Assembly (NCBI GenBank): GCA_022496805.1
Contig: CM040088.1
Coordinates: forward strand, 17,329,001-17,393,000
Source: Pohlia nutans
Taxonomy: Eukaryota; Streptophyta; Bryopsida; Bryales; Mniaceae
DNA length: 64,000 nucleotides
Direction of reading: 5' to 3'
This document shows, in pieces, positions 1 to 64,000 of this stretch (position 1 is the stretch's first letter; every line of letters starts with the position of its first letter). The translations under genes were made by a program, and so were the position numbers. The notes beneath the pieces are model-generated. The model had not been told where the DNA came from and made no database searches. It was given only the letters and a program-made list of their open reading frames with translations.

Positions 1-37
1 AGTGGATTTAAGTGAAGATTCTCTTTCGATCCAGATT

Positions 38-565
38 TCAAAAGGGGGCTCCATTGCACTGCTCTATTATGTTATGCACACTCTCGGGAAGGGAGAAATG
101 CTTCGAACCTGATCGGAGGGTGTTGAGAGTCTTGCGATAAGCTCGGGTGAAGGCATTGAAAGCCAACTTCTCGACGTGCTTCTCCCAGGACTCCTGGCGC
201 TGCTTCTGCAGCTGACGCAGTCGGTGAATGACGCGGCGTCGCTTCTCCAGCCCCTTGTCGTACTGGCGCCTCCGCTTGGACTCGTCCACGAAGCCCACGA
301 ACACGCCCAGGAAGTGCACCTTGCCGGAATGCGCGTGAGTCAATACCCCTTGCTCAGAGTTCTTCGCCAATGCCGATGATGCGTTAGGCAGAACCGTGAC
401 CGTGCTCATGGAACGGTTCAAGTAGTATTCCCATTGCCAACGCCCAACGTGGTGAAGAGATTTGAGACTGCCAATCCAATTGCGGATGGCCATCTCTAAC
501 CTAATCGGAATCACCACATCGAGAATTTCAATCGCACTCAAACACCCTTCTGTAGTTGCTACCAA
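38..565 (-). CDS. Unrecognised basic protein, possibly one exon of a larger gene
   Basis: An open frame of 175 codons on the minus strand. I do not recognise the family. Its middle third is strongly basic and helix-like, with a KRRRQYDKGLEKRRRVIHRL stretch followed by Gln/Lys/Glu-rich residues, which would suit a nucleic-acid- or ribosome-associated protein, but that is inference. A second in-frame Met (MSTVTVLPNAS, about residue 53) could be the true start. Near the 3' end the minus strand reads TCAG followed by GTTCGA, a plausible splice donor, so the last 30 or so residues may be intron read-through and the gene may continue beyond the left edge. Its 5' side faces the synthetase gene across a telo-box promoter, a motif common in plant genes for the translation machinery, which fits a translation-related role without proving it. 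Confidence 0.4.
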   Translation of the reverse strand: MVATTEGCLSAIEILDVVIPIRLEMAIRNWIGSLKSLHHVGRWQWEYYLNRSMSTVTVLPNASSALAKNSEQGVLTHAHSGKVHFLGVFVGFVDESKRRRQYDKGLEKRRRVIHRLRQLQKQRQESWEKHVEKLAFNAFTRAYRKTLNTLRSGSKHFSLPESVHNIIEQCNGAPF

Positions 566-915
566 TCTGCTTGCAGCACTAAACCCTAAACCCTAATCCA
601 AGAACGGTCCGATCAAGAGAACGCAAACCTAAGTTCTGAGAAATTGCAAATAAAACCGCCCCGCCGATGTGACCGACTCGAAATCACCACTAATTTCCTT
701 CAACCGAGGATATTCACACTAAGCCTGCTACCATTCTGCTTGCCACACTAAACCCTAAACCCTAATCCAAAAACGGTCCGATCAACCTGCACGAAGAGAA
801 CGCAAACCGAAGCTCTGAGCAATTGACCCGATATGACCGACTCGAAATCACCACTAATTTCCGGATATCCACACTAACTAAGCCTGCTATAGCACTAAAC
901 CCTAAACCCTAATCC
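558..915. promoter_or_regulatory. Telo-box tandem repeat in a probable bidirectional promoter
   Basis: About 2.3 copies of a 160-170 bp unit. Each unit starts near CTGCTTGCAGCACTAAACCC or a variant, runs through AACGGTCCGATCAA, GAGAACGCAAACC and GACTCGAAATCACCACTAAT, and ends before the next CTGCT. Each copy carries AAACCCTAAACCCTAA (581-596, 750-765, 897-912), a double telo-box also equal to plant telomere repeats. Telo-boxes are known cis-elements in plant ribosomal and other translation genes. The block lies between a minus-strand frame and the plus-strand synthetase gene, so it may drive both. The small number of units and their promoter position argue against a telomere remnant. Confidence 0.65.
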
Positions 916-1303
916 GAAACAAGACTTCACGCTCCCATCGATCGACTCAAAACTAATAAGAAGTTCCGGTGAATTCAAACAACCCACGATCGGATGCGCG
1001 CAGGCAACAATCACCTCGCATTCGTTCATTCAAACCGGAATGATTCAAAAAGTGGCGGGGTTTTTTTGTTTTTTCAGGGGCAGGGGTTGCTGCCCGCCCG
1101 AAACCTTTGTGGATAGCCTGAATGCGGCTCTCTCGACCTCTGAATTGATTGAATTTTCATGTGCTTTCCAATCGCTTGCTGCAGGGCGTCATCATCTACC
1201 TACTTTTGGGCTGCCTGGGTAGGGATTAATAAGTTAGTAGGGATTCATCGGTTTCTTCGCTCTGATGCGCCGCTCTATGAGGGCGCTGCCAGCTTGTGGA
1301 GCT

Positions 1304-4300
1304 ATGGCGTCCACTTCCGGCACTCGCACCGTTTGCGCCACCAATGCGTCGCATGCGGTGAGCTTGTACAAAAATTTGGGTTGCAATAGTGGGAGTGGTG
1401 ACCTTGTAAAGTAGGGATGAATTGAATGAGCAATGCCTTGAAAAGCTCTTGACGAGTTGTGGTTTGGTAATTGATGAACTTAACCCCTAAGCGTCTACTG
1501 TGTATTTTCTGAAAATTGGACACCCTGCTGGAAAGCATCTGTTTGTGTGAGAATGAATTCAGTTTGACACGATCGAACGCTCTTGATCTTGTAGTATAGA
1601 ACAAGAGCTTTGAAATGATGTTGATTGCAATCAGAAAACCGAGGTAAAATGAGAAAATGCCACCGCTGCAAAGTTCAGTGATGCCGATGGCCATATTGGG
1701 CGTTTTAGACGCTTAGGGGTTAAAGGAGAACTCCAACAATTTGGGGTTGAACTAATTAGTGGGTTTCTGTTGACAGTGCGCGAGCTCAGCTGCGATCACC
1801 TCGTCCAGCTACCGGAGAGCCTCGTTTCTGCCGACGAGTCAGAGATCTGTCTCTGCTTTGAGGTCTTTGCGCGCAAACGGATTCAACCTTCTGCGTAGCA
1901 ACCCAAGACTTGCCACCAGTTGCAATACTAAATTCCTCAATGTCAGAAGCGACGCTACCTTGGCTGGGAAGGAAACCCTATTGACAACCGAGTCCGAAAC
2001 TGAGGTACACAGTCATTTTCAATAGCACACAATTCTAGTGCGACTTCCCTTGGGAGAGATTCGGACGAATATGAATGTTTTTTAGCAGTCCATATGGAGA
2101 CCTTTTTGTCCAATTTTATTTAGTTATTACCCCCTAAGCGTCCACTGTGTATTTTCTGTAGTGTAGGAAAATTGGACCCCCTGCTGCAAATCATCTGTTT
2201 GTGTGAAAATGACTTCAGTTTGACACAATCAACACTGTCGATCTTGTAGTATAGAACAAGATCTTTAAAATGATGTATTGCAATCAGAAAACCGAGGTAA
2301 AATGAGAAAATACCACCGTTGCAAAGTTCAGTGATGCAGATGGCCATATTGGGCGTTTTAGACGCTTAGGGGTTACCCAACAGGTGTAATATTCTTCACT
2401 GATTCTGGTGATATGAAAGTTGGCCCCATTTGAATTATATTTGATAAATCGAAGCGGTATGAATCCTTGGGTTAGGGTTAGTTTTGTTATGACCTGAATT
2501 GATTAGAGAATTGAATGAATGCTGTTCGTGCAGCTGGAGCAAGAGAAGAGCCTTGAAACTCCACAGAAAATTAGGGGCTATCCTTTTACAGAGGTAGAGG
2601 CACGATGGCAGCAATTCTGGGAGGAGAATCAGACTTTTCGGACTCCAGATGCGGTGGACACCACCAAGCCCAAATACTATGTCCTGGACATGTTTCCTTA
2701 TCCCAGGTTGGTTTGTTTCCCGACCCTGAGATTATGAACATTGAATGAATGAGATTTTGAATTTTGTAATAAGATGCAGAATCTGTCTTTTTGACCCTAA
2801 TTTGGCATGAAAAGGAATCCCTGACAGTGTAGTTAAGGTCAATTTGAGCAAGTGAGAGAGAGAGCTTCTCAAACCAATGAGCCGTTGTCTTCACATCTGA
2901 GAGACTCAGAACTTTAATTTTACTTTGATGTTATGACGTTACAAAGCTCTTAGTTGGCACTATTCACAAAAGGTGTCGTGCCACTAATACTCAGGAATGG
3001 TATTAGTTTGGTGGCTTTTCATGAAGATTGAATGAATGCAGTGCCATGAGATTTTGAATTTTGTAATAGGATGCAGAATCCGTCTTTTTGACCCTAACTT
3101 GGCATGAAAAGGAATCCCTGACACTTTGTAGTTGAGGTCAATTTGAACAAGTGAGGGAGAGATAGCTTCTCAAACCAATGAGCCGTTGTCTTCACATCTG
3201 AGAGACTGACAGCATGTCAGAACTTTAATTTTACTTTGATTTGTTATGCCACTAATACTATTGCAGGAATGGTATTAGTTTGATGGCTTTTCAAGGGCAG
3301 AGTTATGTTGACAGGAATGTATACCCTTCAGTGGTGCAGGATTACATGTTGGCCACCCTGAAGGCTACACGGCTACTGATATTATGGCTCGCTACAAGCG
3401 GATGCGAGGCTTTAATGTGTTGCATCCCATGGGCTGGGATGCCTTCGGGTTACCAGCCGAACAGTACGCCATTGAGGTTTCTTCACAACCTTGCATATAG
3501 CTTGCTTTCGTCGTTATATTTACCTTGCAGTTAGGTTCACTACCCCCAGAGGTGTTCTAGAAAAGCTAACCGCATTATGATTGGCGGAGTTTTTGTTAGA
3601 AACTGCCTGTTATAATTGGCAGGGTTTAAGGCAGCTAGGTTTTCTAGAACATCTCTTAGGGGTTTCTACTCGTGGTTGTAACGTCTTGCAACTTGTTACT
3701 TTGCCACTATTCTCCAGAGCCTGTTCGATGATTTACTAATCCAGTGACAATCTTTACGTGATAAGGGCATAAGTGGTTCATTTTACTTGGTAGTGAGGTA
3801 GGAGGCGGACAAGCTTCAACATTTTGTTCATATTAACATTACACAATGGCCTCTGTTTATTACGGTACTCAATGTAACTAAATTTGGTTTTTCTTGCAGA
3901 CCGGAACTCATCCACGAGTCACAACGCTGAAAAACATTGATCGGTTTCGTTCACAGGTTTTATTCTTTTCTAATGTTGACATGCCGTTTGGGTAATTGAA
4001 TATGGAAATAGCGCCGTAGAAATGGATAGAAATGGGCATCCCTATTTTGAAAATACATTTTAAGTCCAAAAAAAATGTTGTTTTGTTCTTAGATTGACGG
4101 GGGCAATCCAGCATTTGTTTTGCAATAGAGTACTCTTTGAACTTATTCGTGACTTCACATGCAGCTCAAATCACTTGGGTTTTCATACGATTGGCAACGA
4201 GAAATCTCCACAACTGAGCCGGACTACTACAAGTGGACACAGTGGATATTTTTGCAGCTATTTAAAAGGGGCTTGGCATATGAGGTAGATCGTCAAACCA

Positions 4301-7300
4301 AGCTTTAATCTTTGAATCCTAAACCTAGGTTTCATCTTCTAACGGTTAATGCCATCTTACGACATTGAGAAGTTCTCATTTTCAATATTACAAAACGTTT
4401 GACCCTGGATTATTTGGGCCAGGCAGAGGTGGCAGTCAATTGGTGCCCGGCACTTGGAACAGTCCTGTCCAACGAGGAAGTGATCGATGGCCTCAGCGAG
4501 CGTGGGAGTCACCCAGTCATTCGTAAGGTTCGTTACATTCTGGCATTTCGTTTTGGATGTTTTCTTGTGTCATATCAATATCGTAGGAAGCATACCATAG
4601 AGCTTTTAATGTAAGTGATTATGTACTTGAATATATGATCGTTTAAGTGACAGTTAGTAGAACATATGCACGGGTGGAACATGTAAACAAGACCATCTGA
4701 AGTCCGGATCAATTGTGTTAGTTATGGTGAACAGAACTTCGTCAATTTTACGTACTGACGAGACACATGTGATAGAGTTAAGTCGTCATATTCGTTAAAA
4801 AGGCATTATTTTAAGAAATTGGCACTTTTTTAAACGCCTGTCTGGAACTTGAGATCTATTCCAGTCCTAGTTTTTAGAGCGCTGTGCACTTGAATGTCAC
4901 AATTTCGGCATTCTGAAACTCTCCATTTCACTGAAATAGAAAATGCTACCAAATGAACTTATTTCCTGTTATTTTCCTAGCACATTATTTCCAGGTCATT
5001 TTCATTTTTGAGCAACATTTCACCTCTTTACTTACATATTTTTGAGAAATCGTTTTTAGCAAATTCAACGATTATGACCATAGTTAGATTCTAATCCCAG
5101 TTGACACTAATTTTTGGCTGTGATGCACTCAGCCCATGCGACAATGGATGTTGAGAATCACGCAGTATGCGGACCGGTTGGTGGAAGATCTAGACGATTT
5201 GGATTGGCCAGAGAGCATCAAAGACATGCAACGCAATTGGATTGGCCGCTCCGAAGGTGCTGAACTTGGTTTCCCCATCTTGGACACTAGCGGAGCAGTG
5301 CGAGATGGTCTCAGCGTGCGTGTTTACACTACCAGACCTGACACTCTGTGTGGTGCGACGTAAGTTTTAAATGCCTTGACCCTAGCTACGTCATTTTATT
5401 AGCAAAGATTAACCCCTAAAGGACCAAGTTTTAAAATGACAAATTTAAACGACCATATTGTGAAAAATATAATTGAAATGGGACCAAGCTTTATATCACC
5501 GGAATCAATGAAGAACATTGCTTGTGTTGGTCAAACAACAAATAAATTTGAACAAAAGGAAGTCTACATAAGGCCTACTCAAAACTGCTAAAAAAAACAT
5601 GGGAGCCTTATGGTCCTTTAGGGGTTACAACGTAAACATATTTCAAGATGCTCACTGTGGTATTATTATGTGAGGGCTTATCAGAATAATACAATATTGT
5701 TATCGTTCAAGGAGAATTGTGCTGGAAATGGTCCCCCTCAACAAGACGTTTCCGAACAATGGCATTATTTCTCTCAATATTGTCACTTCCCACTCAATAG
5801 TGTCTTTTTTATTCTCAATTGTGGCGCCATTTAATTCTACTATTGCTATATGGCATAGATTGTGAAAGTTTGTCTTGTGTACAACTTGGCACCTTTATTC
5901 ACATGAGCTTGTTCTAATGAGGGCAACTACTTGGGGTTAAAATCTCTCTCATGGTAACAATTTGAATGATGAGGGTCATGTTTGCACAGGTATCTTGTGG
6001 TGGGTCCTGAGCACCCGTTGCTGGAGCAGCTAACTGCGGAGGATCAAAAACATGCTGTAAGTGTGTCTACTGCTTATCATTTGATTAAGGTCAAACTCTG
6101 CAATGACTGGCGTTGTGATGTCCATCCATACCTTGCTTGATTCGTTAATTATTTGTGTCCTAGTCTTGAAAGACATCAACTCTCTCCTCTCAATAGCCTG
6201 TTGGTCAGACTCTTAACCCTTAACCCCTAAAGGACCAAGGTTTCATGATTTTAATATGACAAATTCAATCAATCATGTTGTGAAAGTTATAATTCAGATG
6301 GGACCAAATTTTATATCACTTGAATCAGTTAAGAATATTGCATGTGTTGATAAAAAACCAAATAAATTTGAACAAAAAGGAACTTCACATAAGACCTACT
6401 CAAAAATACCAAGAAAAACACGAGGCCCAATTTGGGCTTCTTGGTCCTTTAGGGGTTAAAGGACATGGCTTTCCTGATTCCCACACCCAAAATCTCTTTT
6501 AAACTCCATTTTAAGCATGATTCTCTTTTTAATTTACTTTAGTTCTATTCTAAAGAAGTATAGATGCCTTAAATATGTTCGCTTTGGCATTTAAAAAACC
6601 CCATTTGGTTCAATGGAGTAAAGTTATCAGCAAGATTCTCCCAAAAAAACACAGTAAGCCCGTTGGGCTTTGTATGTCCTTTAAGGGTTTAGTATCTTAC
6701 TGTGGTAGTAATTTCATAGTTGCTCTTTTCTCTAGCCGACTGTAGAGTTGGAACAATATTTAAGGTAGAGGATACTAAAACCATTAGGGACTTGATTCCG
6801 TCTCCTATACTGACCTCTGTTATCAACAACAACTCATCTATTCACACACTTGGTTGAAATTATTAGCAAGTGTTGTAAGCATGACGCAAATAGTATCCTC
6901 CACCTTAGACCATGAATTCCTGTTCGTGAGGTTCAGTCCCAATCTTCTTTATATTTGTTGTAAATATTTAAACAAGTTTTAATTAATTTTTATTATTGGG
7001 TATCCTGTAGGTAACTGAATACGTGGAAGCAGCCCTCAGGAAGAGTGACTTGGAGAGAACCGAGCTACAGAAAGTGAAAACTGGTGTTTTTACTGGAACT
7101 TACGCCAGGAATCCAGCCACGGCAGAAGCCATTCCAGTTTGGGTAGCCGACTATGTTTTAGGCGGGTGGGTTTTCTTCCGTTTTGGTAGGCTGCTTTCAT
7201 TCATTTCTTTTCAAAAATTGAGCCTTTAGTTTAGTCTTCCATAATGTAGAAGTCCTGACGTTTTCTTTGTCATTCCGAGCTTCTTAGTCAAGTTGAACTA

Positions 7301-10300
7301 ATTTGATGTGCCAGATAAGAGGGCAGAAGCTCTTCTATGCATTAGGATCTCGAAACTGGTACCTGAGATTTGGATTTTGTTGCAGTTATGGCACAGGAGC
7401 GATCATGGCCGTTCCTGCGCATGATGTCAGAGATTTTGAGTTTGCCAAAGCTTTCGACCTTCCTATGCGTCTTGTTGTTTCTCCCAATGATGGCAAGGAG
7501 TGGGATCAGGAGAAAGCTTATTCTGGAGATGGAACACTTGTTAACTCCTCTTATGAAATTGATATTAACGGGCTCTCTACAAGCGAAGCAGCGGCTAAAG
7601 TAATCCAGTGGCTTGAGCAGAGTGGGTCGGGGAAGAAGCAGGTGAGAGGATTGATAAGGCTAGTGTACTATGTAACTACAGACTCCAATAGTTCATATTG
7701 GTCTTGTTCAAATATCTGAATCTACAACTTCCTGAATTTATGCTGTGTTATGGCTTTATTTTAGATTAAATAAACGTGTTGTAGGTGTATTTGTATTTGT
7801 AGAACTACAATAATTTATGCCATGAAGCCTACCATTTGAGAAGCACTCTGCACTTTACAGGTCAACTACAAGCTTCGGGATTGGCTATTTGCAAGACAAC
7901 GGTACTGGGGAGAACCGTTCCCATTGCTTTTACTCGAGAATGGTGAAGTTAAGGCTGTGCCAGAAAGCGACTTGCCTGTTGCTTTGCCAGAGATCGACGA
8001 GTTTACACCGACTGGAACTGGCGAACCACCTCTTGCTAAGGCCACCTCTTGGGTACTGTCTTTTCATTCGGTTGGTTTGTGTAACTTTTTAAAGCTTTTT
8101 CTGTAAGGGAAAACTGTTTACAGAATTTTTTATTTTTTTATTCTTTGCCCTCAAGCTATAGTTATTGACTGAGGTTTCTTTAAGTCTTTTGTTGTTGTGG
8201 TGATGGGGACTGAACATTGTGGCGGTTGGTTGACAGGTGAACACCATCGATCCTGAGTCAGGAAAACCAGCTCTTCGTGAAACAAATACTATGCCACAGT
8301 GGGCTGGTTCCTGCTGGTAATCTTTTTCTCTCCCTAGCTTTTCATGTGATGCTACTAGATGCACGATATTCCACAATAACCAATATCGGAGAAGTAAACT
8401 AACTGTGTCTATATTAATGGTTTAAATCTGCTTGCACCAAGCAAAGACAGCAGTTAGCTAACTTGAAAGCCTAACTCCCCATTAGTGACCTTGCACACAA
8501 TAGAGATATCCTTTAATTCCATCTCTAATTTTCATGTTGTGTTTTTCCATTGATCAATGGAGTACATTGCACCATTCTAGACTAATTGAACCCCTACGGA
8601 CTCAATTTTTTAGTCAACTCAAACATCGGATGTATAGAATAAAAGATATATTGGGTTTAGGGTGTGAGTTTGACACCCCCAGTTAGCTAACTGGCTACTT
8701 GGTTGGTGCGGGCACGGCCTTATGTTGCAGTTTGCATCCAATGTGTGGGCAATGATGTGTATCATTTCATGAAATGTAATGTGAGCTCCCTCTTATGGGC
8801 AGGTACTATTTGAGATTCATGGATCCCAGAAACGCCAATGCACTGGTCGATCCAGAGAAGGAGAGGTACGATTCTTATCATCTATGGATGTAGTGACTAA
8901 TTCGAACTTGTCCTATACTTGAATTTTTCGTGGATAATAATACTTCTTGTCCTGGAATTGTTTTTAACTTATTTTGTCTTTTGAACCAACAACTCACTGC
9001 AGATATTGGGGTTCAGTAGACTTATATGTGGGAGGCGCTGAACACTCAGTCCTACATCTTCTTTATGCACGATTTTGGCACAAGGTTCTTTATGACATCG
9101 GTGCGGTCTCTACTAAAGAGCCATTTCAGTGTCTGGTGAACCAGGGCATGATTCTTGGCGAGGTATCTGCCTTACTTCGTATTCACATGCATCCTTGTAT
9201 AATTATGTTGTATTCCACTCATTTACTTGGTTGTGCAGAACTGCTAGAGTCAAGGAATTGATGCTCTGATACAGATGGTTTCTTCATTAATGCAACCTTA
9301 GCGACATACTTTTGAAGTATTTTTTTGAAACGCAGTCAGTTTACGTCCAGCTTCACTGATTACGAAACACTGTATGTGGCAGGTGGAATTCACAGTTTTT
9401 AGGGACACAAGAGATGGAAGTTACGTCTCTGCTGATGTGGCGGATGGAAGTGATTATTACAAGGATGAGAGGATACCAGAAAATCTTGTAAGTTGAATTC
9501 TCTTTTTTGTTTGCGTCCTGCATGCGGATTTAATAGAATGTCACCCTCTAAGGTAGAAACACCTAAAACCGTCAAAAGGAGCGATTCGGCTCATTTTCTT
9601 CAAGGTAGAATGTTTTTGTAGTATTAGCAATTGAAAATAATGAATTTACTAGAAAAATTAGAATTTGTGGATAAGCGATGTAATTGCTATGAATTTTCAA
9701 AGTGGACGTTGCCTAGACCACGTAAACCGCCCCATAGACTTGTTGAAAACCAATCTCTATAAAATTCTAAATCAACGGCAGTTAATTTTGAATTCACTTT
9801 ATGGGATGATTTCAGAGCAAGTCTACAGAGTAGGAATAGTAGAATGCATGGACGGAATAGGTGCCATACTTTACCTTCCGAAAGTGATCAATTTTTCAAT
9901 CTCCATATTGCTGCCAAGTAATACGTGCTAGTGAGCTCATGCTTCTATGGTTTCCAGTTTAGCTCCACTTAGTCTGTAGTCCTTTGTTCACTACTAAGTT
10001 CATTTGGCTTTACCCTGTGGGGTGTGATTTTCTTTTTAATGTTGTATTTATAGTCTCAGAGCACTTAGTAGTAGCCATAGTTAGCGAGGCACGGACTCAA
10101 AATCATGAAGGAACCGAAGGCTTGTATGTACAGAATCATGAACCAACCTAAAGGTTTATATATTTCATATGGAAACCAAACCAGGTTGTGAAGAAAGGAG
10201 AATCTTACGTGCTCAAGGACGATCCAAAGATACGGGTGAGCTCAAGGGCTCACAAAATGAGTAAGAGTCGTGGGAATGTCGTCAACCCTGACGACGTTGT

Positions 10301-12454
10301 AACAGAGTATGGCGCAGATTCGCTGCGTCTTTATGAGATGTTCATGGGTCCATTGAGGTATTATTGCTTTCAACCAGGCTCTGAAACTCAATTTTGTGAT
10401 GACCACGGTTCGATCTAACGCACTATTGCTTAGTAATTGTGATTCTAAGGAAGGTTGGTTCTTTTCAATAAAGTATAATTCTTCGAGTTCCTAGGTTTGT
10501 GCACGTTATGAAGTTATATGTGATTTCAGTTGAGCCTTCATAATACTATACTTATCAGTTGGGAGTAACAAAAAGTTAACTATTAGTCATGAATTAACCA
10601 ATACTTTTTTAGTTGTCACCGATTATTAATTAAAACTGTGTCAGCTTTTAGCATCCACAATATCGAGTCGTTCATCTATAATGTCCAGTTTTCTACTCTA
10701 CAAATTGAAGTTTCAACTTCTATCCATACACACCTAGCATTAACAGGTTTACAAAGTCTAACCATTATCAGGGTTGCGAAGAGATATAGATCTAGATTTT
10801 TACCTTTTAACATGGTGACCACTATGAAGGCTTAGAAATGTGTCTGCTCATCTTGTAACGCAATTTTTGTTGTTCTTTGAATTCGTTCACCAGAGATACA
10901 AAAATATGGAGTACAAATGGCGTAGAAGGAGTACACAGGTTTTTGGGACGCGCGTGGAGGCTCGTGGTTGGCTTGCCCCTGTCTGGTGGAATTTTCCCAG
11001 AAGGCAGTGTTGCGAGTGATAGTGAACCCACTAGAGAACAACTTCGAACTCTTCACCAGTGTATCAATAAGGTCAGTTTTCAAGCAATAGTTTTGATTTT
11101 GCAAAAAATCTCTACTATGTTTTGCACATTACATGTCTGATATTCTCTGAAACAATGGATGGAACTATAACAGGTGACAGAGGAGATTGACAACATGCGG
11201 TTCAACACTGCAATATCTGCGATGATGGAGTTCATCAATGCTGCAAACAAGGTACCAGAAGAAGCTGATTATTTAGGGATACGTGAGATGTTTTTGAAGG
11301 TCTGTAAGTTTTGTAACGTAGGTTTCTGAGGTTACTAATTCAAGTCTACAACTGGTCGCTCTTGCAGTGGAGTGAGCGACCAAAGCAGGTCTTGGAGACT
11401 TTTGTGCTGTTGCTATCGCCGTTGGCCCCACACATTGCTGAAGAGCTCTGGTGCAGATTGGGTCACTCTCAAAGTCTGGCATACGAAGCCTGGCCTGAGG
11501 TAAATTTCATGTCACTTCGACTCCGAACTCAGGAACCTTCTAGAGTACCTTTTTTCAGTCGTTTTTGCAATTATAATGTTTCCAGTCATTGAACATAACA
11601 TTCTTTAGCTAAAGCCGTCAAACTTTGAATGGAAGTTCTTGGGCGTAACATAATGTTGGTGATAAGAGGATATTGGAGAGAACAAGATTATGATCAGAGT
11701 CAACCTACTTTGAGGGTGTTAGAATGTTATGAAAATGACAAGTAAGGTCTGTCACCCTATTAGTCCCGCGATTTGAAAGTCACCCTATTTGTGCCACTAT
11801 GTACTAGTAGTGTACATATCAAAATTTTAAATGCAAGACACTGATACATAGTGACCACAAAGAGTCCCATGGGATAAATAGTGTGGTTTGCCTTCATCCC
11901 TGCATAGTTGGGAAACAAAGCGTAATTTCCAAGTGCACTTAGTGTTTACAGTGTAAATTTGCCCTCTATTTTGTAGTTGTGTAGGCCATTTGCACTAACA
12001 CACCTAAACTAAAAGTTTAACCTTTGTATAGTCATACACTCAGAACACTTTTGTATCACACCTTTGGTAATCAATGTACATGAGTTCAGAACTTGACATG
12101 TGGAAAGTTCAGTAGCAAAGAGCCTCTGCAGACACCAGTATGTGATATTGGAGAGTGATAATACGGAGTTCAGAGTGTACCCAGCTAGGATTAATGAGAC
12201 GAAAGATTCCCTCTGACACATGAGTGTGACTATTGCAGGCAAACCCGGAGTTTTTGAAGGAGGATAGTATCACACTTCCTGTACAATTTAATGGCAAGAC
12301 GAGGGGTACGATTCAAGTGGCAGTGGGAACGGATCAAGCTGCGGCGTTTGCAGCTGTGACTGAAGATGCCAGCTTTGCCAAGTTCCTGCAAGGGAAAGAC
12401 ATCAAGAAAACAATCTACGTTCCTGGTAGGATACTTAATCTCATAGTAAAATGA
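1304..12454 (+). CDS. EMB2369: Leucyl-tRNA synthetase, organellar (plastid/mitochondrial), 21 exons
   Basis: Joins leucine to tRNA-Leu in organelles; bacterial-type class I enzyme, orthologue of Arabidopsis EMB2369. Exons: 1304-1357, 1777-2004, 2534-2706, 3332-3476, 3900-3956, 4165-4284, 4423-4527, 5133-5359, 5990-6056, 7011-7165, 7386-7641, 7861-8052, 8237-8316, 8803-8865, 9003-9162, 9383-9487, 10185-10357, 10894-11071, 11174-11251, 11368-11499, 12239-12454. All introns are GT-AG and phases match, giving 2964 nt, about 987 aa, normal for the family. The first 80 or so residues are Ser/Thr/Arg-rich, a transit-type leader. HIGH box is HVGH (157-160); KMSKS is exact (about 753-757). The editing domain has TTRPDT (360-365) and AHDVRD (455-460). 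WSERPK and HIAEELW mark the anticodon-binding part. The start was chosen because exon 1 joins exon 2 in phase and gives a leader. Exon 19 has a second in-frame donor at 11300, which would add 16 residues. The third intron holds a tandem duplication and others hold MITEs. Confidence 0.95.
1484..1719. mobile_element. TTAA-flanked MITE, family B copy 1 (LeuRS intron 1)
   Basis: Terminal inverted repeats CCCCTAAGCGTC and GACGCTTAGGGG, flanked on both sides by TTAA (1480-1483 and 1720-1723). The body is about 75-80% identical by eye to the element in the next intron, including AAACCGAGGTAAAATGAGAA. It has no coding capacity; the minus-strand frame across it is incidental. Target choice and terminal CCC resemble piggyBac-type non-autonomous elements. 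Confidence 0.8.
2131..2372. mobile_element. TTAC-flanked MITE, family B copy 2 (LeuRS intron 2)
   Basis: Same family and orientation as the element at 1484-1719, with ends CCCCTAAGCGTCC and GACGCTTAGGGG. Here both flanks read TTAC rather than TTAA. Because flanks vary together while the ends stay fixed, the four bases behave as a target-site duplication rather than as part of the inverted repeat. Confidence 0.8.
2740..3290. repeat. Tandem duplication of about 300 bp inside LeuRS intron 3
   Basis: Two diverged copies in direct orientation, about 298 bp apart. Shared landmarks include TTGAATTTTGTAAT, GTCTTTTTGACCCTAA, GGCATGAAAAGGAATCCCTG and CAGGAATGGTATTAGTTT. The second copy ends just before exon 4. 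The duplication lengthens the intron without touching an exon. Confidence 0.8.
5413..5624. mobile_element. TTAA-type MITE, family A copy 1 (LeuRS intron 8)
   Basis: Ends CCCCTAAAGGACCA and TGGTCCTTTAGGGG. Left flank TTAA (5409-5412), right flank TTAC (5625-5628). The interior matches the element at 6224-6455, for example AATAAATTTGAACAAAAGG, and the truncated copy at the right edge of the window. No open frame of note. Confidence 0.8.
6224..6455. mobile_element. TTAA-flanked MITE, family A copy 2 (LeuRS intron 9)
   Basis: Ends CCCCTAAAGGACCAAG and CTTGGTCCTTTAGGGG with TTAA on both sides (6220-6223, 6456-6459). About 80% identical by eye to the copy at 5413. A further piece ending GTCCTTTAAGGGTTTAG near 6690 looks like the right end of another, decayed, relative that abuts it. 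Confidence 0.85.
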
Positions 12455-13423
12455 ATGAGACATGCTGCAGGCAAGGAACATTGTAGACTTTGTTTGGTTG
12501 GCTGTTTTGTAGGTAGCTACGTTAGTTGCAGAAAGCTGCAGAGATTCATTTCCGGTGTCATGTGGTCAGGCATCCCTTGGTGTTGTATGTTTGCTTTGCA
12601 ACACCGGCTGAGCCCTTCAATACAAATTATTATTTGATCGAGTGCCACTGAGAACTCTTTAAAACGACATTCTAGAGTCTCACACTTGTCACATTATTTC
12701 AACGAACCCACTAGATTCTAATTGTCATCCAAACGATGAGGCGTAGTTAGATTAACTACTACCACAACAATTAGTGAAATTAGCCAAAAATTCATCAAAT
12801 TTATAAACTTGCTACACAATTATTGAAGAATCCAAAAATGACTTTCAAATCTGGATGGCTGTAGTAACTTAGCTAATTTTGAAAAGAAAAGAAAAATAAA
12901 ATAATATCACTGCTTTATTCACGAACATGGGTTAAGTTACACTACCTGTGGACACACACAAAGATTTGTGCAGATTACTGCAGATCCAAAATCCAGCTCA
13001 TTGAAGATGAGCAGCCAAATTTCTTCTAGCGATTTTTTGTCAGAATCTTATCAGTGATTTTGAGAGTGGCTACTTTTCCACTAGAAAAAATGGGCAAAAA
13101 AGTGGATGACATCCATAAAAAAAATTTAGAGGCCCCACTGTTCACCCTTGGGAATCATCATTGCAGGTCAGAATCATTGCAGGAATCGTAATCTTCTGGA
13201 GAATAAAAGCCATCTCTAGTTAATGATGGCTTGGCAGCTCAACAAACTTCTGTTTTTTATTAGTTTCTACATGTTCCACATCATCAATTCCCTGTTCATA
13301 TATTGATTCTCTGCACAAGCAAAAGGGTGTGCTGTAGTACTAGCTAAAAAATGTTATCCCCAAAATTCTCTTAAAAAAATTCTAAAATCACCAATATTTG
13401 GATGAAAGTGCCTTATAATAGCT

Positions 13424-13466
<43 letters not shown>

Positions 13467-13878
13467 TCTATCCATTTTCCCCCTATTTGGCTACATTGCA
13501 GGGTGCGTGTTGCTCTACCAACGGAAAAAATTAGGCCCAGCATGGCAAGTTGTTGTGGCTTTCAACACCCAAGTTGTGTTCAAAAATCAGCGATGTGTTT
13601 TTAAAAGGATCACAATTGCAGCTCACTCTTATACTGTGTACTGCATCTACTATAAATTGTTGGTGTTTGGCCAATCTTTGGTGATGTTTGATGGGGCACA
13701 GTGGGATGGGAATCGTTGTTGGATGTAGTAGGTCCTACTAGAGGGCCACTTAGGTTACGAAGGGTTGTGATTGCCCCCTTAGACTTTGTTGAGTGCCATA
13801 TCTTCAATAGTGAAGCCTTAGTTTCGACAATTTATGTATCTTCACATGGTAGTCCCGATCTGGTAGATGAAGTCTTCT
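12455..13878. other. Intergenic DNA downstream of LeuRS
   Basis: AT-rich sequence after the synthetase stop codon. The first 150-200 bp probably hold its 3' untranslated region. A perfect (TA)n microsatellite occupies 13431-13463. I see no gene; the short frames here show no recognisable domain. Confidence 0.5.
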
Positions 13879-14035
13879 CACTACAAGAAGAAGGCGTCAC
13901 TTTTCACTCGGTAGGTGAGTGAAACGGCGTCAGTTTGCACTCACTACCCAGGCGCTCAAGACTTGGTGAGTGCGTTCGTTACATAGGACAAATGTGTACA
14001 GTGAACTCTGACACTGTTCTAGGTGAGAAGCAATT
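13879..14035. mobile_element. CACTA-type MITE, family shared with the GRP2 intron
   Basis: Begins CACTACAAGAAGAAGGCGTC, close to the classical plant CACTA terminus, and continues TTTTCACTCGGTAGGTGAGT. It is homologous, in inverse orientation, to the element at 22219-22384 (shared GTGTACAGTGAACTCTGACA). The right end (about 14031-14040) is worn and no clear target duplication remains. Confidence 0.65.
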
Positions 14036-14115
14036 GTAACAAACCTCCCACAAGTTTGCCACCAACTCTCACAACAATTTACAATAATAACTAATGCAAT
14101 AATGAGTTGAGAAAC

Positions 14116-15406
14116 TCAAATCCTAGACCAACAAGATCTTGGTCTAAACTCAGCCACCCAACCATAGAGAAGGAGTGTCAACAAAAGAGAGCCTCTACCT
14201 TCTCTCTCTGCTCTCAAGGCAACTACAACTGCCTTAGCTATCAATTGTGACAATTGCTCCTCTTTATTTCTTTCAACATTACCATAGCTAGCAATCACCT
14301 TTGCTAGTAGTGTCAACATTCATTGTGTTAGAGCTTGATTCCATACGAGATGCGTCCATTTTAATGCCAAGATGAGCATAAGGCGGTGTCATAGTGCGAG
14401 TATTTGCCTCGACTTTTGCACAAGGTTCTGCAACGAGCTTTGGATTGAGGACGTGCCCCCTATCTCCTAGAAGGGTGGTTGCAAAACCCCACAATTCCAA
14501 TTCAATTGTTTCGATAAGAGTCTCACGGTTGTGGCTGTGGATTACGGATGCCAACATGTAAGAACTGCATCAGAGATTCTCCCCTCATAACGTCCCCTAT
14601 TGTTTTTCGCTTAGCATAGTAAACTTGGTAGACCTTTACCTATTTCGCCAAGGTAGGTATTTGCATTGGGTTGGCACTCTTTTCGACAAATCACTGTACC
14701 AACAACCATCGTTCATCTCTGCAATAATCTTATCATTTGAATTGATAATGAAATATAAATTAGTAGTTACATATATTATATGTCATTCTACAATATACTA
14801 AAGTTTGACGATGTTTGAGAAGTTATTGGTACTCCAAAACGACTAAAATATGGTCGTAACCAGTCGTTAATAACGATTAAAATGTGCTAAAATGTTCATA
14901 ATAAGTCGCAAAATGTTCTTAAATTTTTCTAATATCTACATAAATTGAAGATACAATTTTCTAAGCACTCATCAAGAGTCGTTAGATTTGGGCGGGGTTG
15001 GCTCGTTATATTGTGAATGCACCCAAATTTGTGTTTTGATTGATTACTTTGAAAAACCGCTCTTTTGATTCCTGAGTGATTATTGTTTTGTACAGACGAA
15101 GAAATGGAGGCCAGCACGAGTTGTGGAAGGGGAAGTTTACGGATCGTGATCGGGAGTATATAAACTCTGCCATGGAGTTTTTGAAGCATCAATGTGGACG
15201 AGTTCATACCCAAATTCCATGCATTTTCACGTCTTCCACAACAGTCATTTCCGATGCAGAAGTTCCTGGAGCTACGGAAGCTGCTCAACTTGATACACTG
15301 GAGAAAATGTTGTTTCTGGAAAGATGTATCTCGAATAATAAATGAGCCAAGTTACGATCGACGAGGTGTATCACCGGCAGTGCCTAAGGATGTCAATGCT
15401 GATTGA
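14116..15406. other. Unassigned stretch with short overlapping frames
   Basis: On the minus strand two overlapping frames (14288-14557 and 14116-14319) read moderately protein-like, and around 15100-15406 two plus-strand frames do (MDEFIPKFHAFSRLPQQSF in one). A possible acceptor, TTTTGTACAG, precedes the latter at about 15086-15095. No domain is recognisable and no splice model joins them convincingly. They could be remnants of a transposon or of a host gene; I would not annotate a gene here. Confidence 0.2.
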
Positions 15407-15479
15407 TCGACAGCGTCCATGCAGCAACAAACAAAACTATTTTGCAGCGGAGTCGACTTACGCAAGAGAGGCTTCATAT

Positions 15480-15625
15480 TAATGAGACATAACATTCAAT
15501 AGCCTTCCAAGAGGCCTGCCTTTTAGTTTCATCCGCCTTTATATATGGAGTGACCAATGTTTTGTAATTGAATGGACTATTGAATCAAATAAACAATTAC
15601 AAAACACTGTTGAATTGTTACTTTA
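15480..15625. repeat. Dispersed repeat, inverted copy at 47.5 kb
   Basis: Contains ACATTCAATAGCCTTCCAAG, a TATA-like TTTATATATGGAGTGACC and ATTGAATGGACTATTGAATC. The same sequence lies in opposite orientation at about 47535-47655. A TATA-like box followed by conserved sequence would suit a retrotransposon LTR fragment, but no LTR ends are defined. Confidence 0.5.
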
Positions 15626-15886
15626 ATGTAGTCAACTTGTTCATACTCTTGGAAATATTTCATACTATCAACTCAAGTAGTTTTTGAACTTATTATCACT
15701 CTCCCTGCTGAAGACAAACACCAAGTCTTGTGCAGGTAAAGCCATTTCTATGACAAAGCACTCGCTCCAGGTCCGCATTGTCCACAACCAGTAACACTTC
15801 TAATGAGGCTCGATGATAAATTAGAGCCCATAGGCTTCATTCTTACGTCCTGTGCAATCACCATTGCAACAACATCAAGTAAATTA

Positions 15887-16181
15887 CTCCCTCCGTCTCA
15901 AAATAATATCGTGATTTGCTTAATTTGGCTGTTTTAAGGCCAGTTTGTCTCCACACTTTGTAACACGCTTTTAATGCTGACGCAGCATGTCTTGGACACC
16001 ATGCTGATTAAATTGACTGCCTCACATTCCTTCACATTGGTCCTTTTTGTGCATGCCTTTGACTTGTCACATGCCTTGGACACCATGCTGATTAAATTAA
16101 CAACCTTTTTTAGCAAATCAAGGTATTTTTTTGAGACAGATTTTTCAAGCAAATCACGATATTATTCTGAGACGGAGGGAG
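15887..16181. mobile_element. Stowaway-type MITE (Tc1/mariner)
   Basis: Left end CTCCCTCCGTCTCAAAATAA and right end TTATTCTGAGACGGAGGGAG, flanked by TA on both sides (15885-15886, 16182-16183). This terminus and the TA target are diagnostic of Stowaway. The interior has its own direct duplication around TTGGACACCATGCTGATTAA (two copies about 95 bp apart). The 270-aa-scale frames across it are incidental. Confidence 0.92.
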
Positions 16182-16466
16182 TATATGATTGTCACATAAG
16201 TATCAACAATAATTCAATTCTTGCTAAAACTATATATAAATGACTGTCATCTTTGCGGTGCGCCATGTGCACAACGTTCTTTAGTGAAGGAAGGGCCTGT
16301 GATTGACACCTCAGAATTGGCCACAATGCTCTGAATCATAATGCCCATGATTCTCCCATTCTTTATATAAAGATACAGCTTGAGGAAGGTTGAGAGATGT
16401 TAAAAAAATGAATATCATGGATGCACAGGGTCACATGTAAGTGGTTGTAAAACCAAGGAAGAATAG

Positions 16467-16750
16467 AGTTAACCGAAAAGAGTGGAATCTCACCTCATAC
16501 TCACCTTCAACTTGTTTTCAGTTCAAAAGGACGGCAAAACTAGTCTATGGTGAGTTGAAGAATAATCTAAAGCAAGACCCTGCACCGCCCAATTCCAGAG
16601 GAGAGTTCCCACAAGTTCTCCAAAGCCTATGTCTCTATTCATGAAGGGACCAAGGGACTATTCATGTTTAAGTCATGTCAGAAATTGCTTATATAAGATT
16701 GTTGACTCGGCATAGACTTTGTACAGAGCCCTCCTTGTTTTCGGTTAACT
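16467..16750. mobile_element. Short inverted-repeat element, AGTTAACC family (short form)
   Basis: Bounded by AGTTAACCGAAAAGAG and TTTTCGGTTAACT. It is a compact version of the element at 50274-51232, sharing ACGGCAAAACTAGTCTATGG, AATAATCTAAAGCAAGACC, GAGAGTTCCCACAAGTTC and the TATA-like GCTTATATAA near the right side. It lacks the nested insertion found in the other copy. No clear target duplication, so the class is open. Confidence 0.65.
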
Positions 16751-17299
16751 CAAATAGTACTTTGTTAATGCAGTAATTTAGTGCACATTTGTAAATAGAA
16801 AGGGTGTATTGCTACAATCACACCCCGGAGAGAATTGGCAGCTACTTACATGCTAGCCCGTTGGATTTAGAAATTTCCAATTCACATTTGAAAAAAACCC
16901 ATCCATTTCGAGAGGATAATTTTCAAACATAGCATATTGTTGTATACAAAATCGAATGAGAATAACATGTGACTGGTTGGTCCTGGGAAATCTCTGCTTT
17001 CTACTGGTATGGACCACATTTCTCCCCAGACCCTAGCTTCAATGACTCAAGAATGTTATGGTGCACGATTATTGCCAGTAAGGCTAACTATTTACTCAAG
17101 GCTATTACTTTTTACAGAAGGCAAATATTTTACCAATGTCAAAGATATTGGTATTACTAATGTAGTAGAATGTCCATAAACATATTTCGTAGAAATGTTC
17201 ACCTTGCATAAAAAGATGCATTTTAAAACAATTAGTGTGTCTCACAGTAGTGGAAATAATCAGTGTAGCGTTGTAGAGATGATTACATACCAATTGATT

Positions 17300-18042
17300 T
17301 TAGCGACCTTCACCGCCACCACCACCTCCTCCTCCACCTCTGCCTCTACCTCTGCCTCTACCCCCACGGCCGCCGCCGCCACCACCCCCTCCATTCCCAT
17401 TACCACGTCCCCGGCCACGCCCATTACCTGGTCCGTGACCTCCCAGAAAACCTACCGATTTCTGAGAGCCATTGGTCTGTGAAATTGAAATGGTACACCA
17501 GTTAGTACATCCGCATCAATTGTTCAAGCAAAGATGAAAACTTTTTTTGGTGCCAAAAATACAATCTGAATAACCTCATCACATGCCAGTTTAATCCAAA
17601 GAGTCTGTTGGGGACAATTCCTACAAACTACATCACATCACATGCTACACTACCCACAAAACAAGAAAACTTAAAATTAAAAATTAAATTAAAATGGGAG
17701 TTGTTGTCAAAAACGATGTAAAAACACTCTTAACAAAAACAACACCGTTTTTTTTGGTAATGATACCTTTTATGCTTCCTTTTGGAGGTAGACTCTATGA
17801 CACAAACTCAATTATATTACAATTGAAAACTTATATAAATAAATGACAAATTACGATGGTCTATTAGTATGGTGAAAAATCGGGCAATGGAACATGAACA
17901 AAGGCGAGTGACCCACCTGAGTAGTAGTGAGGAGCTTCTTCTCGACAAGAGTCCTAGCTAAAGTTGGTAGAACCAAGGAATAGCATACTAGGAGTGCCAC
18001 GAGAATGAAAAAGAAGCATTGGGAGCTCCTTGAAGATCCCAT
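17300..18042 (-). CDS. Glycine-rich secreted protein, GRP1
   Basis: Two exons on the minus strand: 18042-17917 and 17476-17300, joined phase 0, giving 100 aa. Residues 1 to about 28 form a signal peptide (MGSSRSSQC, then a hydrophobic core ending LPTLA). A short linker with RTLVEKKLL follows. Exon 2 starts TNGSQKSVGFLGG and becomes Gly-rich with RGRGRGRG runs. It is a paralogue of the gene at 22058 in opposite orientation; start, splice sites and stop context (GGTCGCTAAAATCAATTGG) all match. Such proteins are usually cell-wall or apoplastic. In this copy the sequence equivalent to the paralogue's TATA box lies about 780 bp farther away and reads TGCATAA, so expression may be lost or changed. 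Confidence 0.8.
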
Positions 18043-18815
18043 TGCACTAACTGTTAACACTCTTCTCCTACAATGGTGCCAGCCAATAAAAGGAGGTGGG
18101 TATGAGGGCCATGAACTAGGGTCGAGTTGAACATTATCCATAATATCTAACAACTCATTGTTGAACTGCAGTCTTCTGGGCCTTGACATTACCATGCAAA
18201 CAACTTTACATGCAAAGAGTCTCGATTCATACTTTAGGGAATCAAAGTAGCACTTTACCAAAAATAGAACACCAAAAGTAAAAGTAAAGTCTTAAACTAA
18301 ACTAATAGTCATCTCTGCTGTAAGATTGAGTTTAGGAGCATTAGGTGAGGATTGGGGCATTTGGAAGGCCCCTCCAATGTAATCGGCTGAAATCAAATGT
18401 GATGAATAAAAAATTAATAAAAAAATAAAATTACAAAAAATGAAAAATGAAAAAAGTTCAATTTGTTGTGAATAGTCGTTGTTCACATCCGATTGCATTT
18501 TAATTTTTTTGAACTAATTTTGTTTAATTATGAATTTATTCATCATATCTAATTTCAGCAAATCACATTGTGAGGACCTTCCAAAGGCCCCAATCCTCAC
18601 CTAATGTGATGAGAGGCTCTCTTTTATTGAAGTCTATCATCTACAATTGGTGGTTGAACTCTTGTTATTCTCTTAGAATTCATATATATCATGCATTTTA
18701 AGCGATTGTAGCGTACCATGAGACCTATACTTTTTCTTTTTTTAATAATAAAGGTCCAATGCAGAGGGTTAATTGCTTATTATTCTCCCTCATCACTCTC
18801 CCCCTTGCACTTGAA
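18043..18815. other. DNA separating GRP1 from its ancestral promoter
   Basis: Going upstream of GRP1, the first 15-20 bp resemble the GRP2 leader (GTTAGTGCAATG versus TAGTTGCAATG). Similarity to the GRP2 promoter then resumes only near 18816. The intervening block of about 750 bp contains an inverted-repeat element (18336-18611) and AT-rich filler with no gene. The block is absent between GRP2 and its promoter, so it is most simply an insertion in the GRP1 copy. Confidence 0.6.
18336..18611. mobile_element. MITE with roughly 60-bp inverted repeats upstream of GRP1
   Basis: Left arm GCATTAGGTGAGGATTGGGG then CATTTGGAAGGCCCC; right arm GGGGCCTTTGGAAGG read on the minus strand, with CCCCAATCCTCACCTAATGT on plus. 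The arms extend about 60 bp with some mismatches, and the middle is AT-rich. The exact ends and target duplication are unclear, so the superfamily is not assigned. Confidence 0.7.
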
Positions 18816-18930
18816 GAGATTGCAGCTGCTGCTGACCTTGAAGTGAGATAGAATCACATTATGCACAGCTGAAAAAGCGGGTGACATGGCAACTCAATAT
18901 GGTCCCATGCCAGCTGGACTGTGAGATTGA
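18816..18930 (-). promoter_or_regulatory. Displaced former promoter of GRP1
   Basis: Reverse complement of the GRP2 upstream region: shared GTCAGCAGCAGCTGC, a CACTTCAAGGTC block, ACATGGCAACTC versus GCATTGCCATGTCATCC-type sequence, and CCAGCTGGCATGGGACCAT. The GRP2 TATATAA is TGCATAA here. Located about 780 bp from the GRP1 start. Confidence 0.6.
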
Positions 18931-19412
18931 ACAAATGCCTGGGCCTATGACCATGGAATCATGCTTTACATGTCACACTAAATTTTGCCACTCTAAATAA
19001 GATAAGTATTCGATTTTATATTTTTTAGTAGATGAAGCCATGTGTCCACTACGAATCATAAATTTTTCATAAATTATGGTGAAAGTTTGAAATTACTATG
19101 AATTTTTGAAGTGATTGTAAAGAAAATTCATATCAATTACAAAATGTACTAAATTTTTCCTATTTTTTAATCAAATATGTAAATTACAATGAAGAAAAAT
19201 TACAGTAAATAAAAATCATCCATGTATCTAAATTTAGAAATTTTTATGCGCTTTGGTAATATCCGCTGAACTTGTAACTCAAGTAAAACACTCAATTTTT
19301 AGAGTTTTCCAAAAAAAATTAATTAGAGTAAAAACTAGAATTGGTAAGCTTCATCTTTTTAGCTAAGCTCAAATGCAATATAACTCATTTTCATGGCCTA
19401 AATTTACTTTAA

Positions 19413-19935
19413 GCGGAAAAAACACATAAATCCAAAACACATGACATGGTGAACCATTTTTACGACTCTTTTTGTAGTTGGGACCGCATGTACATTATAA
19501 ATTTTAGATTCTATCCGTGCAATTGCTATCACCAATATTTTTGTATAAAATTTGAAGCTTGAAATTTTTTTTGTAATTTGATTATGAATAAGATATTGAC
19601 AATTTGTATATAAAATTTGTTGTGATGGGTTGAAATGTAATAGTCTAAGTGTAGTGATTTTTGGAGATTTTTTGGTTGCTTAATTTTTTGTGTTGACTTT
19701 TTAAAGAGGACTTTTACACTGAAATTTTCGAAATTTTGGGTGAATCGCTACAACATGAAATGAGGCATAAATTTTCACAAATCATCCCCTTTCTAATCGG
19801 GTCACACATGCATGAAGCTAACTTCTCATAAAAGATATAGTAAAAAATTCACACTGCAAAAAGTTAATGACAGATAAGAAAATTGTGTTTGATTCTGTAC
19901 ATCGTCCACTTTATGAACGGTTGGACGTTTAGGAG
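19413..19935. mobile_element. TTAA-type MITE, family D copy 2 (inverted)
   Basis: An inverted homologue of the complete element at 49305-49872, recognised through AAATCATCCCCTTTCTAATC, GTCACACATGCATGAAGCTA and GTGTTTGATTCTGTACAT. Its right end reads GGACGTTTAGGAG followed by TTAA (19936-19939). The left boundary is placed at a TTAA near 19409 but its terminal repeat is not preserved, so that edge is approximate. Confidence 0.6.
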
Positions 19936-20662
19936 TTAAATGTGCGATTTGGACACGTAAGTAGGTTGTGACATGAAAGAGGTTTGAATGTATGTAGCAT
20001 TGCAAAAGCATATGTGATGACAGTTAGCTTGAAAAATTGGCACCTTATAACCGGGTTTGTCAGTACCAGTTTTTTTTAGCAACTTATTGCTAAATTTCTA
20101 TACAAAATATATTGTTCTGAAATGGATTATTGATATGTAACCAGAAAAATAACGTCAAATTGCTAGAAAAGGATACAATATTAATAGCAACATTTGGGAT
20201 CGGATGAATGCACATGTTTTGGATGAAGAAATCATATTGCATCCATATTTTACATGCCTCATCTATATCATGGATGTAAGTAGCTTCATTATTTCACCGA
20301 AGATTGCAACTTGCATTGTCCCCATAATAAAATTAAAAAATGAAAATATCACTTTCATATGTTGGCCTAAGTGATATATTTTCATTCTTTAGCATAAAAT
20401 TCTTTAGTACTCACCCTTTTTGTCCTGGATTTGTCAAGGGAGGAATCTGAACTTAAAAATTTAATAACAAGAGCTTGATGACTCATGTGATTACACTGAG
20501 TGGCTTCACTACTAAGAAATTGTTAAGAAAGCAAGTCATCCTACATGAATTTAGTTGATTATGACAACATTTGTCATGAGATTCTCGATTCTTGTGCTTC
20601 TGATTTGAATTCTCTGACGATTCCCAAAAATGTCCAGACGGCGGGTTAAAGAATGTCATGAT

Positions 20663-20968
20663 GGCCCATTCACACCAAGAAGCTCCAGCACTTGCGTTGC
20701 ATTCCTGAAATGCTACAAGGTAAATTTCAAAAAATAATATACAATATCTTGCGGTGTCAGAGCCTTGTCTCTTCCTGCTTTTGGCCAACGCATGTGCGTT
20801 GGTGGAGCGCAAATTTCTTACGGCACCCAATATGCGTTGGAACAGCTTCTTGCATGCGTCAGGTTAAAAATAAATAAATTACAAGAGCACACTGTAACTA
20901 CCAATAACTTACGTGACAAACGGAGATTCTCTGCCGCACTGGGGTTGGGTGACTGGTTTGAATGGGCC
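20663..20968. mobile_element. Tourist-like MITE with GGCCCATTCACACC ends, copy 1
   Basis: Ends GGCCCATTCACACCAA and TTTGAATGGGCC. TGA flanks both sides one base outside the ends. Related copies lie at 47663-47969, and a one-sided piece with GACCCATTCACACCAAGCCC at 46175. GGCC-type ends with a 3-bp target resemble PIF/Harbinger (Tourist) elements, although TGA is not the usual TWA target. Confidence 0.6.
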
Positions 20969-21454
20969 ATGAACGAGTGGGTGGATTGGAAGGACTGTTT
21001 TCCTTTGCATTCCATGCTCCCAAGTTGCAGACAAATTCACTCAAAACCCCGGCCATTGACTTCACCAGCCTCGGAATAATAAATGCCTTTGAATGATTTG
21101 ACCCTGATCAGAGTTTGGTTGGGTCATTGACTTGAGGTGACCATGGCCAGTGATGAATTTATGATGATAAAGGCACTGGAACAATGTTCATGGCTTCAGG
21201 CTTCTAGCGCCATCATATTTCAGCAGATAAACGGCCAGTCACTTCATCATTTGAAATAAGGAATTAGGTGAAATTCAGTGTTTGAAAAATGACCAAGTGT
21301 GGTCATATTGGGCTCTTTAGAAGTTTAGGGGTTAAAGACATGATTGTATGTTTCCACATGATAGTGCAAACTCAAGCTACATCAAAATTTGCAGGAAAAA
21401 AACTCGGTTTTGGATCATGATACAACCATACAAGGCTTTGTGCATTAACATTAA

Positions 21455-21768
21455 CCCCTACACGTCCCAACGTCCAAAAACTGAATCACAAACAAATTCA
21501 AAGCCTTGTAACTTTCTCATACAATCTCAGATGACTTTCGTCTAAGTCGACTTTGCAAGCCTATTAAATTCTATACCAATTAAAGTAAATCTCTTGTAAT
21601 GAAGAAGATGTTGATAATATTGGAGAGGCCTCCAAATGCAAGTATATCAAATTTGTTGGGTAGATTTTAGGCCTGCAATGGTTCTCTCATGTGCACCTAC
21701 TGTACATCTGAGCCATGCTAATATCTATTTTCGAGGCTAGGATCTACTTGGGTCAGTATGTTCCGGGG
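21455..21768. mobile_element. Possible TTAA-flanked element
   Basis: TTAA then CCCCTACACGTCCC at the left (TTAA 21451-21454) and CCGGGG then TTAA at the right (21769-21772). Only the terminal CCCC agree well, so the pairing is tentative. A lone right end, TTTAGGGG then TTAA, lies just before it at about 21325-21336. Confidence 0.35.
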
Positions 21769-21983
21769 TTAAACAAGAGAAGAACTAATTACTTGCATTC
21801 CACTGATGCCAACTTGCCAACTGAATGCCATCATAAAAGCTGCGTATCTGTTACATGCTACAAGTGTGCAAAATTGTCAACCATGAGCCTCAATCATTCA
21901 GGGCAGGGCTTCAATGTCACAGTGAGTCCAGCTGGCATGGGACCATGTTAATTGCGTTGCCATGTCATCCGCGTTTTCAGCTG

Positions 21984-21990
21984 TATATAA
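21984..21990 (+). promoter_or_regulatory. TATA box of GRP2
   Basis: TATATAA, 68 bp upstream of the GRP2 start codon, within a region (about 21890-22050) duplicated in inverse orientation at 18816-18930. The paralogous position reads TGCATAA. Confidence 0.65.
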
Positions 21991-22057
21991 TGTGATGCTA
22001 TCCCACTTCAAGGTCCGTCATCAGCAGCAGCTGCTTCAGTCTCTTAGTGTAGTTGCA

Positions 22058-23309
22058 ATGGGATCTTCAAGGAGCTCCCAATGCCTCTCTTTCATTCTCG
22101 TGGCGCTCCTGGTATGCCACACCTTGGTTCTGCCAACTCTAGCGGCCAGGACTCTTGTTGAGAAGAAGCTCCTGGCTACTGCTCAGGTGGGTTACTCGTC
22201 TCTGTTCATGTTCCATTGCATTATTAGCAAAGGCGTCGCTTCTCACTCAGAACAGTGTCAGAGTTCACTGTACACACTTGTCCTACGTGACAAATCGCAC
22301 TCACCAAGTCTTGAACACCAAGCAGTGAGTGCGAAGTGGCGCCGTTTGACTCACCTACCGAGTGAAAACCAACACCTTGTAGTGTTGCCGGATTTGTCAC
22401 TCCATACTAATAGATCATTGTAATTTGTCATTCGTTTATATAAGTTTTCAATGTAATACAATTGAGTCTGTGTCATAGAGTCTACCTCAAAAAGAAGCAC
22501 CAAAGGTAGCAGTACCAATAAAAGGGTGAACATTGTTTTCACCGCTCTTTTTGACATTGATTTTGAAAACTACTCCTAATTTTTTTGTGGTAGTGAAGCA
22601 CTTCCTATTTGTGTCCATGTGATGTAGTTTGTATGAATTGTCCTCAACAGACTCTTTGTTCAGTCTCGTCTTTGGACTAGAGTTATCCTTCATTCTATGC
22701 AAGCTGAACCTCTCCTTGTAACTGAAAACAAATTTTAACCCTAAAAGTATCATGGGCATCATGTTTTTATTGCAGTTTTGAATAGGTCCTATGTACACTT
22801 CGTTTTATTCAATTTTATTTGTCTTTTATCAACACATGTAATATACTTCACTGATAAAATCTGGTCTTATCTGAAATTATATAATTTTCACAATATGATC
22901 GATTGAATGTGTCATTTCAAAACTCAGTCTAGTACGAATCCTCGGTCCTGTAAGGGTTAATCAATGAGCATGGCATTTAATGAAGTCGTTAAGATTGTCT
23001 TTTTGGCAGATGTTGTCACAAAATAGTTTTCATCTTTAGTTGAACAATTGATGCGGATATACTAACTCGTGTACCATTTCAATTTCACAGACCAATGGCT
23101 CGCAGAAATCGGTCAGTACCCAAGGTTTTTTTGGAGGTTGGGGACCAGGTAATGGTTTTGGTAATGGGCGTGGCCAAGGACGCGGTAATGGGAGGGGCGG
23201 TGGCGGTGGCAGGGGCGGTGGCGGTGGCGGGGGCGGTGGCGGTGGCGGTGGGGGCGGTGGCGGTGGCGGCGGTGGAGGTGGTGGAGGTGGCGGTGGAGGA
23301 GGTCGCTAA
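22058..23309 (+). CDS. Glycine-rich secreted protein, GRP2
   Basis: Two exons, 22058-22186 and 23091-23309, joined phase 0, giving 115 aa. The signal peptide (MGSSRSSQCLSFILVALLVC, cleavage likely after LPTLA or LPTLAA) is followed by RTLVEKKLLATAQ. Exon 2 encodes TNGSQKSVSTQGFFGGWGPG, then GNGRGQGRG, then an almost pure Gly tract of about 40 residues coded by GGT/GGC repeats, ending GGR. Secretion to the wall is inferred from the leader and composition. The intron is about twice as long as that of GRP1 because it carries a CACTA MITE and a TTAA MITE. AATAAA occurs at 23412. The Gly tract is in a G-rich microsatellite and its length may vary or be mis-sequenced. Confidence 0.85.
22219..22384. 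mobile_element. CACTA MITE in the GRP2 intron
   Basis: Ends CATTA (worn CACTA) and TAGTG, inner inverted repeat AAGGCGTC...CTTCTCACTC, flanked by TTG on both sides (22216-22218, 22385-22387). The paralogous GRP1 intron reads CCATTGCCCGATTT at this point, that is, the empty target. Homologous to 13879-14035. Confidence 0.88.
22739..22956. mobile_element. TTAA-flanked element in the GRP2 intron
   Basis: Ends CCCTAAAAGTATC and GGTCCTGTAAGGG with TTAA on both sides (22735-22738, 22957-22960). The GRP1 intron lacks it and has a single TTAA (GGATTAAACTGGCATG) in the corresponding place, followed by alignable sequence. The left flank aligns less well, so the empty site is likely rather than certain. 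Confidence 0.7.
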
Positions 23310-23486
23310 AATCAATTGGAATTGTAAGCCCGTTTATAACACTTGTATTGATAACATTGTCTAACCATTGGAGTACTACACCCAATTTATTTACACATTC
23401 TAAGATACTACAATAAATAAGCACTATTCTTGCTTGATTCTACAGTCATTCATAAGCAACCATGTGTATTTTTTTTCATTTCTCAA

Positions 23487-24221
23487 CACTAGTAGAAAAG
23501 GTGGCGCCCTCCAGGGAGATGCCCAGGCAAAACCATTGTACAGTCGGGTACAACATGCTTACAGATTTTTCAATCAGTTTCATTAGAAAGTTCAACAATG
23601 TTTAGGAAGCTCTAGCATGCTCACAAATGAACCGATTTTGAAACCACAAATTGCATTGGAATTGCAATGAAGCGTGCTTCAACTTCATAATAAGTGAAAA
23701 AAGAATTATTTAAAATAAGACAACAATTTGGATTTCTTTTATACACTATCTATCATTTCATAGTGAACCTGTGGAAGATAGTCAAAGATTTTTTGCATTA
23801 AGGTAAAGAACAAGCAAGAAATCATACAAGTAGTTCAAGTGGTGTGGGATCAAGTATCTCTAAAGCAATTGTGAAGGTTCATTTTTAATATGTACCATTA
23901 AATACAAGTTGTAATTTTCACAAATGGTGGCAGCACTAAATGGTAAATAGTATATAGAAAACATAAGATTTCTGTATGATTTTCAATTACATATGGGTAT
24001 TTGTAATGATGATAAAGTAGACTTTAGTGTGATTCCAATGCAAATTACAATTTGAAATTCCGTTCATTTTTGAGCATATATGGGCCTTCCAAAGTTCCCA
24101 CAAATCTCAACTGGATCCAAAAATTCGTAATCATCTTGTACCCGACTAGACTGTACATACGTGGAATTGGGCACCACGTGCCTCGGCAACTCCCTCGACA
24201 ATGCCACCTTGTCCACTAGTG
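23487..24221. mobile_element. Non-autonomous CACTA element, 735 bp
   Basis: Starts CACTAGTAGAAAAGGTGGCG and ends with the inverse of CACTAGTGGACAAGGTGGCA. Flanked by the 3-bp duplication CAA (23484-23486, 24222-24224). Subterminal motifs (GAGGGAGTTGCC-like, GTCGGGTAC and GTACCCGAC) are also inverted. The interior is AT-rich and has no transposase frame, so it needs an enzyme supplied elsewhere. Confidence 0.9.
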
Positions 24222-25100
24222 CAATCTCATTGTATCTTTATACAAAGAAAGGGAGAATGGGCATCATGGATACCCAAGATTAAAGTCGTCACAAGGCGAT
24301 ACTCTTGAATTTGGAATGATGGCATATAGAGCTTTAGCATTAATAGAATAATTGATGATACTTATGTGACACACATTGTCTTGTTGTTTCAATTTTGAGC
24401 AGGATGTAGGAATCATCAAGCCTCATTCGTCATTGAGCCTCATTAGAAGTGTTGGACATGCAACTGGTTGTGGACAATGAGGACCTAGCGTGAGTACTTT
24501 TGTACTCTCTTTGTTCCAAAATAAAAAGCCCGTGGGAACGTTGCTTCCAGTTCTCAAAGGAGTTTCTTTTCATTTTGGAATAGAACAACCCAAAAGGCTC
24601 TCATCAGAAGGGAAGTAGAACGTTCTGAATGTTGTCCCAGTTTAGTATTAAGCAAAAAAAGTACTCTAGGTATATCAAGTTGGGATTCGAAGATCTAATG
24701 TAATGTAGGTAAGTATGTGTTTAGTAAAATTGAGACTGTCAACTCATGTGACGTTTTTTTTAACCCCTAATTGCCCAACCATACATATTTTGCATGATGT
24801 ATAAATTTGAACTCTGTTTTCTCATCCATCAATGCACTTTTGAAGAGCCCTTGCATTTACACTCCCCCACCCTTGCACGCCCCCTTACACATCAGAAGTG
24901 CACATCAAATAGTCAATGAACCAATCACAAGTAAAATAGTGAAGCATTTCTGAAGGACCCTTGGCACTTTTCATTTACTTCTTGAGTGTAAGAGACTCTA
25001 GGAGGGCATGGGTGGCCATGCTCTAATGGTAATGGATTATTAAAAGTTGATTGTCACCTATCCAAATTTTATAAGATAATGGAAGCTTTTTGGTCAGCAT
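24222..25100. other. Intergenic DNA, no gene seen
   Basis: AT-rich sequence between the CACTA element and the ACR 3' region. It holds a lone TTAA-CCCC end (24760-24767) without a matching partner. No gene or RNA is recognisable. Confidence 0.4.
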
Positions 25101-26139
25101 CAAGGCACTTCTAACTTCTACAGCTGAATCAATAGAAAGCACAGGATACTTCACCAGAAAACCCAATCATTAGTGAAAACTCAATTATATACAAAACACA
25201 GTTGCAATCCTTTCTTCTTCTTCTTCTTTTTTTGGCACAAATTGAACGAATCAACTGCAAAGAGAGAATAAAATACAGAGCCACCACAGCAGGAGTTGCA
25301 ACCCTTTCAAAAGACGACAGAGGTAGACCAATACCTTCACAGGTTTTATATACAAGTAAATAATACAAGCGTGAAGGTTTCCAGATACTGGCTGGCTGGT
25401 AGCCGATATTTACAGACTCCAAGTGACAATAGAATATTCAGAAACAGCAATTGCCAAATAGAGCACCTATAGTCCTATATCTACATGACTACTCAGGACT
25501 GCAGGATAATTAATTATGTACAGATGGATGAGAAAGAATAGAAAGAGCTGTGAAAGTTAACCATGTAACCTCATCTTGCGCTGAATTCTGCATCTACAAG
25601 GAGATACAGGTACGAAAGAGTCTGGCATTGTACTGTAGAAGGCCGTGGTCGACCTGTATCCCACTCATCCAGACGAGGGGAAGGTGTATGCGTGCTTGCC
25701 ATCCAGCATGCTGGAGCCGATCATCAAAACTTACATGATCTTGCTGTCAGATGATCAAGAGATTCTATGTGCCTACTTCGGTAAGCCTCTAATCATTGCC
25801 TTACCTCCTAATTAGATGGTCGATGAGACGAGAGCTGCTGTAGTCAATTTGCTGGCGATAATTCACTCGTGCTCCAACCGGCCGTGCGGTTGATATTAAC
25901 TGGCCATAACGGACAGGTCCAGCTGGTTACTCTTTCGCCGACACTGTACAATCATCTCTTAGACGCTGGTGGAGATCTTGCTCATTATCTGTGCCAAGAT
26001 TGCAAGATAAGAAGAAAGGAGATAATACTCTTCCGAGCGACCCACTCAGAATCATTGCCTTCTATACGTTGAATGAGATTTCTTTGTGTTTCATTTCAGG
26101 GGGAGGATGATAGCTCATTGAGTTCTTGTGGAGTTCGCT
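25101..26139 (-). other. Downstream region of the ACR gene, probable 3' UTR in part
   Basis: Less AT-rich than neighbouring intergenic DNA, directly after the ACR stop codon. It contains a CTT run at 25212-25230. No coding frame has a recognisable domain. Part of it is likely 3' untranslated transcript; the polyadenylation point cannot be set. Confidence 0.35.
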
Positions 26140-28893
26140 TCAGGCCCTCCAGCCAAGACCTTGCAGAATGCGCTCTGATGTTTTGATGAACTTGGAAAAT
26201 GGGGACGCATCCAGTTCACGAGCCTGGACTTCTGAAGCTTTAGGTACTGCATGAACCCCTAGAAGCGGATTTTCTTTGCGGATAGCTTCCACTGTCTTGA
26301 GGTCGACAGGGCGACCGCTAACGTCAGTGACGTAGAAGGTGTTCACAGCTTTGTCATCTTGGGTGGAAACATCAGCTCTTGTAACGGAGAGACCATTCTC
26401 ACGAAAGATTCGCGTCACATCAGACAAAAGTCCTGCTCGGTCACTTGTGCAGAGGTCTAACCGCAAGCCCTGCAAATGAACATTTGCCGGTTAGATATTT
26501 TGAATATAAGCACTTGATGAAGAAATGTTCATCCGAATCCCAAAAACCAGGACTGGAAGTGCAGTACGCAAAAAGGTACGGCCTAAGCCAAAAGCGAATT
26601 ATTACCCATAAAATGCAACTTAGTTCACTACATCAGTCAATTCTTACTTCAGAAGATCGACGCTCAATAGCTGCCTCCAGACATTTTTTGACCTTCTCCT
26701 TCGCTTCAGCGTCTAGAGTTTGACCATCCATTTGACGAATATGGTACTCCTGCACGTACACAATATTTCCATTGGATACAACGGAATGAATAAGGACATT
26801 CCTACTAAGAATGTATAAAGGTCTCAAACAAACCATAGTCATAGGGTACGCTGGTACTCCAGCGTATCCAAAGCTGAAATGTACTGCTTAGGTACATTTC
26901 AGCCCAGGGTAGGCTGAAGTACCAGCGTACCCTGTGGCTATGTCTCAAACGGTGTCGCACACAATCTTTATTCAGAGCTTCACAAGAAATACAAACTAAG
27001 TTTAATTTACAGCATTTAATACAATGAAGAGTAGCTAAAGTTATAAGCCCAGTCAAGAAAGGGGTCATAATTACTGAATTACCTGAACAGCCAATGGACC
27101 GGAGGAATCAATCGTCGCATGGAAGACTACATACTTCAAATCTGTCAAAGTACACACAGTATCGAACAGGAGCTTCGGTCTATCTGGACATCTCACATTA
27201 ACAACTGAATAATTCTTCTCACTCCCAATGTGAACTTCGATTTTTTGATCCTCCTTTTCGCCGACGGTTAACGGGCTCCGTGAATCTGACAGTTCAAAAT
27301 CGTGATCAGCGAGCATAAGTTGATGAAGACGTCTCTCCACATGAGTGAAGCTCTCTGCTACAACCGATCGGGCAGCTCTTTCGTTGTCATAACCTTGCAT
27401 GATAGGTTTCAATTTCTCCAATATCCTCTCCAACTTTCTCACATTCTCAATGGGCCCTAAGGTGTCCTCGTCTGTTACATATATGACACATGCTACTCGA
27501 CGCTTGTGAGTCCAGACTTCTGCAGCATTTACACGACAGTACATTTCAGCCAAGACGGCTGAAACCTCAGAAAGCAAGCAAGGTCTGTCCGTCCCAGTGA
27601 GCTCTATCGCTGTGTGTTCTGCGATGGTCTGTGTACCGATGCATCTCCCGGGACACTTCTGAAATTCAGCCGTCCATTTTTTCTTCTGCAAGGATAGAGC
27701 CTGCACGAAATAGAAATTGGTTAACAAATTAAATTATTTTAATTAAACCAGAAACATTGCCACGGCTTGTCCAAATAGCACCAGGATCGATAAAGCCTGA
27801 TTATAAGGCTCAGATTTCTGACCTTTTGAATGTTTCCAATGATTTTTTCATCACGAATCTTCCTTCCTCTTGCATCTGTGACATGGAACACTGCAAATAG
27901 AACATGTGGAAATATTAGTGTGCAATTCTCCAAAGAGCCTCTGCCAACTTACTCACTGACTTATCTTGTGAAACTGCTGAAGACCACAAACTAACTTGAT
28001 GATTAAAAGCAATGACTCACCATCCATAAACCAGCCTCCATCGGATGAAATGTAGGCCTTCGATATTGTTAGGTCCATATCCATAAGCTCTTGCACAACT
28101 TCAAGCAGAGTCCCGTGTTTGTTCTGACTGCTAACCTGCATCCATGTGTCGATGATGTATAAACAATCAGGATTTAGAAGTAGCTAATAGCACTTCCTGA
28201 AGTCCCTTTATCATAGATGGATACTGCTAAAAAGCTGCATTCCCGCGGATAATGGACTACGAGAAGCTTAGATCTAAAATGGCAGATCCCGGGATTAAGA
28301 ATCAGTGAAGACTTCTTCCATGTAAAATTGTGAAAACTGTACGACTAAGATATTAAATACCGAGATCCATCACTACACGACCTCTAATCCGCTTAGGATG
28401 TTCACACTCCCGCTGCACAAACCTGTCGAAGCACTATAACTCAAGTGAACGAGTTGCAGAACACGGCTTACAGAAAGATACTAAAGTTTAAGAAATTTCA
28501 AGAGCGATAACCTGTGAGCTAAGGAAAAACTTTAATTCGCTTTGAGTTGTGCCAGTCAAGCAATGCATGTGGCAAAAACCAACTCTCAGCCTCCCTGGGC
28601 ATCATCAATAGACTCGGACGAACGGAATGGCTAAGTACCTTGACAAGAGTTGCACTCTTCTCAGCATCATTGTCAATCACTACCCTGCAAGACATTACAG
28701 GAAAAAATTATACCGGTATTAGAGTGATCATAAATTTAAACCGTCTAAAAATCACAAGAACCAACTCAGCACAGCCGCGTACTTACTTTGGAGGGTCAAT
28801 GATAGAGCTCATCGTGTCATACTCGGGATCGAAATAAGGCCAACTCCTGTTAAGAGCCATCGCCGGTCCATTGTTCATCGGAGCCGCCAACAT
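26140..28893 (-). CDS. ACR: ACT domain repeat (ACR) protein
   Basis: Coding exons on the minus strand: 28893-28787, 28684-28639, 28135-28021, 27890-27823, 27700-27083, 26749-26648, 26469-26140. All junctions are GT-AG and in phase, giving 1386 nt and 461 aa, usual for plant ACR proteins. Four ACT domains are visible: about 37-105 (VVIDNDAEKSATLVKV to FHVTDARGRKI), 141-215 (HTAIELTGTDRPCLLSEVSA), 275-335 (YSVVNVRCPDRPKLLFDTV) and 354-430 (LRLDLCTSDRAGLLSDVTRI). ACT modules bind amino acids or similar small ligands; plant ACRs are thought to be sensors or regulators without a catalytic domain. The start ATG (MLAAPMNNGPAMALNRSWPY) lies in an exon beginning at 28906 after an acceptor, so a 5' UTR intron is likely, with a candidate donor at about 29053. 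Two other in-frame Met codons follow closely. Confidence 0.93.
26830..26942. mobile_element. Fold-back MITE in an ACR intron
   Basis: Two arms of about 50 nt pair almost fully (left CATAGGGTACGCTGGTACT, right AGTACCAGCGTACCCTGTGG), with a loop near TGCTTA. TCTCAAAC occurs on both sides (26822-26829, 26943-26950), an 8-bp duplication as in hAT elements. Transcribed with the ACR pre-mRNA it would form a long hairpin. Confidence 0.75.
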
Positions 28894-29053
28894 ATTGACA
28901 GATTCACTGCAATGAACCAAAAAAAAAAACAGGAAACAAGATTATATGAGTCACAGCACGCCGAAAACACAAACCGAATAGAATTCTATCACTGAAGAAA
29001 AAGAAACTTCAAATCCATTCCCTGCAAGAAAAAGGAAGTCGTGTAAGACAAAC

Positions 29054-29680
<627 letters not shown>

Positions 29681-29719
29681 AAAAAAAGCGCGCGCTCTCT
29701 CACTCTCTCAGAAAAAAAG

Positions 29720-31019
29720 CGCGCGACCGTCAAAACTCCAACCTCTCCGTCTAAGTAATAACAAACTTCTACCTCTCTGTCTCCGCGTCAATAAAATCAA
29801 ATTCACGATCGTCAGCACGCTGCACATGACACACCGACCCCCGCCGTTCTGTTCCGTTCCATTTCCACTCACAAGAACGACATCAATACCACCGCATTGA
29901 GTGCCTTTTTTGCCAAAAATAACAGAATCTCTCCAATGCGAAGCTTAGTACGTTACTGACCACGGCCGCTTCGTCTTAAGATTATTATTACCATCACCAT
30001 AACCTCGCCATCAGTCAATTACCGTCCCTACTAAAACACTGTTCGCCTCACTCACTGCCAGCACGAACGCCACGCCTCTCTGACTAAGCAAACTAACACC
30101 GCAACCACTCACACCAAAAGCACACACCTGCCAATTAACACACCATTTGCTCCGTCGCCGCAAATCCGATCCGTTTTCTCCTCTCTGCATTTGAGTCCAA
30201 AAAAACAAAAAAAATAAAAAAATAAAAAAAAATAAAAAAAATCGGATCCGTTACAGCAAACGCGCGAGCAAGATCCGCCATAGCCAGACCTGCCAAGCCC
30301 GCCATGGCCATCTCTGATTCTATTTCCCCAGGAAGCCCGCCGGTCACGGGCAGCAAAAAAAATCAGATTCCGGGCAACCCGCCAGTCAGGGGCAGGGAAA
30401 AAAACCAGATTCGGGGCAGGAATCTCTTCACTAATTCTGTTAGCAAAGGAAGTTCATTATTCCCCATAATCCTCCCGGTCTGGTAAACCACTCATGTGTC
30501 GGAGAATCAGGAACAGCCGGTTGGGTCTTTTTTAAGGGTAAAAGAATTAGTGTAGCACGGAATTTCGTGTGGGGAAAGACTTTTTACTTTTACTGGGTCA
30601 GCAGTTTTTGGGGGAAAGCTAAGGTAGCCGCCGAGTGTGAGTGGCTTTGTACCCTCCCTTTTTGATTTGATACTGTCTGGGGCCAACTTGGAGCCGGATC
30701 TAGGCTTACTATAGTAGCCTCTGATTTGAAAATTAGCAAACTAAAATTTATTTTATGGCAACTGTAGCCGGACACTGGCCTGTAACTAAGTAAAAAGTGC
30801 TTTTGGAATAATTCAAATAGGTTAAATATGATGGTTTTTCAGTTATTTTTAATAACTTGGAAAAGAATTCCAATTCCACACGTAATGAAATCATGCAGTA
30901 AATATCTACAATTTAGGTTTATTTTTAAATTTGACATGCGAAATTGTGTAAATGTTATAAGTAATATATGTCATTTGTGTAAAAAATTAAAATTAAAAAA
31001 AAGTAATATATGTCATTTT
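29720..31019. other. Intergenic DNA, no gene seen
   Basis: Relatively GC-rich at first, with A-runs at 30198-30240 and a tandem duplication of about 47 bp around 30333-30420 (GGGCAGC/GGGCAGG, AAAAAATCAGATTC/AAAAACCAGATTC). It may include distal ACR promoter. No convincing coding frame. Confidence 0.4.
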
Positions 31020-31338
31020 TAAGATACATTATATTTTAAAGTAAAGTTGAATGAGTGCAAGCATATGAAGGGACATTTTGCAGGAGTATTATGTTTTTCT
31101 TTCCCAATATAATAGAATTGAAGTTTTATGATATTTACTATAGATGACATTAATTACAAACCATCTACACATAATGTTTGCTACACTAAATGTTTGATAC
31201 ACTACAACGTTAAATGTCATTTGGATACTTGATTTGAAATTCATTAACCCTTAAATGACTTTCCCAGCCTCATATGCTTGGTTTTCCAAAAGAATCTTGT
31301 TTTTACTACAGGAGCAGTGACTATTCCAAAGTCTTCAA

Positions 31339-31486
31339 TTCTTTCTGACAAGACATGAATCATTCGATGCACAATAAGATGAGTCATCTGGTGTGATAGT
31401 TGCAACAACAAATTCTTTCTGACAAGACATGAATCATTCGATGCACAATAAGATGAGTCATGTGGTGTGATAGTTGCAACAACAAA
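31339..31486. repeat. 74-bp tandem duplication
   Basis: TTCTTTCTGACAAGACATGA starts at 31339 and again at 31413; the two 74-bp copies differ by about one base (CATCTGG versus CATGTGG), so the duplication is recent. Confidence 0.9.
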
Positions 31487-32394
31487 TTCTTCCATGTTTT
31501 TTTGCAATGTTTATATCAAAAGAATAAGGGGGCAAGACCTTTTCTATAAACATTGCCTTTAATTGCTCTAGCTCTTCCATGGTTGGGCTAGTTTCCTATT
31601 TTCATGCATTGCATGCATGGTGAAACTATCCAAGTCCACGACACATCACGAACATGCTCGGGATCAAGGTTCTCTGCATGATTCCCTAAGTTGCCCGCCC
31701 AAACACTATATTGTCGTTTAAAAGTAACAATATTATTTATAAGTGGGATTTTGTAAACTTAATTGAAGTTATTGGATGGCACACTTTTAATAAGATTGTT
31801 GTTTCAATAGTAGGTTTGAAGCTTTATTATTAAATTTTATTTAATTAACTTTCATAATGAAAACCCTACTCTCATAGGAAAATAATCAATTTACCATATT
31901 TTTTGAACCACACTTTAACTATGTACGGTAAACTATTATATCATGAAAAGTATTTTCGTCACAAAATACACGAAGGGTCTAAAGGTTTGTAACTACAACT
32001 TCTAAGAATATAACATCATTGGAAAAGGAAATTGTTGGTCAACTTGGCAATGTTGTTGTCAACATTCAACTCAAATTTGATACTTATTCCCGACACATGA
32101 TTACTTTGAATTGTTAGGTTAAATATTCTACTCGCATTTAGTAAATCTTCCACCTATGTTGACTATTCGTCATGAGATTTTGGTCCACATTTCAACTATA
32201 TCACATATTTGTGATGTGAAATCTAATGTTTCAAAAGGAAAAAATAAACAAGGAGTGCAGGGTTTGCAAATTCAGCTCTCACAAAAAGAATTTATATAGA
32301 AAACAAAGGTGGTTGGTTAAATTAATGTGATGTCATCGACATTCCATTCTTATTTTTTTAGTTTTTTTTCCACGTGTGGCTACTTCTATTCTGC

Positions 32395-32790
32395 ACATTC
32401 AATCGTGTACCTATGTCTCTTAACTATGTTACTTGGTCCTAGTAATGTCTACCTGTGTTTATTAGTACTAGTGACTGGAAATCTCCTTCCTATGATGATA
32501 GGTCTTACTGCTTGGAGATCTCTTAACTATGTTGATTGGTCATAGTGACTGGAGATCTTCTGTCTATATTGATTGGTATATATGACTCATCCCTACGTTG
32601 ATTGGTCTTAGTGATTGGAGATCTCCTACTTATGTTGATCGGTTCTAATGACTCCTACTTATGTTGTTTGGTCTTAATGACTCCTACTTATGTTGACTGG
32701 TCTTAGTGACTTCTACCTATGTTGATGAATCATAGTGACTAGAGATCTTCTACATGTGTTAATTGGTCCTAGTGATTGGAGACATTTCAC
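32395..32790. repeat. Minisatellite expanded inside dispersed-repeat copy 1
   Basis: Repeated units of about 35-65 bp built on CTATGTTGATTGGTCTTAG and TGACTGGAGATCTTCT. The sister copies at 41.6 and 42.9 kb have only one such unit (TTGACTAGTTCCAAGTGATT), so the array grew after the copies separated. Confidence 0.75.
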
Positions 32791-32870
32791 TCAAATTTTA
32801 TATTAATTGTTCGCTCGTAGTTACATTTATTTTGAACATTCTATCACACAATTAGTCAAACACCCATCAT

Positions 32871-33786
32871 TAAAGGAGAAATTTAGTTTAGGAAGGCCTC
32901 AAGTTTGTGTAAAGCTCGAGTCTTAGATGAAGGCCCTTTGAATATATAGAGATTTACTATTGGCCAACACCCAAGTACTATTGGTTGTTATTCAAGCGAG
33001 ACACTGTGAATCAAATTGACTCTGAATGTAGTAGCTTCTAAGAGGGATTTGGGATGCAGACATGATGGTGGAATAGAATTAAACTCAGAGCCTTTTGAGG
33101 CAATCATTTTTCTTCTAATGATTGACCAAAAGGTATTAGACTAAAATTGTTTGATCTAAACATTAATTGTTTGTCCTAAACAATTAGTTTAACACCTATA
33201 AAAGCGAATAAATTTATCTGCTCTAAATAATTATTCTAGCAGCAACAACAAAATTATATATATTTAAACTACAAGGACCAACTCTTGCAGCACTAGACCT
33301 TTCATTTAATTTACAATACTTTGGCGACTTTTGTATGAAAATGCAATTTCATTTATCTTGCAATATTTTTGCATGTGTGGTTTTTTATCAGAGGGTCTGC
33401 TACGTGGTTGATATGGTTAGATAAAAATAGAATTCGTTTTAGCGGTGAACATTGGTCACAACAGAAAATTGAATCGATGCTCTAAGATACGATGTTTGAC
33501 CACGGAAAACGGCGTGGCTGAAGACCAAGACTCTTACCAAACAATACCCAAGACAAGCCAATAAGTTTATTGTCGGATTTGACAAGGAATGGTATAGCAC
33601 CCCTTTCTTAGGTACGATGACTTAGATAGAGATACGCTGGAACTACAATAGTCCTGTGATGGGCTCTTTTAACTGATTGACAAAAACAAAAATTGATTAC
33701 CAACAAGCTTGTTTGCTAGGTGCAGTGTGACAATTTTGTAACCATTTCACCATGGAATAAAATGTCCATTGTTTCTCCCCACACAT
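32871..33786. other. AT-rich intergenic DNA, nothing recognised
   Basis: No coding frame, RNA gene or terminal inverted repeats were found by eye. Confidence 0.35.
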
Positions 33787-33830
33787 ACACATATATATAA
33801 ATATATATATAAATATATATATATATAAAA

Positions 33831-33893
<63 letters not shown>

Positions 33894-33908
33894 TGTGTGT
33901 GTGTGTGA
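33787..33908. repeat. (AT)n and (GT)n microsatellite
   Basis: About 105 bp of AT dinucleotides with short A-rich interruptions, followed by (GT)9 or so at 33891-33907. The Ile/Tyr-repeat frame across it is an artefact. Confidence 0.95.
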
Positions 33909-34136
33909 ATTTGTAGGGTACCTTTTGAAATTCTTCACAACTGTAAAGATATACATAACTTGATTACAATTATTTTTGAAAAAATCAAAAGCCCTCTGCT
34001 AAATTAATTCCCACTACCTTTCATTCATTGATATCAGTATTGATGATAACCATTGCCTTGGTTCAGTTGTGTCTTGGTTGTAACTTGGGTACATGACTTG
34101 CCAATCATTATTTGATCCTTATCTTGATTTTTATGT

Positions 34137-34403
34137 ACCGTAGTACTATGGCTGGGTCGCCAAAAAATAATTCAAAAAATAAAAAACGTAAAAAAGCTGA
34201 AATTATGAGGACAAAAAAACGAAAATAGAATAAATTATTTCTAGCTATATCTTGCTATTTATAAGCTATTTTTGGTCATTTGGGTCAAAAATAAAAACCA
34301 AAAACAAAAACCAAGAAATTCATGTTTTGAAGAACGAACTTTATTTTTCAAAAAATATTAAATATTCGTTTGTGGGGTGGCGACCCAACCATGGTACTAC
34401 GGT
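34137..34403. mobile_element. MITE with 25-bp inverted repeats
   Basis: Left ACCGTAGTACTATGGCTGGG then TCGCC, right GGCGACCCAACC then ATGGTACTACGGT, near-perfect inverse of each other, enclosing 215 bp of A-rich sequence. No clear target duplication, so the superfamily is undecided. Confidence 0.75.
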
Positions 34404-35269
34404 GTTGTGAACTTGTGATGCATGTAATGGTAATTATCTTGTACATCTATCTTTTATGCATCCAAACTGAAAGTAGGTAATTTAGATGAAAAGCGACATG
34501 ATATATGTCCAAAAGACATTTGGGCCTTTATTTTTTACTTTGACCAAAGATGGGATTCCAGAGAGAAGTTACATAGTTTTTAAAAAGAGAGGGGTGCCAT
34601 AGTAACCCCTTAAAACAAAGCCTTCGACCTTTTAAACCATGTTTCTTTGAAATTTCAAATTCGACTTTCAATAAGAACAAGTGTAAGTAATGATGACATT
34701 TTTGCTAGAGGAGTAAACGTAATATTTTGAAATATCATTTATGAGTCTTTCATATTGATGTTCAACAATGAATAAAAGTTAAAAAGAATGCTTTGCAAAA
34801 ATGTAAAAATTCCCAAATTTTGTATACTTAAAACATTTTTCTGAAATCTGAATGCATTAAAAACTCAAAATGACTCAAATTTGATGTCATTGGAAAGAGA
34901 ATGACATTTTAACAAGCTAGGCTAAAGAAATTGAAGATTTAAAATAAAAAAAAAATCACTCTTTAATGGAGATTGAAATCAACTATGACGACATTCTAAA
35001 CAATTCATTTACCGTGAGCTAAAAGAACAAGGCCCTGGGCAATAATTTTTTTTTGTTCTTTCTTCACAATTTTCTTTTCTCCAAATTCAAAAAAAAAATT
35101 ATTCCAAAAAAACCAAGAGTGTGTAAATAAAATTAAAGAAAAAGAGTTTTTCAAAATTGTTTTACAAGGAGGTGTATTAGTCATTTTGTATATTGTGGAT
35201 GTATAAGTAATGTAAACTATCAAATACACGAGTATCAAATTTGAAGTGATCAATTTTTTTTTAAACATT

Positions 35270-35440
35270 TGTGTATCACTTGAGCAACGAGACAGCTGAA
35301 CCATATAGAACAAGCGGCTAGTCGCGTAGTCTATGCCTTCGTATTTACCCAGTTTTACACGTTGTTTGTACTGCTCAACCATGTAACTCCTTAAAAACGA
35401 AGCGTTTCCGTAGTCTCTCCCCTGGAGGGGCAGAGACAAC
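35270..35440 (-). pseudogene. Possible coding fragment of unknown origin
   Basis: Inside a 180-codon minus-strand frame (35005-35547) one stretch reads like real protein: SLPLQGRDYGNASFLRSYMV then EQYKQRVKLGKYEGIDYATS. On either side the frame turns into AT-derived low-complexity residues. It could be an isolated exon or a captured gene fragment; no family is recognised. Confidence 0.25.
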
Positions 35441-36028
35441 AAATATCTCAAATCAGAACCTAATAGTGTAAAAAGGATTATATTAGCAGAAATGTCGTTT
35501 TTTGAACACGATGGATAGTCCCTGCCTAAAAGGCAAAGCCCAAACAAAGAGACGGATGAAACACAATCATTGTAGCGCTCATGTGCAAATGAATGGAATG
35601 GTAAAAGTGTAGGTCAACTTCCACTTCAGAGAGTGAAGGTTGTGAGAAAAGACCTAAAAGTAATATGATGTAAGTTATCCGTCATTGATGAGGGCACAAT
35701 ACTCTAGTCAAGTGGAGAGGAACTTTTTGTTTAGGCAAAATGTGGGCTGGGCAGACTCCAAAGATGCAACTTTTCTTCCTTTTGGAATAATGGAACCCAT
35801 ATCTTTTTGCTAGCATTTATATATATAATTTTCATAATGGGCCATATATCTATATAATTATAAAACTCACATGGGCAAAAAGCAAAGAAAACACGTGCAA
35901 TTAGCAAAAATAATAAAATAGAATGATGGCCATTATTGCAAAGACGGAGCTTTCTCACATTTTCATTATCGATAGAGCTGATTGCTCAATGAGCTTTTCC
36001 ACGTTGGTCAACCAATATGCTTGTATTA

Positions 36029-36503
36029 TGGCCCTCTTTACACTAGAGGCGAGAAGCCATGGAAAAAACCTCACAAGGACCATGGCTCATCCTTGAGAAG
36101 CTAACCTTTGAACTTGATGCCTTTGGATATAGTGTAAAGTGAGAAGGGGCCACAAAATAAAGTGCTGATTTTTTAAAATAAAGTTCTTACATATTTCTTA
36201 AAAAATAAAAAATGATTGGTTGTAAGAATTTTGGCCAAACGCCCCCCCCCCCCCCCCGGATTTTGCATTAGACCCACCTCTTGAGGTGGGCTTGACGCAA
36301 AATCCGGAGGCCTTGAAAAATGTGCACTTTTCTTGCCACGAAGGACAAAAGTGTTGTCCATGTCATTTTCTCCTCCTTCTGTCCCTTGGATTGAAAATTT
36401 TGGGTGTTAAGTGACATTCTTTGGTCTTCTCGGTTTTTAGGCCTCCCATTGGCTGAAATTTCTATCCTCGCGGCTTCTCGTCTCTAGAGTAAAGAGGCCC
36501 TGT
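36029..36503. mobile_element. Inverted-repeat element, GGCCCTCTTTAC ends
   Basis: Left GGCCCTCTTTACACTAGAGG then CGAGAAGCC; right GGCTTCTCGTCTCTAGAGTA then AAGAGGCC. The arms pair over about 30 bp. The interior contains a 16-nt C run and a second hairpin at 36256-36307. No clear target duplication. Confidence 0.6.
36256..36307. repeat. Compact hairpin after a C16 run
   Basis: Arms CCGGATTTTGCATTAGACCC and GGGCTTGACGCAAAATCCGG with ACCTC/GAGGT next to a short loop pair over 25 nt with four or so mismatches. It sits inside the inverted-repeat element and directly after the homopolymer (36242-36257). Confidence 0.75.
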
Positions 36504-39425
36504 GCTATGGCCTACTCGTAGACATTACATTTGGGGCGTGTCCATGACACTTTGAGAAGTTGATTCTATGAAGATTGAGAATCTGGGGAGAGAATTCAAG
36601 AGTCAATCATGGTCATTCTCCACGAACCACGCCGTGACACCTTGAATAGCGAATTAGGGGAATTTACATGCGGAGGAGAAGAAATGAAGCTTTAAAGAAT
36701 GGGTCCTTCACAATTCAAGGAGAAAGTGTCACATACCCATTCTTTGAAGATTGAGAATGGGAAGAAAGTGCCGTGACATCCCCTATTGAATATACTTAAG
36801 ATTCGATTAGAGCAATGGTGTTTTTATGTTGTTCGTTTGTAAGACATGTTGCAGTGCACATTCCAGTGCATAGCTTTGTTTATATTTTATTCAAAACTCT
36901 TTAGGAAAACAATGTTAGGTAGATAAAATATTTACAAAGGATTTTCAAGGTTCCCTTTTTCACTTAAAAAGTAATAATAATTTGAAAAAAATAATTTCCC
37001 AAAAATTTTGGCATTGGTTTTAAAAAAAAAATCTACCAACCTTGCCTTCTACATAAGGTAGTGGTTGCCTTTCTTTGTCCAACGGCTCTATTAGAGTCGT
37101 ATGACTAATGTTGTTTGTTCTCATTCTAAGAACAAAGCTTTCCAATTGCATCAAATAATCATTATTTTTATATAATACAAACCATGCACAGAAAGACAAT
37201 TATGATTTGGGAATTGCCATACCGAGATCAGCATGGACCAACCTAATTTATTATATAATACAAATTGTGCACACATGCTAATGTGGACAATTTTCACCCA
37301 AAAATACTATACATTGGACCAACATATAATAATAATAATAATAATCACATATTTCAATATAGTAGTTTAATTGAATTTCAATAGTGATAAATTGCATGGG
37401 ACGTTTCTCCACAAGATTCATAACATTCAGTAGCATGCGTTGTCTGTGCCTTGACTCTACCGTAGACGGTGTGAAATATTCCACTCCCAACAATACTTCA
37501 TGAGTACCTAAGTGGACAGGTGGAGGCTCAAGGTGATCAACAAAGTGCATGAAGGAAAGGCAGTGGGCATGAAGGCTACTGAATGTTATGTTACAAGATA
37601 GTGTGCATATGTTTACTTTTTTTACTGTTGGGGAAATTGAGGGTGGATCGGGTTCAAGTCGCAATCGAAGATCATGGAAAGTAGAGGTCTTTTGGGTTGG
37701 TCGGCCATCCAAGTAGATTCATCACCATGATGAGGCCGCAGCTGTTTGGTTGACAGTCGAAAATAACTTATATATATCATTTCGGTCTATTTGGTATTGG
37801 GTGCATGGATGCTGACAAGATTGTCCTTATGGCCATACATTTTTCAGGCGCATACGAGCCTCATCATACTGCCTGGTGTCTCCCAAGCAAATCCAATCTT
37901 CTCATCATTTCAATTGAATTATTTTTTATTTTGAAAAAAATGACGGACCTTTTTTTCTTTTTTGAATCAAATGAACGTTCATTCCATTGATAGAAGAACA
38001 AACAACCACTGAACGAAAAGGGAAATCCTTCGGGAAGATTTTAAATTTTTAAATTTTTAATGACGAACATTTCATTTCACAACAAAACATACATGAGAGA
38101 GACGAGGCGGAGAACCGCCGAAGAGAAATTTAAGAATAGAACCATTGAATAACTTTCATGGATTGGACAATGGCTTCATCATGGACATAACGTTCTTAAG
38201 AGGCCCATTGTCGAATTTGAAGCATTTGTTAGGGGATCAGAAGAATTGCAGGGGATCGGAAGAATCGCAAAGAATTTTCTCTAACTTAAGCTAGGCCAAG
38301 CAAAGTGGGTTGGAGAGTTGAATTGTTTAATTAGTAGTTTACATTGTAGCAACACTGTAGAGAAAGGGTGTGGTCGAGCAAGGACCGAAGAACGTTATGT
38401 AGTTGTGTTGGAGCTTTTCCCACCAACAATACTAGCAAATTGCTTCAAGCAGTGATTTGATTCAGTTTTTTTGAAGGCAGCAGAAAAGCGAGCTTCACTT
38501 GGAATGCTATTCAAAAAAATTATTAATTTTTTGTTTCATTCAAATGGATGCTTTATTTCTATTGAAAGATAATAGATTAAAATATCACAAAGAGACATAG
38601 AGAGTACGTACCGTTGTACTCCTTGCAGATAATTTTTTTTATTTTTCTACAACAATTTATGGACTTAACCTTAAGCTCCTAATCATTTCTTATCAAGAGG
38701 GACATGTACTCCCCGCTGCAATGTGCTAGACACCTAGGAGCACATATTCCCCATCAATCAAGTGGTATTGACCTTCATGACGTGCATCCGACCGGAGTCG
38801 AACCACTGACGTCTCTAGTGCCGAGATCTCCTAGAGGGAATCACCACCTAGCATCGTATGAGGTGGTTTAGGGTCATTTTGGACCAAGGCTATTAACACT
38901 TTACAACGTAGATATGAAATGCAATTTTGGACACTTTGTTGTGACCAAAGACCACATACTCGAGTACATACTCAATGCCAAAAACCACACAGCCAAAATC
39001 AAAACAAAAATCAAAATGCTAGTGCTAGTTATGTCAAGGTAGGCCACGTATGCTAAGTAAGTCAAGTAAAGAAGGTCGCAAACCACATAGTTAGAAACAA
39101 AAATCACACAACCAGAGTTTGAGTTCAGATAGCTAAAGTCAAAAACCAAAATGTCGCTTTAGCAATTTAATTATTGGCTTTGGTTTTGCAGTAGTTAGCT
39201 TCAACTATATATGGTCTTTGGCTATAGCAACTTGGCCTTTGGCATTGATGTTCATATTATATCTAAAATTGTATTCTATATACTTAATTTGTTATTGAAG
39301 AGAAGCCAGAATTTTTGAGGCATTTGCAAATTGTTCATTTTTTAGTCAATCCAGTGAATGATTCACAATTTAGGTCATAATGTGTATTTAGAATTGAATG
39401 CATATTGAAATTGCAACACCGCTAT
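36504..39425. other. Intergenic DNA with scattered repeats
   Basis: No gene seen. It holds an (AAT)n run at 37325-37346, and at about 37415-37480 a stretch (CATAACATTCAGTAGC then TGTGAAATATTCCACTCCC) related to 47350-47440. Region 38150-38500 is slightly more GC-rich but has no recognisable frame. Confidence 0.35.
38765..38865 (-). repeat. tRNA-like (SINE-like) fragment
   Basis: The minus strand contains GTGGTTCGACTCCGG, a good RNA polymerase III B box, with TGCTAGGTGGTGATTCC upstream as a weak A-box candidate. No cloverleaf can be drawn, so it is not a functional tRNA gene. GAGATCTCCTAG nearby recurs (as AAGATCTCCTAG) beside a similar fragment at 51.3 kb. Confidence 0.4.
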
Positions 39426-39546
39426 CACTAGTAAAAAAAACGTGCATGTGCTAAGGTAGATGCCTAAGCAAATAGGCAGCACTTGCCTAAAACTGGGCAA
39501 CAATGTCTCGGCATTTACCTTGGCACATGCACCATTTCTACTAGTA
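39426..39546. mobile_element. Miniature CACTA element, 121 bp
   Basis: Starts CACTAGTAAAAAAAACGTGC and ends GCACCATTTCTACTAGTA; arms continue as ATGTGCTAAGGTAGATGCC and its inverse. Flanked by TAT on both sides (39423-39425, 39547-39549). Confidence 0.85.
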
Positions 39547-39556
39547 TATAGACTTC

Positions 39557-39790
39557 TATTGACTATAAAACTTCTATGATTGATATAAATCTATGAAGAA
39601 CTTGCATTTTTGGAAACTGTGAAACAATATTGAATGTGAAACCACACCTCCACAACTTTCTAAAATTACTTTTGTTGAAATGACTTTTATAATTGATATA
39701 AATCTAGAGAGGATTGTATTTTTGGAGACTATTAATCAATATTGAATGTGAAACTACACCTCTACAACTTTCTAAAAACAATTTTGTATA
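39557..39790. repeat. Tandem duplication, unit about 116 bp
   Basis: Two diverged copies share ATTGATATAAATCTA, CAATATTGAATGTGAAAC and CTACAACTTTCTAAAA. Confidence 0.75.
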
Positions 39791-40359
39791 CATTGATGAA
39801 CTTTTTTTAATCTTTTGTAGAATTCAAAGAGGAGATGTAAGGTTTTCATGTAGTTTCACAATAATTTTATACACGCCCTAGTCTATGTATACATTCAAGC
39901 AAGTCTAAGCAAACATCACATTCTTAAAAAAAGACAACATATGAAGGTGCTTCTCTAAAAAGAAAAAAATTACTTTGCATAAAAATACAAATAAAACATG
40001 CAACCACATTAGAGAAATTATGAACCCTCAACAAGGCCCCTATCATGTTATCAGTGAAACCAACGAAGCAAAATACCAGTGTAGGTTTTCTGACAGATTT
40101 AGGCTTCAGCTTATGTGAATTTCAAGATTTGAAAGGAGTTGGCCAGTTAAAGCAGCCCTCATCCAACATTTCGTATGCAGAGATAGGGGGAAAATGCCCT
40201 CTAGTACAGAAAAAGTAAATTAGTGAGATCTCCTTGTACCCCTCCTCTGGCCTTGTTGAGGGTCCAGATATTCTGTAATGTATATAATGGTTTCTAGTGG
40301 TATTTGAATTTGTATTTCATTGTATCTAGAAGCTTTAATCAACGTATTCTTTTGTTTTC

Positions 40360-41790
40360 AAAAGATGCAAAATAAAATATCAATATTCATCCTTCATGAT
40401 ACAAACTCACTTTCAATAAATATTTTCTATTATTACACTTATTATTTACAAAGGGACCAAAAATGTCCTCCTAAGCTACAAACGATCAACCTGTAAAACT
40501 CCATTTTCAATTTTGGAGAGACCAAATGAAATTTTGAATTTTGAATTATTGAATGAAAATTTTAGGTTAATTTCTAATTTATGCCAAGCTCTGATTTAAT
40601 TTCCTTTAATTTTTTTGTTCTTATAATTGGCCATCATTTGCTAGAAAAATTTGAACTTAGATAGTTCAATGAAAACTACTCTTGAATCTATTATTTTGTA
40701 AAATGAATATTCCAATTTTGTTAAAGAAAAAACTAAAGTTTTATTATATTAAAAATGATATTTATTGCTAAAATTATTAATTACAAAGAATCCACATAAA
40801 ATATCCACAACACTACAATGTCACTTACAATAAGTTAAATGTTGATTTTACACTTATTTTAAATTTATGAATAGTGTCATATACAAGTAGTTTTCTTTTT
40901 CAATAAGTGAAGCTATTGCATTTCACTTTTAATAAGATAAGTATTACGGTAATAGATTTGAAGCATATTAAACTATGAATAAACTGCATAGAAAAAACTC
41001 TACTCCAATGGTAAAAAGAATTTATTCACCAAGTATGTTGAATCAAATTTAGCAAAGTGGTGTTAAATTTAGTACTATGATATGTGATATTGTGAAATCA
41101 AGCATTATTTTGTGCAACTTCGATTCTTAGGAAATGAAATCATATAAAAAAAGTGTTACCCGACATCATAATGATATTATTACAATAATGATGATCTTAT
41201 AATAATTCATCACACGAGGTTACTTTTGTTTTGCACCTTCCATCATATATATTAGTAGCTACATTAGAGCATCTCCAACAGTTGAAGTTCAAATATGTCC
41301 ACCAATCAAGTCATTTAGGAGATGATTTAAATTCTACTTGAGTGAAAATGTTGCCACCCTTAGCAACACTTTGCTTTCATTGACCCACCAATGACTCACC
41401 AAATATCATGCTTAGTGTGAACAATCCATATATTGACACCAAAGCTCATTTAGATAGCAAGACACAACTAAAAGAAAGGACCGTCCAACCTTATCTTGAC
41501 ACGAGGCCACGTGCTGTTGGGGACGTATTTGCTCATAAACAACCCGTGCTACCACTATTTAACAAATGATCACCATTTTCTCATGCTCTTGGGCATGCAC
41601 TTAGTCTTCCTCGTTTTTATTATTGACTAGTTCCAAGTGATTAGTCAACATTTCACTCAAACTGCATATATTTTTCTCCATGTGTAATTACCATGGAGTA
41701 ATTCCTTCTACTTTGTAAATTTTGATACACAACTAGTCTACCACCAATTTTGAAGGATCCCAAGTAATTGAAATTATATATCATTGCATT
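40360..41790. repeat. Large dispersed repeat, copy 2
   Basis: Direct neighbour and diverged homologue of the next copy; shared order CATCATGATACAAA/ATCATAACACAAA, TATTACAC, GACCAAAAATGTCCTC, AAACTCCATTTT, GACCAAATGAAA, then the AGTGTCACTT-type block and ACACAACTAGTCTACCACCA. No coding capacity. The spacing of about 1.45 kb suggests an old tandem duplication. Confidence 0.55.
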
Positions 41791-41799
41791 TGGAGGCGT

Positions 41800-43100
41800 C
41801 AAATGTGATTTTATTTTATTGATTTGCTTCAAAAAATTGAAAATGAAAATACATAAATGCGTTCATCATAACACAAATTCATGTTCAATATAGAATTTCT
41901 ACTATTACACGTCACATGTACAAAGTGACCAAAAAGTGTCCTCTTAGGCTAAGAAAGATTAACCCCTAAAACTCTATTTGAGACAAAATGGGTTAGAAGA
42001 GGCCAAATGAAACCTTAAAAAGTGAATTATTAAATGAAAACTTAATGGCAGTTCCTAATCAAATGTTGTGTTTTGCACGCAAGTTCTCTTGTAATTTTCT
42101 TTAATTATTTTGTTTTTGTAATTAGGCATCAATTTTCTAAGAAGAGATTATTTTTTAGCTAGTTTAATGAACACTACTCTGGTTCCAATATTTTAAATAT
42201 GAAAATTCCAAGTTTCATCAAAAAAATAATGCACATAGTAGATGCAAAGAATTGAAGTTTTTATTATATTAATTATGATATTTATTTTTAACGACATTAT
42301 GGAATTTTTTAATTAATTTCCATGACACTGCAATGTCATTGAACTTAAATGTCAATGCTACACTTGATTTTAAATTTATGAATGGTTTGACATAAGTGAC
42401 ACTATTGGATGACAAACTTTTAATAATATCATCGTTATAGTGGGTTTGAAGCCATATCCACTAAAAGAAATGTGGGATTCTACGACTACAAGTATACGAC
42501 TCAAACTAGTCCGTAATGACTGTCATTAGTCATTACATACTAGTTTGAGTCGTATACTTGTAGTCATTGAATCCCACATTTCTTCTAGTGATTTATTGGA
42601 TGTTATATAATAAAAATTTCCAAAATTCCTCTTCTTCAATAGTAAAAATAATCTATATATAACCAAATATATCGAATTACATTTAACGATGTGGTGCAAA
42701 AATCAACTATTGTGAAAGGCACTTTCATACAAAATAATCGAGAAGATTCAAAGATATGCAACTTCAATTCCTAAGAAAAGATGGCATGTAGAAAAGAAAA
42801 GTGTTGACAAACTTCACATTGATGTTATTGGTTTTCCACCAGTGTTCCATACATGTTTCCTACTCATGGTTATTTTAAATTTGTAAGTTCAATCACACAC
42901 AATCATATTAATTTTCCACCTATAATCGATTTGTCTAGTCCCAAGTAACTAATCAACATTCCATTCAAATCTCATATTTGTTTTCCACGTGTAGTTACTT
43001 TTATTTTGTACATTCTATCACACAATTAATCTATCACCAGTGTTGAGGGGTTCTAAGTGACTCAATTTTTTTCTCTAAATAATGATTATAGTGTAAACAA
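41800..43100. repeat. Large dispersed repeat, copy 3
   Basis: Homologous to 40360-41790 and in part to 31.0-32.9 and 43.2-43.9 kb. It carries a 132-bp CACTA MITE at 42459-42590 that the other copies lack. A lone TTAA-CCCCTAAAA end occurs at 41959. Confidence 0.55.
42459..42590. mobile_element. Palindromic CACTA MITE, copy 1
   Basis: Starts CACTAAAAGAAATGTGGGAT and ends TTCTTCTAGTG; the two halves are nearly perfect inverses through CGTATACTTGTAGTC and TAGTTTGAGTCGTAT to a short loop. Flanks ATC and ATT agree at two of three bases. A second copy is at 52045-52191. Confidence 0.85.
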
Positions 43101-43199
43101 ACAATACCCTCGTGATGTCTTTTATCGACTAATTGGGATACTTTTTGAAATATGACATACATCTCTAGAACAGTAACTAAAAATAAAATAAAAACTTGT

Positions 43200-43944
43200 T
43201 GAGTTATCTTTGGTAATCTCTTTTAGAAATATTTTAAAAAAATGACTTGCAAGAGTGCATGCATATTTGTTACTCCATTTTGTGAAGAAGGGACATTTCA
43301 AAGTTCATCATAAACAATATAATTATGCTTTCTTGTGGTATTTAATTGAATTGAGGTATTATATTAATTTACTTTTGATGACATTAATTAATTTCTTTTG
43401 ATATTTACTTTTTATGTCATTAATTAATTTCTACTACGCTACAATGTTGAATGTTAATTGGACACTTGATTCAAAATTCATAAAAGTATTACCCAAAAAT
43501 AGGGTTTTTTCATAGGACAAGTGATGTTGTTGGATGATACATCTTCAATAAGGTTTTAATCTATATTATTTTATGTTATTCAATAAAATTCAACAACAAA
43601 AATAGTATTTCAACAAAGAAAAAAATCTATCCACCATGTTTGACAAATTGTATTCAATGATGTAGTGTAAACTCTAGTATTGGAAAAGGCAATTTCAGTA
43701 CTAAATCCCTTTAAAATGTAGACGTGTCAGAAACCTACCACATGTACAAATTTAAAGATTTGAACTTGTCAAAAACATACCCTGATCCACATGTATGCAA
43801 TTTTTTTAGCTTTTAGGAAAAAGACATTATTTCGAAAGGAAAGTGTTGACCAACTTGACAATGGTGTTATCAACCTTCTACTCCCATTTTATACTTATAC
43901 TCGACATGTGGTCAGTTCTAATTTTTACATTCAATTGCATGGAA
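43200..43944. repeat. Large dispersed repeat, copy 4, cut by a LINE
   Basis: Begins TTGCAAGAGTGCATGCATAT (compare GAATGAGTGCAAGCATATG at 31.05 kb) and follows copy 1 through TCATTAATTAATTTC, ACTTGATTCAAAATTCAT and the CTTGACAATGGTGTTATCAA block. It breaks off in ACATTCAATTGCATG where LINE sequence starts. Confidence 0.5.
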
Positions 43945-44427
43945 GCAAAAGATTTTCGCAAATAGAATACAACGTAGATTCAAGAAGGTCGACAGGTTAT
44001 GGTTGCTCATGAGAAGAACAATTGTCTGGAAGTTGTGGAAGGAGCGAAATGATTTGGCTTTCAGTGGCAACTATTGGAACATCCAGAAAATTTCATGTAA
44101 AATTTGGTTGGATCTTATTGACTATGGTAGACTCGCATGGGAACGCACCCTAGCTAGCAAGCTACTAGAGGAATGAGAACAACATTGAGAAAGGTGCGCA
44201 TACGATGTCCAAGTTTAAATCGCTTTAGTGTAGAAAGAGGATCTTCGCTGAGTGGGACAGTGATCATCCCCGTTGGAACCTCATTGGTCCTAGATTTAGC
44301 TTTATTAGTGATGTTTAGGTGCCCCCCCCTTTCGCTTCACTGGACCTGGCAGCGTTGGCTTGTATTTTATGTGTTTTTTTCTCTTCTTGCAATAAAGGAC
44401 TCCCTTTATTTGTGCCAAAAACAAAAA
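43945..44427 (+). pseudogene. 5'-truncated L1-type LINE, 3' end of ORF2
   Basis: Only the C-terminal end of ORF2 remains. A frame ending at 44176 reads VWKLWKERNDLAF then KIWLDLIDYGRLAWER, matching the end of plant LINE polyproteins and the same region of the LINE at 56-61 kb (WFLWIERNDKIFNN, VEWERVK). After that stop a shifted frame gives FAEWDSDHPRWNLIGPRFSF. The 3' end is A-rich (GTGCCAAAAACAAAAAAC). ACATTCA occurs on both sides, a possible short target duplication. Confidence 0.65.
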
Positions 44428-44651
44428 ACTTTCAACATTCATTTTTCACTGATTGATTTTTGTTGAACCAACTACATTGATTAGGGATATTAAGGGGACC
44501 AAAAAATAAGAGCCATTGACCTTGTAACAATGACCTCATGGTCGAAAAAGTTATTGTGTCAAAAAAATTAAATAAAATTTGCTATTGCCTGACTATACGT
44601 GTAAAACAAAAAAATATAAAAAATAACTTTGTTTTTTTACAATAATAGTAA

Positions 44652-45125
44652 GGGGCGGTTTACACTACGGACCAAGAACTCGTCCCATGCTGCTGTAAAA
44701 TCTGTGATTGGCTCCATCAACTCGTCCCGGGATGACTTGGGTTTACACTACAAGGAAAAAAGAAAAATGACCAAAGGAGTTGAGGTCTTCAAAAGGCCTA
44801 AAAATAGGCCTATTGGATAATGTTGAAGGGTCTCCCGGATTTTGTGGTGAGAGAGGCAAAAAGGGTTCTCTCATTGCCAAACGAGGAGATCATGGGCTTG
44901 AAGTGCCGTTTTATTATTTTTTTAAGTCCCGGTCCAAGTTCGGTTTACACTTAGTGAGAGGCCCAAGGGCTTTAAGAATTACATTTTTTTGAAGTGTGAC
45001 CATGGAAGTGTGACCATGAAGTGTGACCATGGAAGTGTGACCATGAAGTGTGACCATGAAGTGTGACCATAGAATTAATCTATTTTCCTTGGTCACGGCT
45101 CTTGGTCCGTAGTGTAAACCGCCCC
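44652..45125. mobile_element. Tourist-like (PIF/Harbinger) MITE, 474 bp
   Basis: Ends GGGGCGGTTTACACTACGGA then CCAAGAAC, and GCTCTTGGTCCGTAG then TGTAAACCGCCCC. Flanked by TAA on both sides (44649-44651, 45126-45128), the standard Harbinger target. The interior has a short array of GTGTGACCATGAA/GGAA at 44994-45070. Confidence 0.88.
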
Positions 45126-45410
45126 TAAATATATATAGTGTGAAATGTCGATAAATGAATATGGACCCCTTTAATACCCCTATTTAGTGTAGTAAGCTAC
45201 ATTGATTATCTAATTTAGTGCGTGGTACTAATTCCCAAAGGACGCACTATTTTACCAACTCTCAAAATTAATGGGAGTTGGAATTTTTTCTGAGTGACCT
45301 GAAATCTTCACATCACGCTAATTTTACATCATAATGATATTTAGTATCCATGGGTCTCTTCACTCTCTTGCCCAGCCAAAATTTCATAACCTTCATTAAT
45401 TTCACACACG

Positions 45411-45664
45411 CACTATAACCCCCCGTCTCTAAATCCCCCGGTGGTCTTGAATGCGGGGCACTATTCATCCACCCCTCCTTTTTCTGGAATTTCCATTTTG
45501 GGCACCTTCGGTTCTTTTTTTGGACCTACTTGGGAATAAAAAACCGTTGGAGGAGGGGGTTGTTTTTTTAGGTGGGGCCTCAACCGGACAAAAATAGGGG
45601 GCACTTTTGTCCCCATTCATTCAAGACCACCGGGGGTTCTAGAGAAATCCCACTATAACCCCCC
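45411..45664. mobile_element. Inverted-repeat element between CACTATAACCCCCC direct repeats
   Basis: Inner arms TCTCTAAATCCCCCGGTGGT then CTTGAATG (45426-45453) and the inverse at about 45618-45645. The 14-mer CACTATAACCCCCC occurs exactly at 45411-45424 and 45651-45664, 240 bp apart. It is either an unusually long target duplication or part of the element. The interior has no coding frame. Confidence 0.65.
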
Positions 45665-46247
45665 CTCATTAAATGCGATAATCAGTGTAGTCTGTACACC
45701 AAAACCCTTTTCTAGGGCAGGGAAAAAAAATATCAGGAGAATCCTTGGAACGAGCCCAGGCTGTCTGCCGAAAGCAGACCGAGCTTCCTGTTACTGACTA
45801 TCACAATTTGCATGACAAAGTGATCGCGGAAAAAGACAACAAGTTTGTACAACAACAACAGCAATGTCCGTCCATAGCTCATAGCCACTGTTTTTCCTGT
45901 GTTTTTTTCTTGACGCCTAACTGGCGATGTAAAAAAAATTGGAAAAGAATATTTGGTGAAATCTGAAGCTTACAATCATATTTTGATAGAATTTCTTCAT
46001 ATTCTTGTAGTTTATTTCACAACAATCTGGTTATATTCACAAAAAAATATAGAGAAAATCTAGCGAAAAAAAAAATTAAAAAAAATCATTTTTTCCCCTT
46101 AACAAAAGAGAAATGCCATATTTGGTAAAGAAATATGGTGAAATATAGCAAAAAGAAAGAAAAAAACGTTGCTCACGACCCATTCACACCAAGCCCCTGC
46201 CGCACTTGCATATGCGTTCCCGAAATGGAGAAACAAAAAAATATTAA
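45665..46247. other. Intergenic DNA, no gene seen
   Basis: A- and T-rich. Near its right end (46174-46225) is a one-sided piece of the GACCCATTCACACC Tourist-like family, which ends where the TTAA element begins. Confidence 0.4.
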
Positions 46248-46801
46248 CCTCTAAAGGATCGCAGATTTTTCCTATTATTGAGCATAATTTTCACCTCTTT
46301 CTATTCATTTTCTTATGAATATTTTTCTTGCTCTTGATTGAAAATACCAAATTAAACATTGAAATAATATTTAAGGTTTTCTTTGACCAATTTAACAATT
46401 TTTCCCATGTCTTCAAAGATGGTCAAAAAATATAAAAAAAGACTACAATTTCATCTTTTCACTTCAAGCGCTATAAGCTTGCAATCTGTATGGTCAAATT
46501 CTATGAAAATTTCACCATGCATTCTACTAGTAATCTAAAAACAGACCCTACGGTTAGAATTGAAAAATAATAATTTCTTAGGTTTATTTTGAGCCCTGCC
46601 TGCACTACCCATTCTCCCAAAAAAAACCCCTTCTACTCCATAACTTCCACTTAAAAAGTTGGAATCAAAATAGATCTCCATTTTTGTATTGATATACCGA
46701 ATTCACATAATTCGTTTCAAAAAATAAAAATAAAAATTGACACTGTGGAAACCTACCCGACCATTGAAATGTCCTAGTTAGGACACTTGGTCCTTTAGGG
46801 G
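46248..46801. mobile_element. TTAA-flanked element, 554 bp
   Basis: Ends CCTCTAAAGGATC and GGTCCTTTAGGGG; flanks TTAA (46244-46247 and 46802-46805). The terminal sequence is the same as family A, but the interior is different and longer. Its right TTAA is also the left TTAA of the next element. Confidence 0.75.
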
Positions 46802-46805
46802 TTAA

Positions 46806-47241
46806 CCCTTAAACGTCAAAGCAAGCCCCACGGGCTTGTTACAAAGGAATAATTGAGGGAAAAAGTAGTTTTTCTCAACCAAATCAAGAGAGAATTGGTG
46901 CATTGGAAAGCTATTGAAAAAGCGATTTACGTTCTTGATTTGCGCCTCATTTGGGAGCTTGTGGAATCATTCACAAGCAATCAAAGTAGTCGGAGTGAAC
47001 AGGAGTTGAAGTTGGGCAGTAGAGGTCGTTTTTGAAAAAAGTGCCGCAGTGCAACAGTGCCGCAGCAGTGGCTGGCCTGCAGAGCCTTTTTATTTTTTTA
47101 TTTTTTTAATTTTTGTTTAATTTTTTTTTGTTTTAAATTTATTTTATTTTTATAAAAAAAAAATCGATTTTTTTTTTTGCCTCCAAAAATATTTAGATAC
47201 CTTCCGGGCTGCCCCGCCCAGGCCCTCTTGACGTTTAAGGG
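46806..47241. mobile_element. TTAA-flanked MITE, family C copy 1
   Basis: Ends CCCTTAAACGTCAAAGCAAG and CTTGACGTTTAAGGG. TTAA at 46802-46805 and 47242-47245. The interior has long T/A runs. Related to 54171-54676 (shared CAAAGCAAGCCC, GAGAAAAA, TTTTTCTCAA). The left TTAA is shared with the preceding element. Confidence 0.85.
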
Positions 47242-47398
47242 TTAAAAACCTTGATTTTCTTGCTGCAACTACGATTTAGACATTGTGCAACTGCATTACA
47301 GTGCCGCAAGTAAAACCATGCTCCTTTTTTGCGTTGTGTTCTGTTCTGCCACATAACATTCAGTAGCCTCTGTGACTGTTGCCTTCCCCCAACAGAAT

Positions 47399-47458
47399 GA
47401 TGTGGAATATCCCACATCATTTCATCCCCTAATGAAATGATGTGGAATATTCCACATC
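47399..47458. repeat. Palindrome of palindromes
   Basis: Two 20-nt near-palindromes (GATGTGGAATATTCCACATC type) are themselves arranged as a 60-nt inverted repeat around CCCCTA, with about 26 of 27 bases paired. Confidence 0.9.
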
Positions 47459-47534
47459 ACATCAGTAGATATGGGGGCACGTGGCATTAAGCAAGAGCAA
47501 TCAACCATGGTGAATAGTAATCAAAAGCACTCAC

Positions 47535-47655
47535 TCAATCACAATTCAATAGTGTTTGTAATTGTTTATTTGATTCAATAGTCCATTCAATTACAAATCA
47601 CTGGTCACTCCATATATAAAGGCCGATGAAAATAAAAGGCACTCTCTTGGAAGGC
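47535..47655. repeat. Dispersed repeat, inverted copy of 15.5 kb
   Basis: Reverse complement of 15480-15625, sharing GATTCAATAGTCCATTCAAT, GGTCACTCCATATATAAA and CTTGGAAGGCTA. Confidence 0.55.
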
Positions 47656-47662
47656 TACTGAG

Positions 47663-47969
47663 GGCCCGTTCACATACACCATTTCTGCTGCACGCATGCG
47701 TGCATTAGATAACTTTGAAGGAATATGAGGTGAATAGAAAAATCTAAAATAGGCAGAGAGGAATTACACTACCACATGACAGAAAGCAATGCAACGCAAA
47801 AAATGAACGTGACTATACTTGCGGCAGTGTATTGGAGTTGCACAGTGCTCAACAGTAGTTGCAGTAGAAAAAGACAAAGTTTTGAATATTTTTTTTGTTT
47901 CTTCATTTTACCTCTCATCTTTTCAGGAACGCAAACGCAACAGTGGCACTAGGCTGGTGTGAATGGGCC
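47663..47969. mobile_element. Tourist-like MITE with GGCCCGTTCACA ends, copy 2
   Basis: Left GGCCCGTTCACATACACC, right GGCTGGTGTGAATGGGCC. TGA is present one base outside each end. Same terminal family as 20663-20968; inner GCAACAGTGGCAC/CTGCTGCACGCATGC sequences are also inverted. Confidence 0.6.
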
Positions 47970-48294
47970 ATGAATGTTATGCATGCGGTTAGAGGAATTT
48001 CAAATTGCGTATTTTATATAATTCTTGGTTGACAACAGATTCCCGACCGAAGTTACAGATGCATGCGTCAGCATTGGTGTATGTGAATGGGGGCCATCAT
48101 CAACAAAGATCATGCGTTGTGCAGTGAGCTCCTGCTATCAATCTCAACCTCTCCTTTCGGTCGGGAAGTTGCTTGCATGCCCTCCACACTCTCTGCTGTT
48201 GCCACACAGCTTCCTCACATTGCGCTGTATGAAGCATCTACATCCCCTTTTTATATATTGTATTTCCAACAAAAATATGGTACGCGTCTTTTAA

Positions 48295-48556
48295 CCCCTA
48301 AAGGAGGTTGCCCCTGTTCATACGGTTGCATACATGGAAGAACATTCACATACAGGTGCCGATTACTGTAGCATAATTTGTCCTATGGGGCCAATTTTTT
48401 TTGTCAGCCTTGTAAGAATCACAAGACATGTTGCTGTAAAAATTTCAGAATTTTTCCTTGTGCAAAAGAAGTTGAAAGAATTTCTTGTATAAAAGATGGT
48501 GAAAGAATTTCTTGTACAAATGTGGTAGTGAGAAACAATAGAGCATGCATTAGGGG
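48295..48556. mobile_element. TTAA-flanked element, 262 bp
   Basis: Ends CCCCTAAAGGAGG and CATGCATTAGGGG, with TTAA at 48291-48294 and 48557-48560. Only the outer 7-8 bases are inverted. The interior has a short internal repeat (GAAAGAATTTCTTGTA twice). Confidence 0.7.
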
Positions 48557-48622
48557 TTAATACAATAATTTAGTGCGGATAGTTGAAATTTGTTGTAGTT
48601 GTATATCCTCACGACTTGATTG

Positions 48623-48775
48623 CACTGCCATCACCATATACTGTGGGTGGGTGAATGGCGTGGGTAAAATTCATCCAATTCGAACAAATTTTCACCCAAT
48701 TTGGATGAATTTTACCACAATTTTTTGAAAAGCTAATCGTTAATACGTGGACCACAGTATATGGTGATTTCGGTG
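48623..48775. mobile_element. MITE with ATCACCATATACTGTGG ends, copy 1
   Basis: Left CACTGCCATCACCATATACT, right AGTATATGGTGATTTCGGTG. The centre has ATTTTCACCCAATTTGG with inverse neighbours. Same family as 55965-56133. No certain target duplication. Confidence 0.7.
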
Positions 48776-49304
48776 TAGTAAAACTCATGCCTATCTTTGG
48801 GTGGAAAAGTTTTTCTTTCTATTTTTAATTTTTTTATAAAAAAAATCCTTGCTTTCTAAATGTACTTGATTCTTCACCAATGTAAATGGTGCCTATGGTT
48901 GATTGCCCTAAAACCACCAACTTAAGCAATCTGTGTATTTTAGCAATGACATCTTTGGTAAAATGTTTTTCTTTCGTTCTACATAAGGTTTACCAAGGAA
49001 TGCATATTTTTCTACAATTTTATTCTCAAAATTAAAATTGATACAAAATTTAAAAATAGAAAGTACACCAGGACTCAATATCAACATATAGGTTCCCCCA
49101 TTATCACACCATGTGGTACTAATTTTCACTCGTAATGATATTCAAAACCATCAATTACTTATATGCAATGCTATTGGTTTGCTTGAATAGTGAAATTGGT
49201 GACTTTTAGTCACACATGTAAAATGAAAAAAAAAACATTTCACCAAAGAAAACTCTATATGCCACAGTTGGGAGAGGTGGTGGTTTTAGAGCATCCAACC
49301 TTAA

Positions 49305-49872
49305 CCCCTAGACCTCCAACCGTCTACAAAGTAGACAATGTACAGAATCAAACACAATTTTCTCATCCGTCATTGACTTTTTGCAGCGCAAACTTTTTAC
49401 TATATATTTTATGGGGAGTTAGCTTCATGCATGTGTGATTCGATTAGAGAAGGGATGATTTGTGAATTTTTAATGCCTCGTTTCATGTTGTAGTGATTCA
49501 TCCAAAATTTTGAAGATTTTGTAAATGTGCTTTTAAAAAGTCAACTCATAAAATTAAGCAACCAAAAAATCTCCAGAAATCACTACACTTAGAGTATTAC
49601 ATTTCAACCAATCACAACAAATATCATGTACAAATTTTCAATATCTTGTTCATAATCAAATTACAAAAGAATTTTCAATTTCAAGTTTCAAATTTTACTC
49701 AAAATTAAATATTGGTGATAGCAATTGTAGATCTAACTGCATGGATAGGATCTCAAATTTATAATGTACAACTTTTATTCATACATCAAGTTCAAAATGT
49801 CCCTATGGGTTGCATTTTATGATGCATATTTGCAAAACTGCCGAATTTGGAGAGGGTGAGGATGTTCAGGGG
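49305..49872. mobile_element. TTAA-flanked MITE, family D copy 1, 568 bp
   Basis: Ends CCCCTAGACCTCCAACCG and GGATGTTCAGGGG; TTAA at 49301-49304 and 49873-49876. An inverted relative lies at about 19413-19935. AT-rich interior without coding frames. Confidence 0.75.
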
Positions 49873-50273
49873 TTAAATAGAACAAAGCTTAAGACTACAA
49901 TTTTGTACTCGTCTTTTGAGAAGACCAAAGTATTATTACATGCATGTATGAATAGTGAAAACTCATGAAAAAACCAAATTGATAGTATCAAGGATTTGAT
50001 ATTGGTGAATTGAATATTGTAATGATTACAAAAATCAAAATAAATTATAAAGCAACCACTGTATTGATTGAATGCCGAAGTGACATGTTGTAACGAATTG
50101 TCACAAGATTGTATTGACCCAAATTTGGACAAAAATATTTTCAATTATGTTGATCTAACAATTACTTGGACTTGCCACAAAAATGCTTGAATTTTTTTGG
50201 AGTCTGATAGTTTTTTTTACTCTGATTTGAATTATCCATATTAAACATATTATTGAATAGTGTGAGGTATGAG

Positions 50274-51232
50274 AGTTAACCAAAAAGAGTGTCTCAAAGT
50301 GGAAATTCACAGCATACTCACCTTTACTTTGTTTTCAGTTCAAAAAGACGGCAAAATTAGTCTATGGTGAGTTGAAGAATAATCTAAAGCAAGACCTTGC
50401 GTTGTCCATGTGAGTGGAACTTGTGACCTCCCCAATGCTTCCCCAATGCTAGAGGGGTGAAAGCACGATAAACTAAACTATTAAAGTCATCCTTAGTGCT
50501 GAAATTACAATTTTCTTGGTCAAAGGCTATAAATTACGATTAAAAATTCATATATTTAAGTTCTAATTTGGTAGAGCCCTCCATAGTTCTATTAGGTACT
50601 TCAATCCAAAGTTTCAAATTAAAATATTAAAAAAGGTTACTAAAAGAAAAGCTTAAAAATAGATGTCTAAAACAAATTTCGGGAGCAAATATGATGAATT
50701 GAATTATGTTCGATATGAATATAAATTATATATTCTATAAGTTCATTGTGCATTCGAGTGCTCCAAAGCAAAAACTTCTTGATAAAATAAATATTTAATG
50801 CAATTTCAACATGTTTTATATCTACTTTTCAATTTGGTCAGAACTACTTTTCCAATTTTAACCGCTTTAACCTTACTATAACACACATAAATACTTATTG
50901 AGCATGACTTTTTCATTTTTTTGGGTTAAACTTTGTTGAACATTGTGTCTTTTATTTTATCCACAAAAGAATTTCACTAAAAGAAAAAAATTAAATGATT
51001 TTTGGACCATGCATTGTTGCTTTTTCAGTTGTTGCTTGTAGTTCAGTTTACCATGCTTTCACCCAAAGGAGAGTTCCCACAAGTTCCTCCAAGCCTATGG
51101 CTCTATTCATGAAGGGACCAAAGGACTATTCATGTGTAAGTTGCATGTGGTAAGTTGTGTCAGAAATCGCTTATATAAAATTGTTGACTCCACATAGACT
51201 TTGTACAAAGCCCTCCTTCTTTTCGGTTAACT
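50274..51232. mobile_element. AGTTAACC inverted-repeat element, long form with nested insertion
   Basis: Ends AGTTAACCAAAAAGAG and CTTTTCGGTTAACT. The outer parts match 16467-16750; the middle is interrupted by a second inverted-repeat element at 50455-51064. Confidence 0.7.
50455..51064. mobile_element. Nested MITE with GGGTGAAAGCA ends
   Basis: Left GGGTGAAAGCACGATAAACT, right AGTTTACCATGCTTTCACCC. The uninterrupted site is visible in the short form at 16.6 kb (CCAGAGGAGAGTTCCC). AT-rich interior, no transposase. Confidence 0.8.
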
Positions 51233-51395
51233 CAACTGAGTGGTGAACACCTCAATGCTACATAAGACCACCTTCAATCTCCAAAGTCTGCGGTTCGAGT
51301 TCGGTTCGAGTACAAAATAGTTGACTCTTGCAAATCAATCATTCTATGTAATCTTATAGTAATGCCAAGATCTCCTAGTGGGGCCTCAATCATAA
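51228..51395 (+). repeat. tRNA-like (SINE-like) fragment
   Basis: TAACTCAACTGAGTGG resembles a Pol III A box and GCGGTTCGAGTTCGG, about 55 nt later, a B box (with a 9-base stutter, GGTTCGAGTTC GGTTCGAG). No acceptor stem or cloverleaf, so not a tRNA gene. It abuts the end of the AGTTAACC element, and the first part of the A box overlaps that terminus, which weakens the case. Confidence 0.4.
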
Positions 51396-52044
51396 TCTAT
51401 GCTCTTTTAAGCATTTTTTAATAGAATACATAATTAGTATTGTGATAGAACTAACGAGGTTAATAAATATGTAAAATATATTTACGAAAATAGTCTCTAA
51501 TACGATTTCTACTAGTGTTTTGTCTCTAGCTATGGAAGATTTTCTTAGCCTTATGTGTCATCTATATTCTTTTAACCACCTTTGAATAGGCACTAACATG
51601 TGACAAATTTGATCAGCATATTAACCTTGGACTTAGAACCAATTGTGGGTCATTTGCTCAATCATTTGGTTAGTCTATTGAGACATGATTTCTACTATTA
51701 TTTTGTATCATATCGTATCATTATTACCTCTTAACACATAACGAATTTAACCACCGTGTTGACCTTCGACTTAGGACCAACTATGGGTCATTATCTAGGT
51801 ACATTGGCTAGTCTATTCAGATAGGATCTCTACTATTGTTTTAACCTTCAACTTAGGACCTACTATGGGTCATTTGCTTAATCTATTGGATGGTATATTC
51901 AAACTAGATATCTACTATTTGTTGGACCTTAAATTTAGGACCAACTAGGCTTTAACATGTGTCAAATTTGATCAACATGTTGGCCTTGGACTTAGAACTG
52001 ACTATGGGTCATTTACTCAATCATTTGGTTGGTTTATTCATATA

Positions 52045-52191
52045 TACTAGAAGAAATGTGGGATTCTATGACCACAAGTATATGACTCAAATAGTGCAAA
52101 AACGAGTTTGTAATGACTGTCATTAGTCATTCTGAACTAGTTTGAGTCGTATACTTGTAGTCGTAGAATCCTAGGCACATTTCTTTTAGTA
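52045..52191. mobile_element. Palindromic CACTA MITE, copy 2, inside the array
   Basis: Ends TACTAGAAGAAATGTGGGAT and ACATTTCTTTTAGTA, flanked by ATA on both sides. Removing it and one ATA restores the array unit (TTCATATATGATTTCTACT). Homologous to 42459-42590. Confidence 0.9.
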
Positions 52192-52442
52192 ATATGATTT
52201 CTACTATTGTTTTGACCTTCAACTTAAGAACAACTATGGGTCATCTTCTCAGTCAATTGGTTGGTCTATTCAGATAAGATTTCTACTATTGTTTTGTATC
52301 ATATCGTATCACCATTATCTCTTAACATTTAACAAATTCAACTAAGGTGTTGACCTTTGACTTGGAACCAACTATGGGTCTTTTGTTGGTATATTTAGAT
52401 AGGATTTCTACTATTTTTTTTACCTTCAACTTAGGACTTACT

Positions 52443-53551
52443 GGGTGTAGTTTTGCTAACACAAGCCATGCTAAGTGTAACCAATCGTTAGTATTTTACT
52501 TAAATTCACACAAATAGTACCTTTTCACTTTAAAACTAGTAACAATATTGCAAACTAGTAACCCTATATAGTTCATTAATTTTGTCCTCTTGTTGATTTT
52601 GGTAAATTTTAATTTTAAACATGGATTAAGGACTAAAAGGTGCCTCTAACCAGTCCTTTAAAGGACTAAAAAGGAGCTTAAAATCTACATAACTTACTCG
52701 GGGGGGGGGGGAGGCAGGGCGCACTAGCGAAAATCGTAAAAACAACGTGCAATAAAAAATAGGGTCTAATATATTCATTATAGATAAATTTTGCAAAAAA
52801 ACTACATATAATATAGGGGGTTTTAAAATAGTGAAACATGTTTACATGTAAAATACCGTCACATATAATGGCCTCTTTTATCTAGCCAGTACATGTAAAA
52901 TAGCGTGGAAACAATTACTAGGGGTAGTGGGTCTAAGATAGGGTCTGTGCTAGTGGATGAAAAGAGGTAATTTTATGTTGAAAAAGCTTGGATGGATGAC
53001 TTCGCAGGCTAGCTAGCTTGAACGTTACTGAACCAACATATCCAATGTGGAGTTAATGTTCTCTACCTACGTGCTAGGAGGGAAAAATGGGGTGTAAGAA
53101 AAAAAATGCGGTGTAAGAAGAAAATGAACAATAGTTGGGCTCCAAGAAAAAAAATGGGGTATAGTAAAAAGAATTGGTTACTTGGGGTATAAGGAAAAAA
53201 TGCAGTATAAGTAAAATAGGGTATTTTTAAATGATTCCCCCCAAAAATTATAATTATCGATAGGATGTATTAAAATACAAGCATTTACCTTTATTTTGAA
53301 AAATACCATACCTTATAATCTTTTCTACAAGGTAAATAGCTCCCCCCCCCCCCAATAAATAGGTCTTGAGCGCACGTGTATGCAAAATATAAGAGGGAGT
53401 GCATCCCCGAGATAATTTAAAGATTTCATTGCCTAAGAACTTACTAAATCTACATAATTTAAAGATTTCAACATTACCTAAGCACTTTCTACAAGTCCTT
53501 AATGAGTCCTTAAATTGGGCGCTTATGGCTCATATTAGCAAAACTACACCC
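52443..53551. mobile_element. 1.1-kb non-autonomous transposon with GGGTGTAGTTTTGCTAA ends
   Basis: Left GGGTGTAGTTTTGCTAACAC, right ATTAGCAAAACTACACCC, flanked by TACT on both sides (52439-52442, 53552-53555), inside an array unit (GGACCTACTATGG). Inner parts are also partly inverted: a G run with GCGCAC at 52700-52725, a C run with GCGCAC at 53342-53377, and the AAGGACTAAAA/CCTTAAATTGGGC region. No transposase frame. The superfamily is not assigned. Confidence 0.8.
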
Positions 53552-54170
53552 TACTATGGAGCATTTGTTCAGTGAGTTGGCTAGTCTATTCACACAAGAT
53601 TACAACTATTGTTTTGACCTTCAACTTAGGACCAACTATAGGTCATTTGCTCACTCAGTTGGTTGGTCTGTTCACACAGGATTTCCACTATTGTTTTGAC
53701 CTTCAGCTTAGAACCAACTCTATGGATCATATTCTCAGTCAATTGGATGGTCTATTCAGACGGGGATTCTACTATTGTTTTGACCTTCAACTTAGAACCT
53801 ACTATGCATCATTTGCTCAGTCATTTGGCTGGTCTATTCAAAGAGGATTTCTACTATAGTTTTGACCTTCAACTTAGGAATAACTAAAGGTGAGTTTGTT
53901 CAATCATTTGGCTACTGTGGTCTATTCAGAGATGATTTCTACTAGTGTTTTGTTTCCAGCTATGGGTCATTTTCTCAACCTCGTGTCTAATCTATGTTCT
54001 TTTAAACACTTTTGAATATGCTCTAATATGTGTCAAATGGTGATTCGATCAATGTGTTGACCTTGAACTTAGGACCAATTATGAATCATTTGCTCAATCA
54101 TTAGGCAGATCTATTCAGACATGGTTTTAACTATTGTTATGTGTCATATCATATCACCATTAATTTTTAA

Positions 54171-54676
54171 CCCTTGAACATCAAAGCAAGCCCTATAGGC
54201 TTATTTATGAAAGAATAATAGAGAAAAATTGGATTTTCTCAAACAAAATTGGATTGGATTAGTGTTTTGGAAAGGGTATGAAAAAGTGAGGCAAGATTCC
54301 CAACTTGCACCTAAATTAAACAATTGTGGAACAATTTACAATCAAATGAAGGAATCGGGAGAAGGGGGAGCTATGATTGGGTAGCAGATGTGGAGAGAGA
54401 CAAAGCATTTAAAATAAAATAAAACAACAATAACATTGGCTTGTAGCGAGGGCCAGCAATACCTAACATGTAGTGCTGGCCAGCAACGCATGGTAGGCGC
54501 TATGTGGCACTGTAGCAGGCCAACCTGTGGGCCGGTAGCAGGCTAGCGGGTTTTTAATTTTTAATATTTTTCTTAAATTAAAATTAAAAAAAAGAATTTA
54601 GGAGCATGTTTGCTGCTATATACTTTTGGAGATGCTCTTCAGACTGCCTTCCAAGGACCCTCTCGACGTTTAAGTG
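54171..54676. mobile_element. TTAA-flanked MITE, family C copy 2, inside the array
   Basis: Ends CCCTTGAACATCAAAGCAAG and CTCGACGTTTAAGTG, with TTAA at 54167-54170 and 54677-54680. Array sequence resumes directly after it (TATGTAACGAATTCAACTAA). Related to 46806-47241. Confidence 0.8.
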
Positions 54677-54990
54677 TTAATATGTAACGAATTCAACTAA
54701 CGTGTTGACTTTCAACTTAGGACCAACTATGGGTCAGTTTGTTCAATCATTTCGGTGGTCTGGTCTATTCAGACATGATTTCTACTAGTGTTTTGTTTCT
54801 AGCTGTAGGTCATTTTCTCAACCTCATGTCTAATCTATGTTCTTTTAAGCACTTTTGAATTGATAGGCTCTAACATGTGACAAATTCGACCAATGTGTTG
54901 ACATGTACCTCGCCTTGTACTTAGAACCATCTATGAGTCACTTGCTCAGTGATTTGACTAGTCTATTCAAACATGATTTCTACTAGTGAG

Positions 54991-55964
54991 TGGCGATGCT
55001 CAGACACCTTAGTTAGTGATTGATTATGGACTTGATCATGAGGTTATGGGGGTATGCTTGGATTTGGCTTGTTATACCTTAAATGCATTGTGTTTGTCTT
55101 CAAACTTTGTTGAAACACGTCAAATCCAACTAGATGAGAGAAAAAGCCATAACAATCTCTAAATTACCATTGCACTACTTGGCTGAATTCGTTGTAAGAT
55201 AAACACATCCAAAACCAACAATGAATCTAAAACCAACACCATTTACCACAATCATACATTTGCGCTTCCCAATGAATATAATTTTTTGGTTCACTCTTGG
55301 TTTTGAGTACAAATACCTTATCACATGGAGAAATAATGACATTCCCACATGGGATTTCATATGGGAAGTGGGACAAAATTCCCACAGTTGTAACTGTCAT
55401 GGGATGATTCCAGTATATTTTTGATCTGGAAAAGTTACAATTGTGGGAAATTTGTCTGAGTTTCCCGTATGGGAATCTTGTATTTATCTCCTTGTTTGTA
55501 TGTGACCTCAAAAGTGTCATTTAAATTCCACTTCTGATAGGATCCATGGTTATGGTACCAAATCTGCAGAAAATCCAACTCAACTATTTTAAACTATGGT
55601 TGAGTTTAATTTTCAACTCAACCATGAACGAGTTAGAAAATCCAAGCCAAGAATTGGGTCCATTTCTCAACTCAACTCAACTGTCTGTAAGGCGTCCGCC
55701 ATACATGGTATTTGCTATTTAGTGCGGATTTTTGCATCTGATTGATGCAGTAGGTGAGCTTTCAGCAGTCAATGTTACATCCGTGAAGGGTACAGTTTGT
55801 CTGAAATCAAACAGTGGCGTGAATACACATACTGTAAATGAATCTTCCTTAGCATATGATTGAAGAGTTCATGCACCTGTCCCTTACATCAAAGTGCAAG
55901 AAATTCAATCACAGTAGTAACAGTGATTGATGCTTGTAACCTCATGCAGAGGAAAAAGTCCTGT
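54991..55964. other. Intergenic DNA with a fold-back segment
   Basis: At 55338-55484 an imperfect inverted repeat (ATTCCCACATGGGATTTC, ATTCCCACAGTTGTAACT, then GTTACAATTGTGGGAAATT and TTTCCCGTATGGGAAT) spans about 145 bp. A smaller hairpin (AAACTATGGTTGAG, CTCAACCATG) lies near 55592-55630. No gene seen. Confidence 0.5.
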
Positions 55965-56133
55965 TACACTGAATCACCACATACTATGGCCCACAGTATT
56001 TACGACAGGCCTTACCAACAGTAAAATTCATCCAAATCTGATGAAAATTTGTACAAATGGATGAGAATTTGTCAAAATGGAAGAATGTACCCATGCCATT
56101 TACCCACCCACACTATATGGTGATTTTAGTGTA
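55965..56133. mobile_element. MITE with ATCACC-ATA ends, copy 2
   Basis: Left TACACTGAATCACCACATAC, right ACTATATGGTGATTTTAGTG then TA. Same family as 48623-48775 (shared AATTCATCCAAAT, CCATTTACCCACCCAC). TA at both ends could be a Tc1/mariner-type target, but this is not certain. It ends 17 bp before the LINE target duplication. Confidence 0.65.
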
Positions 56134-56445
56134 CTTGTTGTAAAGTAAAGCTTTCATATAATGAAATGAAAGCCAACCTCTCAGTGACAGGGACGCAATG
56201 AAGCTCTAGAGGCGCGCAGGGTGTAGCATGCGTGATCGAAGCGGATAGTTAGATCAATTTGTTCCCTGAATTTTATGGACTCAATCTCTTTGCGGATGCT
56301 TAGATCAAACTGAGCATTTATTTTGAGGATTTTAAACTTCTCAAACTCCGTTTAGAGGTGGAGTAGAACCCCTTTTTAGGGTTAGGGTTTTAGAGTGGAG
56401 GTTCATTGTGCGTGGTTTGGCTGGTGCTGTTGCTGGTGTGTCAAG

Positions 56446-57501
56446 ATGGCGGAGTGACTATCGTATGCGGCTGCACTCAAGGAGAAACTCGAGCATGCGC
56501 TGGTGGTAGCCTCAAGTGCAACAACGAAGCTGGACCGGGACGCAATGCACCAAGGAGAAGCCATCGAGCCGAAACTCATCACTGTTGTGACTAATATGGG
56601 TCGACACGTACAATTCCACCCGTCTGTGGTGGCCCCTGGCGAACAACTCCCCGAAGGTTACTCGCGGAGCTGTACAGGTTTCCATCTTTGCAACACGATT
56701 GTGGAGGTCAAGGTGGACCAAGATGTAGTCAAAAAGGAGATGGAGAGACTACAAAAACATGCAATCGTGGCATTTTTCGTGGGTGGGAGGCAGGCCAATA
56801 CGGTACTCACACAGATCGAGGACTGGGTGGGCTTGGGCAGGAACTTAAGAAAAGGGTTTTCCCAAATCCTCACTCGACAGTCCCTCACGACGCGGAAGTT
56901 GTTGGTGCACACCCAACACCGGTGACGATGGGGCACATGTATTCTACAAACATGGACGACGGGCTTCGATTCCAACAAACCATCTCGCCTCAAGGTACCC
57001 ACATGGGTGACATTGCGTGGCATTCCAGGGGAATTTCTAGGTGTAGCGAAGGACATTGCAAGAGGGTTGGGAGAGCTCCTTGGGAGTGACAAGCGAAATG
57101 CGTCCACGGCAGATCAAAGGTTCTGCGTTGCCTTACATTTCGGGCAAGGGTGGAAGACACAGCTTGCAGTAACAAATGATTATACAGGTGAGAAAGTGGT
57201 TATCCTTGTAGATTATTGCAACTTGCCCATTAGGTGTCGATGTTGCCATTTGACCGACCATTTGATTAAGGATTGCCTGGGCATCAAGGGGCCTACGTCG
57301 GTGAGTGAGTCCATAGAAGGGACCCCGGTGGAAGATCGCAATTCCTCAACTGTTGGAGGTCAACCATCTAAAGGTGTAGGGGCCGGGCCTGAGGCGACGC
57401 CACAACAGCCTTTGATGGGCACTGCGCCAACCCCATCTGGAGAACTAGACAACAGAGTCGACAGCCTGATGGGGGTCAACTCGGAGCCCTCAACTGACTG
57501 A
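56446..57501 (+). pseudogene. LINE ORF1 remnant with CCHC zinc knuckle
   Basis: From ATG at 56446 one frame runs to 57501 with only two internal stops, TGA at 56455 and TGA at 56923. The N-terminal half has TNMGRHVQFHPSVV and KHAIVAFFVGGRQ; the second half VPTWVTLRGIPGEFLG resembles the nucleic-acid-binding DUF4283 region of plant LINEs. CRCCHLTDHLIKDC (about 57235-57276) fits CX2CX4HX4C. The Gly/Pro/Glu-rich tail continues in other frames to about 58450 (MMVDETDRLIAEAMEEAENQ). The protein would coat LINE RNA. Confidence 0.8.
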
Positions 57502-58585
57502 TCGGTGAACCATTATTCAAACAAAGATTCCAGAGTCACTCCAGAATGAGAGTGGAATGGATGGGAGAAGGTGCCAAGGCAAAAACACGCAGTGCGATGT
57601 AGACCTCCCCCCAACGAGTTAACACGGACCAATGTGAGACAGCAGCCAGTCATACGCGATGATCGCCGCCCGGTAGCATGAATGTCGCAAGGCCCTGCGA
57701 GGAAAGAACCCCCTGCGACTCAAAGCACACCGGGAGGGCCAATGATGGACACTGGAAGTGAGCTGGGAAGGCGTATGGAGCCGGCTAATGTGGAATGGAA
57801 GGCAGGCATATAGGCTCCAGCAAGTGCCAATGGTGGCAGCATGCCTGTGGAGCAGACGAGGTCAGCACCGCCGAGCAGGATAGTAGTATCCCCGAGGCTG
57901 GTGCGAGTATGGGAGACAGAAGTCCAGGCCAGCAACTAACCTCGGGGGTTGGAGCATCGGGCAGTGGCAGACCGGATGATCCAATGATGGTAGACGAAAC
58001 AGACCGGCTTATTGCTGAAGCCATGGAGGAAGCGGAGAACCAACGAAGACAGATGCAACCACAACGGGAGAACAGGCCTAGCCAAGGGCTGACTGATGGT
58101 CGTGAAACCAGGACGAGTGGAGAAGGCCAGAGGCTTGTCACTAGCAGAGAGGGAACGCGGTAATGCCACCACCGCAAAGAAGACAAGGAGCAGGTGGCAC
58201 GAACAAGGCTGTGGTCTTCTTAGCTATGGGACGCCCAGTCCCAAACCTGAACGACTTGGCCGCGCAGTCCGGATCAGTGGCGCTGGCTAAAGGAAGCGTG
58301 AGTGACGGGTCACATGCCTTCCCCCCTCACATGAGGACCCTGAACGTGAGGCATGAAATTGAGCGTTCTGGGGCCTCCACTCCTCGGACCCCAGCACCCG
58401 TTCATGAAGGCCTTGCGGAAGATTTGCAGATAGAGCTCTATGCATGGATGCATTAGAGGGATGGAGGAGCCCCAGCAGGTTCGGCTCCACGACGGGGTGC
58501 GCTTACGCCACAGCAATCAGCGAGGCGCCACGAAGTTACTCAATCAGCGCAAAGGCAAAGAGCATCTCTACTCACGCAAAGAAGG

Positions 58586-59961
58586 GTGGTCGATCGAGAG
58601 GTAAATGTGCATAGTGTCTTTTGTAACTCGGAGTTGTTTCCCTCCCCCGCCACCTGCATTATGAAGATTACGACCCTTTTCCAAAATGTACAAGGTATTA
58701 GAGTTATTTGTAAAGACATCCGGTCTTTTGTCCTCCTTTTTTCATGGACCAGAGCTGGTCGTCATCAATCTGACACCACTCTTCCTCACGGTCCCACCCC
58801 ACTACCCAATTCTTCTCCCTCCCTCCAAATTTTTATGAATCAAAATTTTAATCTATCCAGTATTCTATTCTGGGTCTACAGTGAGATCATGCCGATCCTG
58901 TCCTTTCCAAATTACAGGTTAAAAAGAAGGGTTTTGAGGGACTTTACAAATAACTCTATTAACAACACCTTGAAGGTAGACATTGTTAGACAATATTTTC
59001 GTGGTTTATTTTCTAGTATAGAAGTACTTTGTTTTCAGGAACACCGCTTTAGGGGCGACCGCCTCGCATCCCTCCAAACCTCGTTTTGGCCACAAGCTAG
59101 GTTTTTTAGCATTGAGGCCGTTGTTGGGTTTGGCAATGACCCAACCGGGACAGGAGCTGGCACGGGGGGTGTATGCATGTGGCTGGCCCCTAGGGTTTCT
59201 CACCTGATCACTAGCTCGGGGCAATCCAGAGAGGGCAAGGCTCAGTGGGTCCGGTTTGGGGGTGTGCCGGGGGGCGATATAGCCATCTTTAATGTGTATG
59301 CAGCCAACGGCGTGAGGGAGAGATGTTTTCTATGGGAAGAACGCTGGACATTCTTCCTCGTGACTGTAGGTAGATGATCTGTGGAGATTGGAACTTCGTT
59401 GAGAAAAGAGGAGACAAGTCTAACCTCAATGGACGGTTAATCTCCATGGGTGAGAATAGGATGTTCAACCTACTCAAAGACGCTTTGAATGTGGGAGAAT
59501 GCTTTGATGGTTCTAATGGGGTTAGGTTCTCCTGGGATAATAGGAGAATTGGTCCCTCTAGGTCCCTAGCCAGATTAGATAGGTGTTACTCGTTTGTCCA
59601 AGTAGGAGCATGACCGCAGCCTGTAACATAATACTATATCAAAGGGGACTGTTACCATTCAAATCACCTCCCGGTCCAGTGTGCAGTCCAACTACAGCCG
59701 GTGCCCAAGTGCAAATCCACCTTCAAGATGAGTAACCTCTACCTGAAGTATCCAGAGGTTGTCCGCCAATTTGAGAGAATTTGGAGGCAAAACCCGAGGT
59801 TAGGGTTCACGGGCAAACTGCGTAGAGCAGTGAAGTTCTACAAAGCCTTTTGTGTCAAGAAAGCCCAAGAATTCCGGGCAGTGGAGACTGGCCGGAGACA
59901 ACAGTTGGAAGAGATCACGGTCGGGCTGAGCTTGATCCAGCCGTACCAAGGCAGTAGATAG
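58586..59961 (+). pseudogene. LINE ORF2 endonuclease remnant
   Basis: APE-type endonuclease. Frame 58586-59377 holds LCFQEHRFRGDRL (catalytic Glu), GTGGVCMWLAP and IAIFNVYAANG. A frameshift at about 59374 leads into ICGDWNFVEKRGDKSNLNG (catalytic Asp) and FSWDNRR with ARLDRCYSF. After a TGA (59611) and a TAA the same frame reads HSNHLPV at about 59660, where the usual motif is SDH: the Asp has become Asn. Then VPKCKSTFKMSNLYLKYPEV begins the linker, ending at a stop at 59959-59961. Confidence 0.85.
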
Positions 59962-59999
59962 GACGCAAGCCTCAAATATTTCACGCTACCCAAAATCCA

Positions 60000-60617
60000 A
60001 CCGCGTCAAGGGTCTGCAGCGTGGACGTGGGCCGGCAAGGCATGGAAGAAATTGCGCACTAATCTCCATCCGATCCGGCTTCAAAACAAGGAAGAAGTGA
60101 TGTGCGAGCCCTTCTGGTGATCCCGATTCTTGCCCCAAATAGGAGCCCAATTTTCTAAGCTTAGAGCGTCCCAGCTACACAAGCGTGGCCTTCGCTGTGT
60201 CCGGGATGGACTCATTGACGGACGATTCCTCTATCATGGCGAGCCCAAGGGGAAATTTCAGCTCCTCGATACGGAGTGAGGTGCCTGGATGTTTTGGGAA
60301 TGCATCTCGGTGCAACGAGCGTGGCACTGGGCCATTCACATCATGAATGTGTTGATCAGTGGGAGAGACACCCAAAGACCGTGGCAGATGGTGATTTGGA
60401 AGCATGGGATTTTTTGGATTGCATCCCTTGTAAGTTTAATCTGATTAAGAGGGTTTGGATGGAACTCCGCAGTGTTGTCTTGTGGTTTCTTTGGATTGAG
60501 AGGAATGACAAAATCTTCAACAACTATTCGTGGACCCCAAAGAAGCTGTATCACACCATTTAGGCAGGGATTATTAACTACAGCCGCGTTGAATGGGAGA
60601 GGGTGAAACTTCGCTAG
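60000..60617 (+). pseudogene. LINE ORF2 C-terminal remnant
   Basis: Fragments in several frames: WTWAGKAWKKL, VRDGLIDGRFLYHGEPKGKF, then VVLWFLWIERNDKIFNN and KKLYHTI, a TAG, AGIINYSRVEWERVKLR and stop. This corresponds to the zinc-binding end of plant LINE reverse transcriptases and matches the truncated LINE at 44 kb. The catalytic RT part that should precede it is absent. Confidence 0.7.
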
Positions 60618-61109
60618 AAGACTCATCACTGTGCAGGAAATTAATACCGTTTCCACGTGTGTGAAGATATTGTGGATTTCTCTGTATTGTTGCAGTAGGC
60701 TCATCCCCAGCCATGGCATGTTACCATGGCTGCACTCCCCGTGGCTGCTGTTAGAGAGTTTTGTAGCTTTGTAGATAGGAGAAGTAGGGAAAGCGTTTTT
60801 GCGGTTTTTGCTGAAGATAAACCTCAATGGCAGCTGAAAGGCCCAACTACGGGCTTCGTCTTTGAACCACACTGATTTCTGTTAATTAGGTGGTATGGGG
60901 TCTTTGTGGGAGGGTGTTGACGCAGGATGGTTGCCTCGCGCCGGCCTGTGGCGAAGCCACGGTGCTGGCCGGCCCTCCCTGGGTGGTTCATTTGTTGTGT
61001 GGTTCTCCCCTCCCAGGCCACCTGTGGTTGGGCAGGCTCTTGTTTTGATCTCTTTGCAATGGAATTATGTTTCATTTGTTTCAAAAAAAAAAAATACTTT
61101 CATATAATG

Positions 61110-62476
61110 TTCACAGGAAGGGTCTCTATTTGTATGTACCCCCAAGAGCAGGGTTGGCAAAAAAAACAAAGGACCCTGGAAAACAGAAATTGAAAACTTT
61201 GGGAAATTATTTATTTTGAAAATAGATCTTTTGTACGATGAAAAAAATCTTTGAAGTATATGACATATGTTGAACTAGACTCTTTGAAAAAAAATTAATT
61301 ATTCGACAAGCTGGGCGACAAGCATGTGTTGAACTTGCTATGTGGATATGATGATTCACTTACTCTTTGTTGTGGTCAACTTCAATACGAGTTAGTCAAT
61401 TTTTGTTCAAATGTGTCAAGTGTCATCTAGTGATGTTCACTCATTTGAAAAAAAATCCTTTTAAAATTTTAGAATAGAATGTCTAGTTTTAACCAATCAT
61501 ACCAAATTTTAAATTCTAAAAATAAATTTTGTAATTTTGATAAATTTTAAATGGAGAATGCTTCTAAATTCATTAAATGGGTATCTAAAACTATTTTTGG
61601 AAGTTTGACCGTATAGATAATTACTAAACATCATGCTTCTCATTGTCTCTTTTGAACTTGCTTTTGAACCAACTTCATCAAAGTTGCAGAAGTAACATTT
61701 TATAACGCATCTAGGTTTTGTGATTTAAGTATGTATGTATGCAAGTATATATACGGGTGATTCTACTCATTCAATGTATGTGTTGCTCTACCAACGAAAA
61801 ACAAAAAAATTGGTTGCTGATGACAAAACTTACTTATACAAATGAAATGGAGGATGATGTGACTTACAGTGTAAAAAAATGAAGGACCGCACCGACCAGT
61901 ATTTTTTCCAGCATGCTTTTGATGGAGCTTGACTTTTCTGTGAGTGAAGGTCTGAATCAGACAGCCTGATGTTGAAGATTTTGAAGTTCCACGTCACCCT
62001 AAACCAATCACAAGATGGCATGTGTCACTTTTCACAAAAATATTTATTTATGTCAAAACTAACCACGACATAGGGTATTAGAATTGAGAAACTAAACACT
62101 GGTAGAATAATCTTGAAATTCATTTAGCTTACAATCCTAGTTTATTGGACTATTACGATATTTAGTATTTATCGAAATCACTCTAGGTTGTAAATTTAGT
62201 GTTATTTGATAAACAATATTAGTTTTTTTTTTTAAATAAAAAATTCCACACAAATATTACTACCATAGCCAATTAGCAAGGTTGGCAAAATATTATTAAA
62301 AATTAATAAATAATTTTTTTGCCAAAATTCACATAAAATAATTTTCAAAGTTGCTGCAATGTGAATTAATTGTCATTTTTTTTTATACCATTATTGAAGT
62401 TTTTTGGACATTTATTGTAGATGTTATCTAAAAAGGAAAATAGAGTTGGTCCTATAATCAAAAAACCTCTCTTCAT
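61110..62476. other. AT-rich intergenic DNA, nothing recognised
   Basis: No gene or RNA seen. A short piece (TGTTGCTCTACCAACG at about 61783) also occurs at 13510, so some dispersed repeat sequence is present. Confidence 0.35.
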
Positions 62477-62522
62477 ATATATACACACATACATACATAT
62501 ACATATACATATACATATACTA
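62477..62522. repeat. (CATA)n / (TATACA)n microsatellite
   Basis: TATATATACACACATACATA followed by four copies of CATATA. Confidence 0.9.
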
Positions 62523-62988
62523 CTGGAACATGGATAAGAGAACACAATCCAAAAATATATATAAGATAACAAACTTGCAAACAGAACAAATACCACACAG
62601 TACGTGTGTTGTATTTGTAAGTATTTGCAGTATTTTGGTGTTTTGTACATAGGTATTTGGATAGCTAAGAAAGTCAGATTCCAAATTATCTTTTTGCATC
62701 ATCTACAAAATCAAAAGTTACACATCTAAACTTCAGATACCGGACTGAGATGGTTCACAGATTTTCCAGCATTTCGTTTTCTAGTGATCCAGTGACCACT
62801 TAGTGGTTACCTGGGCACTAAAGGGTTAAACTACCAAATAAAGGCAGAGTGGCATCGAAAACAAATGTCAAGTTTGGCAGTTTGATTCCCAGCCATGAAA
62901 TCCCCACCCTGCAAGATAGAAAAACCTTGTTGCGAGTTGCGAAAAAAGTAATTCGTGTGTCAAAATAAAATAAAATTGTGGACTTTAA

Positions 62989-63516
62989 CCCTTTAACATC
63001 CCGATTCAACATTGTTTTCAAAGAAGCGTTATAAAAAGTTTGATGAAAACCAAAAATGGGGTTAATGGTCAAAGCAAAGTTGTAAATGTCAGTGTGAAGA
63101 TCACATCTGTACGGTTGGATTTATTCTATTTTTATTTAATATTTTTTAATTAATTTTGCAAGGTTATCTCTTGAAATTCAATGTAAAATCCCAAAGTAGC
63201 TCCAAAAAACTTAAAAATATGGTAATGAAATTGGAATAACATGCATTGCGAGATGGTATGGTTTCCATTATTTGATTCTACTTATTTTGGAAAATCATAT
63301 TTAAGATCCCACTTTTTGAACTAAAAATGAAACTTGACGCAAACCAATTTTGTTGTTTTTCTAACCTATTTTGAAGATCCAAACTGTACAAAGGATAGTC
63401 AACTTGCTCAAGAACCAAGAGAAATTTTGGTGGATGAAAACTGTCCAATTTGGATGAGAATCTAGCAATTTCAATCTGTGCGTCGTCCACATAGTGGACG
63501 CTGGCGCGTTAAAGGG
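62989..63516. mobile_element. TTAA-flanked MITE, family E, 528 bp
   Basis: Ends CCCTTTAACATCC and GGCGCGTTAAAGGG; TTAA at 62985-62988 and 63517-63520. Another right end of this type, CACTAAAGGG then TTAA, is at 62816-62829. AT-rich interior with no coding frame. Confidence 0.8.
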
Positions 63517-63864
63517 TTAAATGGTCATCATAATAATGAAGAAGATATCTTTAACTAAATGTCAATGAAAGTTACGATTCTGAAAAAGAATCTAACATTT
63601 TTTTGGGTACAAATCTTGCATTTTATCTATTTGTAAAGACACTAGAGGCCACAATAATTGTACATACCCTAGGTTAAAAGCTGATCCAAAACCAAATTAA
63701 TTCAAAAGATGAAAGTTGAAAAGTTTCAAAATTTATTTTTTCAAAAGATAAAGAGTCTATTTCAGGATGATGTAAAAGGGAATTTTGAGGAATGGTCACA
63801 GTACTAGAATTCAAATTTCAAAAATAATTATTAATCTACACATTAGTGTTGAATGAGCTGTTAA

Positions 63865-64000
63865 CCCCTATAGGACTAAGAAGTCCGAATGTTTTTTTTT
63901 TTTTTTGGACAGTTTTGAGGAGATTCTGTGGACTTCCTTTTGTTCAAATTTATGTATGTTTTGACCAACACATACAATTCTCTTCAATGATATAACATTT
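63865..64000. mobile_element. TTAA-type MITE, family A copy 3, cut by the window edge
   Basis: TTAA (63861-63864) then CCCCTATAGGACTAAGAAG; continues in inverse orientation relative to 5413-5624 and 6224-6455, with CTTTTGTTCAAATTTAT and TTCTTCAATGATATAA-type matches. The right end lies outside the window. Confidence 0.75.

Follow-up and report, generated by a model that had tools for sequence, protein, structure and literature searches.

The piggyBac element of Trichoplusia ni (IFP2) targets TTAA and begins with a CCC tip; its transposase has a DDD triad and, at the C terminus, a cysteine-rich domain (CRD). A dimer of this domain binds a palindrome at bp 17–33 of the left end (LE), centered at ∼bp 25, and the palindrome is repeated on the right end (RE) (PMC7351741); element ends are named below following piggyBac usage. 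Human MER85/PGBD3 is a MITE with terminal inverted repeats (TIRs) of 13 bp, in which a palindrome of 16 bp occurs once, located 3 bp inside one of the TIRs (PMC3459987). In piggyBat of Myotis lucifugus, an imperfect palindrome is described just inside the LE and none on the RE, with motif and palindrome occurring three times on the LE (PMC11707139). The CMITEs of Acropora corals comprise several families with TTAA and CC[C/T]T tips, one of which has the TIR of a piggyBac-like element in the same genome; piggyBac TIRs are defined there as 12–19 bp long with a CC[C/T]T tip (PMC2872659).

In plant genomes, piggyBac is called only occasional by a 2025 paper that names red algae (PMC12732532). Across 207 plant genomes, a survey of MITEs distinguished five superfamilies and one special group, with neither piggyBac nor TTAA in its main text (PMC12550479). 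Here, we analyzed 64,000 nucleotides (the window) from the seedless land plant Pohlia nutans, for which a piggyBac-like (or Sola3-like) TTAA system had been predicted. Full elements with the same tips encode PF13843 transposases, in agreement with this original prediction. We conclude, with a probability of about 94%, that the elements are MITEs of piggyBac-superfamily cut-and-paste transposons, which are present as several distinct lineages in the genome of this land plant.

Terminal repeats and target sites in the window

TTAA directly precedes 26 of the 496 CCYYT tips in the window versus ∼3 expected from its frequency (421 in 64 kb); the TTAA class is abundant, as predicted. A scan of TTAA pairs for inverted repeats (14 bp, up to 3 mismatches) found nine pairs, compared with 0–2 in each of 10 Markov shuffles; six of the nine start with CC, one of them a cross-pair between two family B copies. 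The 26 tips accepted as element ends begin with CC or CT in 25 cases and CA in one, and most read CCCCT or CCCTT. The first 7–8 bp (CCCYTWAA) are common to most tips, and bp 9–16 vary from one family to another. TIRs match at 14/14 bp in A (1484), B (6224), and C (46806) and more weakly in D, F, G, and H, and 16 bp of terminal repeat are common to B and D. The window elements thus have TIRs of the piggyBac kind, and the 13 listed element stretches occupy 4,816 bp (7.5% of the window).

Family A MITEs lie on the minus strand at 1484–1719 (236 bp between two TTAA copies, the LE at 1719 bearing an imperfect palindrome) and at 2131–2372 (242 bp, 88.9% identical to the former). The latter sits inside a minus-strand family B copy (2101–2442), which it splits into 2101–2126 and 2377–2442. 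An orphan minus-strand LE at 21300–21331 is related to family A (85.7–86.1% over 35–36 bp) and has TTAA outside. Additional B copies are found on the minus strand at 5413–5624 (212 bp, TTAA left and a decayed TTAC right, palindrome decayed) and at 6224–6455 (232 bp, LE at 6455, palindrome GCCCAAATTGGGC). The latter is nested in element N (6217–6687, minus strand), which measures 235 bp when its insert is excluded and has TTAA left, TTTA right, and its LE at 6687 with palindrome AAAGCCCAACGGGCTTA. On the plus strand, a diverged B copy at 22739–22956 has its LE at 22739, TTAA on both sides, and a decayed palindrome, and another (63865–64000) runs into the window end, its palindrome interrupted by a poly-T run.

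The minus-strand family D MITE (46248–46801, 554 bp) has its LE at 46801, with tip CCCCTAAAGGACCAAG and palindrome TGTCCTAACTAGGACA (centre 24.5). It abuts a plus-strand family C MITE (46806–47241; 436 bp with TTAA at either side; 7/7 pairs in the LE palindrome, CAAGCCCCACGGGCTTG) across a single common TTAA (46802–46805). CMITEs occur in tandem arrays in their animal hosts (PMC2872659), whereas only such abutting pairs are seen here. The second C copy (54171–54676, plus strand, 506 bp) has the right tip CACTTAAACG and TTAA on both sides. Element F (48295–48556, 262 bp) has weak terminal repeats and lacks a palindrome at bp 25. Family G is represented by a plus-strand MITE (49305–49872, 568 bp, LE palindrome CGTCTACAAAGTAGACA) and a truncated minus-strand copy (19489–19935) of 84% identity, with its LE tip and TTAA at 19935. 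Near the window end lie, both on the minus strand, the orphan LE I (62796–62825; CCCTTTAGTGCCCAGG followed by palindrome TAACCACTAAGTGGTCA, TTAA outside) and the family H MITE (62989–63516, 528 bp, LE at 63516, palindrome CGTCCACTATGTGGACG with 7/7 pairs).

The partner ends of the 22739, 48295, and 49305 elements are poor inverted repeats, with 4 mismatches in 14 for the latter two; these two are nevertheless real repeats because relatives exist elsewhere in the genome. Eleven complete and two partial elements had been proposed, and 12 of the 13 coordinates indeed fall on a CC-tip; the exception is 19413, where the copy is 19489–19935. The observation is confirmed, but that list missed the whole element at 6217–6687 and the ends at 21331 and 62825. 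The families had also been described as unrelated inside, and we found no convincing interior similarity among them except between the two C copies; the best other matches were B–C (25–27 bp, E 0.001) and D–N (15 bp, E 0.004). A tblastn search of the window found no transposase fragments (best E 1.1).

All elements had been expected to be flanked by TTAA, which holds for 22 of the 26 accepted tips; GTAA flanks two, TTAC one, and TAAA one. Where the target reads TTAA, an ACCC...GGGT element that duplicates TA would yield identical letters, so that most sites are uninformative on the length of the duplication. Three insertions do show 4 bp. The 2131 element has TTAC at either side, and the B copy that it splits, when rejoined, aligns without gaps over the junction with one 4-bp duplication retained. 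The 6224 element interrupts the right-end terminal repeat of N at CCC-TTAA-AGG, and the transposase-bearing element L027 is flanked by CTAA on both sides. Among the matches listed, the L009/L011 and L009/L012 pairs have homology that stops at TTAA on both sides; for L009/L024 and L010/L019, it stops no more than 3 bp from TTAA. TTAA is therefore a duplicated 4-bp target, as predicted, and not part of a longer terminus; TTAC (2131) and CTAA (L027) are exceptions in sequence, and a non-TTAA duplication of piggyBac type, ATAA, is already in print (PMC8634313).

A subterminal palindrome at one end

In most MITE families, one end only carries a palindrome at bp 17–33, centered at bp 25, the sequence of which is family-specific. 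When 60 centers were compared over 32 ends of the TTAACCC type, a single peak emerged, at bp 25, with at least 5/7 pairs in 10 ends and at least 6/7 in five, compared with at most three and one, respectively, at the other 59 centers. Over 1,000 shuffles, at most one end reached 6 or more pairs at bp 25, and the count was no higher than 3 at any center. At least 6 pairs occurred in 1 of 1,143 control CCC sites and 1 of 781 control TTAA sites. Seven of 493 CCYYT tips possess the palindrome, six of them preceded by TTAA and the seventh by TAAA. In an independent set of 47 other ends, 12 and 5 had at least 5 and at least 6 pairs at bp 25, and other centers had at most one end with at least 6. The palindrome, which the original prediction did not include, is decayed in three of four B copies.

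As evidence against this pattern, the palindrome is poor in most of the 15 LEs of autonomous elements seen. A good one is present in L015, L018, L016, L021, and L027 only, whereas L009, L011, L012, L024, and L014 have 4/8 pairs, L010, L019, and L023 have 3, and L017 and L020 have 2. An LE palindrome has been described for T. ni piggyBac, with similar ones in MER85, which shares the architecture found here, and piggyBat, and is not universal in the piggyBac superfamily; its presence here at the piggyBac position points to this class. The sequence differs from that of T. ni piggyBac and from that of MER85, which belongs to another host kingdom. Unlike the T. ni element, no second copy stood out in the eight elements checked, G and N merely tying the shuffle 95% mark, and the triple arrangement of piggyBat was not seen.

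Transposases and their pairing with MITE families

From 1,305 candidates in the 698-Mb genome, 116 PF13843 (DDE_Tnp_1_7) domains were scored, all at E < 1e-73, and many sit in long open frames. The search for this domain, suggested with the prediction, was thus strongly positive. Six proteins run against Pfam all contain PF13843 (E < 1e-80) and matched no other superfamily; full-length relatives encoding a known plant superfamily would, by the prediction's own terms, have refuted it. No CRD model of Pfam was matched. All 20 frames aligned with T. ni piggyBac (E 4e-15 to 7e-41), at an identity of just 23–31%, and at an E cut-off of 0.001, T. ni piggyBac and piggyBat were the only PDB matches of L027. 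The catalytic residues Asp-268, Asp-346, and Asp-447 are retained in all 11 aligned proteins. Ten of these have a C-terminal cysteine/histidine tail, similar by eye to the pattern of piggyBat; the frame of L028 stops upstream of it.

The 20 loci fall into ∼7 transposase lineages. Elements with both ends located span 4.5–9.1 kb, and full elements carry the same kind of tips, with TTAA on both sides; the left end of L013 begins at a TTAA within the tip. PGBD3 exists as a fusion with an animal gene; here, by contrast, elements persist whole and with open frames. Copies at different places are up to 99.4% identical, which indicates recent movement. Some piggyBac lineages were thus apparently active recently and may be so at present.

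As judged from their ends, D and G pair with two transposase lineages, those of L027 and L016, and H probably with a third, L021. D shares its LE with L027 (45/52 bp), the RE alignment being weak. G matches L016 at the LE (37/50 bp; second copy, 41/50) and the RE tip, and its ends are in register with L020 and L023 of the same clade. The tips of H are nearest L021 (RE tip 19/20 bp, LE 27/33 bp), but over 50 bp of the LE, L016 is slightly closer (34 versus 32). Family B shows LE resemblance alone (27/33 bp to L018, 25 to L027). No autonomous partner was found among the 20 loci for A, C/N, F, or I; a second copy of F lies inside L024 (85% over 199 bp), and a relative of I in L019 (88% over 218 bp). 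The L027 and L016 transposases are ∼40% identical, and L021 is 50% identical to L016. Each of the three has its own terminal repeat and palindrome.

Discussion

The original prediction ascribed the many families to one transposase driving many passengers, with the common tips as its recognition site. The shared CCCYTWAA, the 16 bp common to B and D, and the likeness of the H LE to both L021 and L016 fit this idea, and relaxed cross-mobilization is conceivable. However, bp 9–16 and the palindrome are family-specific, and ∼7 lineages occur in 20 loci. The claim is wrong because the ends of D and G correspond to those of two divergent transposase lineages, and the ends of H probably to those of a third; we consider a single enzyme for all families improbable.

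Sola3 also targets TTAA. Its superfamily is listed among insect MITEs (PMC5199201), but between ends of this kind, full elements code for PF13843 with the piggyBac triad and the cysteine/histidine tail, and the palindrome lies at the position known from piggyBac; Sola3 is not needed as an explanation and very unlikely. Kolobok likewise duplicates TTAA, yet its termini are 5′-RR ... YY-3′ (PMC9587614), whereas the tips here start with CC, CT, or, once, CA, and the transposases tested are of the PF13843 type. The tip composition already contradicts Kolobok, which is highly improbable. MITEs of Tc1/mariner (TA) or PIF/Harbinger (3 bp) with a conserved end that reads TTAA by chance would look alike at most sites, but the direct repeats TTAC/TTAC and CTAA/CTAA are 4 bp long, the palindrome register fits an element that begins at CCC, and the transposases are those of piggyBac, leaving little room for this reading. 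Contamination of the assembly by animal or other DNA might be suspected since piggyBac is known chiefly from animals. This is hardly credible: PF13843 matches are spread over 22 contigs (C1–C22; lengths seen, 12 to 52 Mb), AUX/IAA domains occur at two places, on contigs C9 and C10, each of which also has such matches, the window MITEs adjoin host genes, and four arbitrary 10-kb stretches of other contigs contain 16 TTAA-CCYYT tips versus 2.05 expected.

Each lineage encodes a DDD transposase, which has a C-terminal cysteine/histidine-rich domain in all cases with a complete aligned frame. Its elements have terminal repeats of the CCC(C/T) type and, for most MITE families seen here, a one-ended palindrome. 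On the model of T. ni piggyBac, the transposase core would read bp 1–16 at both ends, while a CRD dimer would grip and bend the LE palindrome. Excision would proceed through hairpins on the TTAA overhang, followed by reinsertion into another TTAA, or sometimes TTAC or CTAA. The MITEs retain the ends alone and would borrow the enzyme, D, G, and probably H from different lineages.

Each component is already known; host, scale, and diversity are new. More than 100 piggyBac transposase genes of several lineages are unexpected in a land plant because piggyBac has been thought rare in plants, and surveys that use the established MITE classes may miss or misfile the TTAA class. A broader scenario, to which we give even odds, is that at least seven piggyBac lineages colonized this seedless plant and became a main source of its MITEs, with plausibly ∼100,000 copies and recent transposition (copies 99% identical). 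In this scenario, each lineage keeps its own LE palindrome, so that palindrome and CRD would have co-diversified into private recognition codes of natural, parallel, mutually insulated piggyBac systems in one genome.

The elements are relatives, resident in a plant, of a tool in wide use for genome work; in rice, it is the insect version that has been applied (PMC10905368). Their naturally paired sets of transposases and ends may help to examine palindrome recognition by the cysteine-rich domain, and the many divergent, recently moving lineages would make it possible to test the timing and frequency of piggyBac entry into plants.

MITEs with TTAA Tips in the Window

The window contains far more TTAA-CCYYT tips than expected: TTAA precedes 26 of the 496 CCYYT sites, and ∼3 are expected given 421 TTAA per 64 kb. 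TTAA-based inverted-repeat pairs number 9, compared with 0 to 2 in ten shuffles. Copies of the same MITE family are ∼74 to 89% identical within the window, and a comparison of the interiors of families A, B, C, D, G, and H revealed no convincing similarity between families. Partner ends for three orphan tips (K24764, L31248, and M41963) were sought in the window, and none was convincing. Four arbitrary 10-kb stretches from four other contigs contain 2, 4, 3, and 7 TTAA-CCYYT tips (16 compared with 2.05 expected), which, as a rough estimate, would imply on the order of 10^5 elements in the whole genome if the 40 kb sampled is typical.

A tblastn search of the window with T. ni piggyBac gave no transposase match (best E 1.1). 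As exact 20-mers, the family B tip had 0 matches in viral_contigs and 0 in genome_contigs, and the T. ni piggyBac tip had 0 matches in viral_contigs.

Several elements lie directly next to one another. Families D and C abut at window positions 46802–46805 with one TTAA common to both, at 6213–6223 a B element has inserted into a TTAA within the terminal repeat of element N, and at one transposase locus (L010, positions 6945–6948) a B-like copy directly follows the TTAA of the autonomous element. Insertion beside older copies may be frequent, comparable with the tandem arrays of coral CMITEs.

TTAA Is a Duplicated Target Site

As the original prediction had assumed, the TTAA flanking these elements is a duplicated target and not part of a longer terminus; the opposite reading, in which TTAA is not duplicated, is contradicted by nested insertions and by TTAC and CTAA direct repeats. 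The element at 2131 is inserted into a family B copy, and its flanks, when joined with a single TTAC, align to two B copies with a gapless junction. The element at 6224 is inserted into the terminal repeat of N, converting CCC-TTAA-AGG into CCC-TTAA-[element]-TTAA-AGG, and the opposite end of N (CCCTTAAAGG) is uninterrupted. The 6224 element had been recognized from the start, but its host N had been missed. A target duplication of only 2 bp (TA) or of 3 bp was also considered, as a duplicated TA is indistinguishable from a duplicated TTAA wherever the site reads TTAA. However, the 4-bp direct repeats TTAC/TTAC at 2131 and CTAA/CTAA flanking the full autonomous element L027 contradict either length, and we rejected this explanation in favor of the 4-bp duplication. 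Kolobok identity was ruled out by the tip letters.

PiggyBac Transposases and Complete Autonomous Elements

A search of the assembly for a DDE_Tnp_1_7 (PF13843) transposase had been proposed as a check, and the domain was indeed found. In the genome (698 Mb, 332 contigs), 1,305 PF13843 candidates yielded 116 scored matches, each of which passed the curated cut-off with E <1e-73; their stop-to-stop frames reach 1,274 amino acids. The same search in 14 control genomes gave no match. Assembly contamination as the source of the piggyBac signal was ruled out by the spread over contigs C1–C22.

We took 20 of the 22 top-scoring places (omitting C17:26357431 and C11:6620685) with ∼4.4 kb on each side. 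All 20 frames match T. ni piggyBac, with identities of 23 to 31% and E values between 4e-15 and 7e-41, Pfam confirmed PF13843 in six of six proteins, and the sole PDB matches of L027 are T. ni piggyBac and piggyBat. Among 11 aligned proteins, Asp-268, Asp-346, and Asp-447 are present in all and the Cys/His tail in 10. The 20 loci fall into approximately seven lineages with 32 to 52% identity between lineages, and the transposase tree, whose branches are long, is consistent with this number. Because the sample represents the best-scoring end of the list, lineage diversity is probably underestimated.

The transposase is bracketed by TTAA-flanked ends in L009, L011, L012, L015, L017, L018, L020, L023, and L024. 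Among the matches listed, L010 and L019 share 99.4% identity across 5,038 bp, and at either side their divergence begins no more than 1 bp from TTAA; the homology of L009 with L011 and with L012 ends exactly at TTAA on both sides, whereas the start of L013 is a TTAA inside the tip; and L016, L022, and L026 show a mutual identity of 98.5 to 98.7% across ∼6.45 kb. After 4 kb more flank was added, the left end of L016 was located as TTAA CCCCTAAACGTCCAAC CGTCCATATTCTGGACG, with a palindrome of 7/8 pairs at bp 17–33 (counted from the tip), which gives the element a length of 9,095 bp. The left end of L021 reads TTAA CCCTTTAACGCGCTCG CGTCCAGAATCTGGACA, and this element is 8,501 bp long, whereas L027 spans 4,461 bp from CTAA to CTAA. 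Apparent ∼40-bp tandem repeats lie inside L016 (2397–3286), upstream of the transposase, and also in L022 and L026. The stretch L036 (C17:284681-287680) carries an extra left end, TTAA CCCCTAAACGTCACAA CGTCCAGTTTCTGGATG, ∼0.3 kb upstream of the left end of L021.

MITE Families Match Different Transposase Lineages

The left end of family D is identical to that of L027 at 45 of 52 bp, palindrome included, and the right ends align weakly. Family G matches the left end of L016 at 37 of 50 bp (41 of 50 for its second copy) and the L016 right tip with its own right tip, and it is in register with L020 (bp 53–106) and L023 (bp 34–117). Family H shares 19 of 20 bp with the right tip of L021. In the first 33 bp of its left end, 27 are identical to L021 and 23 to L016, whereas over 50 bp the order is reversed by a small margin (34 for L016 compared with 32 for L021); from these end alignments, L021 is the probable partner of H. 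The resemblance of family B to L018 and L027 is confined to the left end, and for A, C/N, F, and the orphan end I no partner was present among the 20 loci. Because D, G, and probably H match separate lineages with ∼40% (L027 and L016) to 50% (L021 and L016) identity, the idea that one transposase drives all families is contradicted.

A Palindrome at a Fixed Position of the Left End

Inspection of the ends in the window revealed a palindrome at the same position in one end of most elements, the sequence of which is family-specific. We scored all 32 window ends reading TTAACCC, unselected, with 7 pairs per center and 60 centers. At the center on bp 25, at least 5/7 pairs form in 10 of the 32 ends and at least 6/7 in 5, whereas the remaining 59 centers reach at most 3 and 1 ends, respectively. 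In 1,000 shuffles, the number of 6-of-7 ends at bp 25 never exceeded 1, and no center exceeded 3. The palindrome occurs at 1 of 1,143 control CCC sites not after TTAA and at 1 of 781 TTAA sites that CC does not follow. We then ran the test again on 203 kb of sequence from the 20 other loci and one flank, which contained 65 TTAA tips, 47 of them distinct: 12 of the 47 have at least 5 pairs at bp 25 and 5 have at least 6, and other centers have at most one end with at least 6. The controls gave 5 matches in 1,419, one of which is the left end of L027 itself, flanked by CTAA.

Of 16 ends, ten were chosen because a palindrome is visible, and the other six were left out. In the ten, pairs 22/28 and 19/31 are kept throughout, with two and three letter pairs, respectively, and five further positions show at least two pair types as well as mismatches. 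The palindrome is lost in the B copies at 5413, 22739, and 63865, and was not found at bp 25 of element F in the window scan. Of the 15 autonomous left ends examined, 10 have a poor palindrome. A second copy was sought inside 8 elements, and none lay above the 95% mark of the shuffles (N, 11/17, and G, 12/17, tie).

The position is the same as in T. ni piggyBac, for which the cryo-EM work describes a dimer of the C-terminal cysteine-rich domain on bp 17–33 of one left end and a narrowed groove centered at ∼bp 25 (PMC7351741). The human MITE MER85 is reported to carry a 13-bp terminal repeat and, 3 bp further in and at one end only, a single 16-bp palindrome, the replacement of which lowers PGBD3 binding by 80% (PMC3459987). 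In the description of piggyBat, the left-end palindromes are imperfect and the right end has none (PMC11707139).

Other Features of the Window and Genome

The window, which spans C4:17329001-17393000 of the assembly, encodes exons of an ACT-domain protein (plant ACR model matches lie just below the cut-off) and of leucyl-tRNA synthetase. Similar peptides, MGSSRSSQC(F/L)...LVALLVC...LPTLA...RTLVEKKLL, are encoded at 17854–18291 (minus strand) and 21926–22420 (plus strand), have no Pfam match, and apparently come from two copies of one small gene, each on a different strand. A Stowaway-like inverted repeat (TACTCCCTCCGTCTCAAAATA...) with 37-bp arms, 97% complementary, lies at 15885–16183, and therefore a MITE of the TA type seems to be present alongside the TTAA class. 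Another element, at 44645–45132, has 33-bp inverted arms (GGGGCGGTTTACACTACGGACCAAGA). The region 56458–59958 is LINE-like and has several frames. One of them contains cysteine motifs and a DUF4283 match below the cut-off, and another is endonuclease-like by eye, without a Pfam match. Long hairpins at 18339–18606 (114-bp arms at 77%) and 42459–42590 (63-bp arms at 92%) are possible small-RNA sources or other MITEs; Rfam gave 0 matches on the window.

Plastid rbcL is of the green-plant type (top PDB match 9chz), and at least 80 rbcL matches with equal top score lie on small contigs (C26–C329), plastid fragments left in the assembly. AUX/IAA domains are encoded at only two places in the genome, few for a seed plant, which points to a seedless land plant.

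Discussion

The anatomy of these elements is known in all its parts from piggyBac, and therefore their assignment to piggyBac is secure and they do not constitute a new class. Neither is piggyBac in plants as such, because it is named in plant repeat tables and in a 2015 survey: the C-fern table has 1,230 PiggyBac copies (122 kb; PMC6890710), papers on Niphotrichum moss, yerba mate, sweetpotato, and Dracaena name it, and the survey places PiggyBac among the superfamilies that occur in every group it studied, land plants included (PMC4438587). A 2025 paper still calls plant piggyBac occasional (PMC12732532), and the main text of a survey of 207 plant genomes, as far as consulted, leaves the class unmentioned (PMC12550479). 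In the parts of the literature searched, we met no description of piggyBac at this scale in land plants. What seems to be new is the host in combination with this scale, with so many lineages, with copies that are nearly identical, and with palindromes that differ by family.
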